Shown: piece by piece, positions 1 to 64,000 of the stretch
How positions within the stretch are numbered: the first letter of the stretch is position 1
Layout of the letters: every line of letters begins with the position of its first letter
Notes under the pieces: model-generated
Seen by the model: the letters and a program-made list of their open reading frames with translations, nothing else
The model's database searches: none
Told to the model about the DNA's origin: nothing
DNA from: Trichomonas vaginalis G3
Lineage: Eukaryota; Parabasalia; Trichomonadida; Trichomonadidae
NCBI RefSeq assembly: GCF_026262505.1
Contig: NC_067206.1
Location: 5,050,879-5,114,878, forward strand
DNA length: 64,000 nt
Reading direction: 5' to 3'
Position numbers and translations under genes: made by a program

Positions 1-483
1 GGCTATGGTGGAGCTGCAGACGGAACAGCCTATAACCCTCAAAGTCAAATGAATTTGAGTTCACTCAAAAATCAAATAACAGATGTCAAAAAGTCAAACA
101 TAGACATACAGAAGCAAATAAGTGAAAACGAAAAGAAACTAGAATATGACAGACACACAAAGAAACTAAATGAGTTAAACGTAGAGAAAAAGAAGAAAGA
201 AGAACAACTGAAAGAACTAAGTACAGAGGAATATGCAAAAAAAGTGTCAGAAAAAGCAGCAGAAGTAGCAAAAATGGAACAAGATGTCATAAATTTGAAA
301 AACCATACTACTCGATATAAAGTACTGAAAGATGAAGAGATAAAACAAAAAGCCCTGAAGACATATATGGATAGCGATGAGTATAAAAAGGAAGTTGAAG
401 CAAATGTAAAGGCAGAAAAACTTTTACAGTTGCAAAACCAAACCGTACAGTATGAAAACTTAGCACAAGAAAGTAAAAAATAA
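1..483 (+). CDS. Coiled-coil protein, 5' part outside the window
   Basis: The frame is open from base 1, so the true start lies upstream; the first ATG is at 49. The product is lysine- and glutamate-rich with long stretches of heptad-like helix, typical of a coiled coil. It ends in an A-run at about 475-482. The next coding frame opens at once (494) with similar helical composition, so the two are probably one gene split by a one-base indel in the A-run. No domain recognised. Position ahead of the capsid gene suggests a virion component; that is inference. Confidence 0.6.
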   Translation, partial: GYGGAADGTAYNPQSQMNLSSLKNQITDVKKSNIDIQKQISENEKKLEYDRHTKKLNELNVEKKKKEEQLKELSTEEYAKKVSEKAAEVAKMEQDVINLKNHTTRYKVLKDEEIKQKALKTYMDSDEYKKEVEANVKAEKLLQLQNQTVQYENLAQESKK

Positions 484-493
484 CGACGCAGCC

Positions 494-1810
494 ATGCAAA
501 AGGCAATGAAAAGCGCAGAATATATAAAAGCTAACAATGACTGGTTAGATGCCCAAGCCAACGCTAAAGCAGCCCAACTTATAGGGTCAATAAGGACAAA
601 AATACAAGCGGATGAAGACAGTTCAAATGAAGCTTTAATGAATGCTGACTTTAAGAACGCCTTCGAAGCTCTTCATAGTAAGGTGAAACTAGTGAACGAC
701 TTCTCATCTGGAAAGAAACTGAAGTCTGAAGGTTTCGACAAAGAGTTAAAAGAAGTAGCACAAAATATGACGAAAATAACAGATGCAGCAACGAGACAGG
801 CAGTTCAAAGTGCCTATGACGCCGTTAGAGCAACTGTTGTGGAAAGTCAAGAAAAAGAGTTACAACAGACCAAAACAGACCTAGTAAATGCTTTCTTAAA
901 AACGAAAAGTCAGGTAGGACATTATGCTGCAGATGGAACATATGTGCCAGCTGGTGGAACTTATATACCACCAAACCCTCCAAGAGAAGCACCTGCACCA
1001 GGACTACCTAAAACATTTACATCGTCACATGGACACAGACACAGGCATGCACCAAAACCAACACAACAACCACCTCCACAACCAGCACAACAACCAACAG
1101 TTCAAAACCCTGCACAACAACCACCTCCACAACCAGCACAGCAACCACAAACAGAGCAAGGACATAAAAGAAGTAGAGAACAAGGAAACCAAGAATTCTT
1201 AAAAATGCTTAAAGAAGAGTGTGGTTTCCCAGATACTGTTGACTTTAGTGACAGATATAAAGAAGCTATTGGAAAGTTCAAGGATGGAAATACTGACCCG
1301 AACCTATTTAGCTTTATGGCTCAGCACCAAAACGGATATAATCTCAAACCTGGAAAATACAAGCTCGCTAAGGGATATGATTTAATAGCATATCATCCAA
1401 ATGACATGGATGAATTTACTCCGAGATATTTGATGTCAGAGCTAAATGACAATTCAACTTTCGTCATGAAACGCGTAAAAAATAGAGACGGAACGAAAGA
1501 ACAAAAGCTTATGAATGCGGATGACGTAGATAGGGAAATTGTTGAAAACGGTCTCGGAATATATGAAATGCCAGCAGATGAGGTACAAGAAACTCCACAG
1601 GAAGAAGTTCAGATACAACCAGACATGGAAGAAATAGTTCAGCAACAACAGCTAGAAGAGCCTGAAGGAAACGAACAAGTCCTTCCTTTGGAAACTAACT
1701 TCACAGAACTAGATGAAGATTTGGAACAGCCGAAAAATCTTGACCCTCAACAAGAGCATGAGGTGAATATGGAATCTTTCAAGAGTCTAAGAAAGATTCG
1801 GCTGACATAG
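494..1810 (+). CDS. Large element protein with helical N-part, Pro/Gln-rich linker and acidic tail
   Basis: The 438-residue frame starts with alanine-rich helix (about residues 1-150). A low-complexity linker rich in PPPQPAQQP repeats follows (about 175-225), then a folded-looking segment (about 235-350) and an acidic, glutamine-rich C-terminal part. The frame before it (1-483) and after it (from about 1790) have compatible composition, so this is likely the middle of a single gene of about 3 kb broken by indels. I recognise no family. A structural role is suggested only by its place directly before the capsid gene. Confidence 0.6.
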   Translation: MQKAMKSAEYIKANNDWLDAQANAKAAQLIGSIRTKIQADEDSSNEALMNADFKNAFEALHSKVKLVNDFSSGKKLKSEGFDKELKEVAQNMTKITDAATRQAVQSAYDAVRATVVESQEKELQQTKTDLVNAFLKTKSQVGHYAADGTYVPAGGTYIPPNPPREAPAPGLPKTFTSSHGHRHRHAPKPTQQPPPQPAQQPTVQNPAQQPPPQPAQQPQTEQGHKRSREQGNQEFLKMLKEECGFPDTVDFSDRYKEAIGKFKDGNTDPNLFSFMAQHQNGYNLKPGKYKLAKGYDLIAYHPNDMDEFTPRYLMSELNDNSTFVMKRVKNRDGTKEQKLMNADDVDREIVENGLGIYEMPADEVQETPQEEVQIQPDMEEIVQQQQLEEPEGNEQVLPLETNFTELDEDLEQPKNLDPQQEHEVNMESFKSLRKIRLT

Positions 1811-2991
1811 TAGAAGAATATCGAAAAATGTTTGCCGACATACAAAAGACTCCAACACCAGATGAAAATATTCAGCATAGAATGAAAGTACTGAAAAAAA
1901 ATGTACACAAATACAACAAACCCTTTTTACTTACGAGCATTTAACGTTCAATCTTCGGATGAACTCGGTGAAAATAAAAAGGTTAAATTTCAAGAAAACA
2001 TATAGAAATGAAACATTGTTTAAAGTTCATTCAGAACCTAACCAAGATGGAAACAAACCTACTTTTGTTTCTGCAGACGATGGAACTACAATGAGATGGG
2101 GTCATAAAGCTAACCCGGATAGGTGGTTCATAAACTTACAACCACAATTCCAAGAAGTTGTAGACGCAATGGAAGTCAATGGTGAACAAGATATAGCTGG
2201 TATTTTAAGCGCGGCTTTAATGCCATTGAAAGATATGAAACATGCAGATATTTTGGACCAGTATGAAATGAACATGGCTGATGGAAATATAACACCTGAC
2301 GTTCTAGAACATTTATCTCAAAGAACTACACAGAACCATAAAGATGGTATATTTGGTGAAGAGTTTAGAAAGAAAGTTAGGGAGAGAGAAGGAAGAGAAC
2401 CTATTGTACATGACCTTGCAAACGAAAGTTTAAAAAATGTCATAAAAACTTACTTTGCAGACGATGAATCGAGAAGGGATGAATATTTAAGAAAACTCAA
2501 ATGGACAGTACCAAATGAAATGTTAGTATTGAAAAACATGTTCCTTGACAAAATAAAACCAACTACAGAAATAAACGACGCAAGACTGAAAGATTGGGTA
2601 AAAGCTTTCCCATTCACAAAAGATATAGTTGGTAACATGGAAAGAAAACCAGAATGGCTACAAAAAACATATATTTGGAAACGAGCTTATTCCATATGGA
2701 CAGGCACTGTTTGAAGCGCTTGAACCGGAAACTCAGGAAAGAGTCATGCAAACAATACGCGAAGACTCAAATACAGACTATGACAAACTCTTTCTAGGAT
2801 ATAGGTTACCTGAGATGGGCGACCAGAGCCAAAAGGCAAAAAGGACATGGGAAATTTGCAACATACTAGATGAACATAATGCAAAGATGCAACAACTTCA
2901 AGCAGAGGGCAATGAAGGAAAAAGAAGAGTTAAAAACTCAGTCAGGAAGAAAGTAAAGCTTGGTCGGAGTGGGTTCTATTATGACATATAA
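1811..2991 (+). pseudogene. Frame-broken continuation of the large element protein
   Basis: Coding-like sequence continues in at least four successive frames: about 1790-1914, about 1925-2007, 1959-2714 and 2629-2991. Adjacent frames overlap and switch without internal stops, which is the signature of single-base indels rather than separate genes. The product is mixed helical, with acidic patches and a basic C-terminus (SVRKKVKLGRSG). No domain recognised. It could be the 3' part of the preceding gene or a separate virion protein. Confidence 0.5.
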
Positions 2992-3023
2992 ATCCAACTA
3001 TTCTATATTTTTACTCATATGAA

Positions 3024-4631
3024 ATGTACGCCGCTCAGAATATAACGCCAACAGTTTGGATGCCATGAATGGAAATGTTTCCGAATGGTATAAACGAATG
3101 CGACAATGCCATTAGAAGGTCAGAAATAGTTCCTGGAACTTACGAATATACAACTGCTGTTTCTTATGGAAACGTAGGTGAGTTTGGAGAAGGTTCTTCA
3201 ACAACAGTAGATATTGCTTGCGACAGGTTTCATATTATTTCTATTGACAACTCATTCTTATACGTGGAACAAGACATTGAAATAAAACCTTCTGCCAAGT
3301 TGTCTGACAAGAAAGGTTGCAATGGAATTTTCTATGTCGGATACCAATATGCTCCAGAAGTTTTCATGGGATATAAGATATATTCTAACTCTGACTTAGT
3401 TCAAACAGTAACTGGGCAAACTATGAATGGTTCGCTTTGAGAAACTCAGTACAACCACAAGCTAGAGAACAAACAGACCAGTATGCAACTATTGAGAAAA
3501 TAAGAAGACTTGACCCTAACGTTCCAGGAGTTTATGTTAACCTTTCTGGTTCAGATGGAACTGCTGCCACTAAAGTAAAACTGAAACTTAGAGTTCCTTT
3601 GTCATCTTTCCTCATCTTCAGGTTTTTAAGATACTTGCCAAACTGGGCAGGAAAAATTTCTATCGAACTTACTCCAAGCAAAAATAACTTAGTCATTGCA
3701 CCAACACAAGACCCATTCACTATTACAGAAGTAGTGGAACAAATAAAATGTCATTCGCCGACTTTTGCAAAGACAAAGTTGACTTAGACTTTGGTTTCTC
3801 AACCTCAACACTGAAGTAAACTATTATTTCAATGCTGCTGGAACTGCTTGGGACCCAGTTAAGTTCACATGCGAAAAAGTTTGAATGCAGATAATAGAAA
3901 GCAGACTTGCAGTCTATATGTTGGACCCAGATATTTCAAATGCTTTAGCTGCCAAATATATTGCAGTTCCACTTATGTTCCCTATACACCAAATATCTGT
4001 CAAAGACTTTGCAGGTGAAGTTGGAAACCAAAGTGCTGACCCAGGTGCAAGAACAGATATTGCTTTAACAACTGCAATGAAACATGCAGATACTATGTTT
4101 GTACTGTTCAGACGAACTATAAATGACTATTCTTGTTTCTACAACCCTGGTATTAAATATCATATAAACATAGATGGCAAATATTATCCAAGAGAAGAAT
4201 ATTCTACAGTTTGAGGATATGAGGTCATACAACTTGACATTAGATGCTATGAACTTTAACAACAACTTCACAACAACCATTAACCCTGAAATGCAAAGTT
4301 CTATTATGCCATATGTGAAAGTATGGACCCATACAGGAGGTCAAAAAACTCAATATACAAATGGAGACCGTTCAAACTTTTGGCTTGGCATTCCATTTTG
4401 CTGACTCAGAAGACTTTATGGGTGGTATTTTCAACTGTTGGTACTGTACAAATACAATATACTGGTGACAGAGACGGTCCAGATGAACTGAGAGCAAAGA
4501 AGTTTACAAAACCAATAGCACTTTTCACGGAAGATGCTCTTTTGAAGATTCGTTCGATGAAACCTGCTGGGGCTCCTCAGATTGGCATAACGACAGCTTC
4601 CATCGAGCAGATTTTGGCAGCAGGTCAGTAA
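3024..4631 (+). pseudogene. Putative major capsid protein (double jelly-roll type), frame-broken
   Basis: About 1.6 kb, the expected size for a roughly 530-residue Maverick major capsid protein, read in frames 3069-3440, 3437-3787, 3885-4214, about 4212-4404 and 4323-4631. Beta-rich segments include VPLSSFLIFRFLRYLPNW followed by GKISIEL, and a C-terminal GTVQIQY strand. The segment around 3597-3690 matches in position and pattern the IPVNDLLAFQAF region of the corresponding gene in element B (34,087-35,726). The next plus-strand gene is the 4,962 gene, which also has a B homologue downstream of its capsid gene. The family call rests on pattern and gene order. Confidence 0.6.
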
Positions 4632-4942
4632 GTTGTTCTTGAACTGACTTCTCTCCGTCAAATATTGACAGTACGCCAGTTTTGACATAATATTGTATTA
4701 TAAACTTACCTTTAGAAATATCGGTCAGTTTTGTTGTTATATTTTTGTCTGCTTCAAGAACTTTCACCATTCTCGTTATACCAACTTTCTTTGCTTTATG
4801 AAAATATTTTGGTTCAGCAAGACTGCTATTCTATAACATTTTCCATTGTTTGTGTAAAGAACTACTCTGTCAATGAACTTGTATTGTTTGTGGTGTAAAC
4901 TTTGTTTTGCTTCAATTCGAAGAGATACTCAAATACGTCCAT
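4525..4942 (-). pseudogene. Small unknown element gene, frame-broken, convergent with the capsid gene
   Basis: Reading from ATG at 4942 (MDVFEYLFELKQNK), the frame must shift at least twice to reach the 81-residue frame that ends at 4525. The joined sense would be about 105-135 residues with a beta-strand-rich middle. The far end overlaps the capsid 3' end, so the real stop may lie near 4620. It is head-to-head with the gene at 4962, 19 bp apart, the same spacing as the divergent pair at 38,753/38,773 in B. No function recognised. Confidence 0.45.
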
Positions 4943-4961
4943 CTTTTTATTCTAAGTAAAA

Positions 4962-5528
4962 ATGTCATTTCCGAAAAATAGAAGCGTAAGTGTTTCAAAA
5001 GGTTTAATGGCGGTGGCAGATGTGAAGTTAAATTCACCAACTCAAACAAACAGTCAAAGTTGTTGTGTCAATGTCAAAGAAAGAGATGTTGAAGTGGGGA
5101 AACCATACGAAGACGAAAATGGTATAACAATAGTTCCTGTAAAAGAACAACCAACATATCCTGAAGTTAGCAGAGACTTAAGTTCTGTTGCAGATATTCG
5201 AAACGACTACCAACAACTGAAAGACAAACTTAAAACTCAGGAGAAGATTTGTCAAGCTTTAGGTATAATGTTAAACTTGGTCGAACACAACCCTGTAAAA
5301 GTGAACTCATATGTCATTGCACCTCATGAAGTTTTGAAAGAACTATTGAAACTTTTGACAGAGGCAGACGATATAAACATCAAAGAAATAGAACCCGACA
5401 TTGCTTGCTGTGGTGTTTCATATAATGTCATTGACAAGATATACGTTATGAAAGGAGGTGAAACGTTGAACTTAAAGTATAGTTTCCCAGACGTCATAAA
5501 AATATTGACGACCACAACATTTCATTAA
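4962..5528 (+). CDS. Conserved Maverick protein with a CCG motif (188 aa), intact
   Basis: One intact frame preceded by a T-rich tract and CTAAGTAAAAATG. The N-terminal 60 residues are polar; a coiled segment follows (DIRNDYQQLKDKLKTQ). The C-terminal 90 residues contain IAPHEVLKELLKLL, a D-I-N-I segment, IACCGVSYNVIDKIYVMK and a final LKYSF strand. The same order of motifs occurs in element B (37,581-38,277) and C (62,720-63,382): LPYESLIHIIAIL, DVKIQFF, VSCCGTVAKINPIKDISTIK, ELHLTY. It is therefore a family shared by two separate Maverick lineages. Function unknown; a virion role is inferred from position after the capsid and ATPase genes. Confidence 0.75.
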   Translation: MSFPKNRSVSVSKGLMAVADVKLNSPTQTNSQSCCVNVKERDVEVGKPYEDENGITIVPVKEQPTYPEVSRDLSSVADIRNDYQQLKDKLKTQEKICQALGIMLNLVEHNPVKVNSYVIAPHEVLKELLKLLTEADDINIKEIEPDIACCGVSYNVIDKIYVMKGGETLNLKYSFPDVIKILTTTTFH

Positions 5529-5546
5529 AATTTATTTGCTAAGTAA

Positions 5547-6346
5547 ATGGCAGAAGACACAATGGTTTATACTATTACGACAAAAACCGCCGAGTCATAT
5601 AATTCTATAACAACAAACTTACAAAGTCCTCAAGGACGATATTGTAAACTAACCTTAAACACAATGACGACTAAAGCCTGTTTTGCTCTTTTGACACCAG
5701 AAGACTTTATTGTTGTGAATGGTAAAAAATACTCCTTTGAAGATACTTACTCAGATATACCACCAACAGGTTTTGTTGACTTATTTAATACTTTAAGGAC
5801 GGGTGTAACATGTGCTGCAACTAGAGCAGGTTTCATTATGTTTGGATGTCCGACTGAGTTTACTATAAACGATATGAGCTATAATACAAAACTTATTTCT
5901 GGTTTTTACTACCAACAGTTTTCCTATAACAGGAAAAGGTGTCATACAAGGAATGTCTATTCCATTGACATTAAGCACACCTATTTTATATATTGTTTCA
6001 AACTTAGGTTCAAAGTGTTATTCGAATGTCGACAGAGAAACTACTATGACCAAAAGATACTTATGCGTATAAACAATACTTTCTCTGCTGGTTTGCCTAT
6101 TTTCATTCGAATGCAGAATTTTCAACCTTAGTGAACTCAAACACTTTGGCAAGTATAACGTTGACATTAGTTGACGCAAACTTTGTTCCTGTAAAACTTT
6201 TATGTCCTATGTATTTGTCAATGACGGCAGAAAGTTTCGAATTGGAAGATGCAACTGGTGAAAGTATTGTATTACAAGAACAACTTCAACAACAAATAGC
6301 TCAAGAACAACAAATGCAACAAATGCAACAACAAAGTCAAGAATAA
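5547..6346 (+). pseudogene. Probable minor capsid / penton-like protein, frame-broken
   Basis: Starts 18 bp after the previous stop, following the same CTAAGTAAATG-type leader. Two overlapping frames (5547-6131, 6131-6346) give about 265 residues. The N-terminal part is beta-rich with Ser/Thr. Near the C-terminus is a strand block, SITLTLVDANFVPVKLL then MYLSMTAESFE, followed by a Gln/Met-rich tail. Element B/C proteins at 38,773-39,509 and 61,515-62,225 end in a similar block (NIKFRVTDLFDCDLEF then LWQFQIEKI). Such blocks are typical of single jelly-roll minor capsid proteins, so that is my preferred reading. Confidence 0.5.
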
Positions 6347-6374
6347 AAAAAATATTTTTTTTATTTTTATAAAA

Positions 6375-7601
6375 ATGTACAGAATAGATGTTTCAGATTT
6401 TTATGACTTCCAAGCATTCAGAAATATGTGTCCATTTAGAGACTATAACAAAGCAGTCGAGAATTTGAAACGTTTAGTCATTTATGTCGACTCTGCCCCA
6501 GAATGTTATGTCATGAAGAATGGGATGTTGTCTTTAACAAACCAAGAGCACAATAAGTGTCTGAACAAGAATGTAGACAGAAACTTAAGAAAATAAAAGT
6601 TGTACAAGTTGGAATGAAGATGTTAGATGCTTGGGATATCTTATTGTCAAAGTTAGAAGATTTTTCAGTTCGAGGTATAAGTTTTATACACCTTCTCCAA
6701 ACTTCTATTCTATCTTCACTGGATATAAATATGAACAAGTAGAATGGAAAGAAAATATTATAGAAAGCTTGGTTAGACCATGTCAAAGAAATTATATGCA
6801 ATGGAAACGAAAGAGTCTATGAGTATATCTTATGTTGGTTTGCAAACATCTTACAACATCCAAGTGCTAAAAATGAAAACTGCTCTCATCATAATTGGAA
6901 AACAAGGAACAGGTAAGAATACTTTCTTTACAGATATTTTGTGCAAACTGTTAGAGGCTATTCGAATCCGAATATGACAAACTTAGAAACATCTGCGGTA
7001 AATTTAACTCTTCAATTGAGAATATGAAACTTATAGTTTGCAATGAACTTCAAAGTATAGATACATACAAAAGTTTTGAACTCAGATGCTTTGAAGAGTC
7101 TTATAACAGACAAAGTTGGATTGTTGAAAGAAAGTATAAGACCAAGAGTTTGTGAAAATGTTGCAAACTTCATTATGGTTTCAAACAATACGTTTCCGAT
7201 GAAGTTAGAAAGTTCTGACAGAAGATATGTAGTTGTCAGAACGTCAGATTCTCATATGCAAGATACAGAAATTTTGACGACTTAGCAGAAACTTTGACAT
7301 CTGACTTTTACAACACTTGTTCTCATACTTTATGACATTAGATATTTCTAAGTTCAATCCAAGACAAATTCCACATACCGAAGAAAGACAAACATTGTTA
7401 GAAGCAAACAAGAGTGTATATGAACTGTTTATAGATGAGACTAACTTTGTGTCATTAGATGAAAGGTCTTTATATGATGAATATAAACAATATTGTCAAG
7501 AGTATGGTTATATGGCAGCTTCTAAAACGTACATTCTTGGCAAATGTCAAAAATCTTTTAGATGTTCAGAATGGTGTATATACAAAGAAAAATTTTTCTG
7601 A
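6375..7601 (+). pseudogene. Superfamily 3 helicase (D5-like), frame-broken
   Basis: Read through several frames, the product aligns by eye with the C-terminal half of the intact primase-helicase at 42,922-45,234. Shared landmarks are LDAWDILLSKLEDFSVRG, Walker A GKQGTGKNTF near 6897-6926, a Walker-B-like LIVCNELQ near 7030, a NVANFIMVSNNTFPMK sensor block, and SDRRYVVVRTSD. Unlike the element B protein there is no primase domain upstream: the gene starts at MYRIDVSDFYDFQ and would encode about 400 residues. It would unwind element DNA during replication. At least five indels make it non-functional as written. Confidence 0.75.
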
Positions 7602-7640
7602 GTAATTTAAAAAAAAATATTTTTTTATCCGATAGAAAAG

Positions 7641-8057
7641 ATGACGAAATTCATCTCAGTAAATAAGTACATGACAGAGTCAAAGATAAGTTAGCCCATT
7701 CGCATATTTGAATGTTTACTTCTACAATTTTGAAAAGTCTACATTTGACAAAATTTGGAACATTGCACAGTTAAGTTTGCTGTTGTTAGAAAAAATGGTG
7801 CAACTTTTGAAGACTTATACATTGACGGTATGTTGACAGTCAAAGAAAATTTTGACAGAAAGTTCTCAAAACTCGAAGAAGGTAAAAGCATACAAACTTG
7901 TTATACCTTTATGAACCAAAGAAAGCAGACGACTATGAATATTATGAGTCTAAGATAGTTGAAGTTCAGGTAATTGGGTAAAAAGATTTTAGAGTCTAAG
8001 CCAGTGTTTGCTCCTAAAGAGGAAGAGAACATTGACATTGACCCAGAAATGTTCTAA
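7641..8057 (+). pseudogene. Unknown element gene, frame-broken
   Basis: Begins at ATG 7641 (MTKFISVNKYMTESK) after an A/T leader. The sense continues through frame switches into VKFAVVRKNGATFEDLYIDGML (7780-7830), then a helical part and an acidic end (PKEEENIDIDPEMF) with stop at 8055-8057. Reconstructed length is about 138 residues. The position between helicase and packaging ATPase, with a beta-strand core and acidic tail, would suit a single-stranded DNA-binding protein, but I see no diagnostic motif. Confidence 0.4.
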
Positions 8058-8067
8058 AAATAAAATT

Positions 8068-8446
8068 TTATTTTTTACATGTCAAATTTCTTTTTCTCTG
8101 GAACTGTTCAGGTTCTTTCTTCTCTTCTTCTACTTTCTTTTCTTCTACTTTCTTTTCTTTCTTTTCTCCTTCTTCTTCTTCTCTGGTGGAGTTATGTCAA
8201 ATTTGGCGCAACCATATTTATGTAAAAGTTCTTTGTCCTTTAATAGCTCATTATTCTGTTTTCTATTTCATCTTCAAGAACAGCGCATGTGTCTTCTTTG
8301 CATTCTAAGAACTTTTGTTGGACTTCATCTTTCCAATCGGCGTCATCTCTGTCAACAAGTCTGTCATTGACAAACTTAAAGACTTCTCTGCCTAATGTTT
8401 TATGGTTCTTGTCATATTCCAGAAACAGAACTTTAGAAAAATTCAC
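8068..8446 (-). pseudogene. Small Lys/Glu-rich protein, frame-broken
   Basis: The start at 8446 gives MNFSKVLFLEYDKNHKTLG and an acidic helical segment. After a frame switch near 8240 the sense becomes KKYGCAKFDITPPEKKKK and a run of Lys/Glu repeats ending at 8068. It is convergent with the gene at 7641-8057. The 5' end faces the packaging ATPase start, 28 bp away, so the two probably share a divergent promoter. No family recognised. Confidence 0.45.
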
Positions 8447-8474
8447 CTTTCTTGTTTACACTATGTAAGATTTT

Positions 8475-9432
8475 ATGGTCGACAGAAGTTTTAGAGTCAA
8501 AAAGCTTGTCTCGAATATAGATAGCGAAATCACTAGACATTTTCTAAAAGATAAAAATTTTAATTTTTCTAAAAATATGTTAGAAAAAAAGTTTGCTGAC
8601 ATTGACAAGAAATTTGAGAATGTTTTGAAGAAGAACAAGAGGAAGTTAGAAAATGCTCAGATAAAACCTATACATGACAAGTTCTTATTTGCTCAGAATG
8701 GTATAACAGGTCTAATTGCACCACCTGGGTCGGGTAAGACTTTCACTTATCTTAAAATGGCTGCACAACAACAAGAACTAGATGAGAAGAACCCATTCTA
8801 TGAGTTAGTTGTCATTTGTAGTACTTCTGGTCAATTCGTTCAAAGATATTATAAAGAAGTCTAAGTTAGTATGTATAAAGGATACTGAGTTGTTAGATTG
8901 GATAAAGGAGTACCAAAGAAGAGTTTTGAAGTATAATGCTATAAATGAGTATATAAATTCTAAGTTTAAAGACCCAAATGAGGAAATGCAGAGAATATTA
9001 GAGAAGAAACACTTCAGAAACAAACAGAAAGAGATAGAATACATTTCGAAGAAATTGCAATCTTACGATTGGAAGACATACCCTCATAGATGTCTTCTTA
9101 CTTAGATGACTTTGCTTCTCATCCTTTGTTAAAGAACAGAGAACAAGACATGTGTCGAATTCTTAAGAAGCTCAGACACTTTAACATCTCAGTCGTAATA
9201 TGTGTACAGACAGCAAAGAGTTTAAGTAAGGATGTTAAAAGAATACTTACTGATATATTACTTTTCCCTGGATTGTCCGAAGACGATTTCATGGAACTTA
9301 TGAAAGAGTCCATGGCAGGTAAGTTTGACAACATGAACTATGGGAGAAGTACAAAGTCAACAAGACCCTCATACTTCTTTCAGAATTCATATCTACGCAA
9401 ACAAAGTTCAAATTGTAAAAAGTCAAGCTTGA
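8475..9432 (+). pseudogene. FtsK/HerA-type genome-packaging ATPase, frame-broken
   Basis: Three consecutive frames (8475-8864, about 8850-9105, 9090-9432) give about 318 residues. Walker A is LIAPPGSGKTFTYLK near 8710-8755. A Walker-B-like segment with LDDFASHPLL lies at about 9095-9125, followed by the packaging-ATPase pattern LRHFNISVVICVQTAKSL and LFPGLSEDDF. The C-terminal strands resemble the end of the element B ATPase (35,751-36,564). These ATPases pump DNA into Maverick and NCLDV-type capsids. Stop chosen at 9430-9432 because that frame preserves the final strand block. A 250-bp repeat tract follows. Confidence 0.75.
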
Positions 9433-9650
9433 AAAATAAAGAGTTTTGGCGACCAGGGTTTTTTCACTACTCGCTGTTCTTCACTGTTTTCATGAGTTTT
9501 ATGCAAGACCGAAAAAAGTCTGTCTAGAGAAATTTCACTGTTTTCATAGAGTTTTGGCGACTACGTTTTTTTACTTACTCGCTGTTCTTCACTGTTTTCA
9601 GAAAAAAGTATGTCTCGCTGTGCTTCGCTCAAAATAAAAAAAATATTTTA
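9433..9650. repeat. Imperfect direct repeats after the packaging ATPase
   Basis: The words GAGTTTTGGCGAC, TCGCTGTTCTTCACTG and TTTTCA..AGAAAAAAG recur at about 9441-9530 and 9548-9610, with a third partial copy at 9605-9635. Period is about 105 bp. No frame runs through convincingly. The tract separates the packaging ATPase from the palindrome repeats that begin at 9705. Confidence 0.55.
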
Positions 9651-9704
9651 TAAAAAACTAACTTTATTTTTTCTATCTTAAGGAAATTCATGATTTTTGT
9701 TGCT

Positions 9705-9881
9705 GAATTCAATAAAAATAATGTTTATGTTAGAATGTTAGATCTAACATGTTTTCTAACATGTTTTCTAACATGGTCTAAAACATACAAAACTCATGAA
9801 ATTTCATACGGAATTCAATAAAAATAATGTTTATGTTAGAATGTTAGATCTAACATGTTTTCTAACATGTTTTCTAACATA
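9705..9881. repeat. Two direct copies of an AGATCT-centred palindromic repeat
   Basis: Two copies (9705-9778 and 9811-9881) share GAATTCAATAAAAATAATG, then GTTAGATCTAAC inside AATGTTAGATCTAACATG, then two copies of TTTTCTAACATG. The AGATCT core is a perfect palindrome containing GATC. The same units occur in inverse orientation at 10,892-11,095, so a roughly 950-bp gene (9,887-10,831) is framed by inverted repeats. Confidence 0.7.
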
Positions 9882-9886
9882 ACTAT

Positions 9887-10831
9887 TTACAAGCGTTTTA
9901 CATGGTATATGTTGCGATGGTTCATGACTCTAAACAATTTCGTAGCTTCTATTTCTTCTTTTAGTACATCGAATGTTTTAACGATACCGAAAGTTTCTTT
10001 ATACTTCTTCTTGACGTCAGATAGAAGGAAATCGTCAGCAGTTGGATAGTTTTTGTTCAGAAATTCTAACATGTCCATTTTATTTTCTGCTGGCTTTTCT
10101 GCTTCTTTCTTTAAGTCTGCATAGTCGTTTCTCATTCTTTCTATCTCTTTGACGGAGTAGTTATATTTCCTCATTGCTGCTTTACATTTTGAAACATTGC
10201 GGGTTCATTTTTGCGTTATATTCTGAAACCTTACCTGCTAAAACAACCAAGGCGTCAATGGTTTTCTTCATCTCGAACATAGCGGGTTTTATTTGTTCGT
10301 TCCATACCTTACCCCTACTATCTTTATCTCTTATTTCCCAAACACATTTTGCAACTAACGAAACAAAGTTGTCGTAGGTCTTAAATTCTTCGGATTTGTA
10401 AAGGTCAGAGATGTTCTTATTATACCATGTCGCAATCTTTGTCCATAACCTTATGGTTGCAATGAAAAACCAAGGAATTCATAATTTACCTTTCGTATGA
10501 ACTTCTTTATTTCTACTGAGTCAGTTGCTTTGACTTCTATTTCGTCAAATTCGGGAATGGTTAGTTTTTGTTGTTGGATTTCAGGCAATTTGGGTAAATG
10601 GTCAATAATGTCCTGCATTTCATAAAGATACTGTTCATTTGTTTCATTCTGTGCGGTACAGTCTAAATTACTTGTTAACAATTCCTGCTTTATCTTCTGG
10701 ATTTTTGTTTCGAAAGTATATGAAGAAGGAATGAAGTTTTTCATCTCTACTAACATAGATGTTGGATTCATAACTAACGAGTTTGGTGCTGTAGTTGTTT
10801 GAACTGTTGTTGTGCCGATTGTTGAAATCAT
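9887..10831 (-). pseudogene. Unknown helical element protein, frame-broken
   Basis: The start at 10831 gives MISTIGTTTVQTTTAPNS, followed by about 95 residues with helical and Gln-rich segments. Sense then continues through frame switches (WYNKNISDLYKSEEFKTYDNFVSL region, about 10,200-10,440) into a basic helical tail (10,174-9,887). Total about 310 residues. The gene is flanked on both sides by inverted copies of the AGATCT repeat. No domain recognised. Confidence 0.5.
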
Positions 10832-10891
10832 GTCTTTTATACAAAATAAAAAAAATAAATAAAATAAAAAATAAAACTAATTTTATTTTTT

Positions 10892-11100
10892 ATTTCGGGA
10901 AAATTCATGAAAATTCAAGAGTTTTAGACCATGTTAGAAAACGTGTTAGAAAACATGTTAGATCTAACATTCTAACATAAATTATATTTTTGGTGTAAAT
11001 TTCATGAAAATTCAAGAGTTTTAGACCATGTTAGAAAACGTGTTAGAAAACATGTTAGATCTAACATTCTAACATAAATTATATTTTTGCTGAATTCAGC
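10892..11100. repeat. Two AGATCT-centred palindromic repeats, inverse of those at 9.7 kb
   Basis: Two direct copies about 95 bp apart carry GGTGTAAATTTCATGAAAATTC-like leaders, CATGTTAGAAAACGTG and CATGTTAGATCTAACATTC. Together with 9705-9881 they form an inverted repeat around the gene between them. The leader with ATTCATGAAAATTCAAGAG also appears in each unit of the larger array at 22.9-23.5 kb, so all belong to one repeat family. Confidence 0.7.
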
Positions 11101-11152
11101 AACAAAATTCAAATTGTAAAAAGTCAAGCTTGAAAAATGTAAGTGTTTAGTC

Positions 11153-11332
11153 TTAGTAAGATGGTAGCTTCTTAAAGCAAATACCATTGCTGAGTTTTAT
11201 GTACGTGAAGAGAAGTACAATGAATTCAATTACGAGTACAATTGCAATGACAACTAAGGCAACTATTTTTGTCTTTTGCCAGCAAGGGTACTTCTTCTCT
11301 TCCAATGGTTCGGCAGAACTATACTCACTCAT
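11153..11332 (-). CDS. Small single-pass membrane protein (59 aa)
   Basis: Start taken at ATG 11332 (MSEYSSAEPLEEKK). A short acidic N-terminus is followed by a hydrophobic segment, about residues 21-46 (IVALVVIAIVLVIEFIVLLF), and a short basic tail. It would be an N-out or N-in single-span protein; no signal peptide. It is divergent from the gene at 11,377, 44 bp apart. Function unknown. Confidence 0.6.
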   Translation of the reverse strand: MSEYSSAEPLEEKKYPCWQKTKIVALVVIAIVLVIEFIVLLFTYIKLSNGICFKKLPSY

Positions 11333-11365
11333 GAGAAATGCCAAAACGGTTTAATAGAAAAAGTG

Positions 11366-11371
11366 TCATTT
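11366..11371 (+). promoter_or_regulatory. TCAYTW-type initiator for the 11,377 gene
   Basis: TCATTT lies 6 nt before ATG 11377 within AAGTGTCATTTTTTTC. It matches the trichomonad initiator TCAYTW. The same AGTGTCATTT context recurs before the minus-strand gene at 14,842. Confidence 0.55.
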
Positions 11372-11376
11372 TTTTC

Positions 11377-11571
11377 ATGTCCGAAGACTCGAAGGTGCAA
11401 CACTTCCAAAATACCGACGAACTCAGAAGAGCAGCATGGCAGTATCTTCTTGACAACTTCTTTGAGTTCTCCAGGCACACCTTGGAAAATGCTGAAGAAC
11501 TCCGACATAGAGAATTTGGAGAAATTGCACTCCAATACTACATTGACAAACAAAGGGTAAACAAAGGGTAA
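11377..11571 (+). CDS. Small unknown protein (64 aa), accessory island
   Basis: ATG 11377 is preferred over an upstream ATG in the same frame because the TCATTT initiator lies between them. The product is helical and charged (MSEDSKVQHFQNTDELRRAAW) and ends in a duplicated VNKG from a 9-bp repeat (GGTAAACAAA) at the stop. First gene of a more GC-rich island that runs to about 15.1 kb. No family recognised. Confidence 0.5.
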   Translation: MSEDSKVQHFQNTDELRRAAWQYLLDNFFEFSRHTLENAEELRHREFGEIALQYYIDKQRVNKG

Positions 11572-11611
11572 AATAAGACTAAAAACTTAACGTTTAAAAA
11601 GTGACATTTTT

Positions 11612-11812
11612 ATGAGCTCCGAGTCACCGAGAAAACTTGGTCAGATGTTAGCAGCTTACTTCCCTGAGGAGGATGGAAGCGTTACATACGTAAGGTTCAA
11701 AAACAACGAACCTGGAATTGCGTACCAAATTCGCAATTACATGACCGTGGAAGAGTACGAAAGGTTCCTACAAGAGAAACCAGCTCTAAACAACTCAGAA
11801 AAGAAAGAATAA
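11612..11812 (+). CDS. Small unknown protein (66 aa), accessory island
   Basis: Preceded by AAAAGTGACATTTTTATG, close to but not an exact TCAYTW initiator. The product is acidic and compact, MSSESPRKLGQMLAAYFPEE followed by two predicted strands and a helix, ending in a lysine-rich tail. It lies 40 bp downstream of the previous small gene on the same strand and is convergent with the 11,841-12,443 gene. No family recognised. Confidence 0.5.
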   Translation: MSSESPRKLGQMLAAYFPEEDGSVTYVRFKNNEPGIAYQIRNYMTVEEYERFLQEKPALNNSEKKE

Positions 11813-11840
11813 AAAGTTTAACTCGTAATTGTTTATTTTT

Positions 11841-12443
11841 TTACTTGTATGGGCAAGCTGCAAGAATGAAGTCGACTATCTCAGTCTTTGTCTTGACGAG
11901 CTGGACGGCTCTTGCGAGTACGTCTGTTTTGCGGTCTCCAGCTGGTGTCTGACCTTCGTAATTGCGCATGTTCTTGAGAGCTCCAACTGTAAATGGTTGT
12001 AGGATGAAGAGTCTCTCAGACTGCTTGAGGTAGTCTTCACGGTCACGAACCGAATCTGTGGTACGAGTCGAATCGGTCGATTTGAGGGAAGAGACTGAAA
12101 GCCTGTCGTCTTCCATAGGGGCTGTGGCATACTCTTTGCGTAAGCGGTTCAGACCTTCTTCGAAGTCTTGGTCTCTCTTCGATTGAGATTGAGATTGCTG
12201 GAACAACCAAGGGTTGGGGAAGTAAGGCATAGGCTGAGGAGGAGGGTAGTTCGGGAAGCCTTGTGGTGGGTAGTAACCTTGAGGTGGAAATTGGTAGTAA
12301 CCTTGAGGTGGAAATTGGTAGTAACCTTGAGGTGGAAATTGGTAGTAATTTGGTGGAGGGACTTGCTGAGGAGACTGTTGTGGCGCTGGGGCTGTCGGTT
12401 CTTCTGGTTTGGGAATCGGCTCGGTTGGTGGGACGTCGGACAT
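11841..12443 (-). CDS. Proline/glutamine/tyrosine-rich protein with GYYQFPPQ repeats (200 aa)
   Basis: Start chosen at ATG 12443 (MSDVPPTEPIPKPEEP); in-frame ATGs further upstream exist only because the 66-bp repeat carries one per copy. Residues about 30-75 are a low-complexity tract with four YYQFPPQG-type repeats. The C-terminal 100 residues are globular-looking, with a Ser/Thr/Arg segment and a helical end (DVLARAVQLVKTKTEIVDFIL). Such P/Q/Y repeats suggest an unstructured adaptor or virion-associated tail. Family unknown. Confidence 0.6.
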   Translation of the reverse strand: MSDVPPTEPIPKPEEPTAPAPQQSPQQVPPPNYYQFPPQGYYQFPPQGYYQFPPQGYYPPQGFPNYPPPQPMPYFPNPWLFQQSQSQSKRDQDFEEGLNRLRKEYATAPMEDDRLSVSSLKSTDSTRTTDSVRDREDYLKQSERLFILQPFTVGALKNMRNYEGQTPAGDRKTDVLARAVQLVKTKTEIVDFILAACPYK

Positions 12444-12638
12444 TCGTTTGTGTCCTGTCGGAAGGAAGAACTTTTTCTGTCGGAAGGAAGAACTTTTTCT
12501 GTCGGACATTCGTTTGTGTCCTGTCGGAAGGAAGAACTTTTTCTGTCGGAAGGAAGAACTTTTTCTGTCGGACATTCGTTTGTGTCCTGTCGGAAGGAAG
12601 AACTTTTTCTGTCGGAAGGAAGAACTTTTTCTGTCGGA
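12441..12638. repeat. Three 66-bp tandem repeats at the 5' end of the P-rich gene
   Basis: Copies begin at 12441, 12507 and 12573 and are nearly perfect; each contains two 22-bp GTCGGAAGGAAGAACTTTTT sub-repeats. Because 66 is a multiple of three, each copy adds 22 residues (starting MSDRKSSSFRQKK) in frame to the downstream gene. Partial sub-repeats continue to about 12,660 and a related word sits at the start of the 12,801 gene. Probably an expanding upstream regulatory or leader repeat. Confidence 0.85.
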
Positions 12639-12714
12639 AGGAAAAACTTTTTCTGAAGTTCGACGAAAAAGTTCTCAATTTTCGAAAATTTGAATGGTTT
12701 ACGGACGGACAACT

Positions 12715-12800
12715 GGAAAATATTTTCCGGACAACTGGAAGAGTTCTTCCTGTCGTCGGGGAAAATTTTTCCCTTTGTCCGGAAAATATTTTCCTGTCGG
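12715..12800. promoter_or_regulatory. Cluster of three A/T palindromes between divergent genes
   Basis: GGAAAATATTTTCC occurs twice (12715-12728, 12781-12794), perfect both times, and GGGAAAATTTTTCCC lies between them (12759-12773). CGGACAACTGGAA words accompany them. The cluster sits in the roughly 360 bp between the minus gene starting at 12443 and the plus gene starting at 12801. It looks like an operator or initiator-protein binding array; binding protein unknown. Confidence 0.5.
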
Positions 12801-13184
12801 ATGGAAGAACTTGGAATGCAAGAAGGATTTGACGAGGCAATTTACCTAATTGAAATTAACAACTGCGTAAAAGACTACTTGCGCAAGGTCATGAAGCCCA
12901 AGGTCAAGTACACCACTATTTCTGGAAGGGCTACACTTCAGCTCGAGACTTCGACTGGAATTCCAATTCAAATACCAGATGGGACAGCCTACGATGGCAT
13001 AAAGGACGCCAAAAGAGAAGCTCTTGTTAAGTTCTTTGCAAAGCGCCCATGGATAAAAATACCAAACAAGGAGAACCCCCTACCCCATATGAAATTGGCA
13101 ATTCAGTCTCTCCTTCACTTCTCGGGTCAGCCGTTCTTCATAACCTGTGAAGGCGACATCCAACCAGTTCAGTTCAAACCTTAA
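12801..13184 (+). CDS. Unknown globular protein (127 aa), accessory island
   Basis: Start at ATG 12801 (MEELGMQEGFDEAIYLIEIN), immediately after the palindrome cluster. The product has an alternating helix/strand pattern with KYTTISGRATLQL and a later KFFAKRPWIKIP block. The frame is intact and codon use is more GC-rich than the surrounding element. No TCAYTW within 20 nt. Family not recognised. Confidence 0.55.
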   Translation: MEELGMQEGFDEAIYLIEINNCVKDYLRKVMKPKVKYTTISGRATLQLETSTGIPIQIPDGTAYDGIKDAKREALVKFFAKRPWIKIPNKENPLPHMKLAIQSLLHFSGQPFFITCEGDIQPVQFKP

Positions 13185-13207
13185 CGTTTAGAGTAAAAAC
13201 ATTTTTT

Positions 13208-13213
13208 TCATTT
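13208..13213 (+). promoter_or_regulatory. TCAYTW-type initiator for the 13,219 gene
   Basis: TCATTT inside a T-run, with the central A 9 nt before ATG 13219. It matches the trichomonad initiator and supports that start. Confidence 0.55.
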
Positions 13214-13218
13214 TTTGA

Positions 13219-13803
13219 ATGAAGCAAGTTAAATTCGTCCCACACCAATCTCAATGGACCGATGAAGAGTTTCAAGCTATAGTTGAAGGTGTTGAGAACG
13301 ACATAGACGGCGAACTTGAAGGAGCTCAAATCACAATTGCAACCAAAATTGCAGAAGTCAAGGAACAGATAGCTCCACTTAAAGCTACCAAAGCTACTCT
13401 TGACCTCATGGATACTTACCGTTTAGAAGTAAAGAGTGGAATAAGACAATTAAAATTAAAACTTCTAAACTACGAAGCTATACTCCAAAAGTTAGCAGAA
13501 ATGAGAAGACTTTACCAGAGCTACTTACATGTAAGAGACTTACCTTCAAGCAGTCCGACCAAAGATGAATTTTCTGACATTGTCCCAATTTTGTCCGAAA
13601 GTCAGCTCAGATGTTTTGAACTGCTCCCAACATATCCAGAATATGAACGTTTGCCTGAACTCTTCCGCAATCTCAAAAAACGTTTTTTGGTTCTCATGTT
13701 CCAAACTTTTATCGGAAGAGACAACAAACGTTCAGAAGAAGAACAAGATATTATTTTAAACTTGTTGTATGACTTAACCGTCATAACAAGCTTTTTGAAG
13801 TAA
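13219..13803 (+). CDS. Helical coiled-coil protein (194 aa), accessory island
   Basis: Intact frame with initiator 9 nt upstream. N-terminal MKQVKFVPHQSQWTDEEF is followed by a long helix (about residues 20-105) with heptad character, then a second helical domain to the end. The C-terminal half contains a YPEYERLPELFRNLKKRF segment. No catalytic motif. It lies between two other same-strand island genes with gaps of about 35 bp, so the set may be co-regulated although each has its own initiator. Confidence 0.6.
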   Translation: MKQVKFVPHQSQWTDEEFQAIVEGVENDIDGELEGAQITIATKIAEVKEQIAPLKATKATLDLMDTYRLEVKSGIRQLKLKLLNYEAILQKLAEMRRLYQSYLHVRDLPSSSPTKDEFSDIVPILSESQLRCFELLPTYPEYERLPELFRNLKKRFLVLMFQTFIGRDNKRSEEEQDIILNLLYDLTVITSFLK

Positions 13804-13824
13804 AACCGCCATTCTCAAACCACT

Positions 13825-13830
13825 TCATTT
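13825..13830 (+). promoter_or_regulatory. TCAYTW-type initiator for the 13,836 gene
   Basis: CACTTCATTTTTTCGATG: TCATTT with its A 9 nt before the start codon, the same spacing as at 13,219. Confidence 0.55.
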
Positions 13831-13835
13831 TTTCG

Positions 13836-14528
13836 ATGTCCGAACAAGCACCGAAGCCGAACACAATGGCAGATGTCCTTTCAATGTTGCCAGACAAGCG
13901 CCCAGTTCAAATTCAAATTTTGAATTTGAAAGCTCATCTGACAAACACCGTTAAGACTCTCCAAAGTAGTCTTATGGAAGAGATGAAGGGACTTAAAGGT
14001 GAGTTCCTCATGAACCAAGCTTCCAATGAGAAAGTCCTGAATGATTTGACGGAAACCTTGCGCATTTACGCGAGAGAGAACCGAGACCTTGCCAGACTCA
14101 TCTACCGTTTCTTCGAAGAGATAGATGCCATCTGGAAGGTACTCGGAAAGGACAGAACCTCCAACACCGTAATTCGTGAGCACCAAATTGAAGAAGGAAT
14201 TTTCGAGGAAGAAGAGGAACACGAAGAAGAAGAGGAAGAAGAAGAAAACACGAAGAAAAGGAAGTTTGGGCAACCCTTGTTGCCGATGACAGTTATGAAA
14301 TTTCCCAACCCTACCCATACAAAATCCGCAACAAGGAGACCGGCAAGGTTCTTACCCCAGTCCTCAACAACTTGGGACACTTGAACCTTACCTTCGGAAT
14401 CGCGGTTCAATCTCCATGGGCAAGCTTTCGCAATTCAATGGGTTCCAAATCCAAACAAGAAGACGAAGGTCAGACACATTGACGGTGACAAGCTCAACAA
14501 TCGTAAGGAGAACCTCGAGTGGTTCTAA
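13836..14528 (+). pseudogene. Coiled-coil protein fused to a NUMOD4/HNH-type endonuclease-like end, frame-broken
   Basis: The first frame (MSEQAPKPNTMADVL) gives about 130 helical residues and a Glu-rich tract. After a shift near 14,262 the sense reads DDSYEISQPYPYKIRNKETGKVL, and after another near 14,395 it reads FAIQWVPNPNKKTKV, then RHIDGDKLNNRKENLEWF and stop 14,526-14,528. That is the order seen in NUMOD4 plus HNH homing-type proteins (Y-I-R-N..G..L, then P-N-P, then HIDGD..NN..NLEW). Both shifts are small, so the gene may be intact in life. DNA cutting or binding is inferred. Confidence 0.6.
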
Positions 14529-14578
14529 GAGTAAAAAAATTTTATTTTTAGGGGGAAACCCCAAGTAAATTTAGGTGT

Positions 14579-14842
14579 TTATTTGGATAAGTATGTGAAA
14601 TTAAGGTCAATTTGCAAAATTAGTTCCCGACCTTTGAATTGGACTCTTTCGTCATCCCAGTTGCGTAGGAGGTCGTCCCAGAGGAGTTGGTAGATTTGCC
14701 AATCCAAGGACGATTTGTCCTCCCAGGCATTGAGGATGTACTGCTCGTAGAGTCTCATGACCTCTCCCTTGCACCAGACACCCTCTTCCTTGGAACGTAA
14801 GGCTTCTTCGAAGTGCTCGAATGCGATTGGCTGCGTGACCAT
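14579..14842 (-). CDS. Small unknown protein (87 aa), accessory island
   Basis: Start at ATG 14842 (MVTQPIAFEHFEEALRSK), with a TCATTT initiator at 14,846-14,851. Tryptophan-rich, acidic and helical (LDWQIYQLLWDDLLRNWDDE). Divergent from the gene at 14,873, only 30 bp between start codons. No family recognised. Confidence 0.5.
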   Translation of the reverse strand: MVTQPIAFEHFEEALRSKEEGVWCKGEVMRLYEQYILNAWEDKSSLDWQIYQLLWDDLLRNWDDERVQFKGRELILQIDLNFTYLSK

Positions 14843-14845
14843 CCG

Positions 14846-14851
14846 AAATGA
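14846..14851 (-). promoter_or_regulatory. TCAYTW-type initiator for the 14,842 gene
   Basis: On the minus strand AAGTGTCATTTCGGATG: TCATTT with its A 7 nt before ATG. The upstream AGTG is shared with the initiator at 11,366. Confidence 0.5.
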
Positions 14852-14872
14852 CACTTTTTGTCCGTTTGGTCA

Positions 14873-15118
14873 ATGTTTGTGTCTCGTGCCATAGTCGACG
14901 AAAATACAGACAAACAGGTTATATATGAGTTTGAGACCAAGAATGGTGTAACTCGACCTGTCCGATTCAAAGACTCCGAGGGCGACCATGAAATTAAACG
15001 GAAATTAGCTAGGAAGGAATATAAAATGGACTGGTTGCCACCACCTCCACCTCCACCACCTTTACCTGTTCCTCAAGTAAATAAGCCTTTCCCGTTCCCA
15101 AGAATTCCCACATTTTAA
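14873..15118 (+). CDS. Small protein with polyproline C-terminus (81 aa), accessory island
   Basis: Start at ATG 14873 (MFVSRAIVDENTDKQV). About 50 residues of strand/helix are followed by DWLPPPPPPPPLPVPQ and a short Pro/Phe tail. Polyproline tails commonly bind SH3, WW or profilin partners; whether that holds here is unknown. The stop at 15,116-15,118 lies 22 bp before the end of the convergent polymerase gene. Confidence 0.5.
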   Translation: MFVSRAIVDENTDKQVIYEFETKNGVTRPVRFKDSEGDHEIKRKLARKEYKMDWLPPPPPPPPLPVPQVNKPFPFPRIPTF

Positions 15119-15140
15119 TTCAAATTCGAATAAAAATTTT

Positions 15141-17294
15141 TTATTTCATGCAATGTTTTATTTCTGTGCCGTCTTCAAGTATACCCCAGTACTTACGTTT
15201 GGAGAGGACATGAACTTCGGAAAATACCTTATCTAGCTTAAAACAGCCCATCTTCTCACCGACTAAACCCATTTCAATGAGTTTGTTGTATCCTTCTTCG
15301 TTCGTCATGAGTGCGTCAATGTTCTCATAGTAAACCTTCACTTTGGATTTAACCTCGGAGAAGAATTTGTTGTAGTTGTCAAGGACTGCCTTTGCGAACT
15401 GAGGGTAAGACCAATGTTCGACAATAGGTTTTAATGTGGTTACTAAGCCACTTTGACCTTGAGTGAATTCGTACTTCAAAACAAAGGGGGAGAACCTTTC
15501 AACAAAGTTGTCGACCTTCTCATAGTGTTTACTCTTCATCTTTTGAGGTTTCTTAATGGAATATCCCCATGTCGAATTCATAAGCAATTTGAGTGTCATT
15601 GCAAGTTTGGGGTTTGAAGCTTTCCTAATATCATACAGTTGTTGTATGACTTTTCCAACTGTATAGTTCCTTCCCGGGAACTCACCATCTTCGTTTGGAA
15701 TTCCAGTCGGAATATATTGGACGAACCTCATGTACGCAGCGTTAAGGTCGACATAGTATATTTTTTCGTATGAGTCGAACTTGTCACAACCAATCGGACC
15801 AGTTCGTGGAAATTCAAGTGAGTCTCTTATCTTCTGAGAAACTTCTCCTGTTATCTCATAAACATCGTCGAAGCAACCTGTTTCATATAAAACCTTCTGA
15901 CCTAACTCAGAAGCTCTCCAATACAATTTGACGTCAATTGGATGTCTCAATGGAAGTTTGTTTATAGCATCTTGAAGTTCTTGCAACCTCATTGGAAGTT
16001 CTTCTGGTTCAGGTTGGTATCCGAACAATCCAACTCCTTTTGGAACTGTGTACTTCTTTTGTGCTATAACTTTGTCTGGAACAACTTTTGGTCTTGCTAA
16101 CAGTGAAAAGTTTGTTTCGTCTTTTGGTACAAAAGTTTCTGTCAGCTTGTCATCTGGAATTGGTTCCAACAAACCTTTCTCGAAAAGAATGTTAACAGCT
16201 CTGACAATGTTGCACTTGCCTTTTCCGAACAATGGGTTTGTAAGACTTTCGTTCAACATGAAGTGGTTGTGGACAATTACAATCTTCAACCATGGTAAGT
16301 CTTTGTCAACAACATAGTCGTCATGTGAAGAACCTTTAGCTGTAGGTATGTTAACGCGGATATTGACATTTGCCAACGGTGCAATTTTTGACAATTGCCC
16401 TCTGAGAATGTACCTTGTTTTCACACATGACTCAAGATACTTCATCTTCTCTTCTGTAACAAGACCAGAGTTCCTGAGACATGTAAGAATACAAGGTTCA
16501 TTGACAATTGTTTCAATTGAATTGTAAATTCCATACCTTGTCAAGTCAATGTCAGACTTATTTCTGAACGGGAAGTATCCAGCATGTTGTCTGACTGCTT
16601 GAGGGTTGGGTTGATACCATTCGAACTTCACGCTTGCAATTCCTTCAATTGCATTCAAAATATCTGAGTCGGAGTCAAACATTTGTTCTCTCTTTGTAGT
16701 CTTGAAAGCGTCAAGAAGTTGTGCGGCTGTTGTGACATTGCCATGCGCATAGTATATATGACCGTCCAAATCTGTTATAGTTAGTCTGAGATTGTATCCT
16801 TTCTTATTTCCGTCTTGTATAGCAGCAAGTACACCCATGAAGCCTTCTTTGTTCTTTCCTTCGTCAAAGTTTACTGTAAAGGTTCGACCAGATGTAATTT
16901 GACTTCTAACTTCACGATACTTTTCATATGCATATCTTGTTCTTTCCATGGGAGCATGTGTGTCTTCACCTTTTCCTTTTTTCCTTCTCAAAGGATGCAA
17001 TTGTTCGTCATGTTTCCAGTAGAATCTGGCAAAGCCGTCGTGTCCTTCAACTTGAGGTTCACTAACATCGAAAGGCATGTCCATAAGACGTTCTTCTTCT
17101 AACCTCTCTAGTCTGTTTGGATAATTGGCGCGCGCTGTTTCTAAGTCCATTTCGTAGCGAAGACCAGACAATTTGTCATAGACTTTTATGGGTCTTCCCT
17201 TCCTATATTTAAACTTCTTCGAAACTCTCCAACCATATCTTTGCAACTCTGCTTTTATTCTAGCAGATTTTCTATCCATTCTATACGGAGGCAT
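15141..17294 (-). CDS. Family B DNA polymerase-like protein (717 aa), intact, atypical motif C
   Basis: Single intact frame preceded by the T-run ATAAAAATG leader. Palm motifs by eye: motif A YYVDLNAAYMRF (near 15,735-15,770), motif B LKLLMNSTWGYSIKK (near 15,560-15,605), motif C VYYENIDALMT (near 15,310-15,340). Standard family B motif C is YxDTDS; here the first aspartate is asparagine (N-I-D). No clear DxE exonuclease I motif is visible in the 380-residue N-terminal region, which begins with a basic SAP-like segment. It is probably the replicative polymerase of this Maverick lineage or a derived, possibly inactive relative. Its frame is whole while neighbouring core genes are broken. Confidence 0.65.
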   Translation of the reverse strand: MPPYRMDRKSARIKAELQRYGWRVSKKFKYRKGRPIKVYDKLSGLRYEMDLETARANYPNRLERLEEERLMDMPFDVSEPQVEGHDGFARFYWKHDEQLHPLRRKKGKGEDTHAPMERTRYAYEKYREVRSQITSGRTFTVNFDEGKNKEGFMGVLAAIQDGNKKGYNLRLTITDLDGHIYYAHGNVTTAAQLLDAFKTTKREQMFDSDSDILNAIEGIASVKFEWYQPNPQAVRQHAGYFPFRNKSDIDLTRYGIYNSIETIVNEPCILTCLRNSGLVTEEKMKYLESCVKTRYILRGQLSKIAPLANVNIRVNIPTAKGSSHDDYVVDKDLPWLKIVIVHNHFMLNESLTNPLFGKGKCNIVRAVNILFEKGLLEPIPDDKLTETFVPKDETNFSLLARPKVVPDKVIAQKKYTVPKGVGLFGYQPEPEELPMRLQELQDAINKLPLRHPIDVKLYWRASELGQKVLYETGCFDDVYEITGEVSQKIRDSLEFPRTGPIGCDKFDSYEKIYYVDLNAAYMRFVQYIPTGIPNEDGEFPGRNYTVGKVIQQLYDIRKASNPKLAMTLKLLMNSTWGYSIKKPQKMKSKHYEKVDNFVERFSPFVLKYEFTQGQSGLVTTLKPIVEHWSYPQFAKAVLDNYNKFFSEVKSKVKVYYENIDALMTNEEGYNKLIEMGLVGEKMGCFKLDKVFSEVHVLSKRKYWGILEDGTEIKHCMK

Positions 17295-17325
17295 TTTTAT
17301 AAAAATAAAAAAATATATTTTTTCT

Positions 17326-17532
17326 TTACTTTACATAACCTCCCGCTGCCATAAGCCTTTGACGCCAACCCATACCAGCTAATGAAGGTTGGCTTGGTTT
17401 AGTTTCCAAACTAAACTTTGGTTTTGGTTTATCTTCAGTTTTTGGTTTTTCTTCTTCTATTGGTTTTTCGTCACTTTTCGGTTCTTCTGGCTTTACCTCA
17501 CTTGCAGGTATGGTTGTGTCGTCAACTCTCAT
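17326..17532 (-). CDS. Small acidic/lysine-rich protein with GMGWRQRLMAAGGY tail (68 aa)
   Basis: Disordered, Pro/Glu/Lys-rich N-terminal 50 residues (EEPKSDEKPIEEEKPK) end in a compact, basic and hydrophobic tail. Its ATG overlaps the stop of the upstream frame by 4 nt (ATGA at 17,529-17,532), so the two are translationally adjacent. Last gene of a minus-strand run from 18,518 to 17,326. Function unknown; small virion proteins of this type are common in Mavericks. Confidence 0.55.
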   Translation of the reverse strand: MRVDDTTIPASEVKPEEPKSDEKPIEEEKPKTEDKPKPKFSLETKPSQPSLAGMGWRQRLMAAGGYVK

Positions 17533-17667
17533 AAAATATCATATGCCATTTGTTTTTGTTTTCCTTTCAACTTTTTGTGTTTGTTGTAAAGTTTAGAATA
17601 TTTGACTCTAAGTCAATGAGATGTTCTATAATGAACGTCAGTAAAACTTTTCCATCTGTTGTCTCAT
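17529..17667 (-). pseudogene. Very small basic protein, frame-broken
   Basis: From ATG 17667 (MRQQMEKFY) the sense needs two shifts to pass through TFIIEHLIDLES and end KLKGKQKQMAYDIL at the TGA overlapping the next ATG. About 46 residues. Too short for family assignment. The ATGA overlap with the next gene supports that it is a real gene. Confidence 0.35.
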
Positions 17668-17691
17668 AAAACTCCTTCAGACTTCAATATT

Positions 17692-17904
17692 TTATTTGTG
17701 AGAGTTGTTTTTTTTTGAGATACTAGCCGTTCCATTTCTATGAAAAGTGACTTTGTAGTTAGGGTTTGTATTTCCAGACCTGGCACTTTCTATTATTGAA
17801 TTTTTCTCTTCATCTGTAAGTTCTTTGACAGGTTTTGACAATGGTTCTGAACTTTTTGTTTGTGGTGTCAAATCTACCGTTTCAACTTCTTCGGTCATTT
17901 TCAT
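17692..17904 (-). CDS. Small unknown element protein (70 aa)
   Basis: The leader TTTTTTACTGAGATGAAAATG is shared with the next gene upstream (18,062). The product is acidic at the N-terminus and ends in a strand-like KVTFHRNGTASISKKN. No family recognised. Part of the compact minus-strand run of small genes. Confidence 0.5.
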   Translation of the reverse strand: MKMTEEVETVDLTPQTKSSEPLSKPVKELTDEEKNSIIESARSGNTNPNYKVTFHRNGTASISKKNNSHK

Positions 17905-17918
17905 CTCAGTAAAAAATT

Positions 17919-18062
17919 TTAGTTTTCAACTGGTTGTTTAGGTTTTTTAAGTCGGTCTAAAACTTCCTGAGGTATAGGAAGAACTTGACAAACACGTTGT
18001 GTAACTGCTGGAAGCCGACAAATCCATCTTGAACCCATTTGTCTCAATGCTGTATTGTTCAT
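17919..18062 (-). CDS. Very small Arg/Cys-containing protein (47 aa)
   Basis: ATG 18062 to stop at 17919: starts MNNTALRQMGSRWICRLPAV, then TQRVCQVLP and a Pro/Lys tail. Leader TTTTTTACTGAGATGAA matches that of the 17,904 gene, which argues this short frame is real. Two cysteines separated by nine residues. Function unknown. Confidence 0.45.
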   Translation of the reverse strand: MNNTALRQMGSRWICRLPAVTQRVCQVLPIPQEVLDRLKKPKQPVEN

Positions 18063-18081
18063 TTCATCTCAGTAAAAAACT

Positions 18082-18518
18082 TTACATTCCCCACGTTTGA
18101 GGCGGTTGAGGTTGGTTGTTGTTTACCCACTGTTGTGCATGGTTATATCCTCTGTTAAAGAATCTTTCACCTTGGTCCATATAGTGCCCTGCTTGGTTAT
18201 AGTAGTCATTTGCTTTGTATATAGTAGTTTCCTGCTTGTCTTCCTACATTGTCCATCCATCCTTGAACTTTTTCCTCTTGTTTCAGGATTTGGAATAAGA
18301 TTTGCTGCATCTCGTGCTACATCCCAACCTTTCTGTACAGTTTGTATAATAGGTTGTGCTTTCTCTTTAAGTATACCTAATGTACTCAAAATCTTCCTTC
18401 CAACTCCAAATACACCTCTGGCTATTGTTCCCACTGCGGGCAAAAATCTGGATGCAACTCCTGCTAATGCGCCAAATAAACCCTTTCTTATAGGGTAAAA
18501 AATGACGAATCCGAACAA
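18082..18518 (-). pseudogene. Glycine/alanine-rich amphipathic virion-type protein, frame-broken
   Basis: N-terminal KGLFGALAGVASRFLPAVGT and ARGVFGVGRKILSTLG form amphipathic or hydrophobic helices. After frame shifts the sense ends DYYNQAGHYMDQGERFF then NRGYNHAQQW and QPQPPQTWGM at 18,082. No good ATG is present in the frame, so the start is damaged or shifted. The 5' end overlaps the divergent integrase start. The pattern recalls membrane-active minor virion proteins such as adenovirus pVI; that comparison is inference. Confidence 0.45.
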
Positions 18519-19459
18519 GGACCCCTATGTTTCTAAGGCAACAAAAAAAGCACTCATGATAAAAATCTTTAGTTCAACACCAAATGCTTGGTTTATGGAT
18601 ATCTTGGAAAACATTCCGAGTATAGAGAAGATGGACCACCATTGGCTAATATTTGTCGGTCAAAAACACAAGATACTGTGAAGCCATACCATTATACGTC
18701 CAAAAATATTTTAGATGTGAAAACTGCTTTGACAATATTCGTTGACAAATACCATCCAACAAAACTGACATCTGACTGTGAAAGTTCTTTCAAATCAGAC
18801 GATATTAAAAACTATCTGCGTTCAAAAAATGTAAACCAATATTTCATTGTCGACCAAAAACCATTCTGCTCTTGGTGTCATTGACGGTTGTATAAAAATG
18901 TTAAGAGACTTAAACCAACCACAAGGTGGTGAAGCAAATGAAATGTCATATGACGACAAGTATAGACACTTCTCCATGGCAAAGATGAGACAAGTTTTAA
19001 ATATTTACAATAGCCGTAAAACAAAAAGGTTGGGAAACCACTCCCCCGAAGAAATGAAAAAACAACCCTGACTTAGAGAAAGACTATATATTTAATAATT
19101 TAGTCAAAAGAGACAAACAAGAAAGAATGCCGGGCTTCAAACTTCAGAAAGGTGACAAAGTAAAAATAGAAATACCTAACGCGACCCATATGAAAATACT
19201 ATTGACTATGACAACAATGGAACCGACAGGTACTCACATTCGTGTTCGTAAAAATAGAAGAAAGTATACAAGAGAATATTATGAAGTTTTAGGCAAACAT
19301 GGCAAAATGTACACACTGCAAGCAGAAGATAAAACTACTATTGTCAGACCTCGTTTCAAACTTGTCAAAGTTCAAGGTGGTATACTTTCAAAGACAGTTC
19401 CTAACAAATATAAGACAACTCCTGACGAATATGCTAAAGAAGTTGAAAATGACGACTAA
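18502..19459 (+). pseudogene. rve-superfamily integrase, frame-broken
   Basis: Starts at ATG 18502 (MTNPNKDPYVSKATKKAL). Catalytic core by eye: first Asp in EKMDHHWLIFVG, second in KLTSDCESSFKSDD, third position in HSALGVIDGCIKMLRDL, where the expected Glu is Asp. A basic C-terminal chromo/SH3-like part follows (FKLQKGDKVKIEI, then RKNRRKYTREYYEVLGKHG). Frames switch near 18,650, 18,860 and 19,070. It would insert the element with 5-6-bp target duplications. Ends 4 nt over the stop of the convergent tail-fibre gene. Confidence 0.75.
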
Positions 19460-21193
19460 GCAATTCTATACCATGCGTAAACTGTCATGTAAGGTGGCAT
19501 ATATTCTTTACTTTGTCCCGTTGTTTTGCGTATATCCTGAAACGAAATGTGTATGGTTTCCTTCTCCCTGCGTGTCATCCAGTAACAATTTATAGCAAAC
19601 TTAACGTCGTCTTTAACATCATATCCTTTACCTTTTGTCATTCCTGACCAATCCCAATATCTATGCTTATGCCAACCTGCTTGAGATGTACTTAAATCTA
19701 TGTAGTGACTGTGTGCAGGTAAATTTTCACCTGAAATCGTTTTACTTCCACCTGTTTCCTTTGAAGAGTTTGCACAATACAAAAAACCTGTCGACTATTT
19801 GTTCCCATGCACCAACACCAAAACATTACTTGAGGACCTCTTGCTTCCATAGATGTATAAATAGAACCTACTGGGTTCATTAAATCAAACATATGAGACA
19901 TTATAGGATTGTCTCTTTTGAACTTAAAATATAGTGCAACTATTTCAGGTTTCTTCTGGTTTGTGTCAGAATATTTTTTATAATATAATCTTATGTTTTC
20001 AGGGTAGGTAAAATCTTGACTATAAGATTTATTTCTGTCATCTTCATAATAGTATACTATTCTCGTTTTTCTATTGCATTATATCTTTTATATCTATAAA
20101 AATCTAAATATAATGTTAGCTTTTGTTCATCTACATGTGGTGTTCTGTTGTCATCTCCATAGTCATAATAATATGGTGCTGGAGCTGGGTCAGGCAATGT
20201 CATATCTGCCATTTCATAAACTCTTAAATATTTCTTTTGTTCGTCTCCATATAAGTTTAAGTAGCAGTTGTTGTCTAATGGAACTTTAACTTGTGTACCA
20301 TCGTTCTTTTTATAGCTTACATACATTTCATTGTTATTTTTCGGAATGAGTTTATACCGTGTACCATTTTCTAAGGACTGTACCAACTGCCATCTAAAAT
20401 ATTTGTTTTCTTCATTGACAGAAAAGTCACCAACAATAGTTTCAATATTTTTTGTTCCAACTAAACTTTGGTATATTTCATTGACATATGTTTTATCTGC
20501 TTTCTTTTCAAGGCTAACGTTTAAGTCTGTTATTTCAGAAGATGTATGTGTATGTCCAACGTCACTTTTCCTGTTTAAGGTTTCTTGTAAGTTTGTAATA
20601 TTTGCAATGGTATGTGTATGGTCCAACGTCACTTTTACTGTTTAAGGTTTCTTGTAAGTTTGTAATAATTTGCAATAAGGTATGTGTATGTCCAACGGCA
20701 CTTTTACTGTTTAAGGTTTCTTGTAAGTCTGTTATTTCAGATATAGAATGGTGTATGAGTCTTTTTAGAATATTCGTTTTCAGCTCTTGTCACTTCACTT
20801 GACATTTTATTGTCAACATATGTTTTGTCTGCTAGTTCAGGATGAGTATGTTCTTTGTTGCATAAGCATTGTTAGCTCTTTCTTCTTCTTTTGCTATTGC
20901 ATCGTCTACATATTCTTTGTCAGCTTTGTTGCCAACATCTGCTTTCAAAAGAAGTTCATCTATAGGTTTCTCGTTTAAAGTTCGTTTTGTTGGATTTATA
21001 AACAGTATGGTTCTTGTTGTCTTGAAACAGAAACTCATCTGTCATTGGGTTTAATGTCAGTTTTAAGCTTCCTTCTTTCAATGACTCAGATATCTTAGAA
21101 TAGTTTGAAAGTTTGTTGTGTTCTTATTTAGAGCTTGCATAATGAGTTGTCGGTTGTGTTGTATTCTCTCATGGAAGCAATATCTTTCGACAT
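19456..21193 (-). pseudogene. Phage-type tail fibre with collar-like tip, frame-broken
   Basis: From ATG 21193 the N-terminal third is heavily broken. The middle holds coiled heptad blocks (KADVGNKADKEYVDDAIAK) and three roughly 65-bp repeats giving GHTHT..I..LQETLNRK units (20,520-20,740). The C-terminal tip reads NPVGSIYTSM..RGPQVMF, then GGSKTISGENLPAHSHYI and MPPYMTVYAWYRIA. GHTHT repeats plus a PxGSIYTS..W..vdrFLyca..GGs..LPaHsH tip are hallmarks of bacteriophage fibre/collar proteins with HxH metal sites. The last 1 kb is nearly identical to element B 40,302-41,345. Confidence 0.75.
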
Positions 21194-21211
21194 TTTTATT
21201 CTAGATAAAAT

Positions 21212-22055
21212 ATGCTTCCAATAGAAAAAGAAAATTCAAGAGTTGCTACAACTAAACCATTAGATGAACTTTTTACTAATGTCGGTCAAAAGTTTGAGAC
21301 AGAGACCGTAAAGCATGAAGGCTATCGTTTTGACTACCCATTAAGATGGTTAAGAGACCCATCTGTCACAAAAGCTATTGGCTTTCGTAGAATGGAAGTT
21401 TGTGTCTGTAGAAGATAAAAGTTTTCCATTTATTGTAAGGTTTCATATAGATTATATATCTGAAGGGAAACGAAAAAATGTGGGAAGAAATTGAGCTAAT
21501 ACAAGTTGACCTTTCATCTTCTCTACAGGACTGCGTTAAAAAATATAGAAGATAAAATAAATTCATGTTATGCAAAATATGCTGATGAATATGCAAATAC
21601 CGAGAGCACACTTTATGTGAGAATTGTATATGACAAACAAAAATTCACAAGTGTCATTTCAAATCTACGAAGACAATCCAAAGAAAGACGAACAAATATA
21701 TACAGAATTCACTGCAATGTCATGGTATTATTTGCAAAGAATGTTAAATCAGAAAGTCGAACTTCCTTTAGCAAATATTTACAGTCGATATGCAAGAGAT
21801 GAACCATATTTATTTAAAGATGTTTTCGACCCAGCTGCTATTATTGTTCATGCTTCATTTTCTGGCGCCCAAAACTCTTTCTTATGCTTGGCAAATGACT
21901 TTTACGAAAAACCTACAAAGCTATATGAACCACCAAGTGGAAGTATTTCAGACTTTCAAGTATGGTTTACTACAGATGGAAGAAAAAGAATAATTCCATT
22001 ATACCATGCGTTTTACTTAGACTTAGTTTCATATACAACTACTATCGAACGGTAA
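21212..22055 (+). pseudogene. Unknown element protein, frame-broken
   Basis: Divergent from the tail-fibre gene across TTTTTATTCTAGATAAAAT, a near-palindromic 19-bp spacer. Sense runs MLPIEKENSRVATTKPLDEL, PLRWLRDPSVTKAIGFRRM, FIVRFHIDYISEGKRKNV and then EFTAMSWYYLQRMLNQKVELPLANIYSR to a final DLVSYTTTIER at 22,055, with at least three shifts. About 280 residues, mixed alpha/beta. No family recognised; its place beside the fibre gene suggests another virion protein. Confidence 0.45.
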
Positions 22056-22303
22056 AAATAATTTTTAATACGGTGAGGTGTTGGATTTGGTTGCCAACTA
22101 GACTGTGGTGCAGGTTCAGGCTGTTGTATAACAGGAGCTTGTTTCTGGTTCAGGGTCTTTAGGTATAATACCAACGAACTGACCTACTCTTTTACCAATA
22201 TTTTGACACCGTTCCATACTCCTCTTCCGACAGATTTTATTCCATTCCATATACCTCTTCCAACATTTCGAAAGAAGTTTCCTATCTTACTGAAGAAACC
22301 CAT
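22056..22303 (-). pseudogene. Small amphipathic virion-type protein MGFFSKIG..., frame-broken
   Basis: From ATG 22303: MGFFSKIGNFFRNVGRGIWN, then a repeated GIKSVGRGVWNGVKN amphipathic unit and, after a shift, a Pro/Gln-rich tail. Resembles in style the paired MAAGFFKKLW proteins of element B (33,542 and 34,017): short, starting with a Gly-Phe-Phe-basic amphipathic helix. Such peptides suggest membrane disruption or capsid-interior binding, by analogy only. The exact end is uncertain because the frame overlaps the convergent gene. Confidence 0.45.
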
Positions 22304-22321
22304 TTTACTATATGTAAAAAT

Positions 22322-22682
22322 CTAATGTCCGCCTAGTCTCTTACGTTTCCTGTTGAGTTCCATAGCATTCTTTAACTGGAGCTCATACATTCTGTTTCTC
22401 CTCTGGTAGAAAACACTATTCTGGGTCAACTCCTGTGTTCGCGTCATCTGCATAAAGTGTTTATATCCCACTCAGGGTTTGTATAAAACTCTCTTCCATC
22501 TCATATGTGCATACATGGTGGCAAACCTAACGCAGCGTCATTTGACATGGCAGTTTGCATTTGTACATCTGTTGGCACTTGACCATAGTTTGCCATTGCA
22601 GTTTGTATTCTAACTTCATTTGGAATATTCTCTGGGTTTGGTTGTCCAGGTTGCTGGCATTCGCTAAGTTCTGTGCGTCCAT
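22322..22682 (-). pseudogene. Asn/Gln-rich small protein, frame-broken
   Basis: Starts MDAQNLANASNLDNQTQRIF at 22682 and ends with a basic helix QRRNRMYELQLKNAMELNRK and RRLGGH at 22,322. One or two shifts lie between 22,440 and 22,600. About 120 residues. No family recognised. Confidence 0.4.
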
Positions 22683-22688
22683 TTAATA

Positions 22689-22836
22689 TTAGATAAAAAT
22701 ATCTCTTACGAGTACATATACTGAACATTTGCAGGCATTGGTCATCTTCATATTCTTGTACTTTTCTGCCACGTCAAATAAGTAAATGACACAATGGAAA
22801 AAAACCTAAAACAAGTAGTCCTATTTCAAACCACAT
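22689..22836 (-). pseudogene. Short membrane protein, frame-broken
   Basis: ATG 22836: MWFEIGLLVLGFFPLCHLLI, one hydrophobic segment, then after a shift DVAEKYKNMKMTNACKCSVY to stop 22,689. About 48 residues. Its 5' end is duplicated at 23,536-23,592, where the same bases form the 3' end of the methyltransferase gene. Confidence 0.4.
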
Positions 22837-22860
22837 TTACTTACCAATAAAATTTCTTTA
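22805..22860. repeat. Left copy of a 56-bp direct repeat flanking the palindrome array
   Basis: Matches 23,536-23,592 with one or two differences (shared words CTAAAACAAGTAGTCC and ATTTCAAACCACATTTACTT). The array of AGATCT palindromes lies exactly between the copies. Confidence 0.75.
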
Positions 22861-23535
22861 TGTGACTTCTTCGTAAAGACTTTGTTGAGATTTCTTCGTA
22901 AAATGAGTGTAAAATGACCCAAAAATATATTTTAGGGTAGAAGGTTAGATCTAACCTCTTTTCTAACCTCATTTCTAACCTCTTGAATTTTCATGAATTT
23001 CTTCGTAAAGACTTTGTTAAGACTTCTTCATCTAATTTCTCATGAACTTTCTTGTCTATGTTTTGTTGAGACTTCTTCGTAAAGACTTTGTTGAGACTTC
23101 TTCGTAAAGACTTTGTTGAGATTTCTTCGTAAATGACCCAAAAATATATTTTAGGTGAAGAGGTGAGATCTACCCTTCTACCCTAAAATATATTTTTATT
23201 GAATTCTGTGTAAATTTCATGAAAATTCAAGAGGGTGAGAAATGAGGTTAGAAAAGAGGTTAGATCTACCCTTCTACCCTAAAATATATTTTTGGTGTAA
23301 AATTCATGAAAATTCAAGAGGGTAGAAAAGAGGGTAGAAAAGAGGTTAGATCTAACCTTCTACCCTAAAATATATTTTTGGTGTAAATTTCATGAAAATT
23401 CAAGAGGGTAGAAATGAGGTGAAAAAACAGGTGAGATCTCACCTCTTCACCTAAACATTATTTTTGGTGTAAAATTCATGAAAATTCAAGAGGGTAGAAA
23501 TGAGGTTAGAAAAGAGGTTAGATCTAACCTTCTAC
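22861..23535. repeat. Array of six AGATCT-centred palindromes
   Basis: AGATCT cores at about 22,945, 23,163, 23,261, 23,346, 23,432 and 23,518 sit in arms such as GGTTAGATCTAACC or GGTGAGATCTCACC, so arm changes are partly compensated. Between cores recur GTGTAAATTTCATGAAAATTC, AGGGTAGAAATGAGG and CCCTAAAATATATTTT. The left part instead carries CTTCGTAAAGACTTTGTTGAGA repeats, four to five copies. No frame runs through. Confidence 0.8.
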
Positions 23536-23592
23536 CCTAAAACAAGTAGTCCGATTTCAAACCACATTTACTTACCAATAAAATTTCTTTGT
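23536..23592. repeat. Right copy of the 56-bp direct repeat
   Basis: This copy encodes the C-terminal residues of the methyltransferase on the minus strand (ILLVSKCGLKSDYLF). The other copy (22,805-22,860) encodes the start of the small membrane protein in another frame. Confidence 0.7.
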
Positions 23593-24366
23593 TATGACAC
23601 TTTCTCCGGTTTATAGGACCTCTCTCATATTCTATCTTGTCATATCTAAACTCATAGTCATGTATGTCCTCTAACCATCTCATAACGGTTTCCAAACCAC
23701 TTTTATCGGATGTAAAGTAAAAGCATGGATGGTTATGTAAAACGTCTAAAGTTTCTAAAGAGTCTCTCAAAGTCCAGTCTACTTGGTATTGAAAATCCCA
23801 TGTGTTATAGAACGGTGGGTCCACTATAAAGAAAACATTTTCCTTGTCTTTATATTTTTCATACAAATCTGTCCAATGACATCTCACAAACTCTATACCC
23901 TCAAATATTTTTCTATGTCCTCTTTGAAACACATGTATAGTTAAGATATAAAACTTTTGACATAAGTGTTCAATGTCATGAACTCTTATAGAACCACTAT
24001 ATAATAGTCTAGCAGATATACTATCCCAGTCAATATATTCTGCTTTTTTCAAAACCTCTCTCACAATATTTTTGTTATCTAATGGTATACGTCCATCTTA
24101 CCTATAGGTATCTTTTCTTTTAACTCTTTCAATATATTGTTTGTATCTGGTATGTTTGAGACGGTTCATATAGTTGTCGAAGTCATTGCATATAATCCTT
24201 TGAGTCTGGAATATTGTATGGCACAAATGGGAATATATAGAAACTTTCCACCGAACAAATCTACAAATGTTAGACCATTCGGTAGTTTCTTAAGTTCTCT
24301 CAATATAATAATCTTTACATTTACTCTTATTCCAAAGAACGGTAACGGTGGTTTTGTAAAATTCAT
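23537..24366 (-). pseudogene. Dam-type (D12 class) DNA adenine N6-methyltransferase, one frame break
   Basis: From ATG 24366: MNFTKPPLPFFGIRVNVK, then LTFVDLFGGKF, the SAM-binding F-x-G and DLFGG motifs of D12-class enzymes. After a shift near 24,100 comes KAEYIDWDSISARLLYSG, then FFIVDPPFYNTWDF, whose DPPF matches the catalytic DPPY of this class, and FYFTSDKSGLETVMRWL. Total about 275 residues, normal for Dam. Leader TATATAAATG matches element B genes. Known background: Trichomonas carries N6-methyladenine and Maverick-derived adenine methyltransferases. The frame break may be an assembly indel. Confidence 0.8.
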
Positions 24367-24486
24367 TTATATACAATAAAAATGTTTTTACCCTGAAAAG
24401 TGACAGAAAAGTGACAAAACATGAAAACATATATAATTTGTGAAAAGCTCCTGGAAGCCCTCCGAATATAAGAACTTCATTTATGT

Positions 24487-24591
24487 GGGCTAGAAGGGGC
24501 GCAGCCCCTGGAAGACCACCCCAAAAAAAAAAAAAAACTTCATTATATCAATCATCCTCAGGGCTAGAAGGCACGAAGTGCCTGGAAGCCC
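24487..24591. repeat. Two GC-rich compound hairpins with compensatory stem changes
   Basis: At 24,487-24,517 and 24,561-24,591 the frame GGGCTAGAA..TGGAAG(A/C)CC encloses a 5-bp inner stem: GGGGC/GCCCC in one copy and GGCAC/GTGCC in the other, with 3-nt loops. The outer stem GGGCT/AGCCC is perfect in the second copy. A partial copy (CTCCTGGAAGCCCTCC) lies at 24,449-24,464. Runs of A or T follow each copy. They sit at the presumed right edge of element A. Confidence 0.65.
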
Positions 24592-25252
24592 CACTCCCTT
24601 TTTTTTTTCTTTTTTTTTTTAGTTATAAAAGTTTTTTGAATTTATCGAGACATTTTTATTTTTTCGAAATTTCCCATCAATCTCAATTTAAGGCATTATA
24701 CAATTCGGCATATTGCTTCATCGTTAGAAATAAATATTTAATAAGTAAAAAGGATATTTCATGATTGTTTCAAAGTTTCGATTTGCTCAATCTACCGAAA
24801 TACCTCCATAATCGGATATGGAGCTCTTATATAGTTGTAATTAAAATTCTAAGATTATTCCTTACTCACGATACCTTATTATACGCAATTTCTATTAGAA
24901 ATTTCACTTGATACTATAAAAGCTGATAGTATACTTAATATATTGAAGATTATATCTAAGACATTCTATACTTATTCGAAAACTTCACCAATCAAAGATA
25001 ATTTAATATCACATTCAGACATACGTTCTATATTACAAAAAGTATACTTTAATTATTATGTCTATCTCCTAGGTAAGTTATTCCATTGCTATATATTAGA
25101 AGTTTCTTTATATATTTTTGTCAATTTTTATATTTGAGCCATATTGATAAACAAAAAGCAAACTTTATACTAACTATACATATTTATATTCAAATATACA
25201 TAACAAACAAAATTCCGAAAAAAAATATCAATTCCGAATTATAAAAATTGCA
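24592..25252. other. No intact gene; AT-rich boundary between element A and host DNA
   Basis: A 30-bp T-tract (24,598-24,620) is followed by AT-rich sequence. Short coding-like scraps are visible, for example MKQYAELYNALN on the minus strand near 24,715 and ILKIISKTFYTYSKTSPIKDN near 24,930 on the plus strand. They look like decayed host genes and carry stops on both sides. I see no RNA gene and no terminal inverted repeat. Confidence 0.4.
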
Positions 25253-26218
25253 TCATTCTTGGACTCTACTTGAGTTTGAGGAGCTATTAAGGAAGCTGTT
25301 GCTTCCAGTTGACAATTGACCATTGCCTAAGTGAAAAGAATTCCTATGGACTCTTGGTTTGCAAATTTTTTCATTAAGAACAAGATTTCTTGTTGCAGAG
25401 AAACTTTGCTTGATCAATGTTGACTTTCCAGTTGGAATTCCTCTTAAAAAGAATGGCATTTTAAGGAGTTCTTCGCAAGTTGGACGATTTTGTGGATTCA
25501 AATCCAGACATCTTCGGATAACTTTAATAAGGTTTGTATCATGAATATGATCTACTGAAAATACACCAGAAGTAATTCTATCATATAATTGTCTGGAATC
25601 GTTTGCAATGAAAGGGTAAAGTCCTGTAGCAATGTAATATATTGTTACACCCAAGGCCCAAATATCAGATTTGAATGGATCAAAGTCAATTTTCTTTATT
25701 ATTTCTGGGGCCATGAAAACTTTCGTTCCTCTAAAGCTGTCACAGAGTTCTTCTTCTTTGTATGATGATGAAAGACCAAAATCACCTAATTTGATTCGGT
25801 TGTATTTGTCAAACAAAAAGTTTGACGGCTTGATATCAGAATGGGAGATAAAATGGTCGTGGCAGGCTTTCACAGCCGTGACACATCCCGAAATTATTCT
25901 ACGTTTATCCGTGAAACATAAAGTTTCATTCGATGCAATATATTTTTTGAGGTCATAATTGCAATATTCTAATAGCATGTATACATAGTCATTGAACTTG
26001 TAGTAATTGTAAAGATTGACAATATAGGAATGATCAATCAATTTCATGCATTCTATTTCCTTTTCGTCGAACTTCGATAATAAAATCTTTTTTAAGGCGA
26101 AGTATGAGTTATATTGAAAGCTATAGACTTTCCAAACTTCGCCGAATGATCCATGAGCTATCTTCTCTAAAGGTCTGATCCCACAGGAGTCAAGGAATTC
26201 AATTTCAGATCTATCCAT
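25253..26218 (-). CDS. Serine/threonine protein kinase (321 aa), host gene
   Basis: Complete kinase domain. Numbered from MDRSEIEF: glycine loop GSFGEV at 23-28, catalytic Lys about 43 (ALKKIL), HSDIKPSN with Asp 128, DFG at 146-148, APE at 170-172, DIWALGVTIY in subdomain IX, and NPQNRPTCEELL near the end. HSD replaces the common HRD, so it is not an RD kinase. The short C-terminal tail is Ser/Asn-rich. A start 12 codons upstream (26,254) is possible, but the TCATTA initiator at 26,237-26,242 lies between the two ATGs, favouring 26,218. Intact and in host-type context. Confidence 0.9.
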   Translation of the reverse strand: MDRSEIEFLDSCGIRPLEKIAHGSFGEVWKVYSFQYNSYFALKKILLSKFDEKEIECMKLIDHSYIVNLYNYYKFNDYVYMLLEYCNYDLKKYIASNETLCFTDKRRIISGCVTAVKACHDHFISHSDIKPSNFLFDKYNRIKLGDFGLSSSYKEEELCDSFRGTKVFMAPEIIKKIDFDPFKSDIWALGVTIYYIATGLYPFIANDSRQLYDRITSGVFSVDHIHDTNLIKVIRRCLDLNPQNRPTCEELLKMPFFLRGIPTGKSTLIKQSFSATRNLVLNEKICKPRVHRNSFHLGNGQLSTGSNSFLNSSSNSSRVQE

Positions 26219-26236
26219 GAATTTAAGAGATAAAAA

Positions 26237-26242
26237 TAATGA
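26237..26242 (-). promoter_or_regulatory. TCAYTW-type initiator of the kinase gene
   Basis: Minus-strand TCATTA, central A at 26,240, 22 nt before ATG 26218. It decides the start codon. Confidence 0.6.
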
Positions 26243-26254
26243 AGATTTTGACAA

Positions 26255-27208
26255 CGAGTTTCAATTTTTCTGAGAGCTTTTAATACATTTTTCAAATTGG
26301 AATAAATTAAAAATACTGTTTTGAGGTATATATCAAAGATTATAAGTTTTTGATGAGTGGTTTATGTTTATGAGAGAAAACAATAAACTAACGGAATGCA
26401 TATTGCAGCGCGAATTTTATAAAATCTAGTAAAAAAGATAATTGATTATTTGATGAATTATTGAATATCATAATCTGAACCGTTAAGATTGTGAACCAAC
26501 CGCCAGTGGCATAAAATCTTCAAGTATCAGGTAATACCTATCGCCAATTGCAATTTAAAAAACAATTGATTATGATATTGAAATATAGTTTTTCTTTACT
26601 GTTACCATGTTTTGGTAATACATAGTTAAATAAAGAGAAATATAATGATCACTTCAAAAAATATCTACTTTGAAAAAATAACATTTTCAAATATTTCAAT
26701 TCATAACTCAGAATTGATTAACTTGTCATCGTTAGCAGAATCGTTAGTTGTCCACTATTTGATTAATATAGAAGAAGATTTCAATATGCTAAAAATCAGA
26801 GCAAATTTGTGACAACTAAAATCTTATTTCAATTTCAACAGTATAACTATAATTCATTTTATATCCTGAGTGATAAAAAAACCGTTAGATTTTTCTTCAT
26901 ATATTTCTTGATAATTCTACATATAAAATTATTTATATAATAATCCAATATTAAAAGCACTTTTTGAATATAATTTAATTCCATCGTTGACTATTCAAAT
27001 TTTAACAATATTCAAAATAATATTTACTATAATTGGCTACTATATACATTTATGAGATGAATTACCAACAGTTATTTTCTGAAACTGCCCGAGTTATCAA
27101 TTTACAAAAAAATTTCACTCATATTTTTTCTGTCATCGAACAGTGAATTTTATCAGAGTTTTATCGTGTTCTATTATCTATTCATAATTTCAATTTTTAA
27201 GGAATGTT
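26255..27208. other. Intergenic region, 950 bp, AT-rich, with one doubtful short frame
   Basis: A 55-codon frame at 26,645-26,812 (MITSKNIYFEKITFSNISIH) has helical composition like the ends of trichomonad repeat proteins and may be a gene remnant; no initiator precedes it. Otherwise I see no RNA gene, repeat or element end here. Confidence 0.3.
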
Positions 27209-27397
27209 TCATTTTCTTAGGTTAAAAATTTCGGATGAACGTACATCTCGGTAATATTTCCCTTTTGTATGCCTCCTCTTTCTAATCACTCTTACACTTC
27301 CATTGAAAATACAAAATTTTCCATTTTCTGTTGGCACCCATAAATATTCCTTTTCATCTACTTGTGTACAATATACATTCTTAGGGAGGTTATACAT
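27209..27397 (-). CDS. Small unknown protein or gene remnant (62 aa)
   Basis: MYNLPKNVYCTQVDEKEYLW then VPTENGKFCIFNGSVRVIRK and a basic RRHTKGKYYRDVRSSE segment. Composition is that of a real protein, but the frame is open upstream without an ATG for only a few codons and there is no TCAYTW within 25 nt. It could be the C-terminal remnant of a longer gene. Family not recognised. Confidence 0.3.
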   Translation of the reverse strand: MYNLPKNVYCTQVDEKEYLWVPTENGKFCIFNGSVRVIRKRRHTKGKYYRDVRSSEIFNLRK

Positions 27398-27570
27398 AAA
27401 ACACCAATCAAACTGAAAAATAAAATGTTTTCAAGGAAATTATTACACATTTTCGTTAATCCACCATGAAAACTATTAATAGTAGCATTAGATAACTCTG
27501 TAGCAAAGGAAAATCCAATGTAAAAGTCAAAAATATAACAAATTTTTATTATAAAACAATAATATAAAAA
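27398..27570. other. Short AT-rich spacer
   Basis: No gene or repeat seen; contains the likely 3' region of the 724-residue protein gene. Confidence 0.4.
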
Positions 27571-29745
27571 TTAGTTCTTAAAATAGAGTTTTGATGAGCA
27601 ATAAAGTACCCAACCTTGCGCTCCCCAAAGTTTCGCACTGAATTTAGGAACGTTTACTGATGTTTGCTGTGTGTAATCAGAAAATTCTTTCTTTGCAAGT
27701 GCTGTGTCATATTTCAGCAAATATTCAATGAACTGTGACTTGTTCTTTAGTCTGGTCCTTATTTGGCTGGCCAATTTCGGACTCAAAATTGGATTTCCAG
27801 AAAGATCGCAAAAAATCGCCGTAACTAAGTTCTGGAGTATTCCTTTGTTTGCGAATGTTGATAAACCATTAACACCTATCAAGAAGAACTGATTTACTTG
27901 CGGATTATTAAATAATTTCATATCAGCGAGATTTTTGAACAAATTTCTAAAACTTATAGATGTTGTTGCAAGGAGATCGATCTTTGTCATGTCCTGCATC
28001 AAGTGTCTCATCTTTTGGTACAAATTCATCATACAATCTGTGTTTTCTTTAATAATGTTGAAAAATGAAGGGTTTGAAGTGATCATTAGTATGAATCTCG
28101 CAGATGCTCTTGGATCCTGATTCAAAATCATCAACTCATTGAACAAATTGAAGAAAGAAACCTTTGGTATTTTATCAATATGCTTTCCTAAGTATTCTAG
28201 GTGATAAAGGGAGCGAGGAGATTCACCGGTAGTGCATTTCCTTGTGATATAGAAGTATGCTTCGATGATTGACTGCTGAGATAAATTTAATAATTTTCCT
28301 GACCGGTAAATCAGCTCCATTGCAGGTACAAACAATGTAAATGGTATTATCTTCAATACTAGATTCATTAGAATGACTGTTGGATCGTAAATGGCTGCAA
28401 TTGCTTCAATTGCTAATTGTGCAGGCGGAGAAGGTCCAGTTAGCATCAATCTCCTGCAAATATCGGCTGAGAAACAGATGTCGTTGAGGTTCTTTAGCTC
28501 ATCAGTCGCAACCATCACTAAAGGAGCGAATAATTCGTCTTTTTCGCTCATTATTGCGATCAAAGGCAAAACGGGTGTATCGGAGTGGCCGAACCAGTGA
28601 CCAAAGAACAAAGATTGAGGTGAAAGTGAAGAAAATTCAATGGATTTCCGGAGATTTATGAAAGATTTCCTTCCACCGTCATCAGGAAAGGCTGTTTCAC
28701 CAATTGCGCAGATCTCCAGTATGAAGTCTTTGTATTTCGTGAGAAAAACCTTTAAAGAAGGCAATTCTACGCATGATGAAATACAAATTACAGCTGTGAT
28801 GAGGCTGTACTGGCAGGATTGCTCGCATTGGAACAGGAAGTCAAAGAATGATGTATCTAAAGCTAAAATGGCGAAAATTACGGATTCAATCGCCGCATAA
28901 CCGGAAATTAACAATTTTTGGATAGATAATGAGAGATTTACCTGCTCATCAGGATCAGTAGTATCCGTAATCATATGCTTGATCAAACGATAAGAAAATC
29001 CGTACAATCTGAGAGTTGCAAAAATTATATCATTTGGAGGAACTTCTGAGTTAGTAATTAATGATAATGGAGTCAGATCTTTGATCGGCATGATAATTGA
29101 AGGTAAATCTAGTGATAAAATCTCTTTGGCGCCGTAATTGAAGCATTTTTGAATTATAGTGATTAAAATGGGAGTTTCTCTGTGTAGAAGTAAAGGAGAA
29201 GTAAGAATATTAGTGATTACAGGGATAAATGACATATAAGTGTTATGATGAATTTCATTACAAATTTGTCTGAGTAAATTGTTGAAATTTTCATCACTTA
29301 TTGTATTTTTGATACTTGCTAGTTGACGCAGTGTTTCTATATAAGAAATATCTGTATCGTGAGGGATTAAAATTGGATTTGTAAGATATAGTTTGATTAC
29401 AGAGGTAGGAGAAATCTTGTTTAGATTTTTGACTACTGAGGATGATATTTTATCGGATAAACTTGTTGGATATTTTGGCATAAAAGATGTGAAAAATTCT
29501 AGGATTTCTATAGCGAATTTTTCATTCTCTGAGTTAATTTTCTTGTTTGTATTGCATATAATTTGATAAACCAAAGATCTAAACACTTCATAATGAGAGT
29601 TTGGGGATTTTACATATTTATATCTTTTTAGAACAGGAAAAAAATTAAAATAGTCCTTGGGGATTTCAATATTAGTAGTTTCGCCCTTAGTGGGCTTGAA
29701 TAAATTAAACTCAGCATCAGATATTATACTAAAAGGTTGAAACAT
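27571..29745 (-). CDS. Large all-helical host protein (724 aa), probable ARM/HEAT-type solenoid
   Basis: Intact frame beginning MFQPFSIISDAEFNLFKPTK. The whole length is short amphipathic helices in succession (for example NKISPTSVIKLYLTNPILIP, then SLSIQKLLISGYAAIESVIF), the pattern of an ARM/HEAT solenoid, with no catalytic motif and no membrane span. Such proteins usually act as scaffolds. A TCACTT initiator lies 11 nt upstream. It is divergent from the 69-residue gene at 29,820. The solenoid call is by pattern only. Confidence 0.7.
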   Translation of the reverse strand: MFQPFSIISDAEFNLFKPTKGETTNIEIPKDYFNFFPVLKRYKYVKSPNSHYEVFRSLVYQIICNTNKKINSENEKFAIEILEFFTSFMPKYPTSLSDKISSSVVKNLNKISPTSVIKLYLTNPILIPHDTDISYIETLRQLASIKNTISDENFNNLLRQICNEIHHNTYMSFIPVITNILTSPLLLHRETPILITIIQKCFNYGAKEILSLDLPSIIMPIKDLTPLSLITNSEVPPNDIIFATLRLYGFSYRLIKHMITDTTDPDEQVNLSLSIQKLLISGYAAIESVIFAILALDTSFFDFLFQCEQSCQYSLITAVICISSCVELPSLKVFLTKYKDFILEICAIGETAFPDDGGRKSFINLRKSIEFSSLSPQSLFFGHWFGHSDTPVLPLIAIMSEKDELFAPLVMVATDELKNLNDICFSADICRRLMLTGPSPPAQLAIEAIAAIYDPTVILMNLVLKIIPFTLFVPAMELIYRSGKLLNLSQQSIIEAYFYITRKCTTGESPRSLYHLEYLGKHIDKIPKVSFFNLFNELMILNQDPRASARFILMITSNPSFFNIIKENTDCMMNLYQKMRHLMQDMTKIDLLATTSISFRNLFKNLADMKLFNNPQVNQFFLIGVNGLSTFANKGILQNLVTAIFCDLSGNPILSPKLASQIRTRLKNKSQFIEYLLKYDTALAKKEFSDYTQQTSVNVPKFSAKLWGAQGWVLYCSSKLYFKN

Positions 29746-29752
29746 CGAATAA

Positions 29753-29758
29753 AAGTGA
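29753..29758 (-). promoter_or_regulatory. TCAYTW-type initiator of the 724-aa protein gene
   Basis: Minus-strand TCACTT with central A at 29,756, 11 nt before ATG 29745; exact match to the trichomonad initiator. Confidence 0.65.
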
Positions 29759-29819
29759 CAATTTTGTTCACATTTATTTGCACTTTTTTGTCACCTTTTT
29801 AGAAAAAAGAAAAAATTCA

Positions 29820-30029
29820 ATGGAATCAGGTTCTTCTGTAGAAATGATTGATCAATACAAAACAAAACTTGCAGAAGAAACCAAGCCGTACAAACCAACA
29901 CAAGATTTCCAAGAAATTGTCGAAATTACAAGATTACTCCCAGATTATTTGGATTTCAAGCAGATTTCAGGAAAGAATCTTGATATGATCCTTGATATAT
30001 GCGATAATTTCCTCTCAAACTCTCAATAA
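29820..30029 (+). CDS. Small helical host protein (69 aa)
   Basis: Start at ATG 29820 (MESGSSVEMIDQYKTKLAEE). An upstream in-frame ATG (29,778) would add 14 residues but lies across the presumed transcription start region (TTGTCACCTTTTTAG). The product is acidic with helices EIVEITRLLPDYLDF and ISGKNLDMILDICDNFL. Head-to-head with the 724-residue gene. Family not recognised. Confidence 0.6.
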   Translation: MESGSSVEMIDQYKTKLAEETKPYKPTQDFQEIVEITRLLPDYLDFKQISGKNLDMILDICDNFLSNSQ

Positions 30030-30427
30030 ATAACAGAAAACCAGAATTTCTGTTATTTTCATTGCATTACTTTATTGGATATAATCCTTAAAGATACCAT
30101 TTTTGCTTGTAAGTCTCTGTATATTAAAAACTTCTTACTAAACCAAAAAATTACAAAATCAATATTTTATATCTTTTTTTACATAATGTCATGATCAAAA
30201 CTTTAATGTGTCTTAGAAATATTCAGCATACTAACTTTATGATATGAATATTAGAGATATTTATGCAATCAATACTAATAATTTTTATTGAGTTAATAAT
30301 TTATCCTGCAATATCAGAATGATGGCTTATATTCCCAAAGCATAGTCAAATTGCTAAGTAATTGAAGTTGATTTTTTTTTCTATTGAGAGTTTTCGAAAT
30401 CTTAAATTTCGTCACTTTTACTTGTTG
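30030..30427. other. Intergenic, no gene seen
   Basis: AT-rich. A short stem (AGAAAACCAGAATTTCTG) lies just after the 30,029 stop. Nothing else recognised up to the initiators of the nuclease gene. Confidence 0.4.
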
Positions 30428-30433
30428 TCACTT
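30428..30433 (+). promoter_or_regulatory. TCAYTW-type initiator of the nuclease gene
   Basis: TCACTT, central A 30,430, 14 nt before ATG 30444. A second TCACTT lies at about 30,412. Both are downstream of an earlier in-frame ATG (30,384), which is therefore not used. Confidence 0.65.
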
Positions 30434-30443
30434 TTCAAAAACG

Positions 30444-31490
30444 ATGTTTCTCTTTTATTCTTCTTTTGCAGCAGCATGGTGGAATGAGCCCCACATGGCT
30501 GTGGTGAGAATTGCAGAGAGAATGATTACTAAACAACAAAAAGATTGGATGAACGTTTTATTCAGTATGTGGCCATCTGAAGCGGATACTATGGTCTCTG
30601 CTTCAACATGGCATGATGAAATCCCTGAAAACAGTGCACAGGTCAGTATAATGAAGAATTGGCACTTCGCTGACAAACCAATTTTAGCTCCTGGCTTTGA
30701 GTATGAATATCAACCAACATACAATGTTACATCAGTCGTATCTGACTCAATGAACGCACTTTTCAACCCAACAACAAAAAGTTTATACGCATATCATTTT
30801 CTTTTTAGAAATCTCGTTCATTTCATTGGAGACATCCATACACCTTGTCACACAGCTGCCTACTATAGTCCTAAGTTCGAAGAAGGCGACAGAGGAGGCA
30901 ACAGTTTGAAAATTAACTGTAAATACGGTGAACCATGCAAACAACTTCATAAAATGTGGGATTCCGGTGTCCTTAATTTCCAGCATATGTACTTAGATAC
31001 TAATGAACTTTTGGATGAATTTGAACACAATATTTCTCATATAATGCAAATGCACCCAGAAAGTTCACTTCCTACTGTTAAATCATTAAATGCATATCTC
31101 TGGTTCAATGAGACATACGACGTTGCTGTCAATTACGCTTACGGAATGCTAAAAGACTTAAATAACTCAGAACTCGACAAATACGACTTGATGCCAAACT
31201 ACATCTCTAAGGGAGCAATGGCGGCTGAGATACAAATCGTAAAAGCAGGCTACAGACTTGCTTACGTGATTCAGGAATTTTTCAAAGTTCATTCACCAGA
31301 AGATCCAAGAATTTTCACTTCTGCGAAGGTCCCTGCTCGAGAGATTATACTCTGGGTCATTGATTCAATCGTAATCCTTGTAGTTATTGTTTATACGATT
31401 TTACTTCTCGCAAAATGCGAATTTAAGTGGTCACCCAAGTTTAAGGTTGACGAACAATCAGCTTTGACTGATACTCCTATCTATACTTAA
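30444..31490 (+). CDS. S1/P1-type zinc nuclease with signal peptide and C-terminal membrane anchor (348 aa)
   Basis: Signal peptide MFLFYSSFAAA, then WWNEPHMAVVRIAE: cleavage before Trp12 puts the N-terminal Trp and His17 in the zinc-ligand positions of S1/P1 nucleases. Further family ligands: STWHDEI, LVHFIGDIHTPCHTA, GGNSLKI and LHKMWDSGVL. Near the C-terminus is a 25-residue hydrophobic span (IILWVIDSIVILVVIVYTIL) and a short cytoplasmic tail. Expected activity is degradation of single-stranded nucleic acid and nucleotide scavenging at the cell surface or in vacuoles. Intact host gene. Confidence 0.9.
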   Translation: MFLFYSSFAAAWWNEPHMAVVRIAERMITKQQKDWMNVLFSMWPSEADTMVSASTWHDEIPENSAQVSIMKNWHFADKPILAPGFEYEYQPTYNVTSVVSDSMNALFNPTTKSLYAYHFLFRNLVHFIGDIHTPCHTAAYYSPKFEEGDRGGNSLKINCKYGEPCKQLHKMWDSGVLNFQHMYLDTNELLDEFEHNISHIMQMHPESSLPTVKSLNAYLWFNETYDVAVNYAYGMLKDLNNSELDKYDLMPNYISKGAMAAEIQIVKAGYRLAYVIQEFFKVHSPEDPRIFTSAKVPAREIILWVIDSIVILVVIVYTILLLAKCEFKWSPKFKVDEQSALTDTPIYT

Positions 31491-31729
31491 TTTGTTTCTG
31501 CATCTTTTTAAGATGTGGAAAAATTCTTTATCTTTTACTTATAAAATATTGCAATTTATATTGTCTATTCTAAAATTACAAAGTTTTTTTATAATTATAA
31601 CCAAATTTTCAAAATTTTATCAAATATTTCTTCTCGAATCTACTAATTGTTCATGAATTTTAATAGTACTCATCAAGTATATTATATTTCAACAAAAATA
31701 ACATTAAATTTTTGAATCGTAACGAAAGT
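31491..31729. other. AT-rich spacer up to the left end of element C
   Basis: No gene seen. The bases just before 31,730 (ACGAAAGT) would be one half of the target duplication of element C; the other half is beyond the window. Confidence 0.4.
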
Positions 31730-31768
31730 AGTAGTATATGAAGGGTTTAGTGACTTTTTTTGTTACGT
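31730..31768 (+). repeat. Left terminal sequence of element C
   Basis: AGTAGTATATGAAGGG, then TTAGTGACTTTTTTTGTTACG, is a variant of the B terminal repeat (AGTAGTATATGATGCGGG, then GTGTGACTTTTTTTGTAAACG). Downstream are several TTCTTACG or CGTAAGAA words, also found in the B terminal repeat. The partner repeat is not in the window. Confidence 0.7.
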
Positions 31769-31982
31769 CTATATATAGATGAAGGTATATTTTCACATCT
31801 TCTATATAGAGATGATATAAAAATTTTTTCTTACGTTTTTTAAGTCATGAATTCGTAAGAAAGCGCGACATTATTAAATAAATTAGTAATAAATATTATA
31901 TACTAAACACATTATTAAAAAATTAACATTAATTTTAAAATAATTTATTTTTTTATTCTTACATAAAAGAAGCTATATATAG

Positions 31983-32395
31983 ATGATGTCAGATATTCCG
32001 CGATTAATTAAACATTGTTTAAATCCTGAATGGGTTAAACTTCAATTTAAAAATGAAGATTGTGAATTATTAAATGAATATGAAAGCCAAAATAAGCTAA
32101 TGAGGTATAAATATAATGATAAAGAATATTTAATTTCATGGAATCAATGGAGTCATAATCAAAGACCTCATAAACGAGAAGAAGAAATTGAAAATAATGA
32201 AATGGAAATCATTGATGACATTAAAGAGGATGGAATTCCTAAATTTTGTAGAAAAACCTTTAGAACTAAGTTAGGAGCATATAAACGTAGAGTATTAAAT
32301 CCTGAATATCTTAAACATCAATTTAAAAAGGAAGACTGTGAATTATTAAACGCTAATGAATATGAAAATGCTAAATCAAAACTGAGATATAAATA
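31983..32395 (+). pseudogene. 5' part of the first gene of element C, interrupted by element B
   Basis: MMSDIPRLIKHCLNPEWVKL. Two related blocks are visible, each LNPE..K.QFK.EDCELLN...KLRYKY, about 75 residues apart, so it is a tandem-domain protein. The frame runs into the B left end: a stop forms one codon past the target site. The same frame resumes at 52,412 and ends at 52,589; joined length is 196 residues. Function unknown. The leader ends AGCTATATATAGATGATG. Confidence 0.75.
32390..32395. repeat. Target site duplication of element B, left copy
   Basis: TAAATA directly before the B terminal repeat; an identical TAAATA follows the right end at 52,406-52,411. A 6-bp duplication is usual for Mavericks. 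Confidence 0.9.
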
Positions 32396-32624
32396 AGTAG
32401 TATATGATGCGGGTTGTGTGACTTTTTTTGTAAACGTAAGAATTCATACAATATTGAACGATTTTGTATCATTTTTTTTAACATATGAAGTAAAAAATGT
32501 ATGATTCTTACGGTTTTTATTCTTACGTTTTTGAATAAATCAAGATTTAAAAAATTGACTTCTTACGTAAAATTAAAACTAAGTTAAATTTATTTTTTTA
32601 TTTTTTAATTAATGATAAATGAGT
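32396..32624 (+). repeat. Left 229-bp terminal inverted repeat of element B
   Basis: Starts AGTAGTATATGATGCGGG and ends at ATGAGT, the first two codons of the first gene. Compared base by base with 52,177-52,405 reversed, I saw no mismatch. It contains four TTCTTACG/CGTAAGAA words and a T-rich stretch before the ATG, so promoter and start codon are part of the repeat. Confidence 0.92.
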
Positions 32625-33098
32625 GGATCAAGATTCGTAACCGTCAATCAATTAATGGATGCTCTTTCACCAATTCTTGAAAATGTTAAACAAGTAGATG
32701 TTTATTTCGATGATTATGTAGAAAGTTTATATTATAAAGGTAAGTTTAATATTAAACCTATTGCTTTTGCATTTGATAATAAATTAATTGAAAATGCAAA
32801 AATTTGGGAATTAATTCCGAATATTGAATTTATAACAAATATTAATGATAAATGGTTTAAACGAATTCCAACCACAAAAGTTCTTTGTAAATTAATGATC
32901 AAAACTGAGGAAAAAGAATTTAACGGGTTTAAATATCATCCAAATAAAGTTTCAGAACTAGAAAATGAAAAACTTCAGAAAAAATTAAACGATAGACTTT
33001 CAAATGATCGTATTGAAAAAATAAATAAACTAGCAGAAGTTGCATTTAATAATGAAATATTTGATGAATATAACCTTGAACTCAGTGATGGGCTTTAA
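32619..33098 (+). CDS. Unknown element protein, left terminal gene of B (159 aa)
   Basis: Start codon lies inside the terminal repeat. MSGSRFVTVNQLMDALSPIL then a strand-rich middle and a helical, lysine-rich end. It ends DGL at a GC-rich double-hairpin sequence (33,090-33,118) and overlaps the convergent gene by 4 nt. No homologue in the visible part of C. Family not recognised. Confidence 0.65.
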   Translation: MSGSRFVTVNQLMDALSPILENVKQVDVYFDDYVESLYYKGKFNIKPIAFAFDNKLIENAKIWELIPNIEFITNINDKWFKRIPTTKVLCKLMIKTEEKEFNGFKYHPNKVSELENEKLQKKLNDRLSNDRIEKINKLAEVAFNNEIFDEYNLELSDGL

Positions 33099-33118
33099 GG
33101 ACCCGGGCTCAACGAGTC
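33090..33118. repeat. Double-hairpin sequence 1 (gene ends, B)
   Basis: GC-rich 29 bp in an AT-rich region: second stem GGCTC/GAGTC around AAC (33,106-33,118), preceded by a weaker GGG/CCC stem. It covers the stop codons of two convergent genes. Member of the family also seen at 39,538, 47,051, 51,028, 51,927 and elsewhere. Confidence 0.5.
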
Positions 33119-33475
33119 ATGATTTATGAAATCAATTATTTGATTCATTCTTTCTTCAATAATTTCTATTCTTTTTGTTAAATCATCTATTTTCATTAAT
33201 GAGGTGATTCTTGATTGAGGAATAGATTTCAAACTAACCACTCCTTTTATTTTTGAAATTTTGAATCCATCAACTTTAAACATTTTATTCAATTTACATG
33301 TTGTCAATTCTTCAAATAATTTTTTATTATTAGCATAATAGTCATTAAATTCTTCAACAGATGAAAAAATTTTTGTTTCAGTAATTGGTTTAACAACGTT
33401 TATTTTTTGTTGAACATTTCCACTTTCATTTATTTCTTCCTCCTCTGTTTCATTTATTTTTAAAATTGGTTTCAT
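33095..33475 (-). CDS. Unknown element protein (126 aa)
   Basis: MKPILKINETEEEEINESGN: acidic N-terminus, central strand/helix, then a C-terminal coiled segment (DDLTKRIEIIEERMNQIIDF). The last residues SLSPGP are encoded by the double-hairpin sequence at 33,090-33,118, so the original end may have been slightly different. No family recognised. Confidence 0.6.
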   Translation of the reverse strand: MKPILKINETEEEEINESGNVQQKINVVKPITETKIFSSVEEFNDYYANNKKLFEELTTCKLNKMFKVDGFKISKIKGVVSLKSIPQSRITSLMKIDDLTKRIEIIEERMNQIIDFINHDSLSPGP

Positions 33476-33541
33476 TTATCATTAAATAAAAATTAAAATA
33501 TAAAAGATGAAATATATTTTTTAATTAATATTAAATCAACT

Positions 33542-33778
33542 ATGGCTGCAGGATTCTTTAAAAAATTATGGGAAGGAATTAAGAAAGCTGCGGGTTGGGT
33601 TCATCAAAAGATTATTAAACCCATTGCAAACTTTTTGGCACCAGTAGCGAAAACGGCAGGAACTATCATAGGTGGAGTATTAGGTACTAAAGCAGGTAAT
33701 CCGGCAATGGGAGCACAAGCAGGTAACGCAATTGGTGGAATAGCTGAAGGAATACTTAATAAAATAGGGGGTAGATAG
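33542..33778 (+). CDS. Small amphipathic Gly/Ala-rich protein MAAGFFKKLW... (78 aa)
   Basis: N-terminal basic amphipathic helix MAAGFFKKLWEGIKKAAGW, then HQKIIKPIANFLAPV and a hydrophobic Gly/Ala-rich C-terminal half (TIIGGVLGTKAGNPAMGAQA). Similar N-terminus to the convergent gene at 34,017. The Gly/Ala tail resembles membrane-inserting phage and adenovirus minor proteins. Function inferred only. Confidence 0.65.
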   Translation: MAAGFFKKLWEGIKKAAGWVHQKIIKPIANFLAPVAKTAGTIIGGVLGTKAGNPAMGAQAGNAIGGIAEGILNKIGGR

Positions 33779-33861
33779 TGGAAAAATAAATAAATATTAT
33801 TTTTATCTTAGTATCGGTTGAAGTCTTTGATAAACTTTTTCTCCTTTATTTAATATTTCTC

Positions 33862-34017
33862 TTATTGGGCAGCTTTTGGTGTTATTGATTCAGCAACGTC
33901 ACTAATTGCTTCTTTATTCTTAAATATCCAATTTGCTCCTTTCTTCATTGTTTCCCAAACTTTATGCGCTCCTCTTTTTACTTTATCCCATAATTTTTTA
34001 AAGAATCCTGCTGCCAT
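33862..34017 (-). CDS. Small amphipathic paralogue MAAGFFKKLW... (51 aa)
   Basis: ATG 34017: MAAGFFKKLWDKVKRGAHKV, then WETMKKGANWIFKNKEAI and a short polar end. The first ten residues are identical to the 33,542 gene, which faces it, so the pair arose by inverted duplication. It lacks the Gly/Ala tail of its partner. Too short for similarity search to be easy; the shared start is the main evidence. Confidence 0.6.
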   Translation of the reverse strand: MAAGFFKKLWDKVKRGAHKVWETMKKGANWIFKNKEAISDVAESITPKAAQ

Positions 34018-34086
34018 AGTTGATTATTTCATTAAAATTAAAAATTCATTTTCATCTTTTAATTTTGATTTTTTATTTAATAATAA

Positions 34087-35726
34087 ATGACGACTAACTA
34101 TTTGGTGCCAAACACTAAACCGATTAATGGAAATGTGTTTCATTCATTCGAAAAGATAAATGAAATATTCGCGAAGAATGATGGTAGAAGATATTATAGA
34201 GAACTTGAAAGTTCATGCTATGACTCTGATGCTCCATATTTTGATGATAAACAAACTCATTTAAGAATTACAAATCCAGCTCATGATGTGAACCAATTAG
34301 GTGACACATATATTAAACGCAAAGTTAAAGCAACTCTAGTTTCAAATAAAGCTTTCACATGTGATGCCGCTTTTAAATGCATGCGTTTATTCGTTGGTTA
34401 CAAATCATCAAATCAAAGCTTTAAACAATTAGAAGTAGAAACCGAAAGAGGTGATGCCGGTTATCTTCAGATGGATTGTGCCCGTGAATCTTTCGCATTT
34501 GCAACATATAAACCAAAATCAGAAAGGAAAGTTAAAAAGTTTGTTCATTCGTTATATAATAATGTTCAAAAATATGATAACTCAGTATGTGGTAAATATA
34601 TTGACCCTTCAGAAGTTTTCACTAAAGCAAATGAAGAAGTTGATGTCACTTTTGATATGATTATTCCGGTAAATGATTTGTTAGCATTTCAGGCGTTCGA
34701 TGATTATCCTAATCATTTGGTGAAATCATTCTTAAATATTATGTTTTCAGGGATACTTTAGTATTTTGTCAGGTTGACCCGTTAAGAGTTGCTGATTTAC
34801 AAAATTACGTTTATGAAAAGATAACTGATGAAAATTATGAAAAGATTACGAATCATGTTTATAAATATGATCGCAAATTCCAACAAATCGGACTTCCTGC
34901 CAAATTAATTACAAGCTTAGCCGCTGCATCTGCTGACGCAACAGTTGATGACGTTATTATTTCATGCACAAAGATGGAAGTTTTAGAGGATAAATGCATT
35001 ACACCAGGATACGGTTTAATTGAAGAATCAGTTAAAGCAATACCACGTTTATTCAGTAAGGAAGATCCATTCATGATTCCAGCTCAACATATTGACGTTC
35101 GTTCACTAAATGGAGGATGCATCACTCCTGAAGGTATCAGCTCAGATTTCTCATACGCTCTTCATAATGTTACAGATGTTGTGTTAACATTTCCGAAGAA
35201 TGCAATGCAAAGAACGGTTTTAGAAAATCCAATGCTTCGAGGTCTTCAGGTCACTATAGATTCCAGAAACTTCCCCGATCAAGCGATGACCACAGTGGGT
35301 GACATATTCTTTACACGTATGCTTCAAGCTTCTGATTTAGATGGAGTGAATGAATGCACGGAAGAATACGAGGACTCATTAACTAGACCACTGAATGATG
35401 ATAATGGCACGCCATTAGCTAGAACATGGAAAGACCAAACTTCATTCTTATGCACTATTCCAGTTCAACGTGATGGAGCGGGTATATTCTTTGATGGATT
35501 AGAAACTTTCAACTCACAAGTTACAGTACAAGTGAAAGCTTATCCAATCATTCAGGGTGAAAATGACACTTACTGTTCAAAGGTGACAAATCCTCCTCAG
35601 GTTTGGTTTACTAGGACAACATATTGGACATGGACACCGGATGAAGGTTTGAAATATCATCCAACAGGTACACCACCACAGTATAGAAGTTCATATGATG
35701 AAATATTGATGAATAGAAATGTTTAA
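34087..35726 (+). pseudogene. Major capsid protein (double jelly-roll type), one frame break
   Basis: Two frames (34,087-34,761 and about 34,740-35,726) join to about 546 residues, right for a Maverick capsid. Features: HLRITNPAHDVNQLGDTYI strand block, FDMIIPVNDLLAFQAFDDYP before the break, then DTLVFCQVDPLRVADLQ, FMIPAQHIDVRSLNGG, LQVTIDSRNFPDQAM and a C-terminal PPQVWFTRTTYWTW. The IPVNDLL..YP block corresponds to VPLSSFL..LP in element A. The break lies in a T-rich stretch around 34,740. It forms the hexameric shell capsomer if functional. Confidence 0.65.
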
Positions 35727-35750
35727 AATTATAAATTTATTTTTGATTAA

Positions 35751-36564
35751 ATGGATTTCAATTCTGAAGAATTAACAGATGTATATAATACATACGTAGA
35801 TGATATGATTAATGAAGCATTGAGTGATAATAGAAATGCTCTATCTAAGGAAAAATTAATGAAAATTCCATATTCTGAATGTTACTTAAATTCAATCACT
35901 GCAGCAATTGGTAAACAGAATAAAGGTAAAACATTAACGATATTAAAACAAATTATCATTATTGCTAACAATTCCCCCATTCACATGTGTTAATTTATAT
36001 CAACCGTTCAGGTTCACCTTCAGATGATACATTTGAATCTTTAAAGCATTTAATCAAAATTCCAATTATTTATTTATCACAAGAAGAAGCAGAAGATTAT
36101 TTAAAAAACTTTTAATGTATAAAGAATTATATAATACAATCAAGAAGCAAGGATTAGAGGATAAAATTATTGATAAACAACGGGATGAATTATTTGAAAC
36201 ACTTTCTATTTCAAATTTTGATAGAGAATTTTTGCATTCACTCATTTTTCTAGATGATGCAGTGAAATCAAAACTAATAACTAATGAGAAATCATATTTT
36301 AATCAGTTATTAACTCAATGTCGACACATTCAGTGTTCATTCTTTATGGCTGTTCAATATTTCAAAGCATTAAGCACAAACATTAAATCAAACCTGTCCA
36401 CCCTTTTCATTTTCAGTGGGTTTAGTCGTCAACAGTTGAACGTTATGCTTTATCAAGTGAATTTACCAATGAGCATTAATGAACTTTACACACAATATCA
36501 ACAATTAGGAGAACATGGAAAAATAATAGTTGATTTAAATAAAGGAAGTGTTAAATTTGATTAA
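35751..36564 (+). pseudogene. FtsK/HerA-type genome-packaging ATPase, frame-broken
   Basis: MDFNSEELTDVYNTYVDDMI, Walker A AAIGKQNKGKTLTILKQI (about 35,905-35,960). After a shift near 35,990 the sense reads LIYINRSGSPSDDTFESLKH, and after another near 36,112 it reaches Walker B HSLIFLDDAVKSK (about 36,235-36,275), CRHIQCSFFMAVQYFKAL and FIFSGFSRQQLNVML. About 270 residues. Same motif order as the element A ATPase at 8,475. The protein would drive DNA into capsids. Confidence 0.75.
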
Positions 36565-36602
36565 CTTTTTATAATTAATTTTTATTTTTATTTATAATAA
36601 AC

Positions 36603-37497
36603 ATGACAAAATAGCAAATCTTCTACAGGTTCCATTAAAACGAGGGACAAACAAAAAGGGTGCATATGAGAACTATGAAGTTCCTATATGGAATGAAAGA
36701 ATTAGTCCACATTGTTGCTCTTCTTCAAAAGGATGTTAAACAAATGAGAAACGTTTTAACATTACCAGAAGCTCAAGCATATGCCAAACGTCATGGACCA
36801 AATTGGAAGCACATGAAGCAGACATTACGGGTCCAAATGGAAAACCTGATGGTATAAATGAAGTTTTCGTTACTGATGGTCAAGGTAATATTAAAGTCAT
36901 AAATGGTTATAAATTAACTATACTGATTATCCTAAACGTAAAGCATATAATGAATGTTATCCTATGCAATTTGATGAAAATGGAAAAGCTGTTAAACAAT
37001 ACATTGGAGAAGGTGAAAATGGTCCAATTAATTCATACCGTCATAATCCATATTCTTATTTCAATGAAGAATTAAATGCTATTGAAGAGGGACCGGATGG
37101 ATTACCACGATATGTTAATCAGTTTGATGGTCAATATGCAAATTTGAGACCTGAAATTCCAGCTAAGAAATTCTTTAAAGTTGCTTTATTCGATCCAGTG
37201 TTCAATGAACAGAAAGAAGCAATGAAAGCAGAATTTAAACCAATTCAAGTGGCAAGAATTTCTTCATCTTCACTTTCAGAAGCGTTCAAGGAATTGATAA
37301 AGAAACCACTTTATTCTCAACAAGGTTATAACTTTGATTTAATTAAAGAAAGTGATAGACGTAAATTAGAAAAATCAGATGGTTTTAAGAATGCATGTAA
37401 TGAAATGATTAAAGATATTGTAAATGATAAAATAAGACTGGAAGAAACTCAAAGCAATATCAATAACATAATTGGTGCAGTTACAAAGAAAGTATAA
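36603..37497 (+). pseudogene. Virion-type protein of unknown family, frame-broken
   Basis: The start at 36603 is followed by a shift within four codons; sense then reads ANLLQVPLKRGTNKKGAYEN and, after more shifts, ADITGPNGKPDGINEVFVTD. The last 177 residues are one frame (36,964-37,497): MQFDENGKAVKQYIGEGENG, NPYSYFNEELNAIEEGPDG, PAKKFFKVALFDPVF and a helical end. Element C has the same gene (63,416 to window end), nearly identical in the first half but clearly diverged in the last 80 residues. Function unknown. Confidence 0.55.
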
Positions 37498-37580
37498 GCA
37501 AACAAGATGAACCTTGGGATATTACCGTAACAACTAAATAAAACTTTAAATATATTTTTCTTTTTTTTATTCAATTATAA

Positions 37581-38277
37581 ATGAGAAGACGTTTCACAAG
37601 TCAAAAGAACACAAACGCAAAAGCAGAGATTACGGTTGGTTATAACGTAAATGATGATAAATCACGAATTATTCAAAATGTTAAAGTTAATGTTAGTCCT
37701 GAATTAACAAGGTCAGCAACTCAACCAAATTTATTAACTCGTGACTTACCGAAAGAAGAGGAGGAGCAAAATAAAGAAGATGGAGACCCAATCATTTTAT
37801 CTGAACCCGGTAAAGAACCTGTTGAAATTCCCACTTATCCAACATACCCCCCCTCTTTCATCAAACATCGAGAACCCAGGAATCTACGATTCCAGTCGCA
37901 ATGCGCCATATAAAATAGACATTAATTCTGAATTAATGAAAATTTACCGTGATATAATAACTGATAATTATGATTCAATAATAAATTTAATTGATCAATC
38001 CGGTTTAATTATTTTACCTTATGAATCATTAATTCACATTATCGCCATTCTTTGTGATGTTCAAGATTCAGACGTTAAGATTCAATTTTTCATAGATGAT
38101 GAGGTTTCATGCTGCGGAACAGTTGCAAAAATAAATCCTATAAAGGATATTAGCACAATTAAGATATCAAAGAACGGAACAACAACTGAACTTCATTTAA
38201 CATATAATGATATTTATAATAAAATAGTTGATGAATATAAAATATCACTTGAAAAATTCTTTGTTAAGGCTATTTAA
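37581..38277 (+). pseudogene. CCG-motif Maverick protein, one homopolymer frame break, 30-bp insertion
   Basis: MRRRFTSQKNTNAKAEITVG; the frame shifts in a C-run at about 37,848 where element C has an extra AC. Beyond it the second frame continues to stop 38,277. The C-terminal block matches the element A 4,962 gene (LPYESLIHIIAIL, DVKIQFF, VSCCGTVAKINPI, TELHLTYND). At 37,878-37,907 a 30-bp double hairpin adds ten codons (GIYDSSRNAP) that are absent from C. Ends 4 nt inside the convergent 38,274-38,753 gene. Confidence 0.7.
37878..37907. repeat. Double-hairpin insertion 2 (in CCG gene of B, absent from C)
   Basis: First stem GGAATC/GATTCC with loop TAC is perfect; second stem GTCGC/GCGCC with loop AAT has one mismatch. 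Element C reads straight through (AACCCATATAAAATAG), so the 30 bp are a clean insertion and keep frame. Confidence 0.8.
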
Positions 38278-38753
38278 TATTCAAGCATTAACATTATTGA
38301 ATAATAATCCTTTGAATCATAATCGATAATAATTGACCTTTCACCAGTTTCTATCGTTTGTTTTATTTCTTTTTGTTCCCCACTATCTGGATCGGTCATT
38401 GTAATTGTTTTTGTTATAGTATCAGCTTTATCTTTAACTTCAATCTTTTTTCCATCGGGATATTTAAACCAAAATTCCAAAAATTCGATATTGTCAATCT
38501 GTTCATATTTTAATCTATCAATTACATTTTTAATACCATCTGAAAATCTTATGAAATGGTCATTATATGGGTTTGATTGAACTAAATTTGAATGAAGTGA
38601 AATATAACCCGATGATGAATATGACATTGACTCATATTTTCTGAAAACACTAAAATTTATAACATGAATGAATTTCTTATTCGTTGAATTTATGAATTCT
38701 TGAGGTAATCTTATTCTAGTTTTATTTATCACTGGAAAATAACGCTTTACCAT
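38274..38753 (-). CDS. Unknown beta-rich element protein (159 aa), intact
   Basis: ATG 38753 (MVKRYFPVINKTRIRLPQEF). Strand-rich, with SSSGYISLHSNLVQSNPYND and a late acidic/threonine segment (DKADTITKTITMTDPDSGEQ). The start is 19 bp from the divergent minor capsid gene. The same gene in C (62,245-62,723) is broken near 62,370. Possibly a virion or fibre-associated protein; no family recognised. Confidence 0.65.
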   Translation of the reverse strand: MVKRYFPVINKTRIRLPQEFINSTNKKFIHVINFSVFRKYESMSYSSSGYISLHSNLVQSNPYNDHFIRFSDGIKNVIDRLKYEQIDNIEFLEFWFKYPDGKKIEVKDKADTITKTITMTDPDSGEQKEIKQTIETGERSIIIDYDSKDYYSIMLMLEY

Positions 38754-38772
38754 ATTTTTAATCGTAATAAAA
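38754..38772. promoter_or_regulatory. 19-bp spacer between divergent start codons (bidirectional promoter)
   Basis: Only ATTTTTAATCGTAATAAAA separates the two ATGs, and the same 19 bp separates them in element C (62,226-62,244). Transcription of each gene must start within this spacer or inside the opposite gene. TAAT/ATTA symmetry is visible. Confidence 0.5.
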
Positions 38773-39509
38773 ATGTCAATTATCAATATTATTTCGAATA
38801 ATAGTGTGAATTAAATTTAACAGTTAGCGGAATTTATAATGTTACTCTCGTTTCTGTGAGTGGTAAATTTAATCCCATTCTTTTAGACCCTTCAGATTAT
38901 ATATCATTTATTAAAGATGACCTTGAAAAAACGTATGATATGTATATAAATAATGTGATAGCGAAATGGGATATTAACATGATTTTAAGTTATTTAAATG
39001 AATCATTTATCGTATGGTATGAAGAAAATTTTAAATCAAAACCTGATAAACTTTTTGAACTTGATGAAATAAATAACCTTATTAAATTTCCGCTGAAAAT
39101 TAAATTTTGTACTCCTCATCTTCGTTCATTGTTGGGGATATTAAATTTTGAAAAAGATGTTGGGGATGTTTTGTATTCTGACACTGGTTCCAATTTCATT
39201 TTAATCAAATGTGATAAAGTTAATACCCCAATGAGATTTTCACATCAAACATTAGACCCTAACTCTTACCCATCAATACAAAACATTTTATCCATCAACT
39301 TAAACACATTTTCTTTATCATATCCGTTTCAATTATCCGGGAATTCATTTATTCTTCATTCAAAAGATTTATCAAATATTAAATTTAGAGTAACTGACCT
39401 ATTTGATTGTGATTTAGAATTCATGAATGAAATATTATGGCAATTTCAAATAGAAAAAATAGCTGATGAGATAACGATTAAATATTTATTTTTAAATCAT
39501 AATAAATGA
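38773..39509 (+). pseudogene. Probable minor capsid / penton-like protein, early frame break
   Basis: MSIINIISNN, then one base is missing at about 38,808 relative to element C, where the gene (61,515-62,225) is intact. Beyond that the frame is open to 39,509: SGKFNPILLDPSDYISFIKD, a helical middle, HLRSLLGILNFEKDVGDVLY, LSYPFQLSGNSFILHSKDLS and a final NIKFRVTDLFDCDLEF strand block. The last block resembles that of the element A protein at 5,547. Stop overlaps the next ATG (ATGA). Confidence 0.6.
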
Positions 39510-41345
39510 TTAAACAACAGCAACCACAACAACTTAAGGCACAAAGCACCCAGGTCCCTCAGACCATTACATACGCCATATATGCATATAATTCAAAGAC
39601 GGCAGAACAAACGCAAAGGTTGAAATATGGAGATTTGGAGATAGTATTGAAAAATGACCATTTCGAATTCGTTTGCAAAGGTGGTGCGGTGATATCAAAT
39701 ATAAAAGAAATTTTATTTATGAATTCTAAAATTAAAGGAATAACGGATGATATAACATCAATTCCACCAGAAGAACAGAGATATTACGCATTAAATGCAT
39801 TTCCTAAAGTTTTGAAGATTGGAAGATTTAATTTAAATGAGGAATTCATAGAAGGTTTCCTAAATGACATAATGGAGAAGGCAAATTTGGTTTATGTTGA
39901 TGAAAAAGATAATGAAATTAAAGAAATGGTTGAATGGTATCATGAATGGACATCAAAGATTTTAAAAACTAAAGCTGATACAGGATGGGTTTCAGGATGT
40001 TTAGACCTTAAAGCGGATAAAACATATGTTAACGATGAGTTAGAGAAGAAAGCAGATAAGGAATATGTGGATAGTGAGTTAAATAAGAGGACAGATAAGG
40101 AATATGTTGATGAAAAAGATAATGAAATTAAAGAAATGGTTGAATGGTATCATGAATGGACATCAAAGATTTTAAAAACTAAAGCTGATACAGGATGGGT
40201 TTCAGGATGTTTAGACCTTAAAGCGGATAAAACATATGTTAACGATGAGTTAGGGAAGAAGGTGGATAAAACATATGTTAACGATGAGTTAGGGAAGAAG
40301 GCAGATAAAACATATGTTAACGAAATATACCAAAGTTTGATAGGAACAAAAAATATTGAAACTATTGTTGGCGACTTTTCTGTCAATGAAGAAAATAAAT
40401 ATTTTAGATGGCAGTTTGTACACTCCTTAAAAAATTGTATACGGTGGAAACTCATTCCGAAAAATAACAATGAAATGTATGTAAGTTATAAAAAGAATGA
40501 TGGCACACAAGTTAAAGTTCCATTAGACAACAACTGCTACTTTAAACTTATATGGAGACGAACAAAAGAAATATTTAAGAGTTTATGAAAATGGCAGATA
40601 TGACATTGCCTGACCCAGCTCCAGCACCATTTATTATGACTATGGAGATGATGTCAGAACACCACATGTAGATGAACAAAAGTTAACATTATATTTAGAT
40701 TATTATAGATATAAAAGATATAATGCAATAGAAAAAACGAGAATAGTATATTATTATACAGATGACAGAAATAAATATTATAGTCAAGATTTTACCTACC
40801 CTGAAAACATAAGATTATATTATAAAAAATATTCTGACACAAACCAGAAGAAACCTGAAATAGTTACACTATATTTTAAGTTCAAAAGAGACAATCCTAT
40901 AATATCTCATATGTTTGATTTAATGAACCCAGTAGGTTCTATTTATACATCTATGGATGCAAGAGGTCCTCAAGTAATGTTTGGTGTTGGTGCATGGGAA
41001 CAAATAGTTGACAGGTTTTTGTATTGTGCAAACTCTTCAAAGGAAACAGGTGGAAGTAAAACGATTTCAGGTGAAAATTTACCTGCACATAGTCACTACA
41101 TAGATTTAAGCACATCTCAAGCAGGTTGGCATAAGCATAGATATTGGGATTGGTCAGGAATGACAAAAGGTAAAGGATATGATGTTAAAGACGACGTTAA
41201 GTTTGCCATAAATTGTTACTGGAGTGACACTCAGGGAGAAGGAAACCATACACATTTCGTTTCAGGATATACACAAACAACGGGACAAAGTAAAGAATAC
41301 ATGCCACCATTTATGACTGTATTCGCATGGTATAGAGTTCAATGA
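39506..41345 (+). pseudogene. Phage-type tail fibre with coiled shaft and collar-like tip, frame-broken in the tip
   Basis: N-terminus MIKQQQPQQLKAQ, an element-specific domain (TITYAIYAYNSKTAEQTQRL to GFLNDIM), then a shaft of K(A/V)DKTYVNDELGKK heptad-like repeats. The shaft contains a 148-bp duplication (39,895-40,042 and 40,105-40,252). The tip starts near 40,320: NPVGSIYTSMDARGPQVMFG, FLYCANSSKETGGSKTISGE and LPAHSHYIDL, ending FAWYRVQ. Extra bases break the frame at about 40,545 and 40,590. The N-terminal part matches element C; the last 1 kb matches element A at nucleotide level. Confidence 0.8.
39538..39565. repeat. Double-hairpin sequence 3 (tail-fibre N-terminus, B)
   Basis: 28 bp; second stem GGTC/GACC. 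The first stem is degraded (GGCAC/GCACC) compared with C, where it is perfect (GGCGC/GCGCC at 61,431-61,458). It encodes AQSTQVPQT. Confidence 0.6.
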
Positions 41346-41446
41346 ACACACTTAACCCAAAGGGTTTAGGCTTACCGAATGAACTAAATATATTTTATGT
41401 CTGTAATTAATTAGGTAATGAAGTAATGGATGAACTACAGAAAAGA

Positions 41447-41493
41447 AGTTAAAAGCTTGGGGTCGTTTTGTACAAAAATATTGTGAGTAAATG
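41447..41493 (+). pseudogene. Remnant of a KilA-N gene 3' end
   Basis: AAGTTAAAAGCTTGGGGTCG and the following bases to TGAGTAAATGA repeat the last 45 bp of the KilA-N gene (42,411-42,458) with one change. A second copy of that gene, or unequal recombination, once joined here. Confidence 0.7.
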
Positions 41494-41498
41494 ATTTA

Positions 41499-41718
41499 GG
41501 TTATTCAATAATTAATTATTTTTGAAGAACTGAAGGGGTCACCAGGTCATTTAACTTCTCTGAAAAAATGTGACAACATGACATTTTGACAACATCATGG
41601 GTTATTCAATAATTAATTATTTTTGAAGAACTGAAGGGGTCACCAGGTCACCAGGTCACCAGGTCATTTAACTTCTCTGAAAAAATGTGACAACATGACA
41701 TTTTGACAACATCATGGG
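41499..41718. repeat. Two copies of the CACCAGGT-containing dispersed repeat
   Basis: Each copy reads GGTTATTCAATAATTAATTA, TTTTGAAGAACTGAAGGGG, TCACCAGGT one to three times, CATTTAACTTCTCTGAAAAA and ATGTGACAACATGACATTTTG. The number of 8-bp CACCAGGT units differs between copies (1 and 3). Confidence 0.85.
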
Positions 41719-41792
41719 TTATTCAATGCAGTCCAAAAATAAAGTTAGTTTTAAAATTATTTTTATTTTTTTATTTGTATGTAAGAACAGAA

Positions 41793-42455
41793 ATGTCAGT
41801 CGAAGCAAAAACATTCACGAACAAATCTAATGGCGAAACATTCACAAAAGGCACTTATAATGGTATTGAAGTCTTACGTAGAGACAAGGATGGTTACATT
41901 AATGCAACAAATATGTGTCAGCAGTTTAGGAAAGACTTTAGAAAGTTGTTGGAAAATAAGTCCTGGGAAGAGTATTATAAGGCATTTTGTGAAGAATATA
42001 GCAACCGTCTGATTTCCGGCGGTTGCTTTTTATACAAAATTCATGCAGGAATTCCTGATGAAATCAAACAGGTTAGAGGAACGTATGTAGACCCAAGACT
42101 TATAAACTATATAGCAATGTGGGCTTCTCCAAAATATTGCATAGCAGTTGGAAAAATTATGGACTCCATAGACAAGAAAGTTCATGAGAAGTTAGATGAA
42201 GAAGAACTCGAAGATACAGTTGAAAATGCTAAACCTTTGTTCGAACAAGAAGTTAGAAAAATGCATGAAAAACAATTAGAACATGAAGGTGAGATATGTT
42301 ATGGTTATAGAGATTCTTCATACGAACTAGACCAATGGGAACAAGAAGATTTAAAGAGAGAATTTAGAGAATATGAACTCGCTAAGATAGCATTAGAAGC
42401 TGCAGAAAAGAAGTTAAAAGTTTGGGGTCGTTTTGTACAAAAATATTGTGAGTAA
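41793..42455 (+). CDS. KilA-N domain protein (220 aa), intact
   Basis: Start at ATG 41793 (MSVEAKTFTNKSNGETFTKG); a more upstream frame start lies in repeat sequence. The KilA-N core spans about residues 8-120: YNGIEVLRRDKDGYINATNM, CQQFRKDFRKLLE, LISGGCFLYKIHAGIPDE, and TYVDPRLINYIAMWASPKY. The C-terminal half is acidic coiled coil. KilA-N proteins are DNA-binding and common in large DNA viruses and Mavericks. The gene and the following primase lie between repeats and are absent from element C. Confidence 0.88.
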   Translation: MSVEAKTFTNKSNGETFTKGTYNGIEVLRRDKDGYINATNMCQQFRKDFRKLLENKSWEEYYKAFCEEYSNRLISGGCFLYKIHAGIPDEIKQVRGTYVDPRLINYIAMWASPKYCIAVGKIMDSIDKKVHEKLDEEELEDTVENAKPLFEQEVRKMHEKQLEHEGEICYGYRDSSYELDQWEQEDLKREFREYELAKIALEAAEKKLKVWGRFVQKYCE

Positions 42456-42514
42456 ATGAACCATTTATTTTTATCATAAACGACCAAAAATATATGTTTA
42501 CGTTAATGTTTTTA

Positions 42515-42850
42515 GGTTATTCAATAATTAATTATTTTTGAAGAACTGAAGGGGTCACCAGGTCACCAGGTCACCAGGTCATTTAACTTCTCTGAAAAAA
42601 TGTGACAACATGACATTTTGACAACATCACAGGAGGAAGGCAGTTATGACTTATTTTTGAAGAACTGAAGGGGTCACCAGGTCACCAGGTCATTTAACTT
42701 CTCTGAAAAAATGTGACAACATGACATTTTGACAACATCACAGGAGGAAGGCAGTTATGACTTATTTTTGAAGAACTGAAGGGGTCACCAGGTCACCAGG
42801 TCATTTAACTTCTCTGAAAAAATGTGACAACATGACATTTTGACAACATT
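42515..42850. repeat. Three further copies of the CACCAGGT-containing repeat
   Basis: Copies at about 42,515-42,629, 42,650-42,738 and 42,760-42,850 with 3, 2 and 2 CACCAGGT units. Two share CACAGGAGGAAGGCAGTTATG between copies. The last is followed by a 55-bp leader (ATGCAGTCCAAAAATAAAG) that also precedes the KilA-N gene. Confidence 0.85.
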
Positions 42851-42921
42851 TACGAAAATTTGATGCAGTCCAAAAATAAAGTTAGTTTTAAAATTATTTT
42901 TATTTTTTTATTCCTATATAA

Positions 42922-45234
42922 ATGACAGCAACAAACAACAACAGCAACTTTATCGTTTCTGATGAAAAAGTTATTGATTCATTAGTTGCGGAATTAGTTG
43001 TGGCAGAAACTAAAACCCTCAACGAAAGAATTGGTGAAAACATGATTGATTTACATAACTACCTCAAACATGATGGAGGAAGAGGAAGGAAAACTGGTAC
43101 AGCTTTATTAGTAAATAAAATATCAAATTTAACGATTATAGATGTTGATATCAATAAATCGTACAATGATGAACTTAAAGAAACAGTTAGAAAAGACATT
43201 TTATCAAAACTTTCGGAGAAAGATGTTATCGTTAAAACCGCATCAGGAGGTCTTCACATTTATTGCAACACTAATTTCTTCTATTCAACCTCGAACAGAA
43301 TGATTAAATGTTATTCCTGCAATGATTATGATATTGACATAATGACTTCTATGGATGATTCAAAGCGTTCTTTAGTGGTTATGGCTGATTCAAGAGTTCG
43401 AAAGAATGCAACAGAACCAATCAATACATACTCATTCATTCGTGGAAGTTATGATTCAACATTAACTAGAACAGTGAATGATATATTAAATGATTTGAAT
43501 ATTAAGGTAAGAGTTGAACAGAAGAGCGAAGAAATAAAGAGTATAATGAATGAAAACAAAGATGTAAACATTGACGATAAACTAGCTCAGAGCATAGTTG
43601 ATGGCATCTGTGATTTTGAAGTACATAATGACGGTGGAAACATGAATTTAGAAAAAGAAATAACATTATTCACACTGTTTCAAGCTATTAATTCGTTACC
43701 TAATCATTTAATTAATGAAGCATACGATAACGTTTATAACTTCTGCAGTTTAACAGAAAATGCAAAAAGTAATTTTGATAAAGCACGTAATAGATATGCA
43801 CATTTAATGACTTCTCCATTTGTTTTAGTGAAGATTCTAAAACTTTATCAAAAGGAATATTATGATGAATATGTTTTACCTTTATTACGTAAGCCAAAAA
43901 TAACATTTGATATCAAACTTGATGACTCGTTTTTGATAACAGATATTAGACGCAAGGCTGAAAATCATCAGTATAAAAACAGTTCTGAAGTAATTGAGGA
44001 TTTATCACGTGTAATCCGTTTTGTAGATTGTGGAAACAAATATTTCATTCAGAAAGATTACAACATCCACGACAAAATGAATCAAATATCATTTGTTCTT
44101 CAATCAAACATGAAAGAGTCACTCAAAATGATTAAATTATTTAAAGAAGAAGGTAAAACCATAACAGCATGGGATGTACTACTAAATCAATTGTCTTCAT
44201 TAACCGTTAAGGGTGTTTGCTTTAAATCTGATTCTCCAGATGTTTTCTCAACGTTTCAAGGTTATAAATACAACATTCTTGAAAAGCTTGATTACTCAAA
44301 AATTGAGATGTTTATGAATTTCATTAAAGAAGCCATTTGTGATAATAACGACGAAGTGTATAAATACCTTCTCGGCTGGATTGCATCAATGATTCAACAT
44401 CCTGGAATCAAGAATGAAACAGCAATTATTTTGAAAGGACTTCAGGGAACAGGTAAAAACAGATTTACAGACATTATTTCTGAACTTCTCGCTGGTTATT
44501 CATGTAAAAACATTACTGAAATAAGTGAGCTAACGGGTAATTTCAACTCAGTAGTTGAGAATAAAATGTTTCTTGTACTTAATGAACTCAAGAATGTAGG
44601 TGAAGACAGACTCGCAAACTTCAACGCTTTGAAATCAATTATTACGGATAATGAGATTAGAATTAATGAAAAGAATCAACCCAGAAGAACTGCTCAGAAT
44701 GTTGCAAACTTCATTTTCGTAACTAATAACGTTTACCCTGTCAAAATTGAAGTTGGAGACAGAAGATACGTGGTTTTAAGGGTTAATGGTAAATTCAAAG
44801 GTCAATTTGATTATTTCAAGAATTTGATGGATTCATGCACTAAGGAATTTTATGATAACCTTTTAACATATTTTATGCAATATGACCTTTCATCATTTAA
44901 TGTACGAATCATTCCGATGACTGAAGCCAAACAAGATTTAATTGAATTATCAACAAATCCTTTAGATGAATGGATAAATACACATTATGATGAATTATGT
45001 GCAGGTATGACGTGTAAAAATGCTCTATTCTGCAAACCATCAGACATGAAAGACAAAAACTTTCAAATGAGCATTAAGGATAAATGTGAAAGGAAACAAA
45101 GAAAAATAGATGGTAAACAAACATGGTATTATGTTTTGAAAGAAGAAATGAAAGGATTATATAAACAAATTGAACCAAACGATAATGAGGAATCATTTAC
45201 TGACGATGAAATACCTGTGAATGAAGCTTTATAA
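42922..45234 (+). CDS. Primase-helicase: prim-pol domain plus SF3 helicase (770 aa), intact
   Basis: N-terminal archaeo-eukaryotic primase features: DVD at residues 74-76 (LTIIDVDINKSY) and GGLHIY at 109-114. A D5N-type linker region follows. The helicase has Walker A LKGLQGTGKNRF near residues 507-518, Walker-B-like MFLVLNELKNVG, sensor NVANFIFVTNNVYPVK and GDRRYVVLRV. This is the replication protein of element B, working with PolB. It is the largest unbroken gene of the element. Flanked by inverted copies of the CACCAGGT repeat (42.5-42.85 kb and 45.27-45.41 kb); missing from C. Confidence 0.92.
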   Translation: MTATNNNSNFIVSDEKVIDSLVAELVVAETKTLNERIGENMIDLHNYLKHDGGRGRKTGTALLVNKISNLTIIDVDINKSYNDELKETVRKDILSKLSEKDVIVKTASGGLHIYCNTNFFYSTSNRMIKCYSCNDYDIDIMTSMDDSKRSLVVMADSRVRKNATEPINTYSFIRGSYDSTLTRTVNDILNDLNIKVRVEQKSEEIKSIMNENKDVNIDDKLAQSIVDGICDFEVHNDGGNMNLEKEITLFTLFQAINSLPNHLINEAYDNVYNFCSLTENAKSNFDKARNRYAHLMTSPFVLVKILKLYQKEYYDEYVLPLLRKPKITFDIKLDDSFLITDIRRKAENHQYKNSSEVIEDLSRVIRFVDCGNKYFIQKDYNIHDKMNQISFVLQSNMKESLKMIKLFKEEGKTITAWDVLLNQLSSLTVKGVCFKSDSPDVFSTFQGYKYNILEKLDYSKIEMFMNFIKEAICDNNDEVYKYLLGWIASMIQHPGIKNETAIILKGLQGTGKNRFTDIISELLAGYSCKNITEISELTGNFNSVVENKMFLVLNELKNVGEDRLANFNALKSIITDNEIRINEKNQPRRTAQNVANFIFVTNNVYPVKIEVGDRRYVVLRVNGKFKGQFDYFKNLMDSCTKEFYDNLLTYFMQYDLSSFNVRIIPMTEAKQDLIELSTNPLDEWINTHYDELCAGMTCKNALFCKPSDMKDKNFQMSIKDKCERKQRKIDGKQTWYYVLKEEMKGLYKQIEPNDNEESFTDDEIPVNEAL

Positions 45235-45269
45235 AGTATGATTTGAATTTATTTTTGCCTTCCTCATTA

Positions 45270-45412
45270 ATCCTCCTGTGTTGTCAAAATGTCATGTTGT
45301 CACATTTTTTCAGAGAAGTTAAATGACCTAGTGACCTGGTGACCTGGTGACCCCTTCAGTTCTTCAAAAATAATTAATTATTGAATAACCCATGATGTTG
45401 TCAAAATGTCAT
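45270..45412. repeat. Inverted copy of the CACCAGGT-containing repeat
   Basis: Reverse complement of the repeat at 42.5 kb, with GTGACCTGGTGACCTGGTGACC (a run of 8-bp units) in the middle and TGTTGTCAAAATGTCATG at both ends. Together with the upstream copies it encloses the primase-helicase gene. Confidence 0.85.
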
Positions 45413-45463
45413 GTTGTCTCAAACTTTAGAACGGCATAATTTAAATTTTTATTTTTATCATAA

Positions 45464-45628
45464 ATGAATACCCCACAAGCTCAAAATTTACCACGAATCA
45501 TAACAAGGGAGGAAACGATAAAAATGATGCGAGAACTTGCTAAAAATAACAAACCACTAAAATTGAGAAAATGTGGTTATGCAGTAATGATGGAAAGAGA
45601 GATGTTGTCGAAGAGGAATAAAAATTAA
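45464..45628 (+). CDS. Very small basic protein (54 aa)
   Basis: ATG 45464: MNTPQAQNLPRIITREETIK, then MMRELAKNNKPLKLRKCGY and a basic end. Leader TTTTTATCATAAATG. The C copy (60,156-60,299, minus) starts almost identically, which supports a real gene. Its stop overlaps the convergent 45,625 gene by 4 nt. Possibly a DNA-binding peptide; unproven. Confidence 0.65.
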   Translation: MNTPQAQNLPRIITREETIKMMRELAKNNKPLKLRKCGYAVMMEREMLSKRNKN

Positions 45629-45888
45629 ATTTGGATAGAGTTTAAAAATTCATCTTTATTAAATTCATCTCTTCCAACCAATTTATTTATTCTATTAAAT
45701 TCTTTTATTTTTGCTTCACTCAGTTTAATGATTGAACGGTAAGTTTCTAATTTTTCGATTATTTCTTTATCGTTTTCAACCCCACCGCATTGTGGCTTCT
45801 TTTTGTAATAGCATATTTTTGATTTAATTCTGTTTAGTTTCTTTTTATATTCATTGTCTGGACTCTTGACTGCTTCATTGTCACTCAT
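45625..45888 (-). CDS. Small coiled-coil protein (87 aa)
   Basis: MSDNEAVKSPDNEYKKKLNR, a Cys-containing KSKICYYKKKPQCGG segment, then a long charged helix. Leader ATTTCGTAAGAAATG. The C homologue (59,858-60,124) has 88 residues with few changes, including two extra codons (RK). Function unknown. Confidence 0.7.
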   Translation of the reverse strand: MSDNEAVKSPDNEYKKKLNRIKSKICYYKKKPQCGGVENDKEIIEKLETYRSIIKLSEAKIKEFNRINKLVGRDEFNKDEFLNSIQI

Positions 45889-45908
45889 TTCTTACGAAAT
45901 AAAAAAAA

Positions 45909-47428
45909 TTAAATATTATTTAAATATAATGGAGTAATAAAATAAATCGGAATTTCTATTAATTTATTGTCAACTTCAATTAATGCATTGCCGTTAATAT
46001 ATCTAACAAATTCAGCTATTGTGTCAAATCTTCGTCTTCTTTTTGTCATTGATTTATCAGTTTTTCCATAATCGAGATGAATCAAAACTTTATTTCCTTG
46101 TTTAAAATTCATGAGCCCCGAATTAATTTGTTCACGTTTAACATCATTCAACCTTTCCATTTGCTTTCTAATATATTCCCATTCTTTTGAAATATCATTT
46201 TTCATTTCCACTGGTTTCATGTTTATAGTTCTATGCCATGTATTATTGTAATAATATACTAACTGTTGTATGATGGAGTCATGATTTCCATCCCAGTATA
46301 TCTGACCGTTAACCCCTAACGCATCTCTAAGAGTTCTCATTACCGCATCAACTATTTTATTATGAAACGTATATGGAGAGGATGAAAAGAAAAATTAATT
46401 TGTGGGAAATAATGAGTCATAGCTGCCTGAAATCCTTTATCACCATCACCCCTGATATTATCTACTCTTTCATGATCTAGTAAGTATTGAATAGCTCTTC
46501 TTGTTTCCTGTTCTGTTTTCCCTTTCACCGGAATGCAATATAAATATCTAGTGTTAATGTTAATGGCAAATAAATAAGTAACGTTTCCTTTTGAATATTC
46601 CAGATGATCGATTTCGTATGAATATGGATATGGAGCAAATGAAGGGCGACTAAATTTTTCCTTTAACGGTTGAATTTTCGGGTCAATTGGTTTATTTAAT
46701 ATCTTGAAATCCTTTTTAAAATCTTTTTGCTTCTTAAATGTTTGAAATGGATATAATAAAGTGAATGATGAAGGATTAACTGAAGGAGGAGGCGGTACTG
46801 TCGTTGGAGGTTTTGGTGTTGTAAGTGGTTTAATTTTATCTGCTTTGATTTTGGATTTCATTCCTTCCTTCATTAATTCTGGATGTATTCTATTCATTTG
46901 TTTTAAATATGCTGTATATAAAGGTTTGATATACTTTCCTGCTTCGAGTTTATGTTGAAGGATGAATTCCAAAAGTTGATCTTCATTTAAAAGTCGGGCT
47001 GAATATGGTTTAACTAATGAATCATAAATTAAAGCTTGTGCATCATTTATGGCCTGAAGGACCTGGGCGTTTTGCACCCTTTGTTTTTGTTCCTTTGGCT
47101 TTTGTGGCTCAGGATTATATAATTTATATAATTCATCAATATCTTCTTCTGTTAATACTTTATTTTTGAAATCTTTCAACTGTTTAAGCTATGATTTAGT
47201 TTTTCCCTTTGAATATTCATTATTTTTAATTTTGTCTTTAATTTCAGAAATTATTTTATTATGATATTTCAAAATTTCATTTTTATAATATGGATAATAA
47301 TATTCCATATCATCACCCGTTATATTTTTATTATATTTTTGGAGATATGCTTTTAAATCGTAATAACTAAGAAATTTTTGATTAAGTACTAAATCATCAA
47401 TTAAAATTTTTAAATCTGTGTTATTCAT
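45909..47428 (-). pseudogene. rve-superfamily integrase, nonsense codon and frameshift
   Basis: Start at 47428 (MNNTDLKILIDDLVLNQKFL). Codon 80 is TAG where C has CAA, and a base change near 46,375 shifts the frame. Element C keeps the whole 510-residue gene (58,308-59,840). Core: YEIDHLEYSKGNVTYLF (first Asp), NIRGDGDKGFQAAM (second Asp), and HNKIVDAVMRTLRDALG with Asp in the Glu position. A basic C-terminal domain follows (KQGNKVLIHLDYGKTDKSMT). A double hairpin lies in the Pro/Gln linker (47,051-47,079). Confidence 0.85.
47051..47079. repeat. Double-hairpin sequence 4 (integrase linker, B)
   Basis: GGCC/GACC around TGAAG, then GGGCG/CACCC around a T-rich loop. The C copy has the same element at 58,657-58,685. 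It encodes VQNAQVLQA on the minus strand, nearly the peptide made by the unrelated tail-fibre copies. Confidence 0.6.
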
Positions 47429-47530
47429 TTATATAAAAATAAAATCAATGTTTTAAGGGTGCCCACCTCTTTGAATCATAGTATCAAATCCTTCATTAAC
47501 GGTTCCTTTTGTCTCTTCTGTGGTATTTTA

Positions 47531-50500
47531 TTAAATAAATGGCATACAACATCCATTTTCACAACATACAGCCTTAGTGTGTGCTCCTGTTAATGCAGTC
47601 TTACCAATTGTTAAGCGAGTCATTGACCTTTTTAAGTTGTCAATTAATATTCTGACCATCAAATATCAATTTATCATTTATTATATCCAAATAATTTTTA
47701 GGTGTTAATTGTTTATTTTGTCTAAACTAACACCTTTCATTTTTTGTGCAATCTTTTTAAAATCACTTCCATCAATTGAACCGTTGAATGATGTATAACA
47801 CTTGGGCATAAAGCAACCATGTTATCACCTTGTTTCTCAATTGCTAAACCCAATAACTTCTTCTCATGTGCTTTTTCTTCAGCTTTATTCTTTAATTTAG
47901 GTTTAAATTTCTCATCAAAACAGAAGAAATCAAAGGTGCGAATTTGAAAATGTTTTTATCATAAAATTGTTTATCGGTAACAATTGCTTGAAATGCTTGA
48001 GTGTTAGGAAGATTTGGGTCGCCAGCGATTGCCCAATAAGATGAATCAGTATCACCTTCAATGAAATGAAAACGATTAACATCATGCATTTATACATAAA
48101 ATCATAAATGAAAACCAAATACCAGTATTTAGCATTATCTAAAGTGAAGAATGCCTCTTGTAAACATGTATCACATCTATAAAATCTATCTTTGAGCATC
48201 ACTTGATATGTATCCTTCTCTATTTCTCTTATGTTTTTAAACTTATTTGACATACATGCAACGCGTGACTTCTGTGCATTCATTATTTTAGTCTTTGTGT
48301 AATTTTGTGTATTCATTGCATCGTAACCATATGATCCATTAAGCGAAATCTTGCAAAATAAACTTTTTCCTTTATTTCCTTCTAATTCAGCCTTTTGTCT
48401 TTCGTTCATAAATTTGTTCGCAAATTCATTAAAACAAGTGTTTTTAGTAAATGTTAAAATTGATTGAATGTCATCAATGATAAAATGAAATCTGTCGATT
48501 AGATACCAAAGATAATAAGAAGAAAATGGTTGATATTGGTTGTGTGTTGATGCTAACTGAGTTAATTTTCTCTGTTTCTGGTCAACTGGTAGATTGTTTG
48601 ATTTCATGTAATTATACATAAAACTGCCAATTGTTTTTTCATCTGTGATAATATCTAAGTTTCTTATTATCGGTAAAAAGTTTATGTAATCATTAATGTA
48701 TTTTTCATCAATGTGACCCTTTACTTCAGCCACGAATAAAGTATTTTTCTTCTTAATTATTCCCAGTGCTTTTGCTTTCTTTGTTGCTGTATCACAAATG
48801 ATAACACCATTCAATCTTCCCGGCATATACATTTTATGGTCAGTATATTGAATGAAATCATGAGGATTAGATGAAAATGATGAAGGATATAATGAATTAA
48901 AGTCAACCAACGAAATGAGTCATAATGTTGGTGGTGTCCTCATTTGATACAGTTTTAGTTTCTGGATTATATGAAAGTTTATTAATGTGCGTGATTCCTT
49001 TAAGATTTACTCTATGTTGAACATTTGATAGACCACCAGTAATTCCATTACGGAGAATGTGATAAGCTTCAACTGAATCTAAAGTCATTGGTAAATTATT
49101 TTTTAATGCATAATTTCTTAAATTGATTCTTAAACGTTGAACATCTTCATCTTTATTTGATTTTACGACATTGCAATAACAACACATTAACTGACAATTT
49201 TCTTTGGTATGTGGTTTTTCATTATCGATTCTATCCAATGTTGGTTTATTTGCATATGTAAACGCTTTACCACACATTTTGCATTTAGATGAAAGGATTA
49301 AATCGTGATAGTATTGAAAATCATCCATTGAAACATTGTTTTTAGTATCCCTTTCTGCTTTTTCATCTTGTTTCTTATATGATTCAATTTTATATTTCCA
49401 ATACTTTTTCGTTAATTCAAAACTTGATTCCACATTTTCTTCTTCTGGATATGTTTCGTTAGGATTGAAGTTCTTATATGCTAAAGCGTAACGAATCATT
49501 GATGCATTCGATGATAAAGAAAGATTATGAAGCATGTCAATTTTATAAACAAATGTTTCTTCGATAATTTTATCAATTGGGTCAATCATAATTTCAACAT
49601 CTTTATTGCAATAATGAATAAAATATTCTAATCTATTCTCTTAAATTTTTAGCATCATTGAGATATATTTGATAATCACTATCTGATATAGTTTCTTGAG
49701 TTAATGCTGAATAAAATGAATCTTTCGTGAATGGTACTTTATTATAATTCTTTCTTCGTAATTCTCCCATGTGATGAATTGATAAGGGAAAAAGGATTTA
49801 CACGTGATTTATTGTTTCCGAAATCTTGAGTGAATTGGTCTAATGTTCCACCCGCTATATAATTTCTGATGTCAATAAATCTTAATTCATATGGACAGTT
49901 TGTTTTCTTTACTATGACTTGCTTAAATTGAGAAGAAGAACCCAGCATTGATTTTATCTTCCATTTTGCAGTATTTAAATCACGAAGAATTAAATTTAAA
50001 TCAAACTTTCCCGAATTAAAACCAATGATATTCACTTTATTAAATTCTCATCTAAAGTTCTTTAAATGCTTCCTTCTGTTTTTCATTTAATGTTTGCGAC
50101 TTCATTAATTCTTCATATTGTTCAATATTTGATTTAGCAACTAATGAACAGGTTGAAAATAAAAACTCAATCCAATCAGAAATAAAAGAATCACTCGAAG
50201 TTAAGCAAAAATTCCTCGTATATGTTTTATCGTTTAATTTAACCGTTGATGATACCATGAATGGTTTTAAGTAAGCGTTCAAAGTTGCACACTCAGAAAG
50301 TTGTAATTCTTCTTTAGTCTCTAATGTTTCGAAGTCAAAAGTAATATAATATCTTGTCGGTTTATAATATTCCTGCAAATTGTGAGCTAATAGCCATTGA
50401 TATATCTTCTGTTTCGTGATATGTGGTGCATATGGTTGTTGTGTTTTTGCAATTGAACGTCTTGAATTAATCTTCCATTATTTTCTTTACATTTCTCACA

Positions 50501-50967
50501 ATGTTTTAAAAATCTTCTTTGGTTTTTCCTTTCTGGATCATCACGGATAGAATAAACTTCTTCTTTGCAAAAGGGGCAAACTTTATATCCTGTGAGTGCT
50601 TCAACGTCTGTTATTCTGTCAGCGTGAAGTTTTCCACATGGACTCTGTGTTAATAAAATATTTACTGTTTCAAATTCTGGATCTATCATTATTGATTCCA
50701 CTAATGGAAAGTCTACCTTGTTAATGTCTACGTCTTCTGGTTGAGGGTCACAATAATAAAAATCAATATTAACGTTTAACATTCTTGCTAACCTCTCACT
50801 TTCTGATGAAATGTCAAATCCTTCATATGCATCTATGCTTCATTTAAATAACTTCTACGAGTTTTAGGATTAACACCATCAGGAATGTTATAGAAGCGTT
50901 TAAATAACCTTCTACCTTCGGCTCTTATTTGATTATCATTCATTTTAGCTGTTCCATTTTTGTTCAT
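47531..50967 (-). pseudogene. Family B DNA polymerase (protein-primed type) with internal HNH-like zinc site, frame-broken
   Basis: From ATG 50967 (MNKNGTAKMNDNQIRAEGRR), about 1,140 residues. N-terminal Cys pairs (VCPFCKEE, HCEKCKE). Exonuclease motifs YYITFDFETLE, GFNSGKFDLNLI. HNH-like CKMCGKAF..LDRIDNEKPH..NCQLMCCYCN. Palm motif A VDFNSLYPSS, motif B SLNGSYGYDAM, motif C EGDTDSSYWA. At least five indels break it; one base is missing near 48,085 where C is in frame. It replicates element DNA together with the primase-helicase. A downstream frame ending MIQRGGHP (47,454-47,528) is conserved in C. Confidence 0.88.
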
Positions 50968-51027
50968 TTATGTAAGAATAAAAATTAAAAAATAAATAAA
51001 AATAAAGTTTATTTTTTTAAAGTCCGA

Positions 51028-51054
51028 GACTCAGAGAGTCCAGGGCTAAAGTCC
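51028..51054. repeat. Double-hairpin insertion 5 (at a stop codon, B; absent from C)
   Basis: Stems GACTC/GAGTC (loop AGA) and GGGCT/AGTCC joined by CA. Element C has simply ATGGGCTTTAAAA at this place (54,680). GACTTT flanks the insert on both sides on the minus strand. Confidence 0.75.
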
Positions 51055-52182
51055 ATAAAATGAATTAAGAACACATAAATTTTTATCATCTGCGACGTGA
51101 CGAATACATTTTAATTTACTCAAGAATGCGTACCCTGATACATTAAATCTAATTCCTGTCTTATTTAATTTCACAACTTTGAAAAGGAATGTATGAATAG
51201 CTATAAAATGATGAGAAGATGTTTTATGGGTTGCTTCCATTTTTTCTGAAATAAATGAATAAATATAATGTTTATAAGTTTTCATATCTTTTATATTCTT
51301 AATAACGAATGGTATAGACCTTTCAACTTCGTCTTCCTTCGGTGCTGTTCTTTCATATGAAACATTATTGGTATCTTCAATAATGAAACCACAATCGCAT
51401 AAAATTTTATATGTACCAATTTTTCTTTTGATATTTTATCTAACAAATCAAAAACTTTATCAACACCTGTACATTTATTTAAATAATAATTTGTGTAAAT
51501 ATCATGGTCTTCTTTCTTAATCGTATTTGTTGCATATGTTACATTTTTCAGTGCTTTTTTGAATTTTTCAGAATCAAGAGGAGGTGAAAGTAATATACAT
51601 GGATAATCTCCATCGTCAATAAACTGAAGCTTATGTTTACGAATAAATTTAGTACCTTCTTCTGAAAGTGTTTCGTCAATATCACCATCTAATAAATTTT
51701 TAGTAGATTCCAAAAAGTAATTTTTATATCTTTCCTCATGTGATTTTTGAACTTCTGATTCTGAAGCTGGGATATTCATTAAACCCTCTACTTCATTCTC
51801 AGCATTTCTCAATTCACTAATTCTTTCATCTATTTCATTTCTTAATTGTTCCAATTTCTCAATCTCATCGTTATAATATTCATCTTGTTTAATTTTTTCT
51901 TCAAAATATTCAGGAGGGTGTTTCAAGGCTCTCTGAGCCCAGGTCCTCTGGACCATAAAGAGGAATATTCTCCTGTTTTTCAACTTTTTTGGGATATAAA
52001 TATCTCATTATAGCCTTTTTAGTAATTGGTCCGTTATATTTAAATTCATTCAACAATCTGGAAAACTCTTTCACATTCTGCATATATGTTGGATAAGAAC
52101 CGTCTCCAAAATTTTCTAAAATATTTTCTAATTCTGAATTAGTGAACTTTAAAGATTTCAATGAATTAGTTGTTATACTCAT
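51046..52182 (-). pseudogene. Right terminal gene of B, frame broken by a 28-bp double hairpin and an indel
   Basis: Start codon 52182 inside the right terminal repeat: MSITTNSLKSLKFTNSELEN. A helical acidic N-part resembles the C gene at 52,777 (LGFTNEEIKDILEE). At 51,927-51,954 a 28-bp double hairpin shifts the frame; sense resumes HPPEYFEEKIKQDEYYNDEI and VEGLMNIPASESEVQKSH. A further indel near 51,430 precedes the last part, ending VADDKNLCVLNSFYGL. About 375 residues. No family recognised. Confidence 0.65.
51927..51954. repeat. Double-hairpin insertion 6 (28 bp, breaks a gene of B)
   Basis: Both stems perfect: GGCTC/GAGCC and GGTCC/GGACC, each with loop TCT, joined by CA. Length 28 is one more than a multiple of three, exactly the offset between the frames before and after it. 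The homologous C gene has no such sequence. Confidence 0.85.
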
Positions 52183-52405
52183 TTATCATTAATTAAAAAA
52201 TAAAAAAATAAATTTAACTTAGTTTTAATTTTACGTAAGAAGTCAATTTTTTAAATCTTGATTTATTCAAAAACGTAAGAATAAAAACCGTAAGAATCAT
52301 ACATTTTTTACTTCATATGTTAAAAAAAATGATACAAAATCGTTCAATATTGTATGAATTCTTACGTTTACAAAAAAAGTCACACAACCCGCATCATATA
52401 CTACT
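52177..52405 (-). repeat. Right 229-bp terminal inverted repeat of element B
   Basis: Reverse complement of 32,396-32,624 with no mismatch seen. It includes the ATG and second codon of the right terminal gene, so both outermost genes start identically and diverge at codon 3. Confidence 0.92.
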
Positions 52406-52411
52406 TAAATA
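52406..52411. repeat. Target site duplication of element B, right copy
   Basis: TAAATA, identical to 32,390-32,395. Confidence 0.9.
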
Positions 52412-52589
52412 TATTGGAAGTGATGAAAGGTGTAAAGATACAGATAAAGTTTATTCAGTTTCATATAATAACTGGCACACGTTAGGGATAAGAAAACATT
52501 TAGGAGATTATGGGAAATGTTCTGAATTCTTTAAATCTAGTATATACGAGAGAGTAAAAGAAATTAGAAATAATTATTTTCATGAATAA
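52412..52589 (+). pseudogene. 3' part of the first gene of element C
   Basis: Continues the frame of 31,983-32,395: after the target site come IGSDERCKDTDKVYSVSYNN, then WHTLGIRKHLGDYGKC and FHE before stop. The second tandem block thereby regains the Y..S.N.W segment present in the first block (YLISWNQW), which confirms the two parts were one gene. Confidence 0.8.
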
Positions 52590-52640
52590 AAGATTCACTA
52601 CCATAATGAAATAAAAAATAATTTATTTTTTATCTTTTAT

Positions 52641-52719
52641 AAAAGAAGCTATATATAGATGATGTCAGATATTCCGCGATTAATTAAACATTGTTTAAAT
52701 CCTGAATGGGTTAAACTTC
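52641..52719 (+). repeat. 79-bp duplication of the leader and start of the first C gene
   Basis: Matches 31,965-32,043 (AAAAGAAGCTATATATAGAT to GGGTTAAACTTC), giving MMSDIPRLIKHCLNPEWVKL again, then breaks off into a different leader (TTACGAAAAATTAAAACTTAG). A truncated tandem copy. Confidence 0.8.
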
Positions 52720-52776
52720 TTACGAAAAATTAAAACTTAGTTATGTTTATTATTTTATTTTTTTATTTTGTATGAA

Positions 52777-54687
52777 ATGAGCGTCAAAACTAACAACGTT
52801 AAAAAATTAGGATTCACAAACGAGGAAATAAAGGATATATTAGAGGAGGTGGGTTATGATGTTGATAAATATTATTTAAGAAATTGTCAAAAATTTGCCG
52901 AGTTATTAAATGATTTAGATTATGATGGAAAAATGAATAAAGATGATGTTATAAATTTCTTATATCCTACATCTGAAGAAGAAAAACCTAAAGAACCTGA
53001 TGTTTTCCCCGAATATTATGAAGAACGGATTAAAGATGATGAATACAATGAAATTGAAAGACTGAAAAAAATAAGAGATGAAATAGATGAAAAAATTAAG
53101 GAATTAAGAGAAGTTGAAAAATATAATGAAAATGAAGTAGAGGGTTTAATGAATATCCCAGCTTCAGAATCAGAAGTTCAGAAATCTCATGAAGAAAGAT
53201 ATAAAAATTATGTCTCAGAATCAACACAAAATTTATTAATCGTATTAGTTGCATCTATTATGATTTTATGTATAAATGCATTTATGATTTTATGTATAAA
53301 TGCATGAATGTTAAGCTCTTAAAAACGTGACATATGCAACTAATACGTTTAGACTAAAACATAAAGCAAATGAATATTTTTGTGGTTGCGAGTTCTGAAT
53401 GCTGAAGTTTTAGATTTCTCTATAAATGATATCATTGCACTTACAATGTTGCTCCAGCCTATCGCATAAATCATAGAAAATCCAAAAAAAATAATATAAA
53501 GAAAATTCTCATGAAGTTCAAAAAATACCGTGTAACATTAAAATTTGTTATGCATAATACATTTTAGCTATTATTGATTTTTTTTTTAATTTTCGAGAAA
53601 TTGAATGGTGAGTCCGATAGAGAAATTTTTAAAAATCCTAGTGCCTCATAGAAGTAATTTCCCTCGTCTCCCATACTTCCAAATGTATGCATATGACATA
53701 AACTTTTATGCATTACACAAGTGGCCAATAATATCTATAGAGTAAAAAATTAGAAATTTAATTTTTTTATATGATAGTTATATTTCAGATTTGCGAGCGT
53801 AACTTTTTTCTCCATGGCATACTTTTTTAAGAGCAAATGATCAAAATCGTCCTTCAATTATTGAAGGAGCTGATATCTTTTGAAAATTGAATTGAAAGGG
53901 TATTCAATTTTCAAATTTCCTCTCAATTTTGGAAACATATCAACTCTATGAATTAACAATTATGTGCCTTCACAGTTTATCAGTCATATAAGGTGCTTAT
54001 AAAGAAAAAAGTTACGCTCGCAAAATATGTTTTTATATAGATTTCACATAAAATAATTATGTAATTTCTAAAAAGAATATTTTTGTTCTTGAATATTAAA
54101 GTGTATTGTAGTTTAAAAAGTTTTAAATATGTTGCTAAAATTTCAGGTTTATAGCTCATGTCTAGCATGACTTCTTCGTATGCGCAAAAAATCTGACACG
54201 TAAGGGTATCCTTAAGAAAGAAGATCATGATATTTACACAAATTATTATTTAAATAAATGTACAGGTGTTGATAAAGTTTTTGATTTGTTAGATAAAATA
54301 TCAAAAGAAACCATTGGAACCTATAAAATTTTGTGTGATTGTGGTTTCATTATTGAAGATACCAATAATGTTTCATATGAAAGAACAGCACCGAAGGAAG
54401 ATGAAGTGGAAAGGTCTATACCATTCGTTATTAAGAATATAAAAGATATGAAAACGTATAAGCATTATATTTATTCATTTATTTCAGAAAAAATGGAAGC
54501 AACCCATAAAACATCTTCTCATCATTTTATAGCTATTCATACATTCCTTTTCAAAGTTGTGAAATTAAATAAGACAGGAATTAGATTTAATGTATCAGGG
54601 TACGCATTCTTGAGTAAATTAAAATGTATTCGTCACGTCGCAGATGATAAAAATTTATGTGTTCTTAATTCATTTTATGGGCTTTAA
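52777..54687 (+). pseudogene. C homologue of the terminal gene of B, interrupted by 0.9 kb of other DNA
   Basis: ATG 52777 (MSVKTNNVKKLGFTNEEIKD). Alignable with B to SESTQNLL (53,233). A stretch homologous to KNVTYATNT is seen at 53,325-53,350, and coding resumes at about 54,208 (KKEDHDIYTNYYLNKCTGVD) to stop 54,687, where C is unbroken. About 70 codons present in B are missing. C and B are close in the 3' part but diverged in the N-terminal half. Confidence 0.7.
53352..54205. other. Unassigned insertion in element C with inverted repeats
   Basis: Absent from B. Contains a 22-bp inverted repeat (GCGAGCGTAACTTTTTTCT core) at 53,790-53,811 and 54,003-54,024, and a 13-bp perfect hairpin (TTTGAAAATTGAA, arms 53,879-53,891 and 53,903-53,915) between them. 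No convincing gene; an 82-codon minus frame looks accidental. Could be a small non-autonomous transposon. Confidence 0.5.
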
Positions 54688-54736
54688 AAAATAAACTTTA
54701 TTTTTATTTATTTTTTAATTTTTTATTCTTACATAA

Positions 54737-57700
54737 ATGAACAAAAACGGAACAGCTAAAATGAATGATAATCAAATTAGAGCAGAAGGTAGAAGGTTAT
54801 TTAAACGCTTCTATAACATTCCTGATGGTGTTAATCCTAAAACTCGTAGAAGCTATTTAAATGAAGCAATAGATGCATATGAAGGGTTTGACATCTCATC
54901 AGAAAGTGAGAGGTTAGCAAGAATGTTAAATGTTAATATTGATTTCTATTATTGTGATCCTCAACCAGAAGACGTAGACATTAACAAGGTAGACTTTCCA
55001 TTAGTGGAATCAATAATGATAGATCCAGAATTTGAAACAGTAAATATTTTATTAACACAGAGTCCATGTGGAAAACTTCACGCTGACAGAATTACAGACG
55101 TTGAAGCACTCACCGGCTATAAAGTTTGTCCATATTGTAAAGAAGAAGTTTATTCTATCCGTGATGATCCAGAAAGGAAAAACCAAAGAAGATTTTTAAA
55201 ACATTGTGAGAAATGTAAAGAAAATAATGGAAGATTAATTCAAGACGTTCAATTGCAAAAGACCCAGCAACCATATGCACCACATATCACGAAACAGAAG
55301 ATATATCAGTGGTTATTAGCTCACAATTTGCAGAAATATTATAAACCGACAAGATATTATATTACTTTTGACTTTGAAACATTAGAGACTAAAGAAGAAT
55401 TACAACTTTCTGAGTGTGCAACTTTGAACGCTTACTTAAAACCATTCATGGTATCATCAACGGTTAAATTAAACGATAAAACATATACGAGGAATTTTTG
55501 CTTAACTTCGAGTGATTCTTTTATTTCTGATTGGATTGAGTTTTTATATTTTCAACCTGTTCATTAGTTGCTAAATCAAATATTGAACAATATGAAGAAT
55601 TATTGAAGTCGCAAACATTAAATGAAAAACAGAAGGAAGCATTTAAAGAACTTCTAGATGAGGAATTCAATAAAGTGAATATCATAGGTTTTAATTCGGG
55701 AAAGTTTGATTTAAATTTAATTCTTCGTGATTTAAATACTGCAAAATGGAAAATAAAATCAATGCTGGGTTCTTCTTCTCAATTTAAGCAAGTCATTGTA
55801 AAGAAAACAAACGTTCCATATGAATTGAGATTTATTGACATCAGAAATTATATAGCGGGTGGGACATTAGACCAATTCACTCAAGATTTCGGAAATAATA
55901 AAACACGTGTTAAATCCTTTTTCCCTTATCAATTCATCACGTGGGAGAATTACGAAGAAGAATTATATAAAGTGGAACCATTCACGAAAGATTCATTTTA
56001 TTCAGCATTAACTCAAGAAACTATATCAGATAGTGATTATCAAATATATCTCAATGATGCTAAAAATTTTAAGAATTGATTAGAATATTTTATTCATTAT
56101 TGCAATAAAGATGTTGAAATTATGATTGACCCAATTGATAAAATTATCGAAGAAACATTTGTTTATAAAATTGACATGCTTCATAATCTTTCTTTATCAT
56201 CGAATGCATCAATGATTCGTTACGCGTTAGCATATAAGAACTTCAATCCTAACGAAACATATCCAGAAGAAGAAAATGTGGAATCAAGTTTTGAATTAAC
56301 GAAAAAGTATTGGAAATATAAAATTGAATCATATAAGAAACAAGATGAAAAAGCAGAAAGGGATACTAAAAACAATGTTTCAATGGATGATTTTCAATAC
56401 TATCACGATTTAATCCTTTCATCTAAATGCAAAATGTGTGGTAAAGCGTTTACATATGCAAATAAACCAACATTGGATAGAATCGATAATGAAAAACCAC
56501 ATACCAAAGAAAATTGTCAGTTAATGTGTTGTTATTGCAATGTCGTAAAATCAAATAAAGATGAAGATGTTCAACGTTTAAGAATCAATTTAAGAAATTA
56601 TGCATTAAAAAATAATTTACCAATGACTTTAGATTCAGTTGAAGCTTATCACATTCTCCGTAATGGAATTACTGGTGGTTTATCAAATGTTCAACATAGA
56701 GTAAATCTTAAAGGAATCACGCACATTAATAAACTTTCATATAATCCAGAAACGAAAACTGTATCAAATGAGGACACTTCCAACATCATGACTCATTTCG
56801 TTGGTGTTGATTTTAATTCATTATATCCTTCATCATTTTCATCTAATCCTCATGATTTCATTCAATATACTGACCATAAAATGTATATGCCGGGAAGATT
56901 GAATGGTGTTATCATTTGTGATACAGCAACAAAGAAAGCAAAAGCACTGGGAATAATTAAGAAGAAAATACTTTATTCGTGGCTGAAGTAAAGGGTCACA
57001 TTGATGAAAAATACATTAATGATTACATAAACTTTTTACCGATAATAAGAAACTTAGATATTATCACAGATGAAAAAACAATTGGCAGTTTTATGTATAA
57101 TTACATGAAATCAAACAATCTACCAGTTGACCAGAAACAGAAAATTAACTCAGTTAGCATCAACACACAACCAATATCAACCATTTTCTTCTTATTATCT
57201 TTGGTATCTAATCGACAGATTTCATTTTATCATTGATGACATTCAATCAATTTTAACATTTACTAAAAACACTTGTTTTAATGAATTTGCGAACAAATTT
57301 ATGAATGAAAGACAAAAGGCTGAATTAGAAGGAAATAAAGGAAAAAGTTTATTTTGCAAGATTTCGCTTAATGGATCATATGGTTACGATGCAATGAATA
57401 CACAAAATTACACAAAGACTAAAATAATGAATGCACAGAAGTCACGCGTTGCATGTATGTCAAATAAGTTTAAAAACATAAGAGAAATAGGTGAAGATAC
57501 ATATCAAGTGATGCTTAAAGATAGATTTTATAGATGTGATACATGTTTACAAGAGGCATTCTTCACTTTAGATAATGCTAAATACTGGTATTTGTTTTCA
57601 TTTATGATTTTATGTATAAATGCATGAATCTTAATCGTTTTCATTTCATTGAAGGTGATACTGATTCATCTTATTGGGCAATCGCTGGCGACCCAAATCT

Positions 57701-58184
57701 TCCTAACACTCAAGCATTTCAAGCAATTGTTACCGATAAACAATTTTATGATAAAAACATTTTCAAATTCGCACCTTTTGATTTCTTCTGTTTTGATGAG
57801 AAATTTAAACCTAAATTAAAGAATAAAGCTGAAGAAAAAGCACATGAGAAGAAGTTATTGGGTTTAGCAATTGAGAAACAAGGTGATAACATGGTTGCTT
57901 TATGCCCTAAGTGTTATACATCATTCAACGGTTCAATTGATGGAAGTGATTTTAAAAAGATTGCACAAAAAATGAAAGGTGTTAGTTTACGACAAAATAA
58001 ACAATTAACACCTAAAAATTATTTGGATATAATAAATGATAAAGTTATTTTCGATGGTCAGAATATTAATTTACAACTTAAAAATGGGTCAATGACTCGC
58101 TTAACAATTGGTAAGACTGCATTAACAGGAGCACACACTAAGGCTGTATGTTGTGAAAATGGATGTTGTATGCCATTTATTTAA
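54737..58184 (+). pseudogene. Family B DNA polymerase of element C, frame-broken
   Basis: Near-identical to the B gene. Landmarks: exonuclease TFDFETLET near 55,365, GFNSGKFDLN near 55,686, YCNKDVEIM near 56,098; HNH-like zinc site 56,427-56,560; motif A near 56,807; motif B near 57,368; motif C GDTDSSYW near 57,655. Breaks at about 55,555, 56,080, 56,965, 57,150 and 57,590 are not the same as those of B. One base present in B is missing near 57,590, while the base missing from B near 48,085 is present here. The reading ENGCCMPFI ends it. Confidence 0.88.
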
Positions 58185-58307
58185 TAAAATGCCACAGAAG
58201 AGACAAAAGGAACCGTTAATGATGCGATTCAATATGTAAATAATGGTTTTGATACTATGATTCAAAGAGGTGGGCACCCTTAAAACATTTATTTTATTTT
58301 TATATAA

Positions 58308-59840
58308 ATGGATAACGTAGATTTAGAAATTTTAATTGATGATTTAGTATTTAATCAAAATTTTCTTAATTATTATGAATTAAAATCATATCTCCAAAAA
58401 CATAATAAAAATATAACGGGTGATGATATGGATTATTATTATCCATATTATAAAAATGAAATTTTGAAATATCATGATAAAATAATTTCTAAAATTAAAG
58501 ACAAAATTAAAAATAATGAATATACAAAGGGAAAAACTAAATCACAACTTAAACAGTTGAAAGATTTCAAAAATAAAGTATTAACAGAAGAAGATATTGA
58601 TGAATTATATAAATTATATAATCCTGAGCCGCAAAAGCCAAAGGAACAAAAACAAAGGGTGCAAAACGCCCAGGTCCTTCAGGCCATAAATGATGCACAA
58701 GCTTTAATTTATGATTCATTAGTTAAACCATATTCAGCCCGACTTTTAAATGAAGATCAACTTTTGGAATTCATCCTTCAACATAAACTCGAAGTGGGAA
58801 AGTATATCAAACCTTTATATACAGCATATTTAAAACAAATGAATAGAATACATCCAGAATTAATGAAGGGGGGAATGAAATCCAAAACTTCATCATCCAA
58901 AATCAAAGCAGATAAAATTAAACCACTTACAACACCAAAACCTCCAACAACAGTACCTCCTCCTTCAGTTAATCCTTCATCATTCACTTTATTATATCCA
59001 TTTCAAACATTAAAGAAGCAAAAAGATTTTAAAAAGGATTTCAAGATATTAAATAAACCAATTGACCCGAAAATTCAACCGTTAAAGGAAAAATTTAGTC
59101 GCCCTTCATTTGCTCCATATCCATATTCATACGAAATCGATCATCTGGAATATTCAAAAGGAAAAGTTACTTATTTATTTGCCATTAACATTAACACTAG
59201 ATATTTATATTGCATTCCAGTGAAGAGGAAAACAGAACAGGAAACAAGAAGAGCTATACAATACTTACTAGATCATGAAAGAGTAGATAATATCAGGGGT
59301 GATGGTGATAAAGGATTTCAGGCAACTATGGCTCATTATTTCCCACAAATTAATTTTTTCTTTTCATCCTCTCCATATACGTTTCATAATAAAATAGTTG
59401 ATGCGGTAATGAGAACTCTTAGAGATGCGTTAGGGGTTAACGGTCAGATATACTGGGATGGAAATCATGACTCCATCATACAACAGTTAGTATATTATTA
59501 CAATAATACATGGCATAGAACTATAAACATGAAACCAATGGAAATGAAAAATGATATTTCAAAAGAATGGGAATATATTAGAAAGCAAATGGAAAGGTTG
59601 AATGTTGTTAAACGTGAACAAATTAATTCGGGGCTCATGAATTTTAAACAAGGAAATAAAGTTTTGATTCATCTCGATTATGGAAAAACTGATAAATCAA
59701 TGACAAAAAGAAGACGAAGATTTGACACAATAGCTGAATTTGTTAGATATATTAACGGCAATGCATTCATTGAAGTTGACAATAAATTAATAGAAATTCC
59801 GATTTATTTTATTACTCCATTATATTTAAATAATATTTAA
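58308..59840 (+). CDS. rve-superfamily integrase (510 aa), intact
   Basis: Leader TTTTTATATAAATG. N-terminal 80 residues are acidic/helical (MDNVDLEILIDDLVFNQNFL), then a Pro/Gln/Lys linker with a double-hairpin-encoded VQNAQVLQ (58,657-58,685). Catalytic core about residues 280-375: YEIDHLEYSKGKVTYLF, NIRGDGDKGF and HNKIVDAVMRTLRDALG, giving D, D, D instead of D, D, E. The second and third Asp are about 31-33 residues apart. The C-terminal domain is basic. It would integrate the element with 6-bp duplications and is a candidate source of activity for the broken B copy. Confidence 0.88.
   Translation: MDNVDLEILIDDLVFNQNFLNYYELKSYLQKHNKNITGDDMDYYYPYYKNEILKYHDKIISKIKDKIKNNEYTKGKTKSQLKQLKDFKNKVLTEEDIDELYKLYNPEPQKPKEQKQRVQNAQVLQAINDAQALIYDSLVKPYSARLLNEDQLLEFILQHKLEVGKYIKPLYTAYLKQMNRIHPELMKGGMKSKTSSSKIKADKIKPLTTPKPPTTVPPPSVNPSSFTLLYPFQTLKKQKDFKKDFKILNKPIDPKIQPLKEKFSRPSFAPYPYSYEIDHLEYSKGKVTYLFAININTRYLYCIPVKRKTEQETRRAIQYLLDHERVDNIRGDGDKGFQATMAHYFPQINFFFSSSPYTFHNKIVDAVMRTLRDALGVNGQIYWDGNHDSIIQQLVYYYNNTWHRTINMKPMEMKNDISKEWEYIRKQMERLNVVKREQINSGLMNFKQGNKVLIHLDYGKTDKSMTKRRRRFDTIAEFVRYINGNAFIEVDNKLIEIPIYFITPLYLNNI
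58657..58685. repeat. Double-hairpin sequence (integrase linker, C)
   Basis: GGGTG/CGCCC around CAAAA, then GGTC/GGCC around CTTCA. Same place as in B (47,051-47,079), so it predates their split. Confidence 0.6.
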
Positions 59841-59857
59841 TTTTTATTTCGTAAGAA

Positions 59858-60124
59858 ATGAGTGACAACAAAGCAGCCAAGAGTCCAGACAATGAATATA
59901 AAAAGAAACTAAACAGAATTAAATCAAAAATATGCTATTACAAAAAGAAGCCGCAATGCGGTGGGGCTGAAAACGATAAAGAGAGGAAAGAAATAATCGA
60001 AAAATTAGAAACTTACCGTTCAATCCTTAAACTGAGTGAAGCAAAAATAAAAGAATTTAATAGAATAAATAAATTGATTGGAAGAGATGAATTTAATAAA
60101 GATGAATTTTTAAACTCAATCTAA
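59858..60124 (+). CDS. Small coiled-coil protein (88 aa), C copy
   Basis: MSDNKAAKSPDNEYKKKLNR; homologue of 45,625-45,888 with scattered substitutions that keep the frame, a sign of selection. Leader TTTATTTCGTAAGAAATG is identical in kind to that of B. Confidence 0.7.
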   Translation: MSDNKAAKSPDNEYKKKLNRIKSKICYYKKKPQCGGAENDKERKEIIEKLETYRSILKLSEAKIKEFNRINKLIGRDEFNKDEFLNSI

Positions 60125-60155
60125 ATTTAATTTTTATTCCTCTTCCCGAACCCTT

Positions 60156-60299
60156 CTAGGTTCTTCTTTCCATCATTACTGCATAACCGCATCTTCTCGG
60201 TTTTCGTGGTTTGTTGTTTTTAATTCGTTCTTGCATCATTTTTATCATTTCCTCCCTTGTTATGATTCGTGGTAAATTTTGAGCTTGTGGGGTATCCAT
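60156..60299 (-). pseudogene. Very small basic protein, C copy, shortened
   Basis: ATG 60299: MDTPQAQNLPRIITREEMIK; ends at a TAG inside a small hairpin (GAACC/GGTTC, 60,142-60,160) that B does not have. B continues seven codons further. Homologue of 45,464-45,628. Confidence 0.6.
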
Positions 60300-60407
60300 T
60301 TATATAAAAATAAAATTTTGTTATCAGTTATTTCTGCAGTTCATCCATTACTTCATTACCTAATTAATTACAGACATAAAATATATTTAGTTCATTCGGT
60401 AAGCCTT

Positions 60408-60446
60408 GACCCAAAGGTCTGGGCTCAAGCGCGTTCAATGAACGCG
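60408..60446. repeat. Two GC-rich hairpins at the tail-fibre stop codon, C
   Basis: GACC/GGTC around CAAA (60,408-60,419) and a perfect 7-bp stem CGCGTTC/GAACGCG around AAT (60,430-60,446). B has related but altered stems here (GTTCAATGAAC and AACCCAAAGGGTT, 41,338-41,373). Confidence 0.6.
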
Positions 60447-61490
60447 GTACCATGCAAATACAGTCACAAATGGTGGCATGTAATCTTTACCCAAGCCTGT
60501 TGGATTTGTTGTGAAAGTATGGACATGATTTCCTCCTGGTTCAGTTTGTCGAAAAGTCTTTTTTGTTGAATCGTTATAAGCTGGAGATAAAACATCATTG
60601 CCAGCTTCATAGTCTGAGTTGTATAATGGGCGGTCTCTTAATGAGTGTCTATGGTCGCCAGAAAAGTTTGTAGTTCCTGTATGAGTGTGCGGTGGAAGGT
60701 TTGCTTCTTTAATTTTCTTCGAACCTCCTGTTTGCTTTGAATATCTAGCACAATATAAGAATTTATCTACAATCTGCTTCCACGTACCAAAACCTAAAAC
60801 TGTTGCTGGATTTGTTGAATTCATTGATGTATAAATAGAGCCTATAGGATATAATGTTTGAAGTATTTCATTTTTCATGCTTGTAATCACATCATTTACT
60901 TCCGACTTCTTTGCATAATTTTCATCAACATAAGTTTTATCTGCTTTAAGGTCTAAACATCCTGAAACCCATTCTGTATCAGCTTTAACTTTAAAAGTCT
61001 CCAATGTCCATTCATGATACCATTCAACCTTTTCTTTAATTTCATTATCTTTTTCATCAACATAAACTAAATCTGCTTTCTTATTTAATTCACTATCCAC
61101 ATATTCCTTATCCACCTTCTTCATTATGTCGTTTAGGAAACCTTCTATGAATTCCTCATTTAAATTAAATCTTCCAATCTTCAAAACTTTAGGAAATGCA
61201 TTTAATGCGTAATATCTCTGTTCTTCTGATGGAATTGATGTTATATCATCCGTTATACCTTTAATTTTTGAATTCATAAATAAAATTTCTTTTATATTTG
61301 ATATCACTGCACCACCTTTGCAAACGAATTCGAAACGGTCATTTTTCAATACTATCTCCAAATCTCCATATTTCAACCTTTGCGTTTGTTCTGCCATCTT
61401 TGAATTATATGCATATATGGCGTATGTAATGGTCTGAAGGACCTGGGCGCTTTGCGCCTTAAGTTGTTGTGGTTGCTGTTGTTTAATCAT
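60435..61490 (-). CDS. Phage-type tail fibre (351 aa), intact, alternative tip
   Basis: N-terminal domain as in B (MIKQQQPQQLKAQ to GFLNDIM). Shaft of KADLVYVDEKDNEIKEKVEW and KADKTYVDENYAKK repeats. Tip: LYPIGSIYTSMNSTNPATVL, GFGTWKQIVDKFLYCARYSK, GGSKKIKEANLPPHTHTGTT, NHVHTFTTNPTGLG and MPPFVTVFAWYRVH. The HTH and HVH pairs suggest metal-bound fibre trimers as in phage tail fibres. The tip is only distantly similar to the A/B tip, while the base of the fibre is the same as B. Confidence 0.85.
   Translation of the reverse strand: MIKQQQPQQLKAQSAQVLQTITYAIYAYNSKMAEQTQRLKYGDLEIVLKNDRFEFVCKGGAVISNIKEILFMNSKIKGITDDITSIPSEEQRYYALNAFPKVLKIGRFNLNEEFIEGFLNDIMKKVDKEYVDSELNKKADLVYVDEKDNEIKEKVEWYHEWTLETFKVKADTEWVSGCLDLKADKTYVDENYAKKSEVNDVITSMKNEILQTLYPIGSIYTSMNSTNPATVLGFGTWKQIVDKFLYCARYSKQTGGSKKIKEANLPPHTHTGTTNFSGDHRHSLRDRPLYNSDYEAGNDVLSPAYNDSTKKTFRQTEPGGNHVHTFTTNPTGLGKDYMPPFVTVFAWYRVH
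61431..61458. repeat. Double-hairpin sequence (tail-fibre N-terminus, C), 28 bp
   Basis: Perfect GGCGC/GCGCC (minus strand, loop AAA), CA linker, then GGTC/GACC around CTTCA. Encodes AQSAQVLQT. Degraded copy in B at 39,538-39,565. Confidence 0.7.
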
Positions 61491-61514
61491 TTATTATGAT
61501 TTAAAAATAAATAT

Positions 61515-62225
61515 TTAATCCGTTATCTCATCAGCTATTTTCTCTATTTGAAATTGCCATAATATTTCATTCATAAATTCTAAATCACAATCAAATAGGT
61601 CAGTTATTCTAAATTTAATATTTGATAAATCTTTTGAATGAAGAATAAATGAATTCCCGGATAATTGAAACGGATATGATAAAGAAAATATGTTTAAGTT
61701 GATGGATAAAATGTTTTGTATTGATGGGTAAGAGTTAGGGTCTAATGTTTGATGTGAAAATCTCATTGGGGTATTAACTTTATCACATTTGATTAAAATG
61801 AAATTGGAACCAGTGTCAGAATACAAAACATCCCCAACATCTTTTTCAAAATTTAATATCCCCAACAATGAACGAAGATGAGGAGTACAAAATTTAATTT
61901 TCAGCGGGGATTTAATAAGGTTATTTATTTCATCAAGTTCAAAAAGTTTATCGGGTTTTGATTTAAAATTTTCTTCATACCATACGATAAATGATTCATT
62001 TAAATAACTTAAAATCATGTTAATATCCCATTTCGCTATCACATTATTTATATACATATCATACGTTTTTTCATGGTCATCTTTAATAAATGATATATAA
62101 TCTGAAGGGTCTAAAAGAATGGGATTAAATTTACCACTCACAGAAACGAGAGTAACATTATAAATTCCGCTAACTGTTAAATTTAATTCACAGTTATTAT
62201 TCGAAATAATATTGATAATTGACAT
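61515..62225 (-). CDS. Probable minor capsid / penton-like protein (236 aa), intact
   Basis: MSIINIISNNNCELNLTVSG, then the same sequence as the broken B gene (38,773-39,509) with few substitutions, ending EKIADEITD. Beta-rich with the C-terminal NIKFRITDLFDCDLEF block. Start is 19 bp from the divergent 62,245 gene. The minor capsid assignment is by position and strand pattern. Confidence 0.6.
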   Translation of the reverse strand: MSIINIISNNNCELNLTVSGIYNVTLVSVSGKFNPILLDPSDYISFIKDDHEKTYDMYINNVIAKWDINMILSYLNESFIVWYEENFKSKPDKLFELDEINNLIKSPLKIKFCTPHLRSLLGILNFEKDVGDVLYSDTGSNFILIKCDKVNTPMRFSHQTLDPNSYPSIQNILSINLNIFSLSYPFQLSGNSFILHSKDLSNIKFRITDLFDCDLEFMNEILWQFQIEKIADEITD

Positions 62226-62244
62226 TTTTATTACGATTAAAAAT

Positions 62245-62723
62245 ATGGTAAAGCGTTATTTTCCAGTGATAAATAAAACTAGAATAAGATTACCTCAAGA
62301 ATTCATAAATTCAACGAATAAGAAATTCATTCATGTTATAAATTTTAGTGTTTTCAGAAAATATGAGTCGTGTCATATTCATCATCGGGTTATATTTCAC
62401 TTCATTCAAATTTAGTTCAATCAAACCCATATAATGACCATTTCATAAGATTTTCAGATGGTATTAAAAATGTAATTGATAGATTAAAATATGAACAGAT
62501 TGACAATATCGAATTTTTGGAATTTTGGTTTAAATATCCCGATGGAAAAAAGATTGAAGTTAAAGATAAAGCTGATACTATAACAAAAACAATTACAATG
62601 ACCGATCCGGATAGTGGGGAACAAAAAGAAATAAAACAAACGATAGAAACTGGTGAAAGGTCAATTATTATTGATTATGATTCAAAGGATTATTATTCAA
62701 TAATGTTAATGCTTGAATATTAA
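62245..62723 (+). pseudogene. Unknown beta-rich element protein, C copy, frame-broken
   Basis: Homologue of 38,274-38,753. A base change near 62,370 (GAGTCGTGTCAT instead of GAGTCAATGTCAT) breaks the frame; sense continues to 62,723. The 3' end overlaps the convergent CCG gene by 4 nt as in B. Confidence 0.65.
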
Positions 62724-63382
62724 ATGGCCTTAACAAAGAATTTTTCAAGTGATATTTTATATTCATCAACTATTTTATTATAAATATCATTATATGTTAA
62801 ATGAAGTTCAGTTGTTGTTCCGTTCTTTGATATCTTAATTGTGCTAATATCCTTTATAGGATTTATTTTTGCAACTGTTCCGCAGCATGAAACCTCATCA
62901 TCTATGAAAAATTGAATCTTAACGTCTGAATCTTGAACATCACAAAGAATGGCGATAATGTGAATTAATGATTCATAAGGTAAAATAATTAAACCAGATT
63001 GGTCAATTAAATTTATTATTGAATCATAATTATTAATTATTATATCACGGTAAATTTTCATTAATTCAGAATTAATGTCTATTTTATATGGGTTCTCGAT
63101 GTTTGATGAAAGAGGTGGGGGGTATGTTGGATAAGTGGGAATTTCAACAGGTTCTTTACCAGGTTCAGATAAAATGATTGGGTCTCCATTCTCATGGTTT
63201 TCTTCATTCTTCGGTAAGTCACGAGTTAATAAATTTGGTTGAGTTGATGACCTTGTTAATTCAGGGCTAACATTAACTTTAACATTTTGAATAATTCGTG
63301 ATTTATCATCATTTACGTTATAACCAACCGTAATCTCTGCTTTTGCGTTAGTGTTCTTTTGACTAGTGAATCGTCTTCTCAT
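62720..63382 (-). CDS. CCG-motif Maverick protein (220 aa), intact
   Basis: MRRRFTSQKNTNAKAEITVG; disordered, Pro-rich first 90 residues, then DINSELMKIYRDIIINNYDS, LPYESLIHIIAILC, DVKIQFFIDDEVSCCGTV and a final strand/helix. No double-hairpin insertion and an intact C-run compared with B. Related to the element A 4,962 gene. Leader TTTTTTATTCGAATATAAATG. Confidence 0.75.
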   Translation of the reverse strand: MRRRFTSQKNTNAKAEITVGYNVNDDKSRIIQNVKVNVSPELTRSSTQPNLLTRDLPKNEENHENGDPIILSEPGKEPVEIPTYPTYPPPLSSNIENPYKIDINSELMKIYRDIIINNYDSIINLIDQSGLIILPYESLIHIIAILCDVQDSDVKIQFFIDDEVSCCGTVAKINPIKDISTIKISKNGTTTELHLTYNDIYNKIVDEYKISLEKFFVKAI

Positions 63383-63415
63383 TTATATTCGAATAAAAAA
63401 AATATATTTAAACTT

Positions 63416-64000
63416 TTATTTTGCTGGAACTTTTGAATCTATTATTCCCTGTATTTGTTCATTAAGTTGATTTTTAGCTGTTTCATTGTAATTAATAGAC
63501 TTAATATATTCATTAATTGCATTCTTATAATCATCTGATTTCTCAAATTTTCTTTTATCTGATTCCTTAACTAAATCATAAGTTAAACCTCGTTGCTGAT
63601 ATAATGGTTTCTTAATTAAATCTTTGAATGCTTGAGATAAAGCACCTGATGCAATTCTTGCTACTATAATTGGTTGGAATTGCTGTTTAAGTTCATCTTT
63701 AACATTTGCGAAAACTGGATCGAATAAAGCAACTTTAAAGAATTTCTTAGCTGAAATTTCAGGTCTAATATTTGCATATTGACCATCAAACTGGTTAGAA
63801 TATCGTGGTAATCCATCCGGTCCCTCTTCAATAGCATTTAATTCTTCATTGAAATAAGAATATGGATTATAACGGTATGAATTAATTGGACCATTTTCAC
63901 CTTCTCCAATGTATTGTTTAACAGCTTTTCCATTTTCATCAAATTGCATAGGATAACGTTCATTATATGCTTTACGTTTAGGATAATCAGTTATAGTTAA
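63416..64000 (-). CDS. Virion-type protein of unknown family, C copy, cut by window end
   Basis: Frame from about 63,949 to 63,416: MQFDENGKAVKQYIGEGENG; further sense (DYPKRKAYNECYP) runs to the window end in the same frame. N-terminal part matches B 36,950-37,190 closely; the last 80 residues differ (FANVKDELKQQFQPIIVARI, ending DSKVPAK), so the gene is mosaic between the two elements. Confidence 0.55.
   Translation of the reverse strand, partial: LTITDYPKRKAYNERYPMQFDENGKAVKQYIGEGENGPINSYRYNPYSYFNEELNAIEEGPDGLPRYSNQFDGQYANIRPEISAKKFFKVALFDPVFANVKDELKQQFQPIIVARIASGALSQAFKDLIKKPLYQQRGLTYDLVKESDKRKFEKSDDYKNAINEYIKSINYNETAKNQLNEQIQGIIDSKVPAK

Follow-up and report, generated by a model that had tools for sequence, protein, structure and literature searches.

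The mitochondrial GC clusters GC42 and GC18 of yeast are described, in the portions of the account used here, as short GC-rich palindromes lying in AT-rich DNA and varying in presence, with smaller units merging and shuffling into larger ones and with AG or ACT direct repeats as flanks (PMC4478555). Excerpts from a study of sponge mitochondria report apparent double hairpins that arise from the tandem insertion of single ones and that reside in coding genes without a frameshift, and there the double-hairpin elements of Allomyces are said to be without flanking duplications (PMC2800124). As far as these excerpts extend, the mode of movement of mobile mitochondrial hairpins is still open (PMC4478555, PMC2800124). 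Small non-autonomous inserts, sometimes inside genes, are also represented by the Submariner MITEs of Pandoravirus, as presented in part of PMC5799277. Here we examine candidate mobile hairpins in giant, virus-like transposons, the Maverick elements of Trichomonas vaginalis.

Maverick elements hosting the hairpins

The window analysed, a stretch of 64,000 nucleotides at 5.05-5.11 Mb of a chromosome-sized contig (40,211,917 bases), carries Maverick genes and is thus not mitochondrial DNA. Pfam searches of its open reading frames (ORFs) identified DNA_pol_B_2 (PolB) in both elements B and C and a Pox_A32-like ATPase in element B. Although no Pfam integrase match was found among the window ORFs searched, relatives of the element C gene with a hairpin at 58,656 are named integrase core domain proteins, such that PolB, integrase-named relatives, an ATPase and a giant element are all present as Maverick/Polinton traits. 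Across the B and C blocks compared (approximately 8 kb at 97-98% identity), the sole clean indels of at least 30 bp were two double hairpins, at 37,878 and 51,028. Each measures exactly 30 bp, in agreement with the two clean insertions proposed in an earlier note on this DNA. Assembly error was judged an unlikely source of these differences, because the exact 30-bp difference recurs in many assembly copies and in separate public protein records.

Consensus, pairing and composition of the hairpin family

The double hairpins follow the consensus AA-GGN9CC-CA-GGN9CC-AT, and the pattern GGN9CCCAGGN9CCAT has 1,236 exact matches in the genome versus 0 for a reversed-pattern control; all of the 30 consensus-match loci fetched lay at known Maverick sites, comprising four site types. 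The unit is a single hairpin of 13-16 bp, beginning with A or AA (once GA) followed by GG..CC or GA..TC, and occurs singly, paired (30 bp) or in arrays. Scanning the window for consensus and pairing together (score of at least 13) returned seven places (37,878, 39,538, 47,051, 51,927, 58,658, 61,431 and 24,570) and did not pick up 51,028, 33,090 or 60,408; shuffled controls gave no match at threshold 13 (ten shuffles) and one match in a total of 40 shuffles over four thresholds. Without the consensus, generic scanning for hairpins was too weak a detector and was dropped, its four window matches (three at sites of the earlier note) comparing with 0-3 per shuffle. The palindrome pattern tried first, GCCCC..GGGGC, proved unrelated, with 40 matches falling below the 942 of its control.

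Pairs of short GC-rich hairpins, standing out in AT-rich genes, had been proposed by the earlier note at each of the sites named for the consensus-plus-pairing scan except 24,570. The double hairpins stand at 37,878, 39,538/61,431, 47,051/58,658, 51,028 and 51,927, but not at 33,090, which does not fold in this copy (z 0.07), or at 60,408, where pairing is poor. The contrast with AT-rich surroundings was borne out by a GC content of 0.42-0.68 inside the eight hairpin stretches measured versus 0.23-0.31 in the 600-bp flank. Likewise, the proposal that stems vary while pairing is kept agrees with 71 of 80 arm positions being paired, compared with a mean of 53.4 and a maximum of 66 when the 3' arms were dealt out anew 20,000 times (0 as high), the arms of non-canonical sites having been chosen by hand. 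Even within a single site, whole base pairs can be replaced between one unit and another.

A looser canonical pattern, applied in search of other families, gave 58 matches versus 41 in the control, 48 of the 58 being of the tail-fibre/integrase class and three of element-A type, and revealed no further abundant canonical family. A second looser pattern yielded 155 matches versus 41, with 93 of the 100 listed falling into the 51,927 class. No relatives were found in viral contigs. Element A, approximately 25 kb in size, carries end modules of a separate family, one of which was detected by the consensus-plus-pairing scan at 24570..24597 (minus strand) as the hairpin GGCACGAAGTGCC in the frame GGCTAGAA..TGGAAG. 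A second, with the stem GGGGC/GCCCC, was placed by BLAST at approximately 24487..24514 (plus strand). The end module has 1,702 copies, with three stem types and full compensation among the copies listed.

Variation of hairpin sites among genome copies

Copies of four sites were collected with exact anchors, which miss copies with altered flanks or shorter gaps, and their states were counted by eye in the first 100 along the genome, a non-random selection, of 590, 655, 626 and 151 matches at 37,878, 51,028, 39,538/61,431 and 51,927, respectively. At 37,878, a 30-bp double-hairpin insert lies in frame within a Maverick gene of element B (37878..37907, plus strand) and is absent from the matching place in element C (63089..63092, minus strand); among the 100 copies listed of 590, 43 were filled and 57 empty. 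The insert is also absent from 10 of 14 outgroup proteins, and three of the 14 have different residues in its columns. As single-stranded DNA it is predicted to form two hairpins, the second short (z -2.9), and a short CCA repeat flanks the site. Filled and empty states are discordant with the flank tree, by at least three changes among 22 rows; since the flanks are mosaic between copies, this tree is uninformative on the number of insertions.

The intergenic site at 51,028 is made up of a 16-bp first unit (51026..51041, plus strand) and a 13-bp second unit (51042..51054, plus strand), and is matched by an empty site in element C (54676..54687, minus strand). Genome-wide, it occurs in empty, one-hairpin, two-hairpin and swapped-hairpin states. 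Among the 100 copies listed of 655, both units were present in 31 and the second alone in 20, the first being missing from the one-hairpin and empty states, and five were empty copies of a TCC type. In four copies read, the first unit was replaced by a different hairpin. The site contains a short repeat, TAAAGTCC, and as single-stranded DNA would prefer one nested hairpin (z -1.7).

Two further pairs of inserts lie in unrelated genes. Near the N-terminus of a tail-fibre-like ORF, element B carries a 30-bp double hairpin (39536..39565, plus strand), matched by a better-paired insert in the tail-fibre-like gene (Gp10_C) of element C (61431..61460, minus strand), for which two single-stranded hairpins are predicted (z -4.5). 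The 626 anchor-matched copies were accompanied by seven clean empty copies in the genome; by eye, the 100 listed included 74 full copies (about ten with losses of 1-2 bases), 22 with a 12-nt remnant and three with one hairpin, in a search that at this site cannot detect gaps below 20. In the integrase-like gene region, a double hairpin in element B (47051..47080, minus strand) corresponds to an insert at 58656..58685 (plus strand) in element C's integrase-like gene, and one protein record (P0136) looks empty at this site. Stems are partly mispaired at 47,051/58,658 and 39,538, and mispaired stems occur in many integrase and tail-fibre copies. A 32-bp stretch is near-identical in the two genes, with unlike flanks. 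The earlier note's report of near-identical copies in unrelated genes was thereby upheld for Gp10_C and the gene with integrase-named relatives, the likeness judged by eye being only AAGG..CCAT.

The double hairpin at 51925..51954 (plus strand; two single-stranded hairpins predicted, z -2.8) is perfect, lies close to or at the beginning of a minus-strand ORF, and showed three internal deletions among the 100 copies listed of 151. The double hairpins are not fixed in all copies at 37,878, 51,028 and 39,538/61,431; at 51,927 they are, as far as the same 100 copies show, none of which was empty.

At 33,090, the base of a hairpin array overlaps the stop codon of a DUF4108 gene (33088..33121, minus strand); the array is in a short state here, and good hairpins are found there in other copies. 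Arrays of this type consist of 13-16 bp units also found at 51,028: the unit AAGGCACAAAGTGCC was encountered at 78 places of the 33,090 type, four of the 51,028 type and one in an element-A module (83 of 90 places read). DUF4108 ends in SDGL* at 75 distinct loci regardless of the array, and one of 78 matches of the DUF4108-end search was a different sequence without a DUF4108 end; most of the 83 distinct places and 75 distinct loci surveyed were selected because they carry one hairpin. A weak hairpin-like stretch directly after the tail-fibre-like gene (60408..60440, minus strand) contains one poorly pairing hairpin, differs in sequence in all three copies seen, and is a doubtful member of the family.

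Mobility and alternative explanations

Clean filled and empty states across genome copies support the mobility proposed earlier by likeness to fungal and algal mitochondrial double hairpins, and mobility of the double hairpins in Mavericks is well supported overall. Comparison with empty copies shows the inserts to be clean, an identical unit is found at unrelated sites, and the common states at coding sites preserve the reading frame. We favour, with a probability of roughly 0.6, short non-autonomous mobile hairpins spreading within Maverick DNA and from one Maverick to another, a single hairpin of 13-16 bp being more likely the mobile unit than the double. As read from the four sites with shorter copies (33,090, 37,878, 39,538/61,431 and 51,028), AT, or else the A of a unit already in place (CC^AGG), stands directly 3' of the insertion point. 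The junctions, CCC^AT, CTT^AT and YCC^AT, share only 1-3 nt (8 nt at 51,028) and show no uniform target duplication.

Maverick PolB replication proceeds by protein-primed strand displacement, and insertion may take place while Maverick DNA is single-stranded during this process. The folded hairpin could be either the recognised feature or the trigger of a polymerase template switch, and a unit would be copied in immediately 5' of A(T) with no true duplication of the target site. Arrays might then lengthen or shorten via slippage or unequal exchange at CC/A joints, with recombination among Maverick copies distributing filled and empty states. No enzyme for insertion was found, and no insertion event was caught in progress.

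Clean empty sites can also arise when sequence bounded by short repeats is lost precisely (CCA at 37,878; TAAAGTCC at 51,028). Given states that depart from the flank tree together with mosaic flanks, each site could be explained by just one insertion combined with recombination or deletion. It is unlikely, in our assessment, that old inserts or native hairpins are now only lost, through slippage between short direct repeats and recombination among thousands of Mavericks. The mosaic flanks, the remnant and one-hairpin copies at 39,538 and the deletions at 51,927 agree with such loss, and at 51,028 the empty copies of TCC type resemble deletion products. However, the 37,878 insert is missing from most outgroup proteins and one double unit is present in two unrelated genes, while gain is required to account for the swapped hairpin at 51,028 and for the longer 33,090 arrays.

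IS200/IS605 and REP-like Y1 enzymes are hairpin-recognising single-strand transposases, and conservation in structure rather than sequence, a fixed short insertion context and the absence of uniform target duplication would suit a dedicated enzyme of this kind acting in trans. We consider this improbable: no such enzyme was present among the Pfam matches of 40 window ORFs (many without any match), and, among the sequences read, only large elements were seen to carry the hairpins. There is also little likelihood that the palindromes formed in place, by a strand folding back and copying its own end, each hairpin being local and not mobile. The last unit at 51,028 and 33,090 does repeat the flank TTAAAGYCC, with a 5' arm that is reverse-complementary to the flank end, but stems at 37,878 and 39,538 are without a counterpart in the adjacent flank, and different sites share identical units. 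Conserved functional signals, such as giant-virus-type transcript-end hairpins, are very unlikely, for although 33,090 and 60,408 are situated at the ends of genes and the SDGL* end is constant whatever the array, 37,878, 39,538/61,431 and 47,051/58,656 lie within genes, presence differs from copy to copy, many integrase and tail-fibre stems are mispaired, and the window contains no Rfam match. Introns were set aside as an unlikely identity of the inserts on the basis of splice motifs.

Comparison with known systems

Returning to mobile hairpins as the preferred reading, we tentatively propose a GC-cluster-type system in chromosomal virus-like DNA, in which hairpins of 13-16 bp may be copied to ^A(T) during Maverick replication, form arrays, and share stems with element A. 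On this reading, stems common to Maverick sites and element A end hairpins would mean that giant elements exchange hairpin cassettes. If true, such hairpins would suggest a tie to a replication mode and not to the organelle. With hundreds of near-identical copies in one genome, in empty, single, double and array states, insertion, growth and decay become directly readable. The hairpins also supply virus-like genes with small in-frame peptide insertions of 10 codons, and they mark recombination among Mavericks.

The Maverick hairpins appear to behave like mitochondrial GC clusters. As far as the excerpted descriptions go, both are GC-rich palindromes with presence/absence variation and with merger and shuffling of units, presence/absence in Mavericks being clean except at 51,927. 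They differ in that the yeast clusters are mitochondrial and flanked by AG/ACT repeats, whereas the Maverick hairpins lie on a chromosome-sized contig without uniform duplication, and AG/ACT flanking duplication was not found at their junctions. On the same partial accounts, double hairpins are shared with the sponge and Allomyces elements, in-frame gene inserts with those of sponges and the lack of uniform duplication with those of Allomyces; all of these are mitochondrial and have no known sequence kinship with the Maverick hairpins. Submariner MITEs, as excerpted, have in common with them small non-autonomous inserts in giant-virus-like DNA. MITEs are marked by a transposase's terminal inverted repeats and by a target duplication; neither was seen among the Maverick units, which are 13-30 bp long and show no uniform duplication. 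Bacterial REP/BIME palindromes with RAYT transposases and Rickettsia palindromic elements resemble the Maverick hairpins in their paired GC-rich hairpins and in-frame gene inserts, but are bacterial, and are longer or have a known transposase and a fixed tetranucleotide. Small mobile hairpins of this kind have so far been known from mitochondrial genomes.

Double hairpins occupy a few Maverick sites

At the good sites, read in one orientation, the GC-rich double hairpins share a common form, AA-GGN9CC-CA-GGN9CC-AT. Across the 180.85 Mb of genome searched for motifs, in which the window belongs to contig C4, the exact pattern GGN9CCCAGGN9CCAT was matched 625 times forward and 611 times in reverse, and the reversed-pattern control 0 times in either direction. 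All 30 match loci fetched fit the flanks of window sites, comprising 14 of the integrase-like gene (47,051/58,658), nine of the tail-fibre-like gene (39,538/61,431), four of the 33,090 type and three of the 51,927 type; the same few classes were recognized by eye among the 100 motif matches listed. Two patterns designed for other classes returned 58 and 155 matches (41 for the control in each case), with 48 of the 58 falling in the tail-fibre/integrase class, and 93 of the 100 listed for the second in the 51,927 class. Within the range of these searches, the canonical double hairpins therefore represent a few Maverick sites multiplied by Maverick copy number; PMC7845603 gives some 5,000 Mavericks, each up to 30 kb, for the T. 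vaginalis genome. Within the window, a strict scan gave seven places, versus 0-1 in shuffled sequence. Of the double-hairpin sites proposed in an earlier note, 33,090 and 60,408 are weak in the window copy.

Among domain matches of window ORFs, DNA polymerase B and Gp10_C tail-fibre-like matches were identified in both B and C, the two large Maverick copies lying in the right half of the window, whose proteins match Trichomonas vaginalis G3. Element B also possesses Pox_A32-like ATPase and KilA-N matches, together with a helicase-like gene matching DUF5906/VapE. The integrase-like gene of C is labelled from the names of its relatives, a Pfam search having returned no match. Also present, between or beside the large elements, are one gene for a protein kinase and another for an S1/P1 nuclease (25256-26254 and 30384-31487).

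Presence and absence among copies

B and C were compared over three aligned blocks, the two main ones at 97-98% identity; the copies also differ at large scale between blocks, in a region outside the alignment (39.9-45.4 kb). Apart from the diverged end (51,521 onwards), only two indels of at least 30 bp were found in these blocks, each exactly 30 bp and each a double hairpin, which confirms the two clean insertions claimed previously.

Genome-wide, the 37,878 flank pair occurs in 590 copies; among 100 matches listed, 43 are filled and 57 empty, with no intermediate states save point changes and one single-base loss. At 51,028 (655 copies), 47 of the 100 matches listed are empty (42 reading CCC, 5 TCC), 20 carry a single hairpin and 31 carry two; of the remaining pair of copies, one has two hairpins with a different one in first place, and the other is odd. 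For 39,538/61,431, 74 of the 100 matches listed of 626 are full or nearly so, 22 retain a 12-nt remnant left by an 18-bp internal deletion, three have one hairpin and one is of another kind; clean empty copies were absent from these 100, and a separate exact search identified seven, with which proteins P0009, P0010 and P0027 agree (among 120 listed of 670). Among 100 matches listed of 151 at 51,927, none is empty and three carry a 15-bp internal deletion. At the integrase site, P0136 appears empty, and P0147, a metagenome relative (64% identical), has a similar peptide.

The 37,878 protein comparison included 41 relatives, 14 of them not named T. vaginalis (P0227, P0228, P0230-P0235, P0237-P0240, P0243 and P0244). 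Ten of the 14 run straight through the insert place, reading NP followed by Y, or something similar. The insert columns are vacant in P0239, which differs around them, and P0228, P0237 and P0244 have other residues there, in an alignment that is not strict around this variable, gapped region. At the protein level, P0228 and P0237 possess, at this place or close to it, inserts 10-11 residues long, and P0235 has one of that size elsewhere in the 37,878-type gene; scans of viral contigs did not yield the corresponding DNA. Several relatives that are 95-99% identical to P0237 lack its insert. These three proteins are also metagenome relatives of window positions 62723-63382, their inserts being absent in close kin.

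Hairpin units, arrays and stem pairing

Over 16 distinct arm pairs, 71 of 80 cells are paired; when 3' arms were re-dealt 20,000 times, paired cells averaged 53.4 and never exceeded 66. The first hairpin at 51,028 is GACTC/GAGTC in the common state versus GGCAC/GTGCC in the swapped state, corresponding to two full pair replacements. Stems are, however, mispaired in many of the tail-fibre and integrase copies, so that pairing would seem important to spread rather than to the resident copy.

Arrays of the 33,090 type, at the end of a DUF4108 gene, are built from hairpin units of 13-16 bp joined at CC^A. Beyond a two-part base, the array is empty in the window, U2 at L024 and U1U2 in the great majority, with U1U2U1dU2, U2U1U3, U1U3 and others also found. 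The swapped state at 51,028 likewise has U1 as its first unit, and the second unit of that site is one base different from U3. A search for the single hairpin AAGGCACAAAGTGCC located 90 genome places (reversed control 0); of the 83 examined, 78 are 33,090-type sites, four 51,028-type, and one lies in an end module of element A, the ~25-kb element of the window's left half. Despite array variation, SDGL* closes the gene at each of the 75 distinct loci in which this end was located, because the last array unit supplies it.

The end modules of element A (24487-24597, and also L038, L049 and L059) read GGCTAGAA-GGN9CC-TGGAAG and adjoin poly-A/T runs and tandem repeats; the pattern GGCTAGAAGG..CCTGGAAG gave 1,702 genome matches versus 0 for its control. 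Among the 100 listed, modules often occur minus then plus, ~25 kb apart, and 99 match one of three hairpins exactly (GGCACGAAGTGCC, GGGGCGCAGCCCC or GGCGCAACGCGCC), whose stem types are fully compensated, the remaining one having a loop change. Two of the three hairpins are similar to stems of first hairpins in the B/C inserts, and the module at L100, outside the window, has exactly AAGGCACAAAGTGCC; these likenesses are no more than suggestive of kinship. Tandem and inverted repeats at 22805-23590 recur near the end modules in other loci.

Insertion, loss and reading frame

Insertion points were CCC^AT, CTT^AT and YCC^AT. Since site and insert end have 1-3 nt in common, or TAAAGTCC at 51,028, a uniform target duplication is lacking. 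Coding sites have 30-bp inserts, and their common deletion states are shorter by 15 or 18 bp; each of these lengths is divisible by three, although 1-2 base losses occur in about ten of 100 copies listed at 39,538. Non-coding sites vary in steps of 13, 14 and 16 bp. We read this as removal of frame-breaking states by selection.

We infer that hairpins would enter as a Maverick replicates, either by single-strand insertion or by template switching. This would fit units that keep a hairpin structure while their sequence is free, the ^A(T) context, the absence of any uniform duplication, unit-wise arrays, and confinement to Maverick-type DNA in what was searchable. Hairpins are clearly also lost through slippage and recombination, and such loss could explain much of the polymorphism now observed. 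At 37,878, a tree of 22 rows requires at least three changes of state, and the flanks (37238-38467 and copies L147-L166) form a mosaic of alleles common to different copies, which points to recombination between Mavericks; repeated insertion at one site is therefore not claimed. Some 315 bp left of this insert, two very different sequence types begin.

Comparison with known hairpin elements

Titles and abstract openings in the open PubMed Central literature, a scope outside which most subscription papers lie, revealed no such hairpins in Mavericks or Trichomonas. Among the nearest parallels are the yeast GC clusters, which feature merger and shuffling of units and carry AG or ACT duplications, whereas the Maverick hairpins have no uniform duplication. 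Equally close are the hairpin elements of Allomyces and sponges, those of Allomyces reportedly being without duplications.
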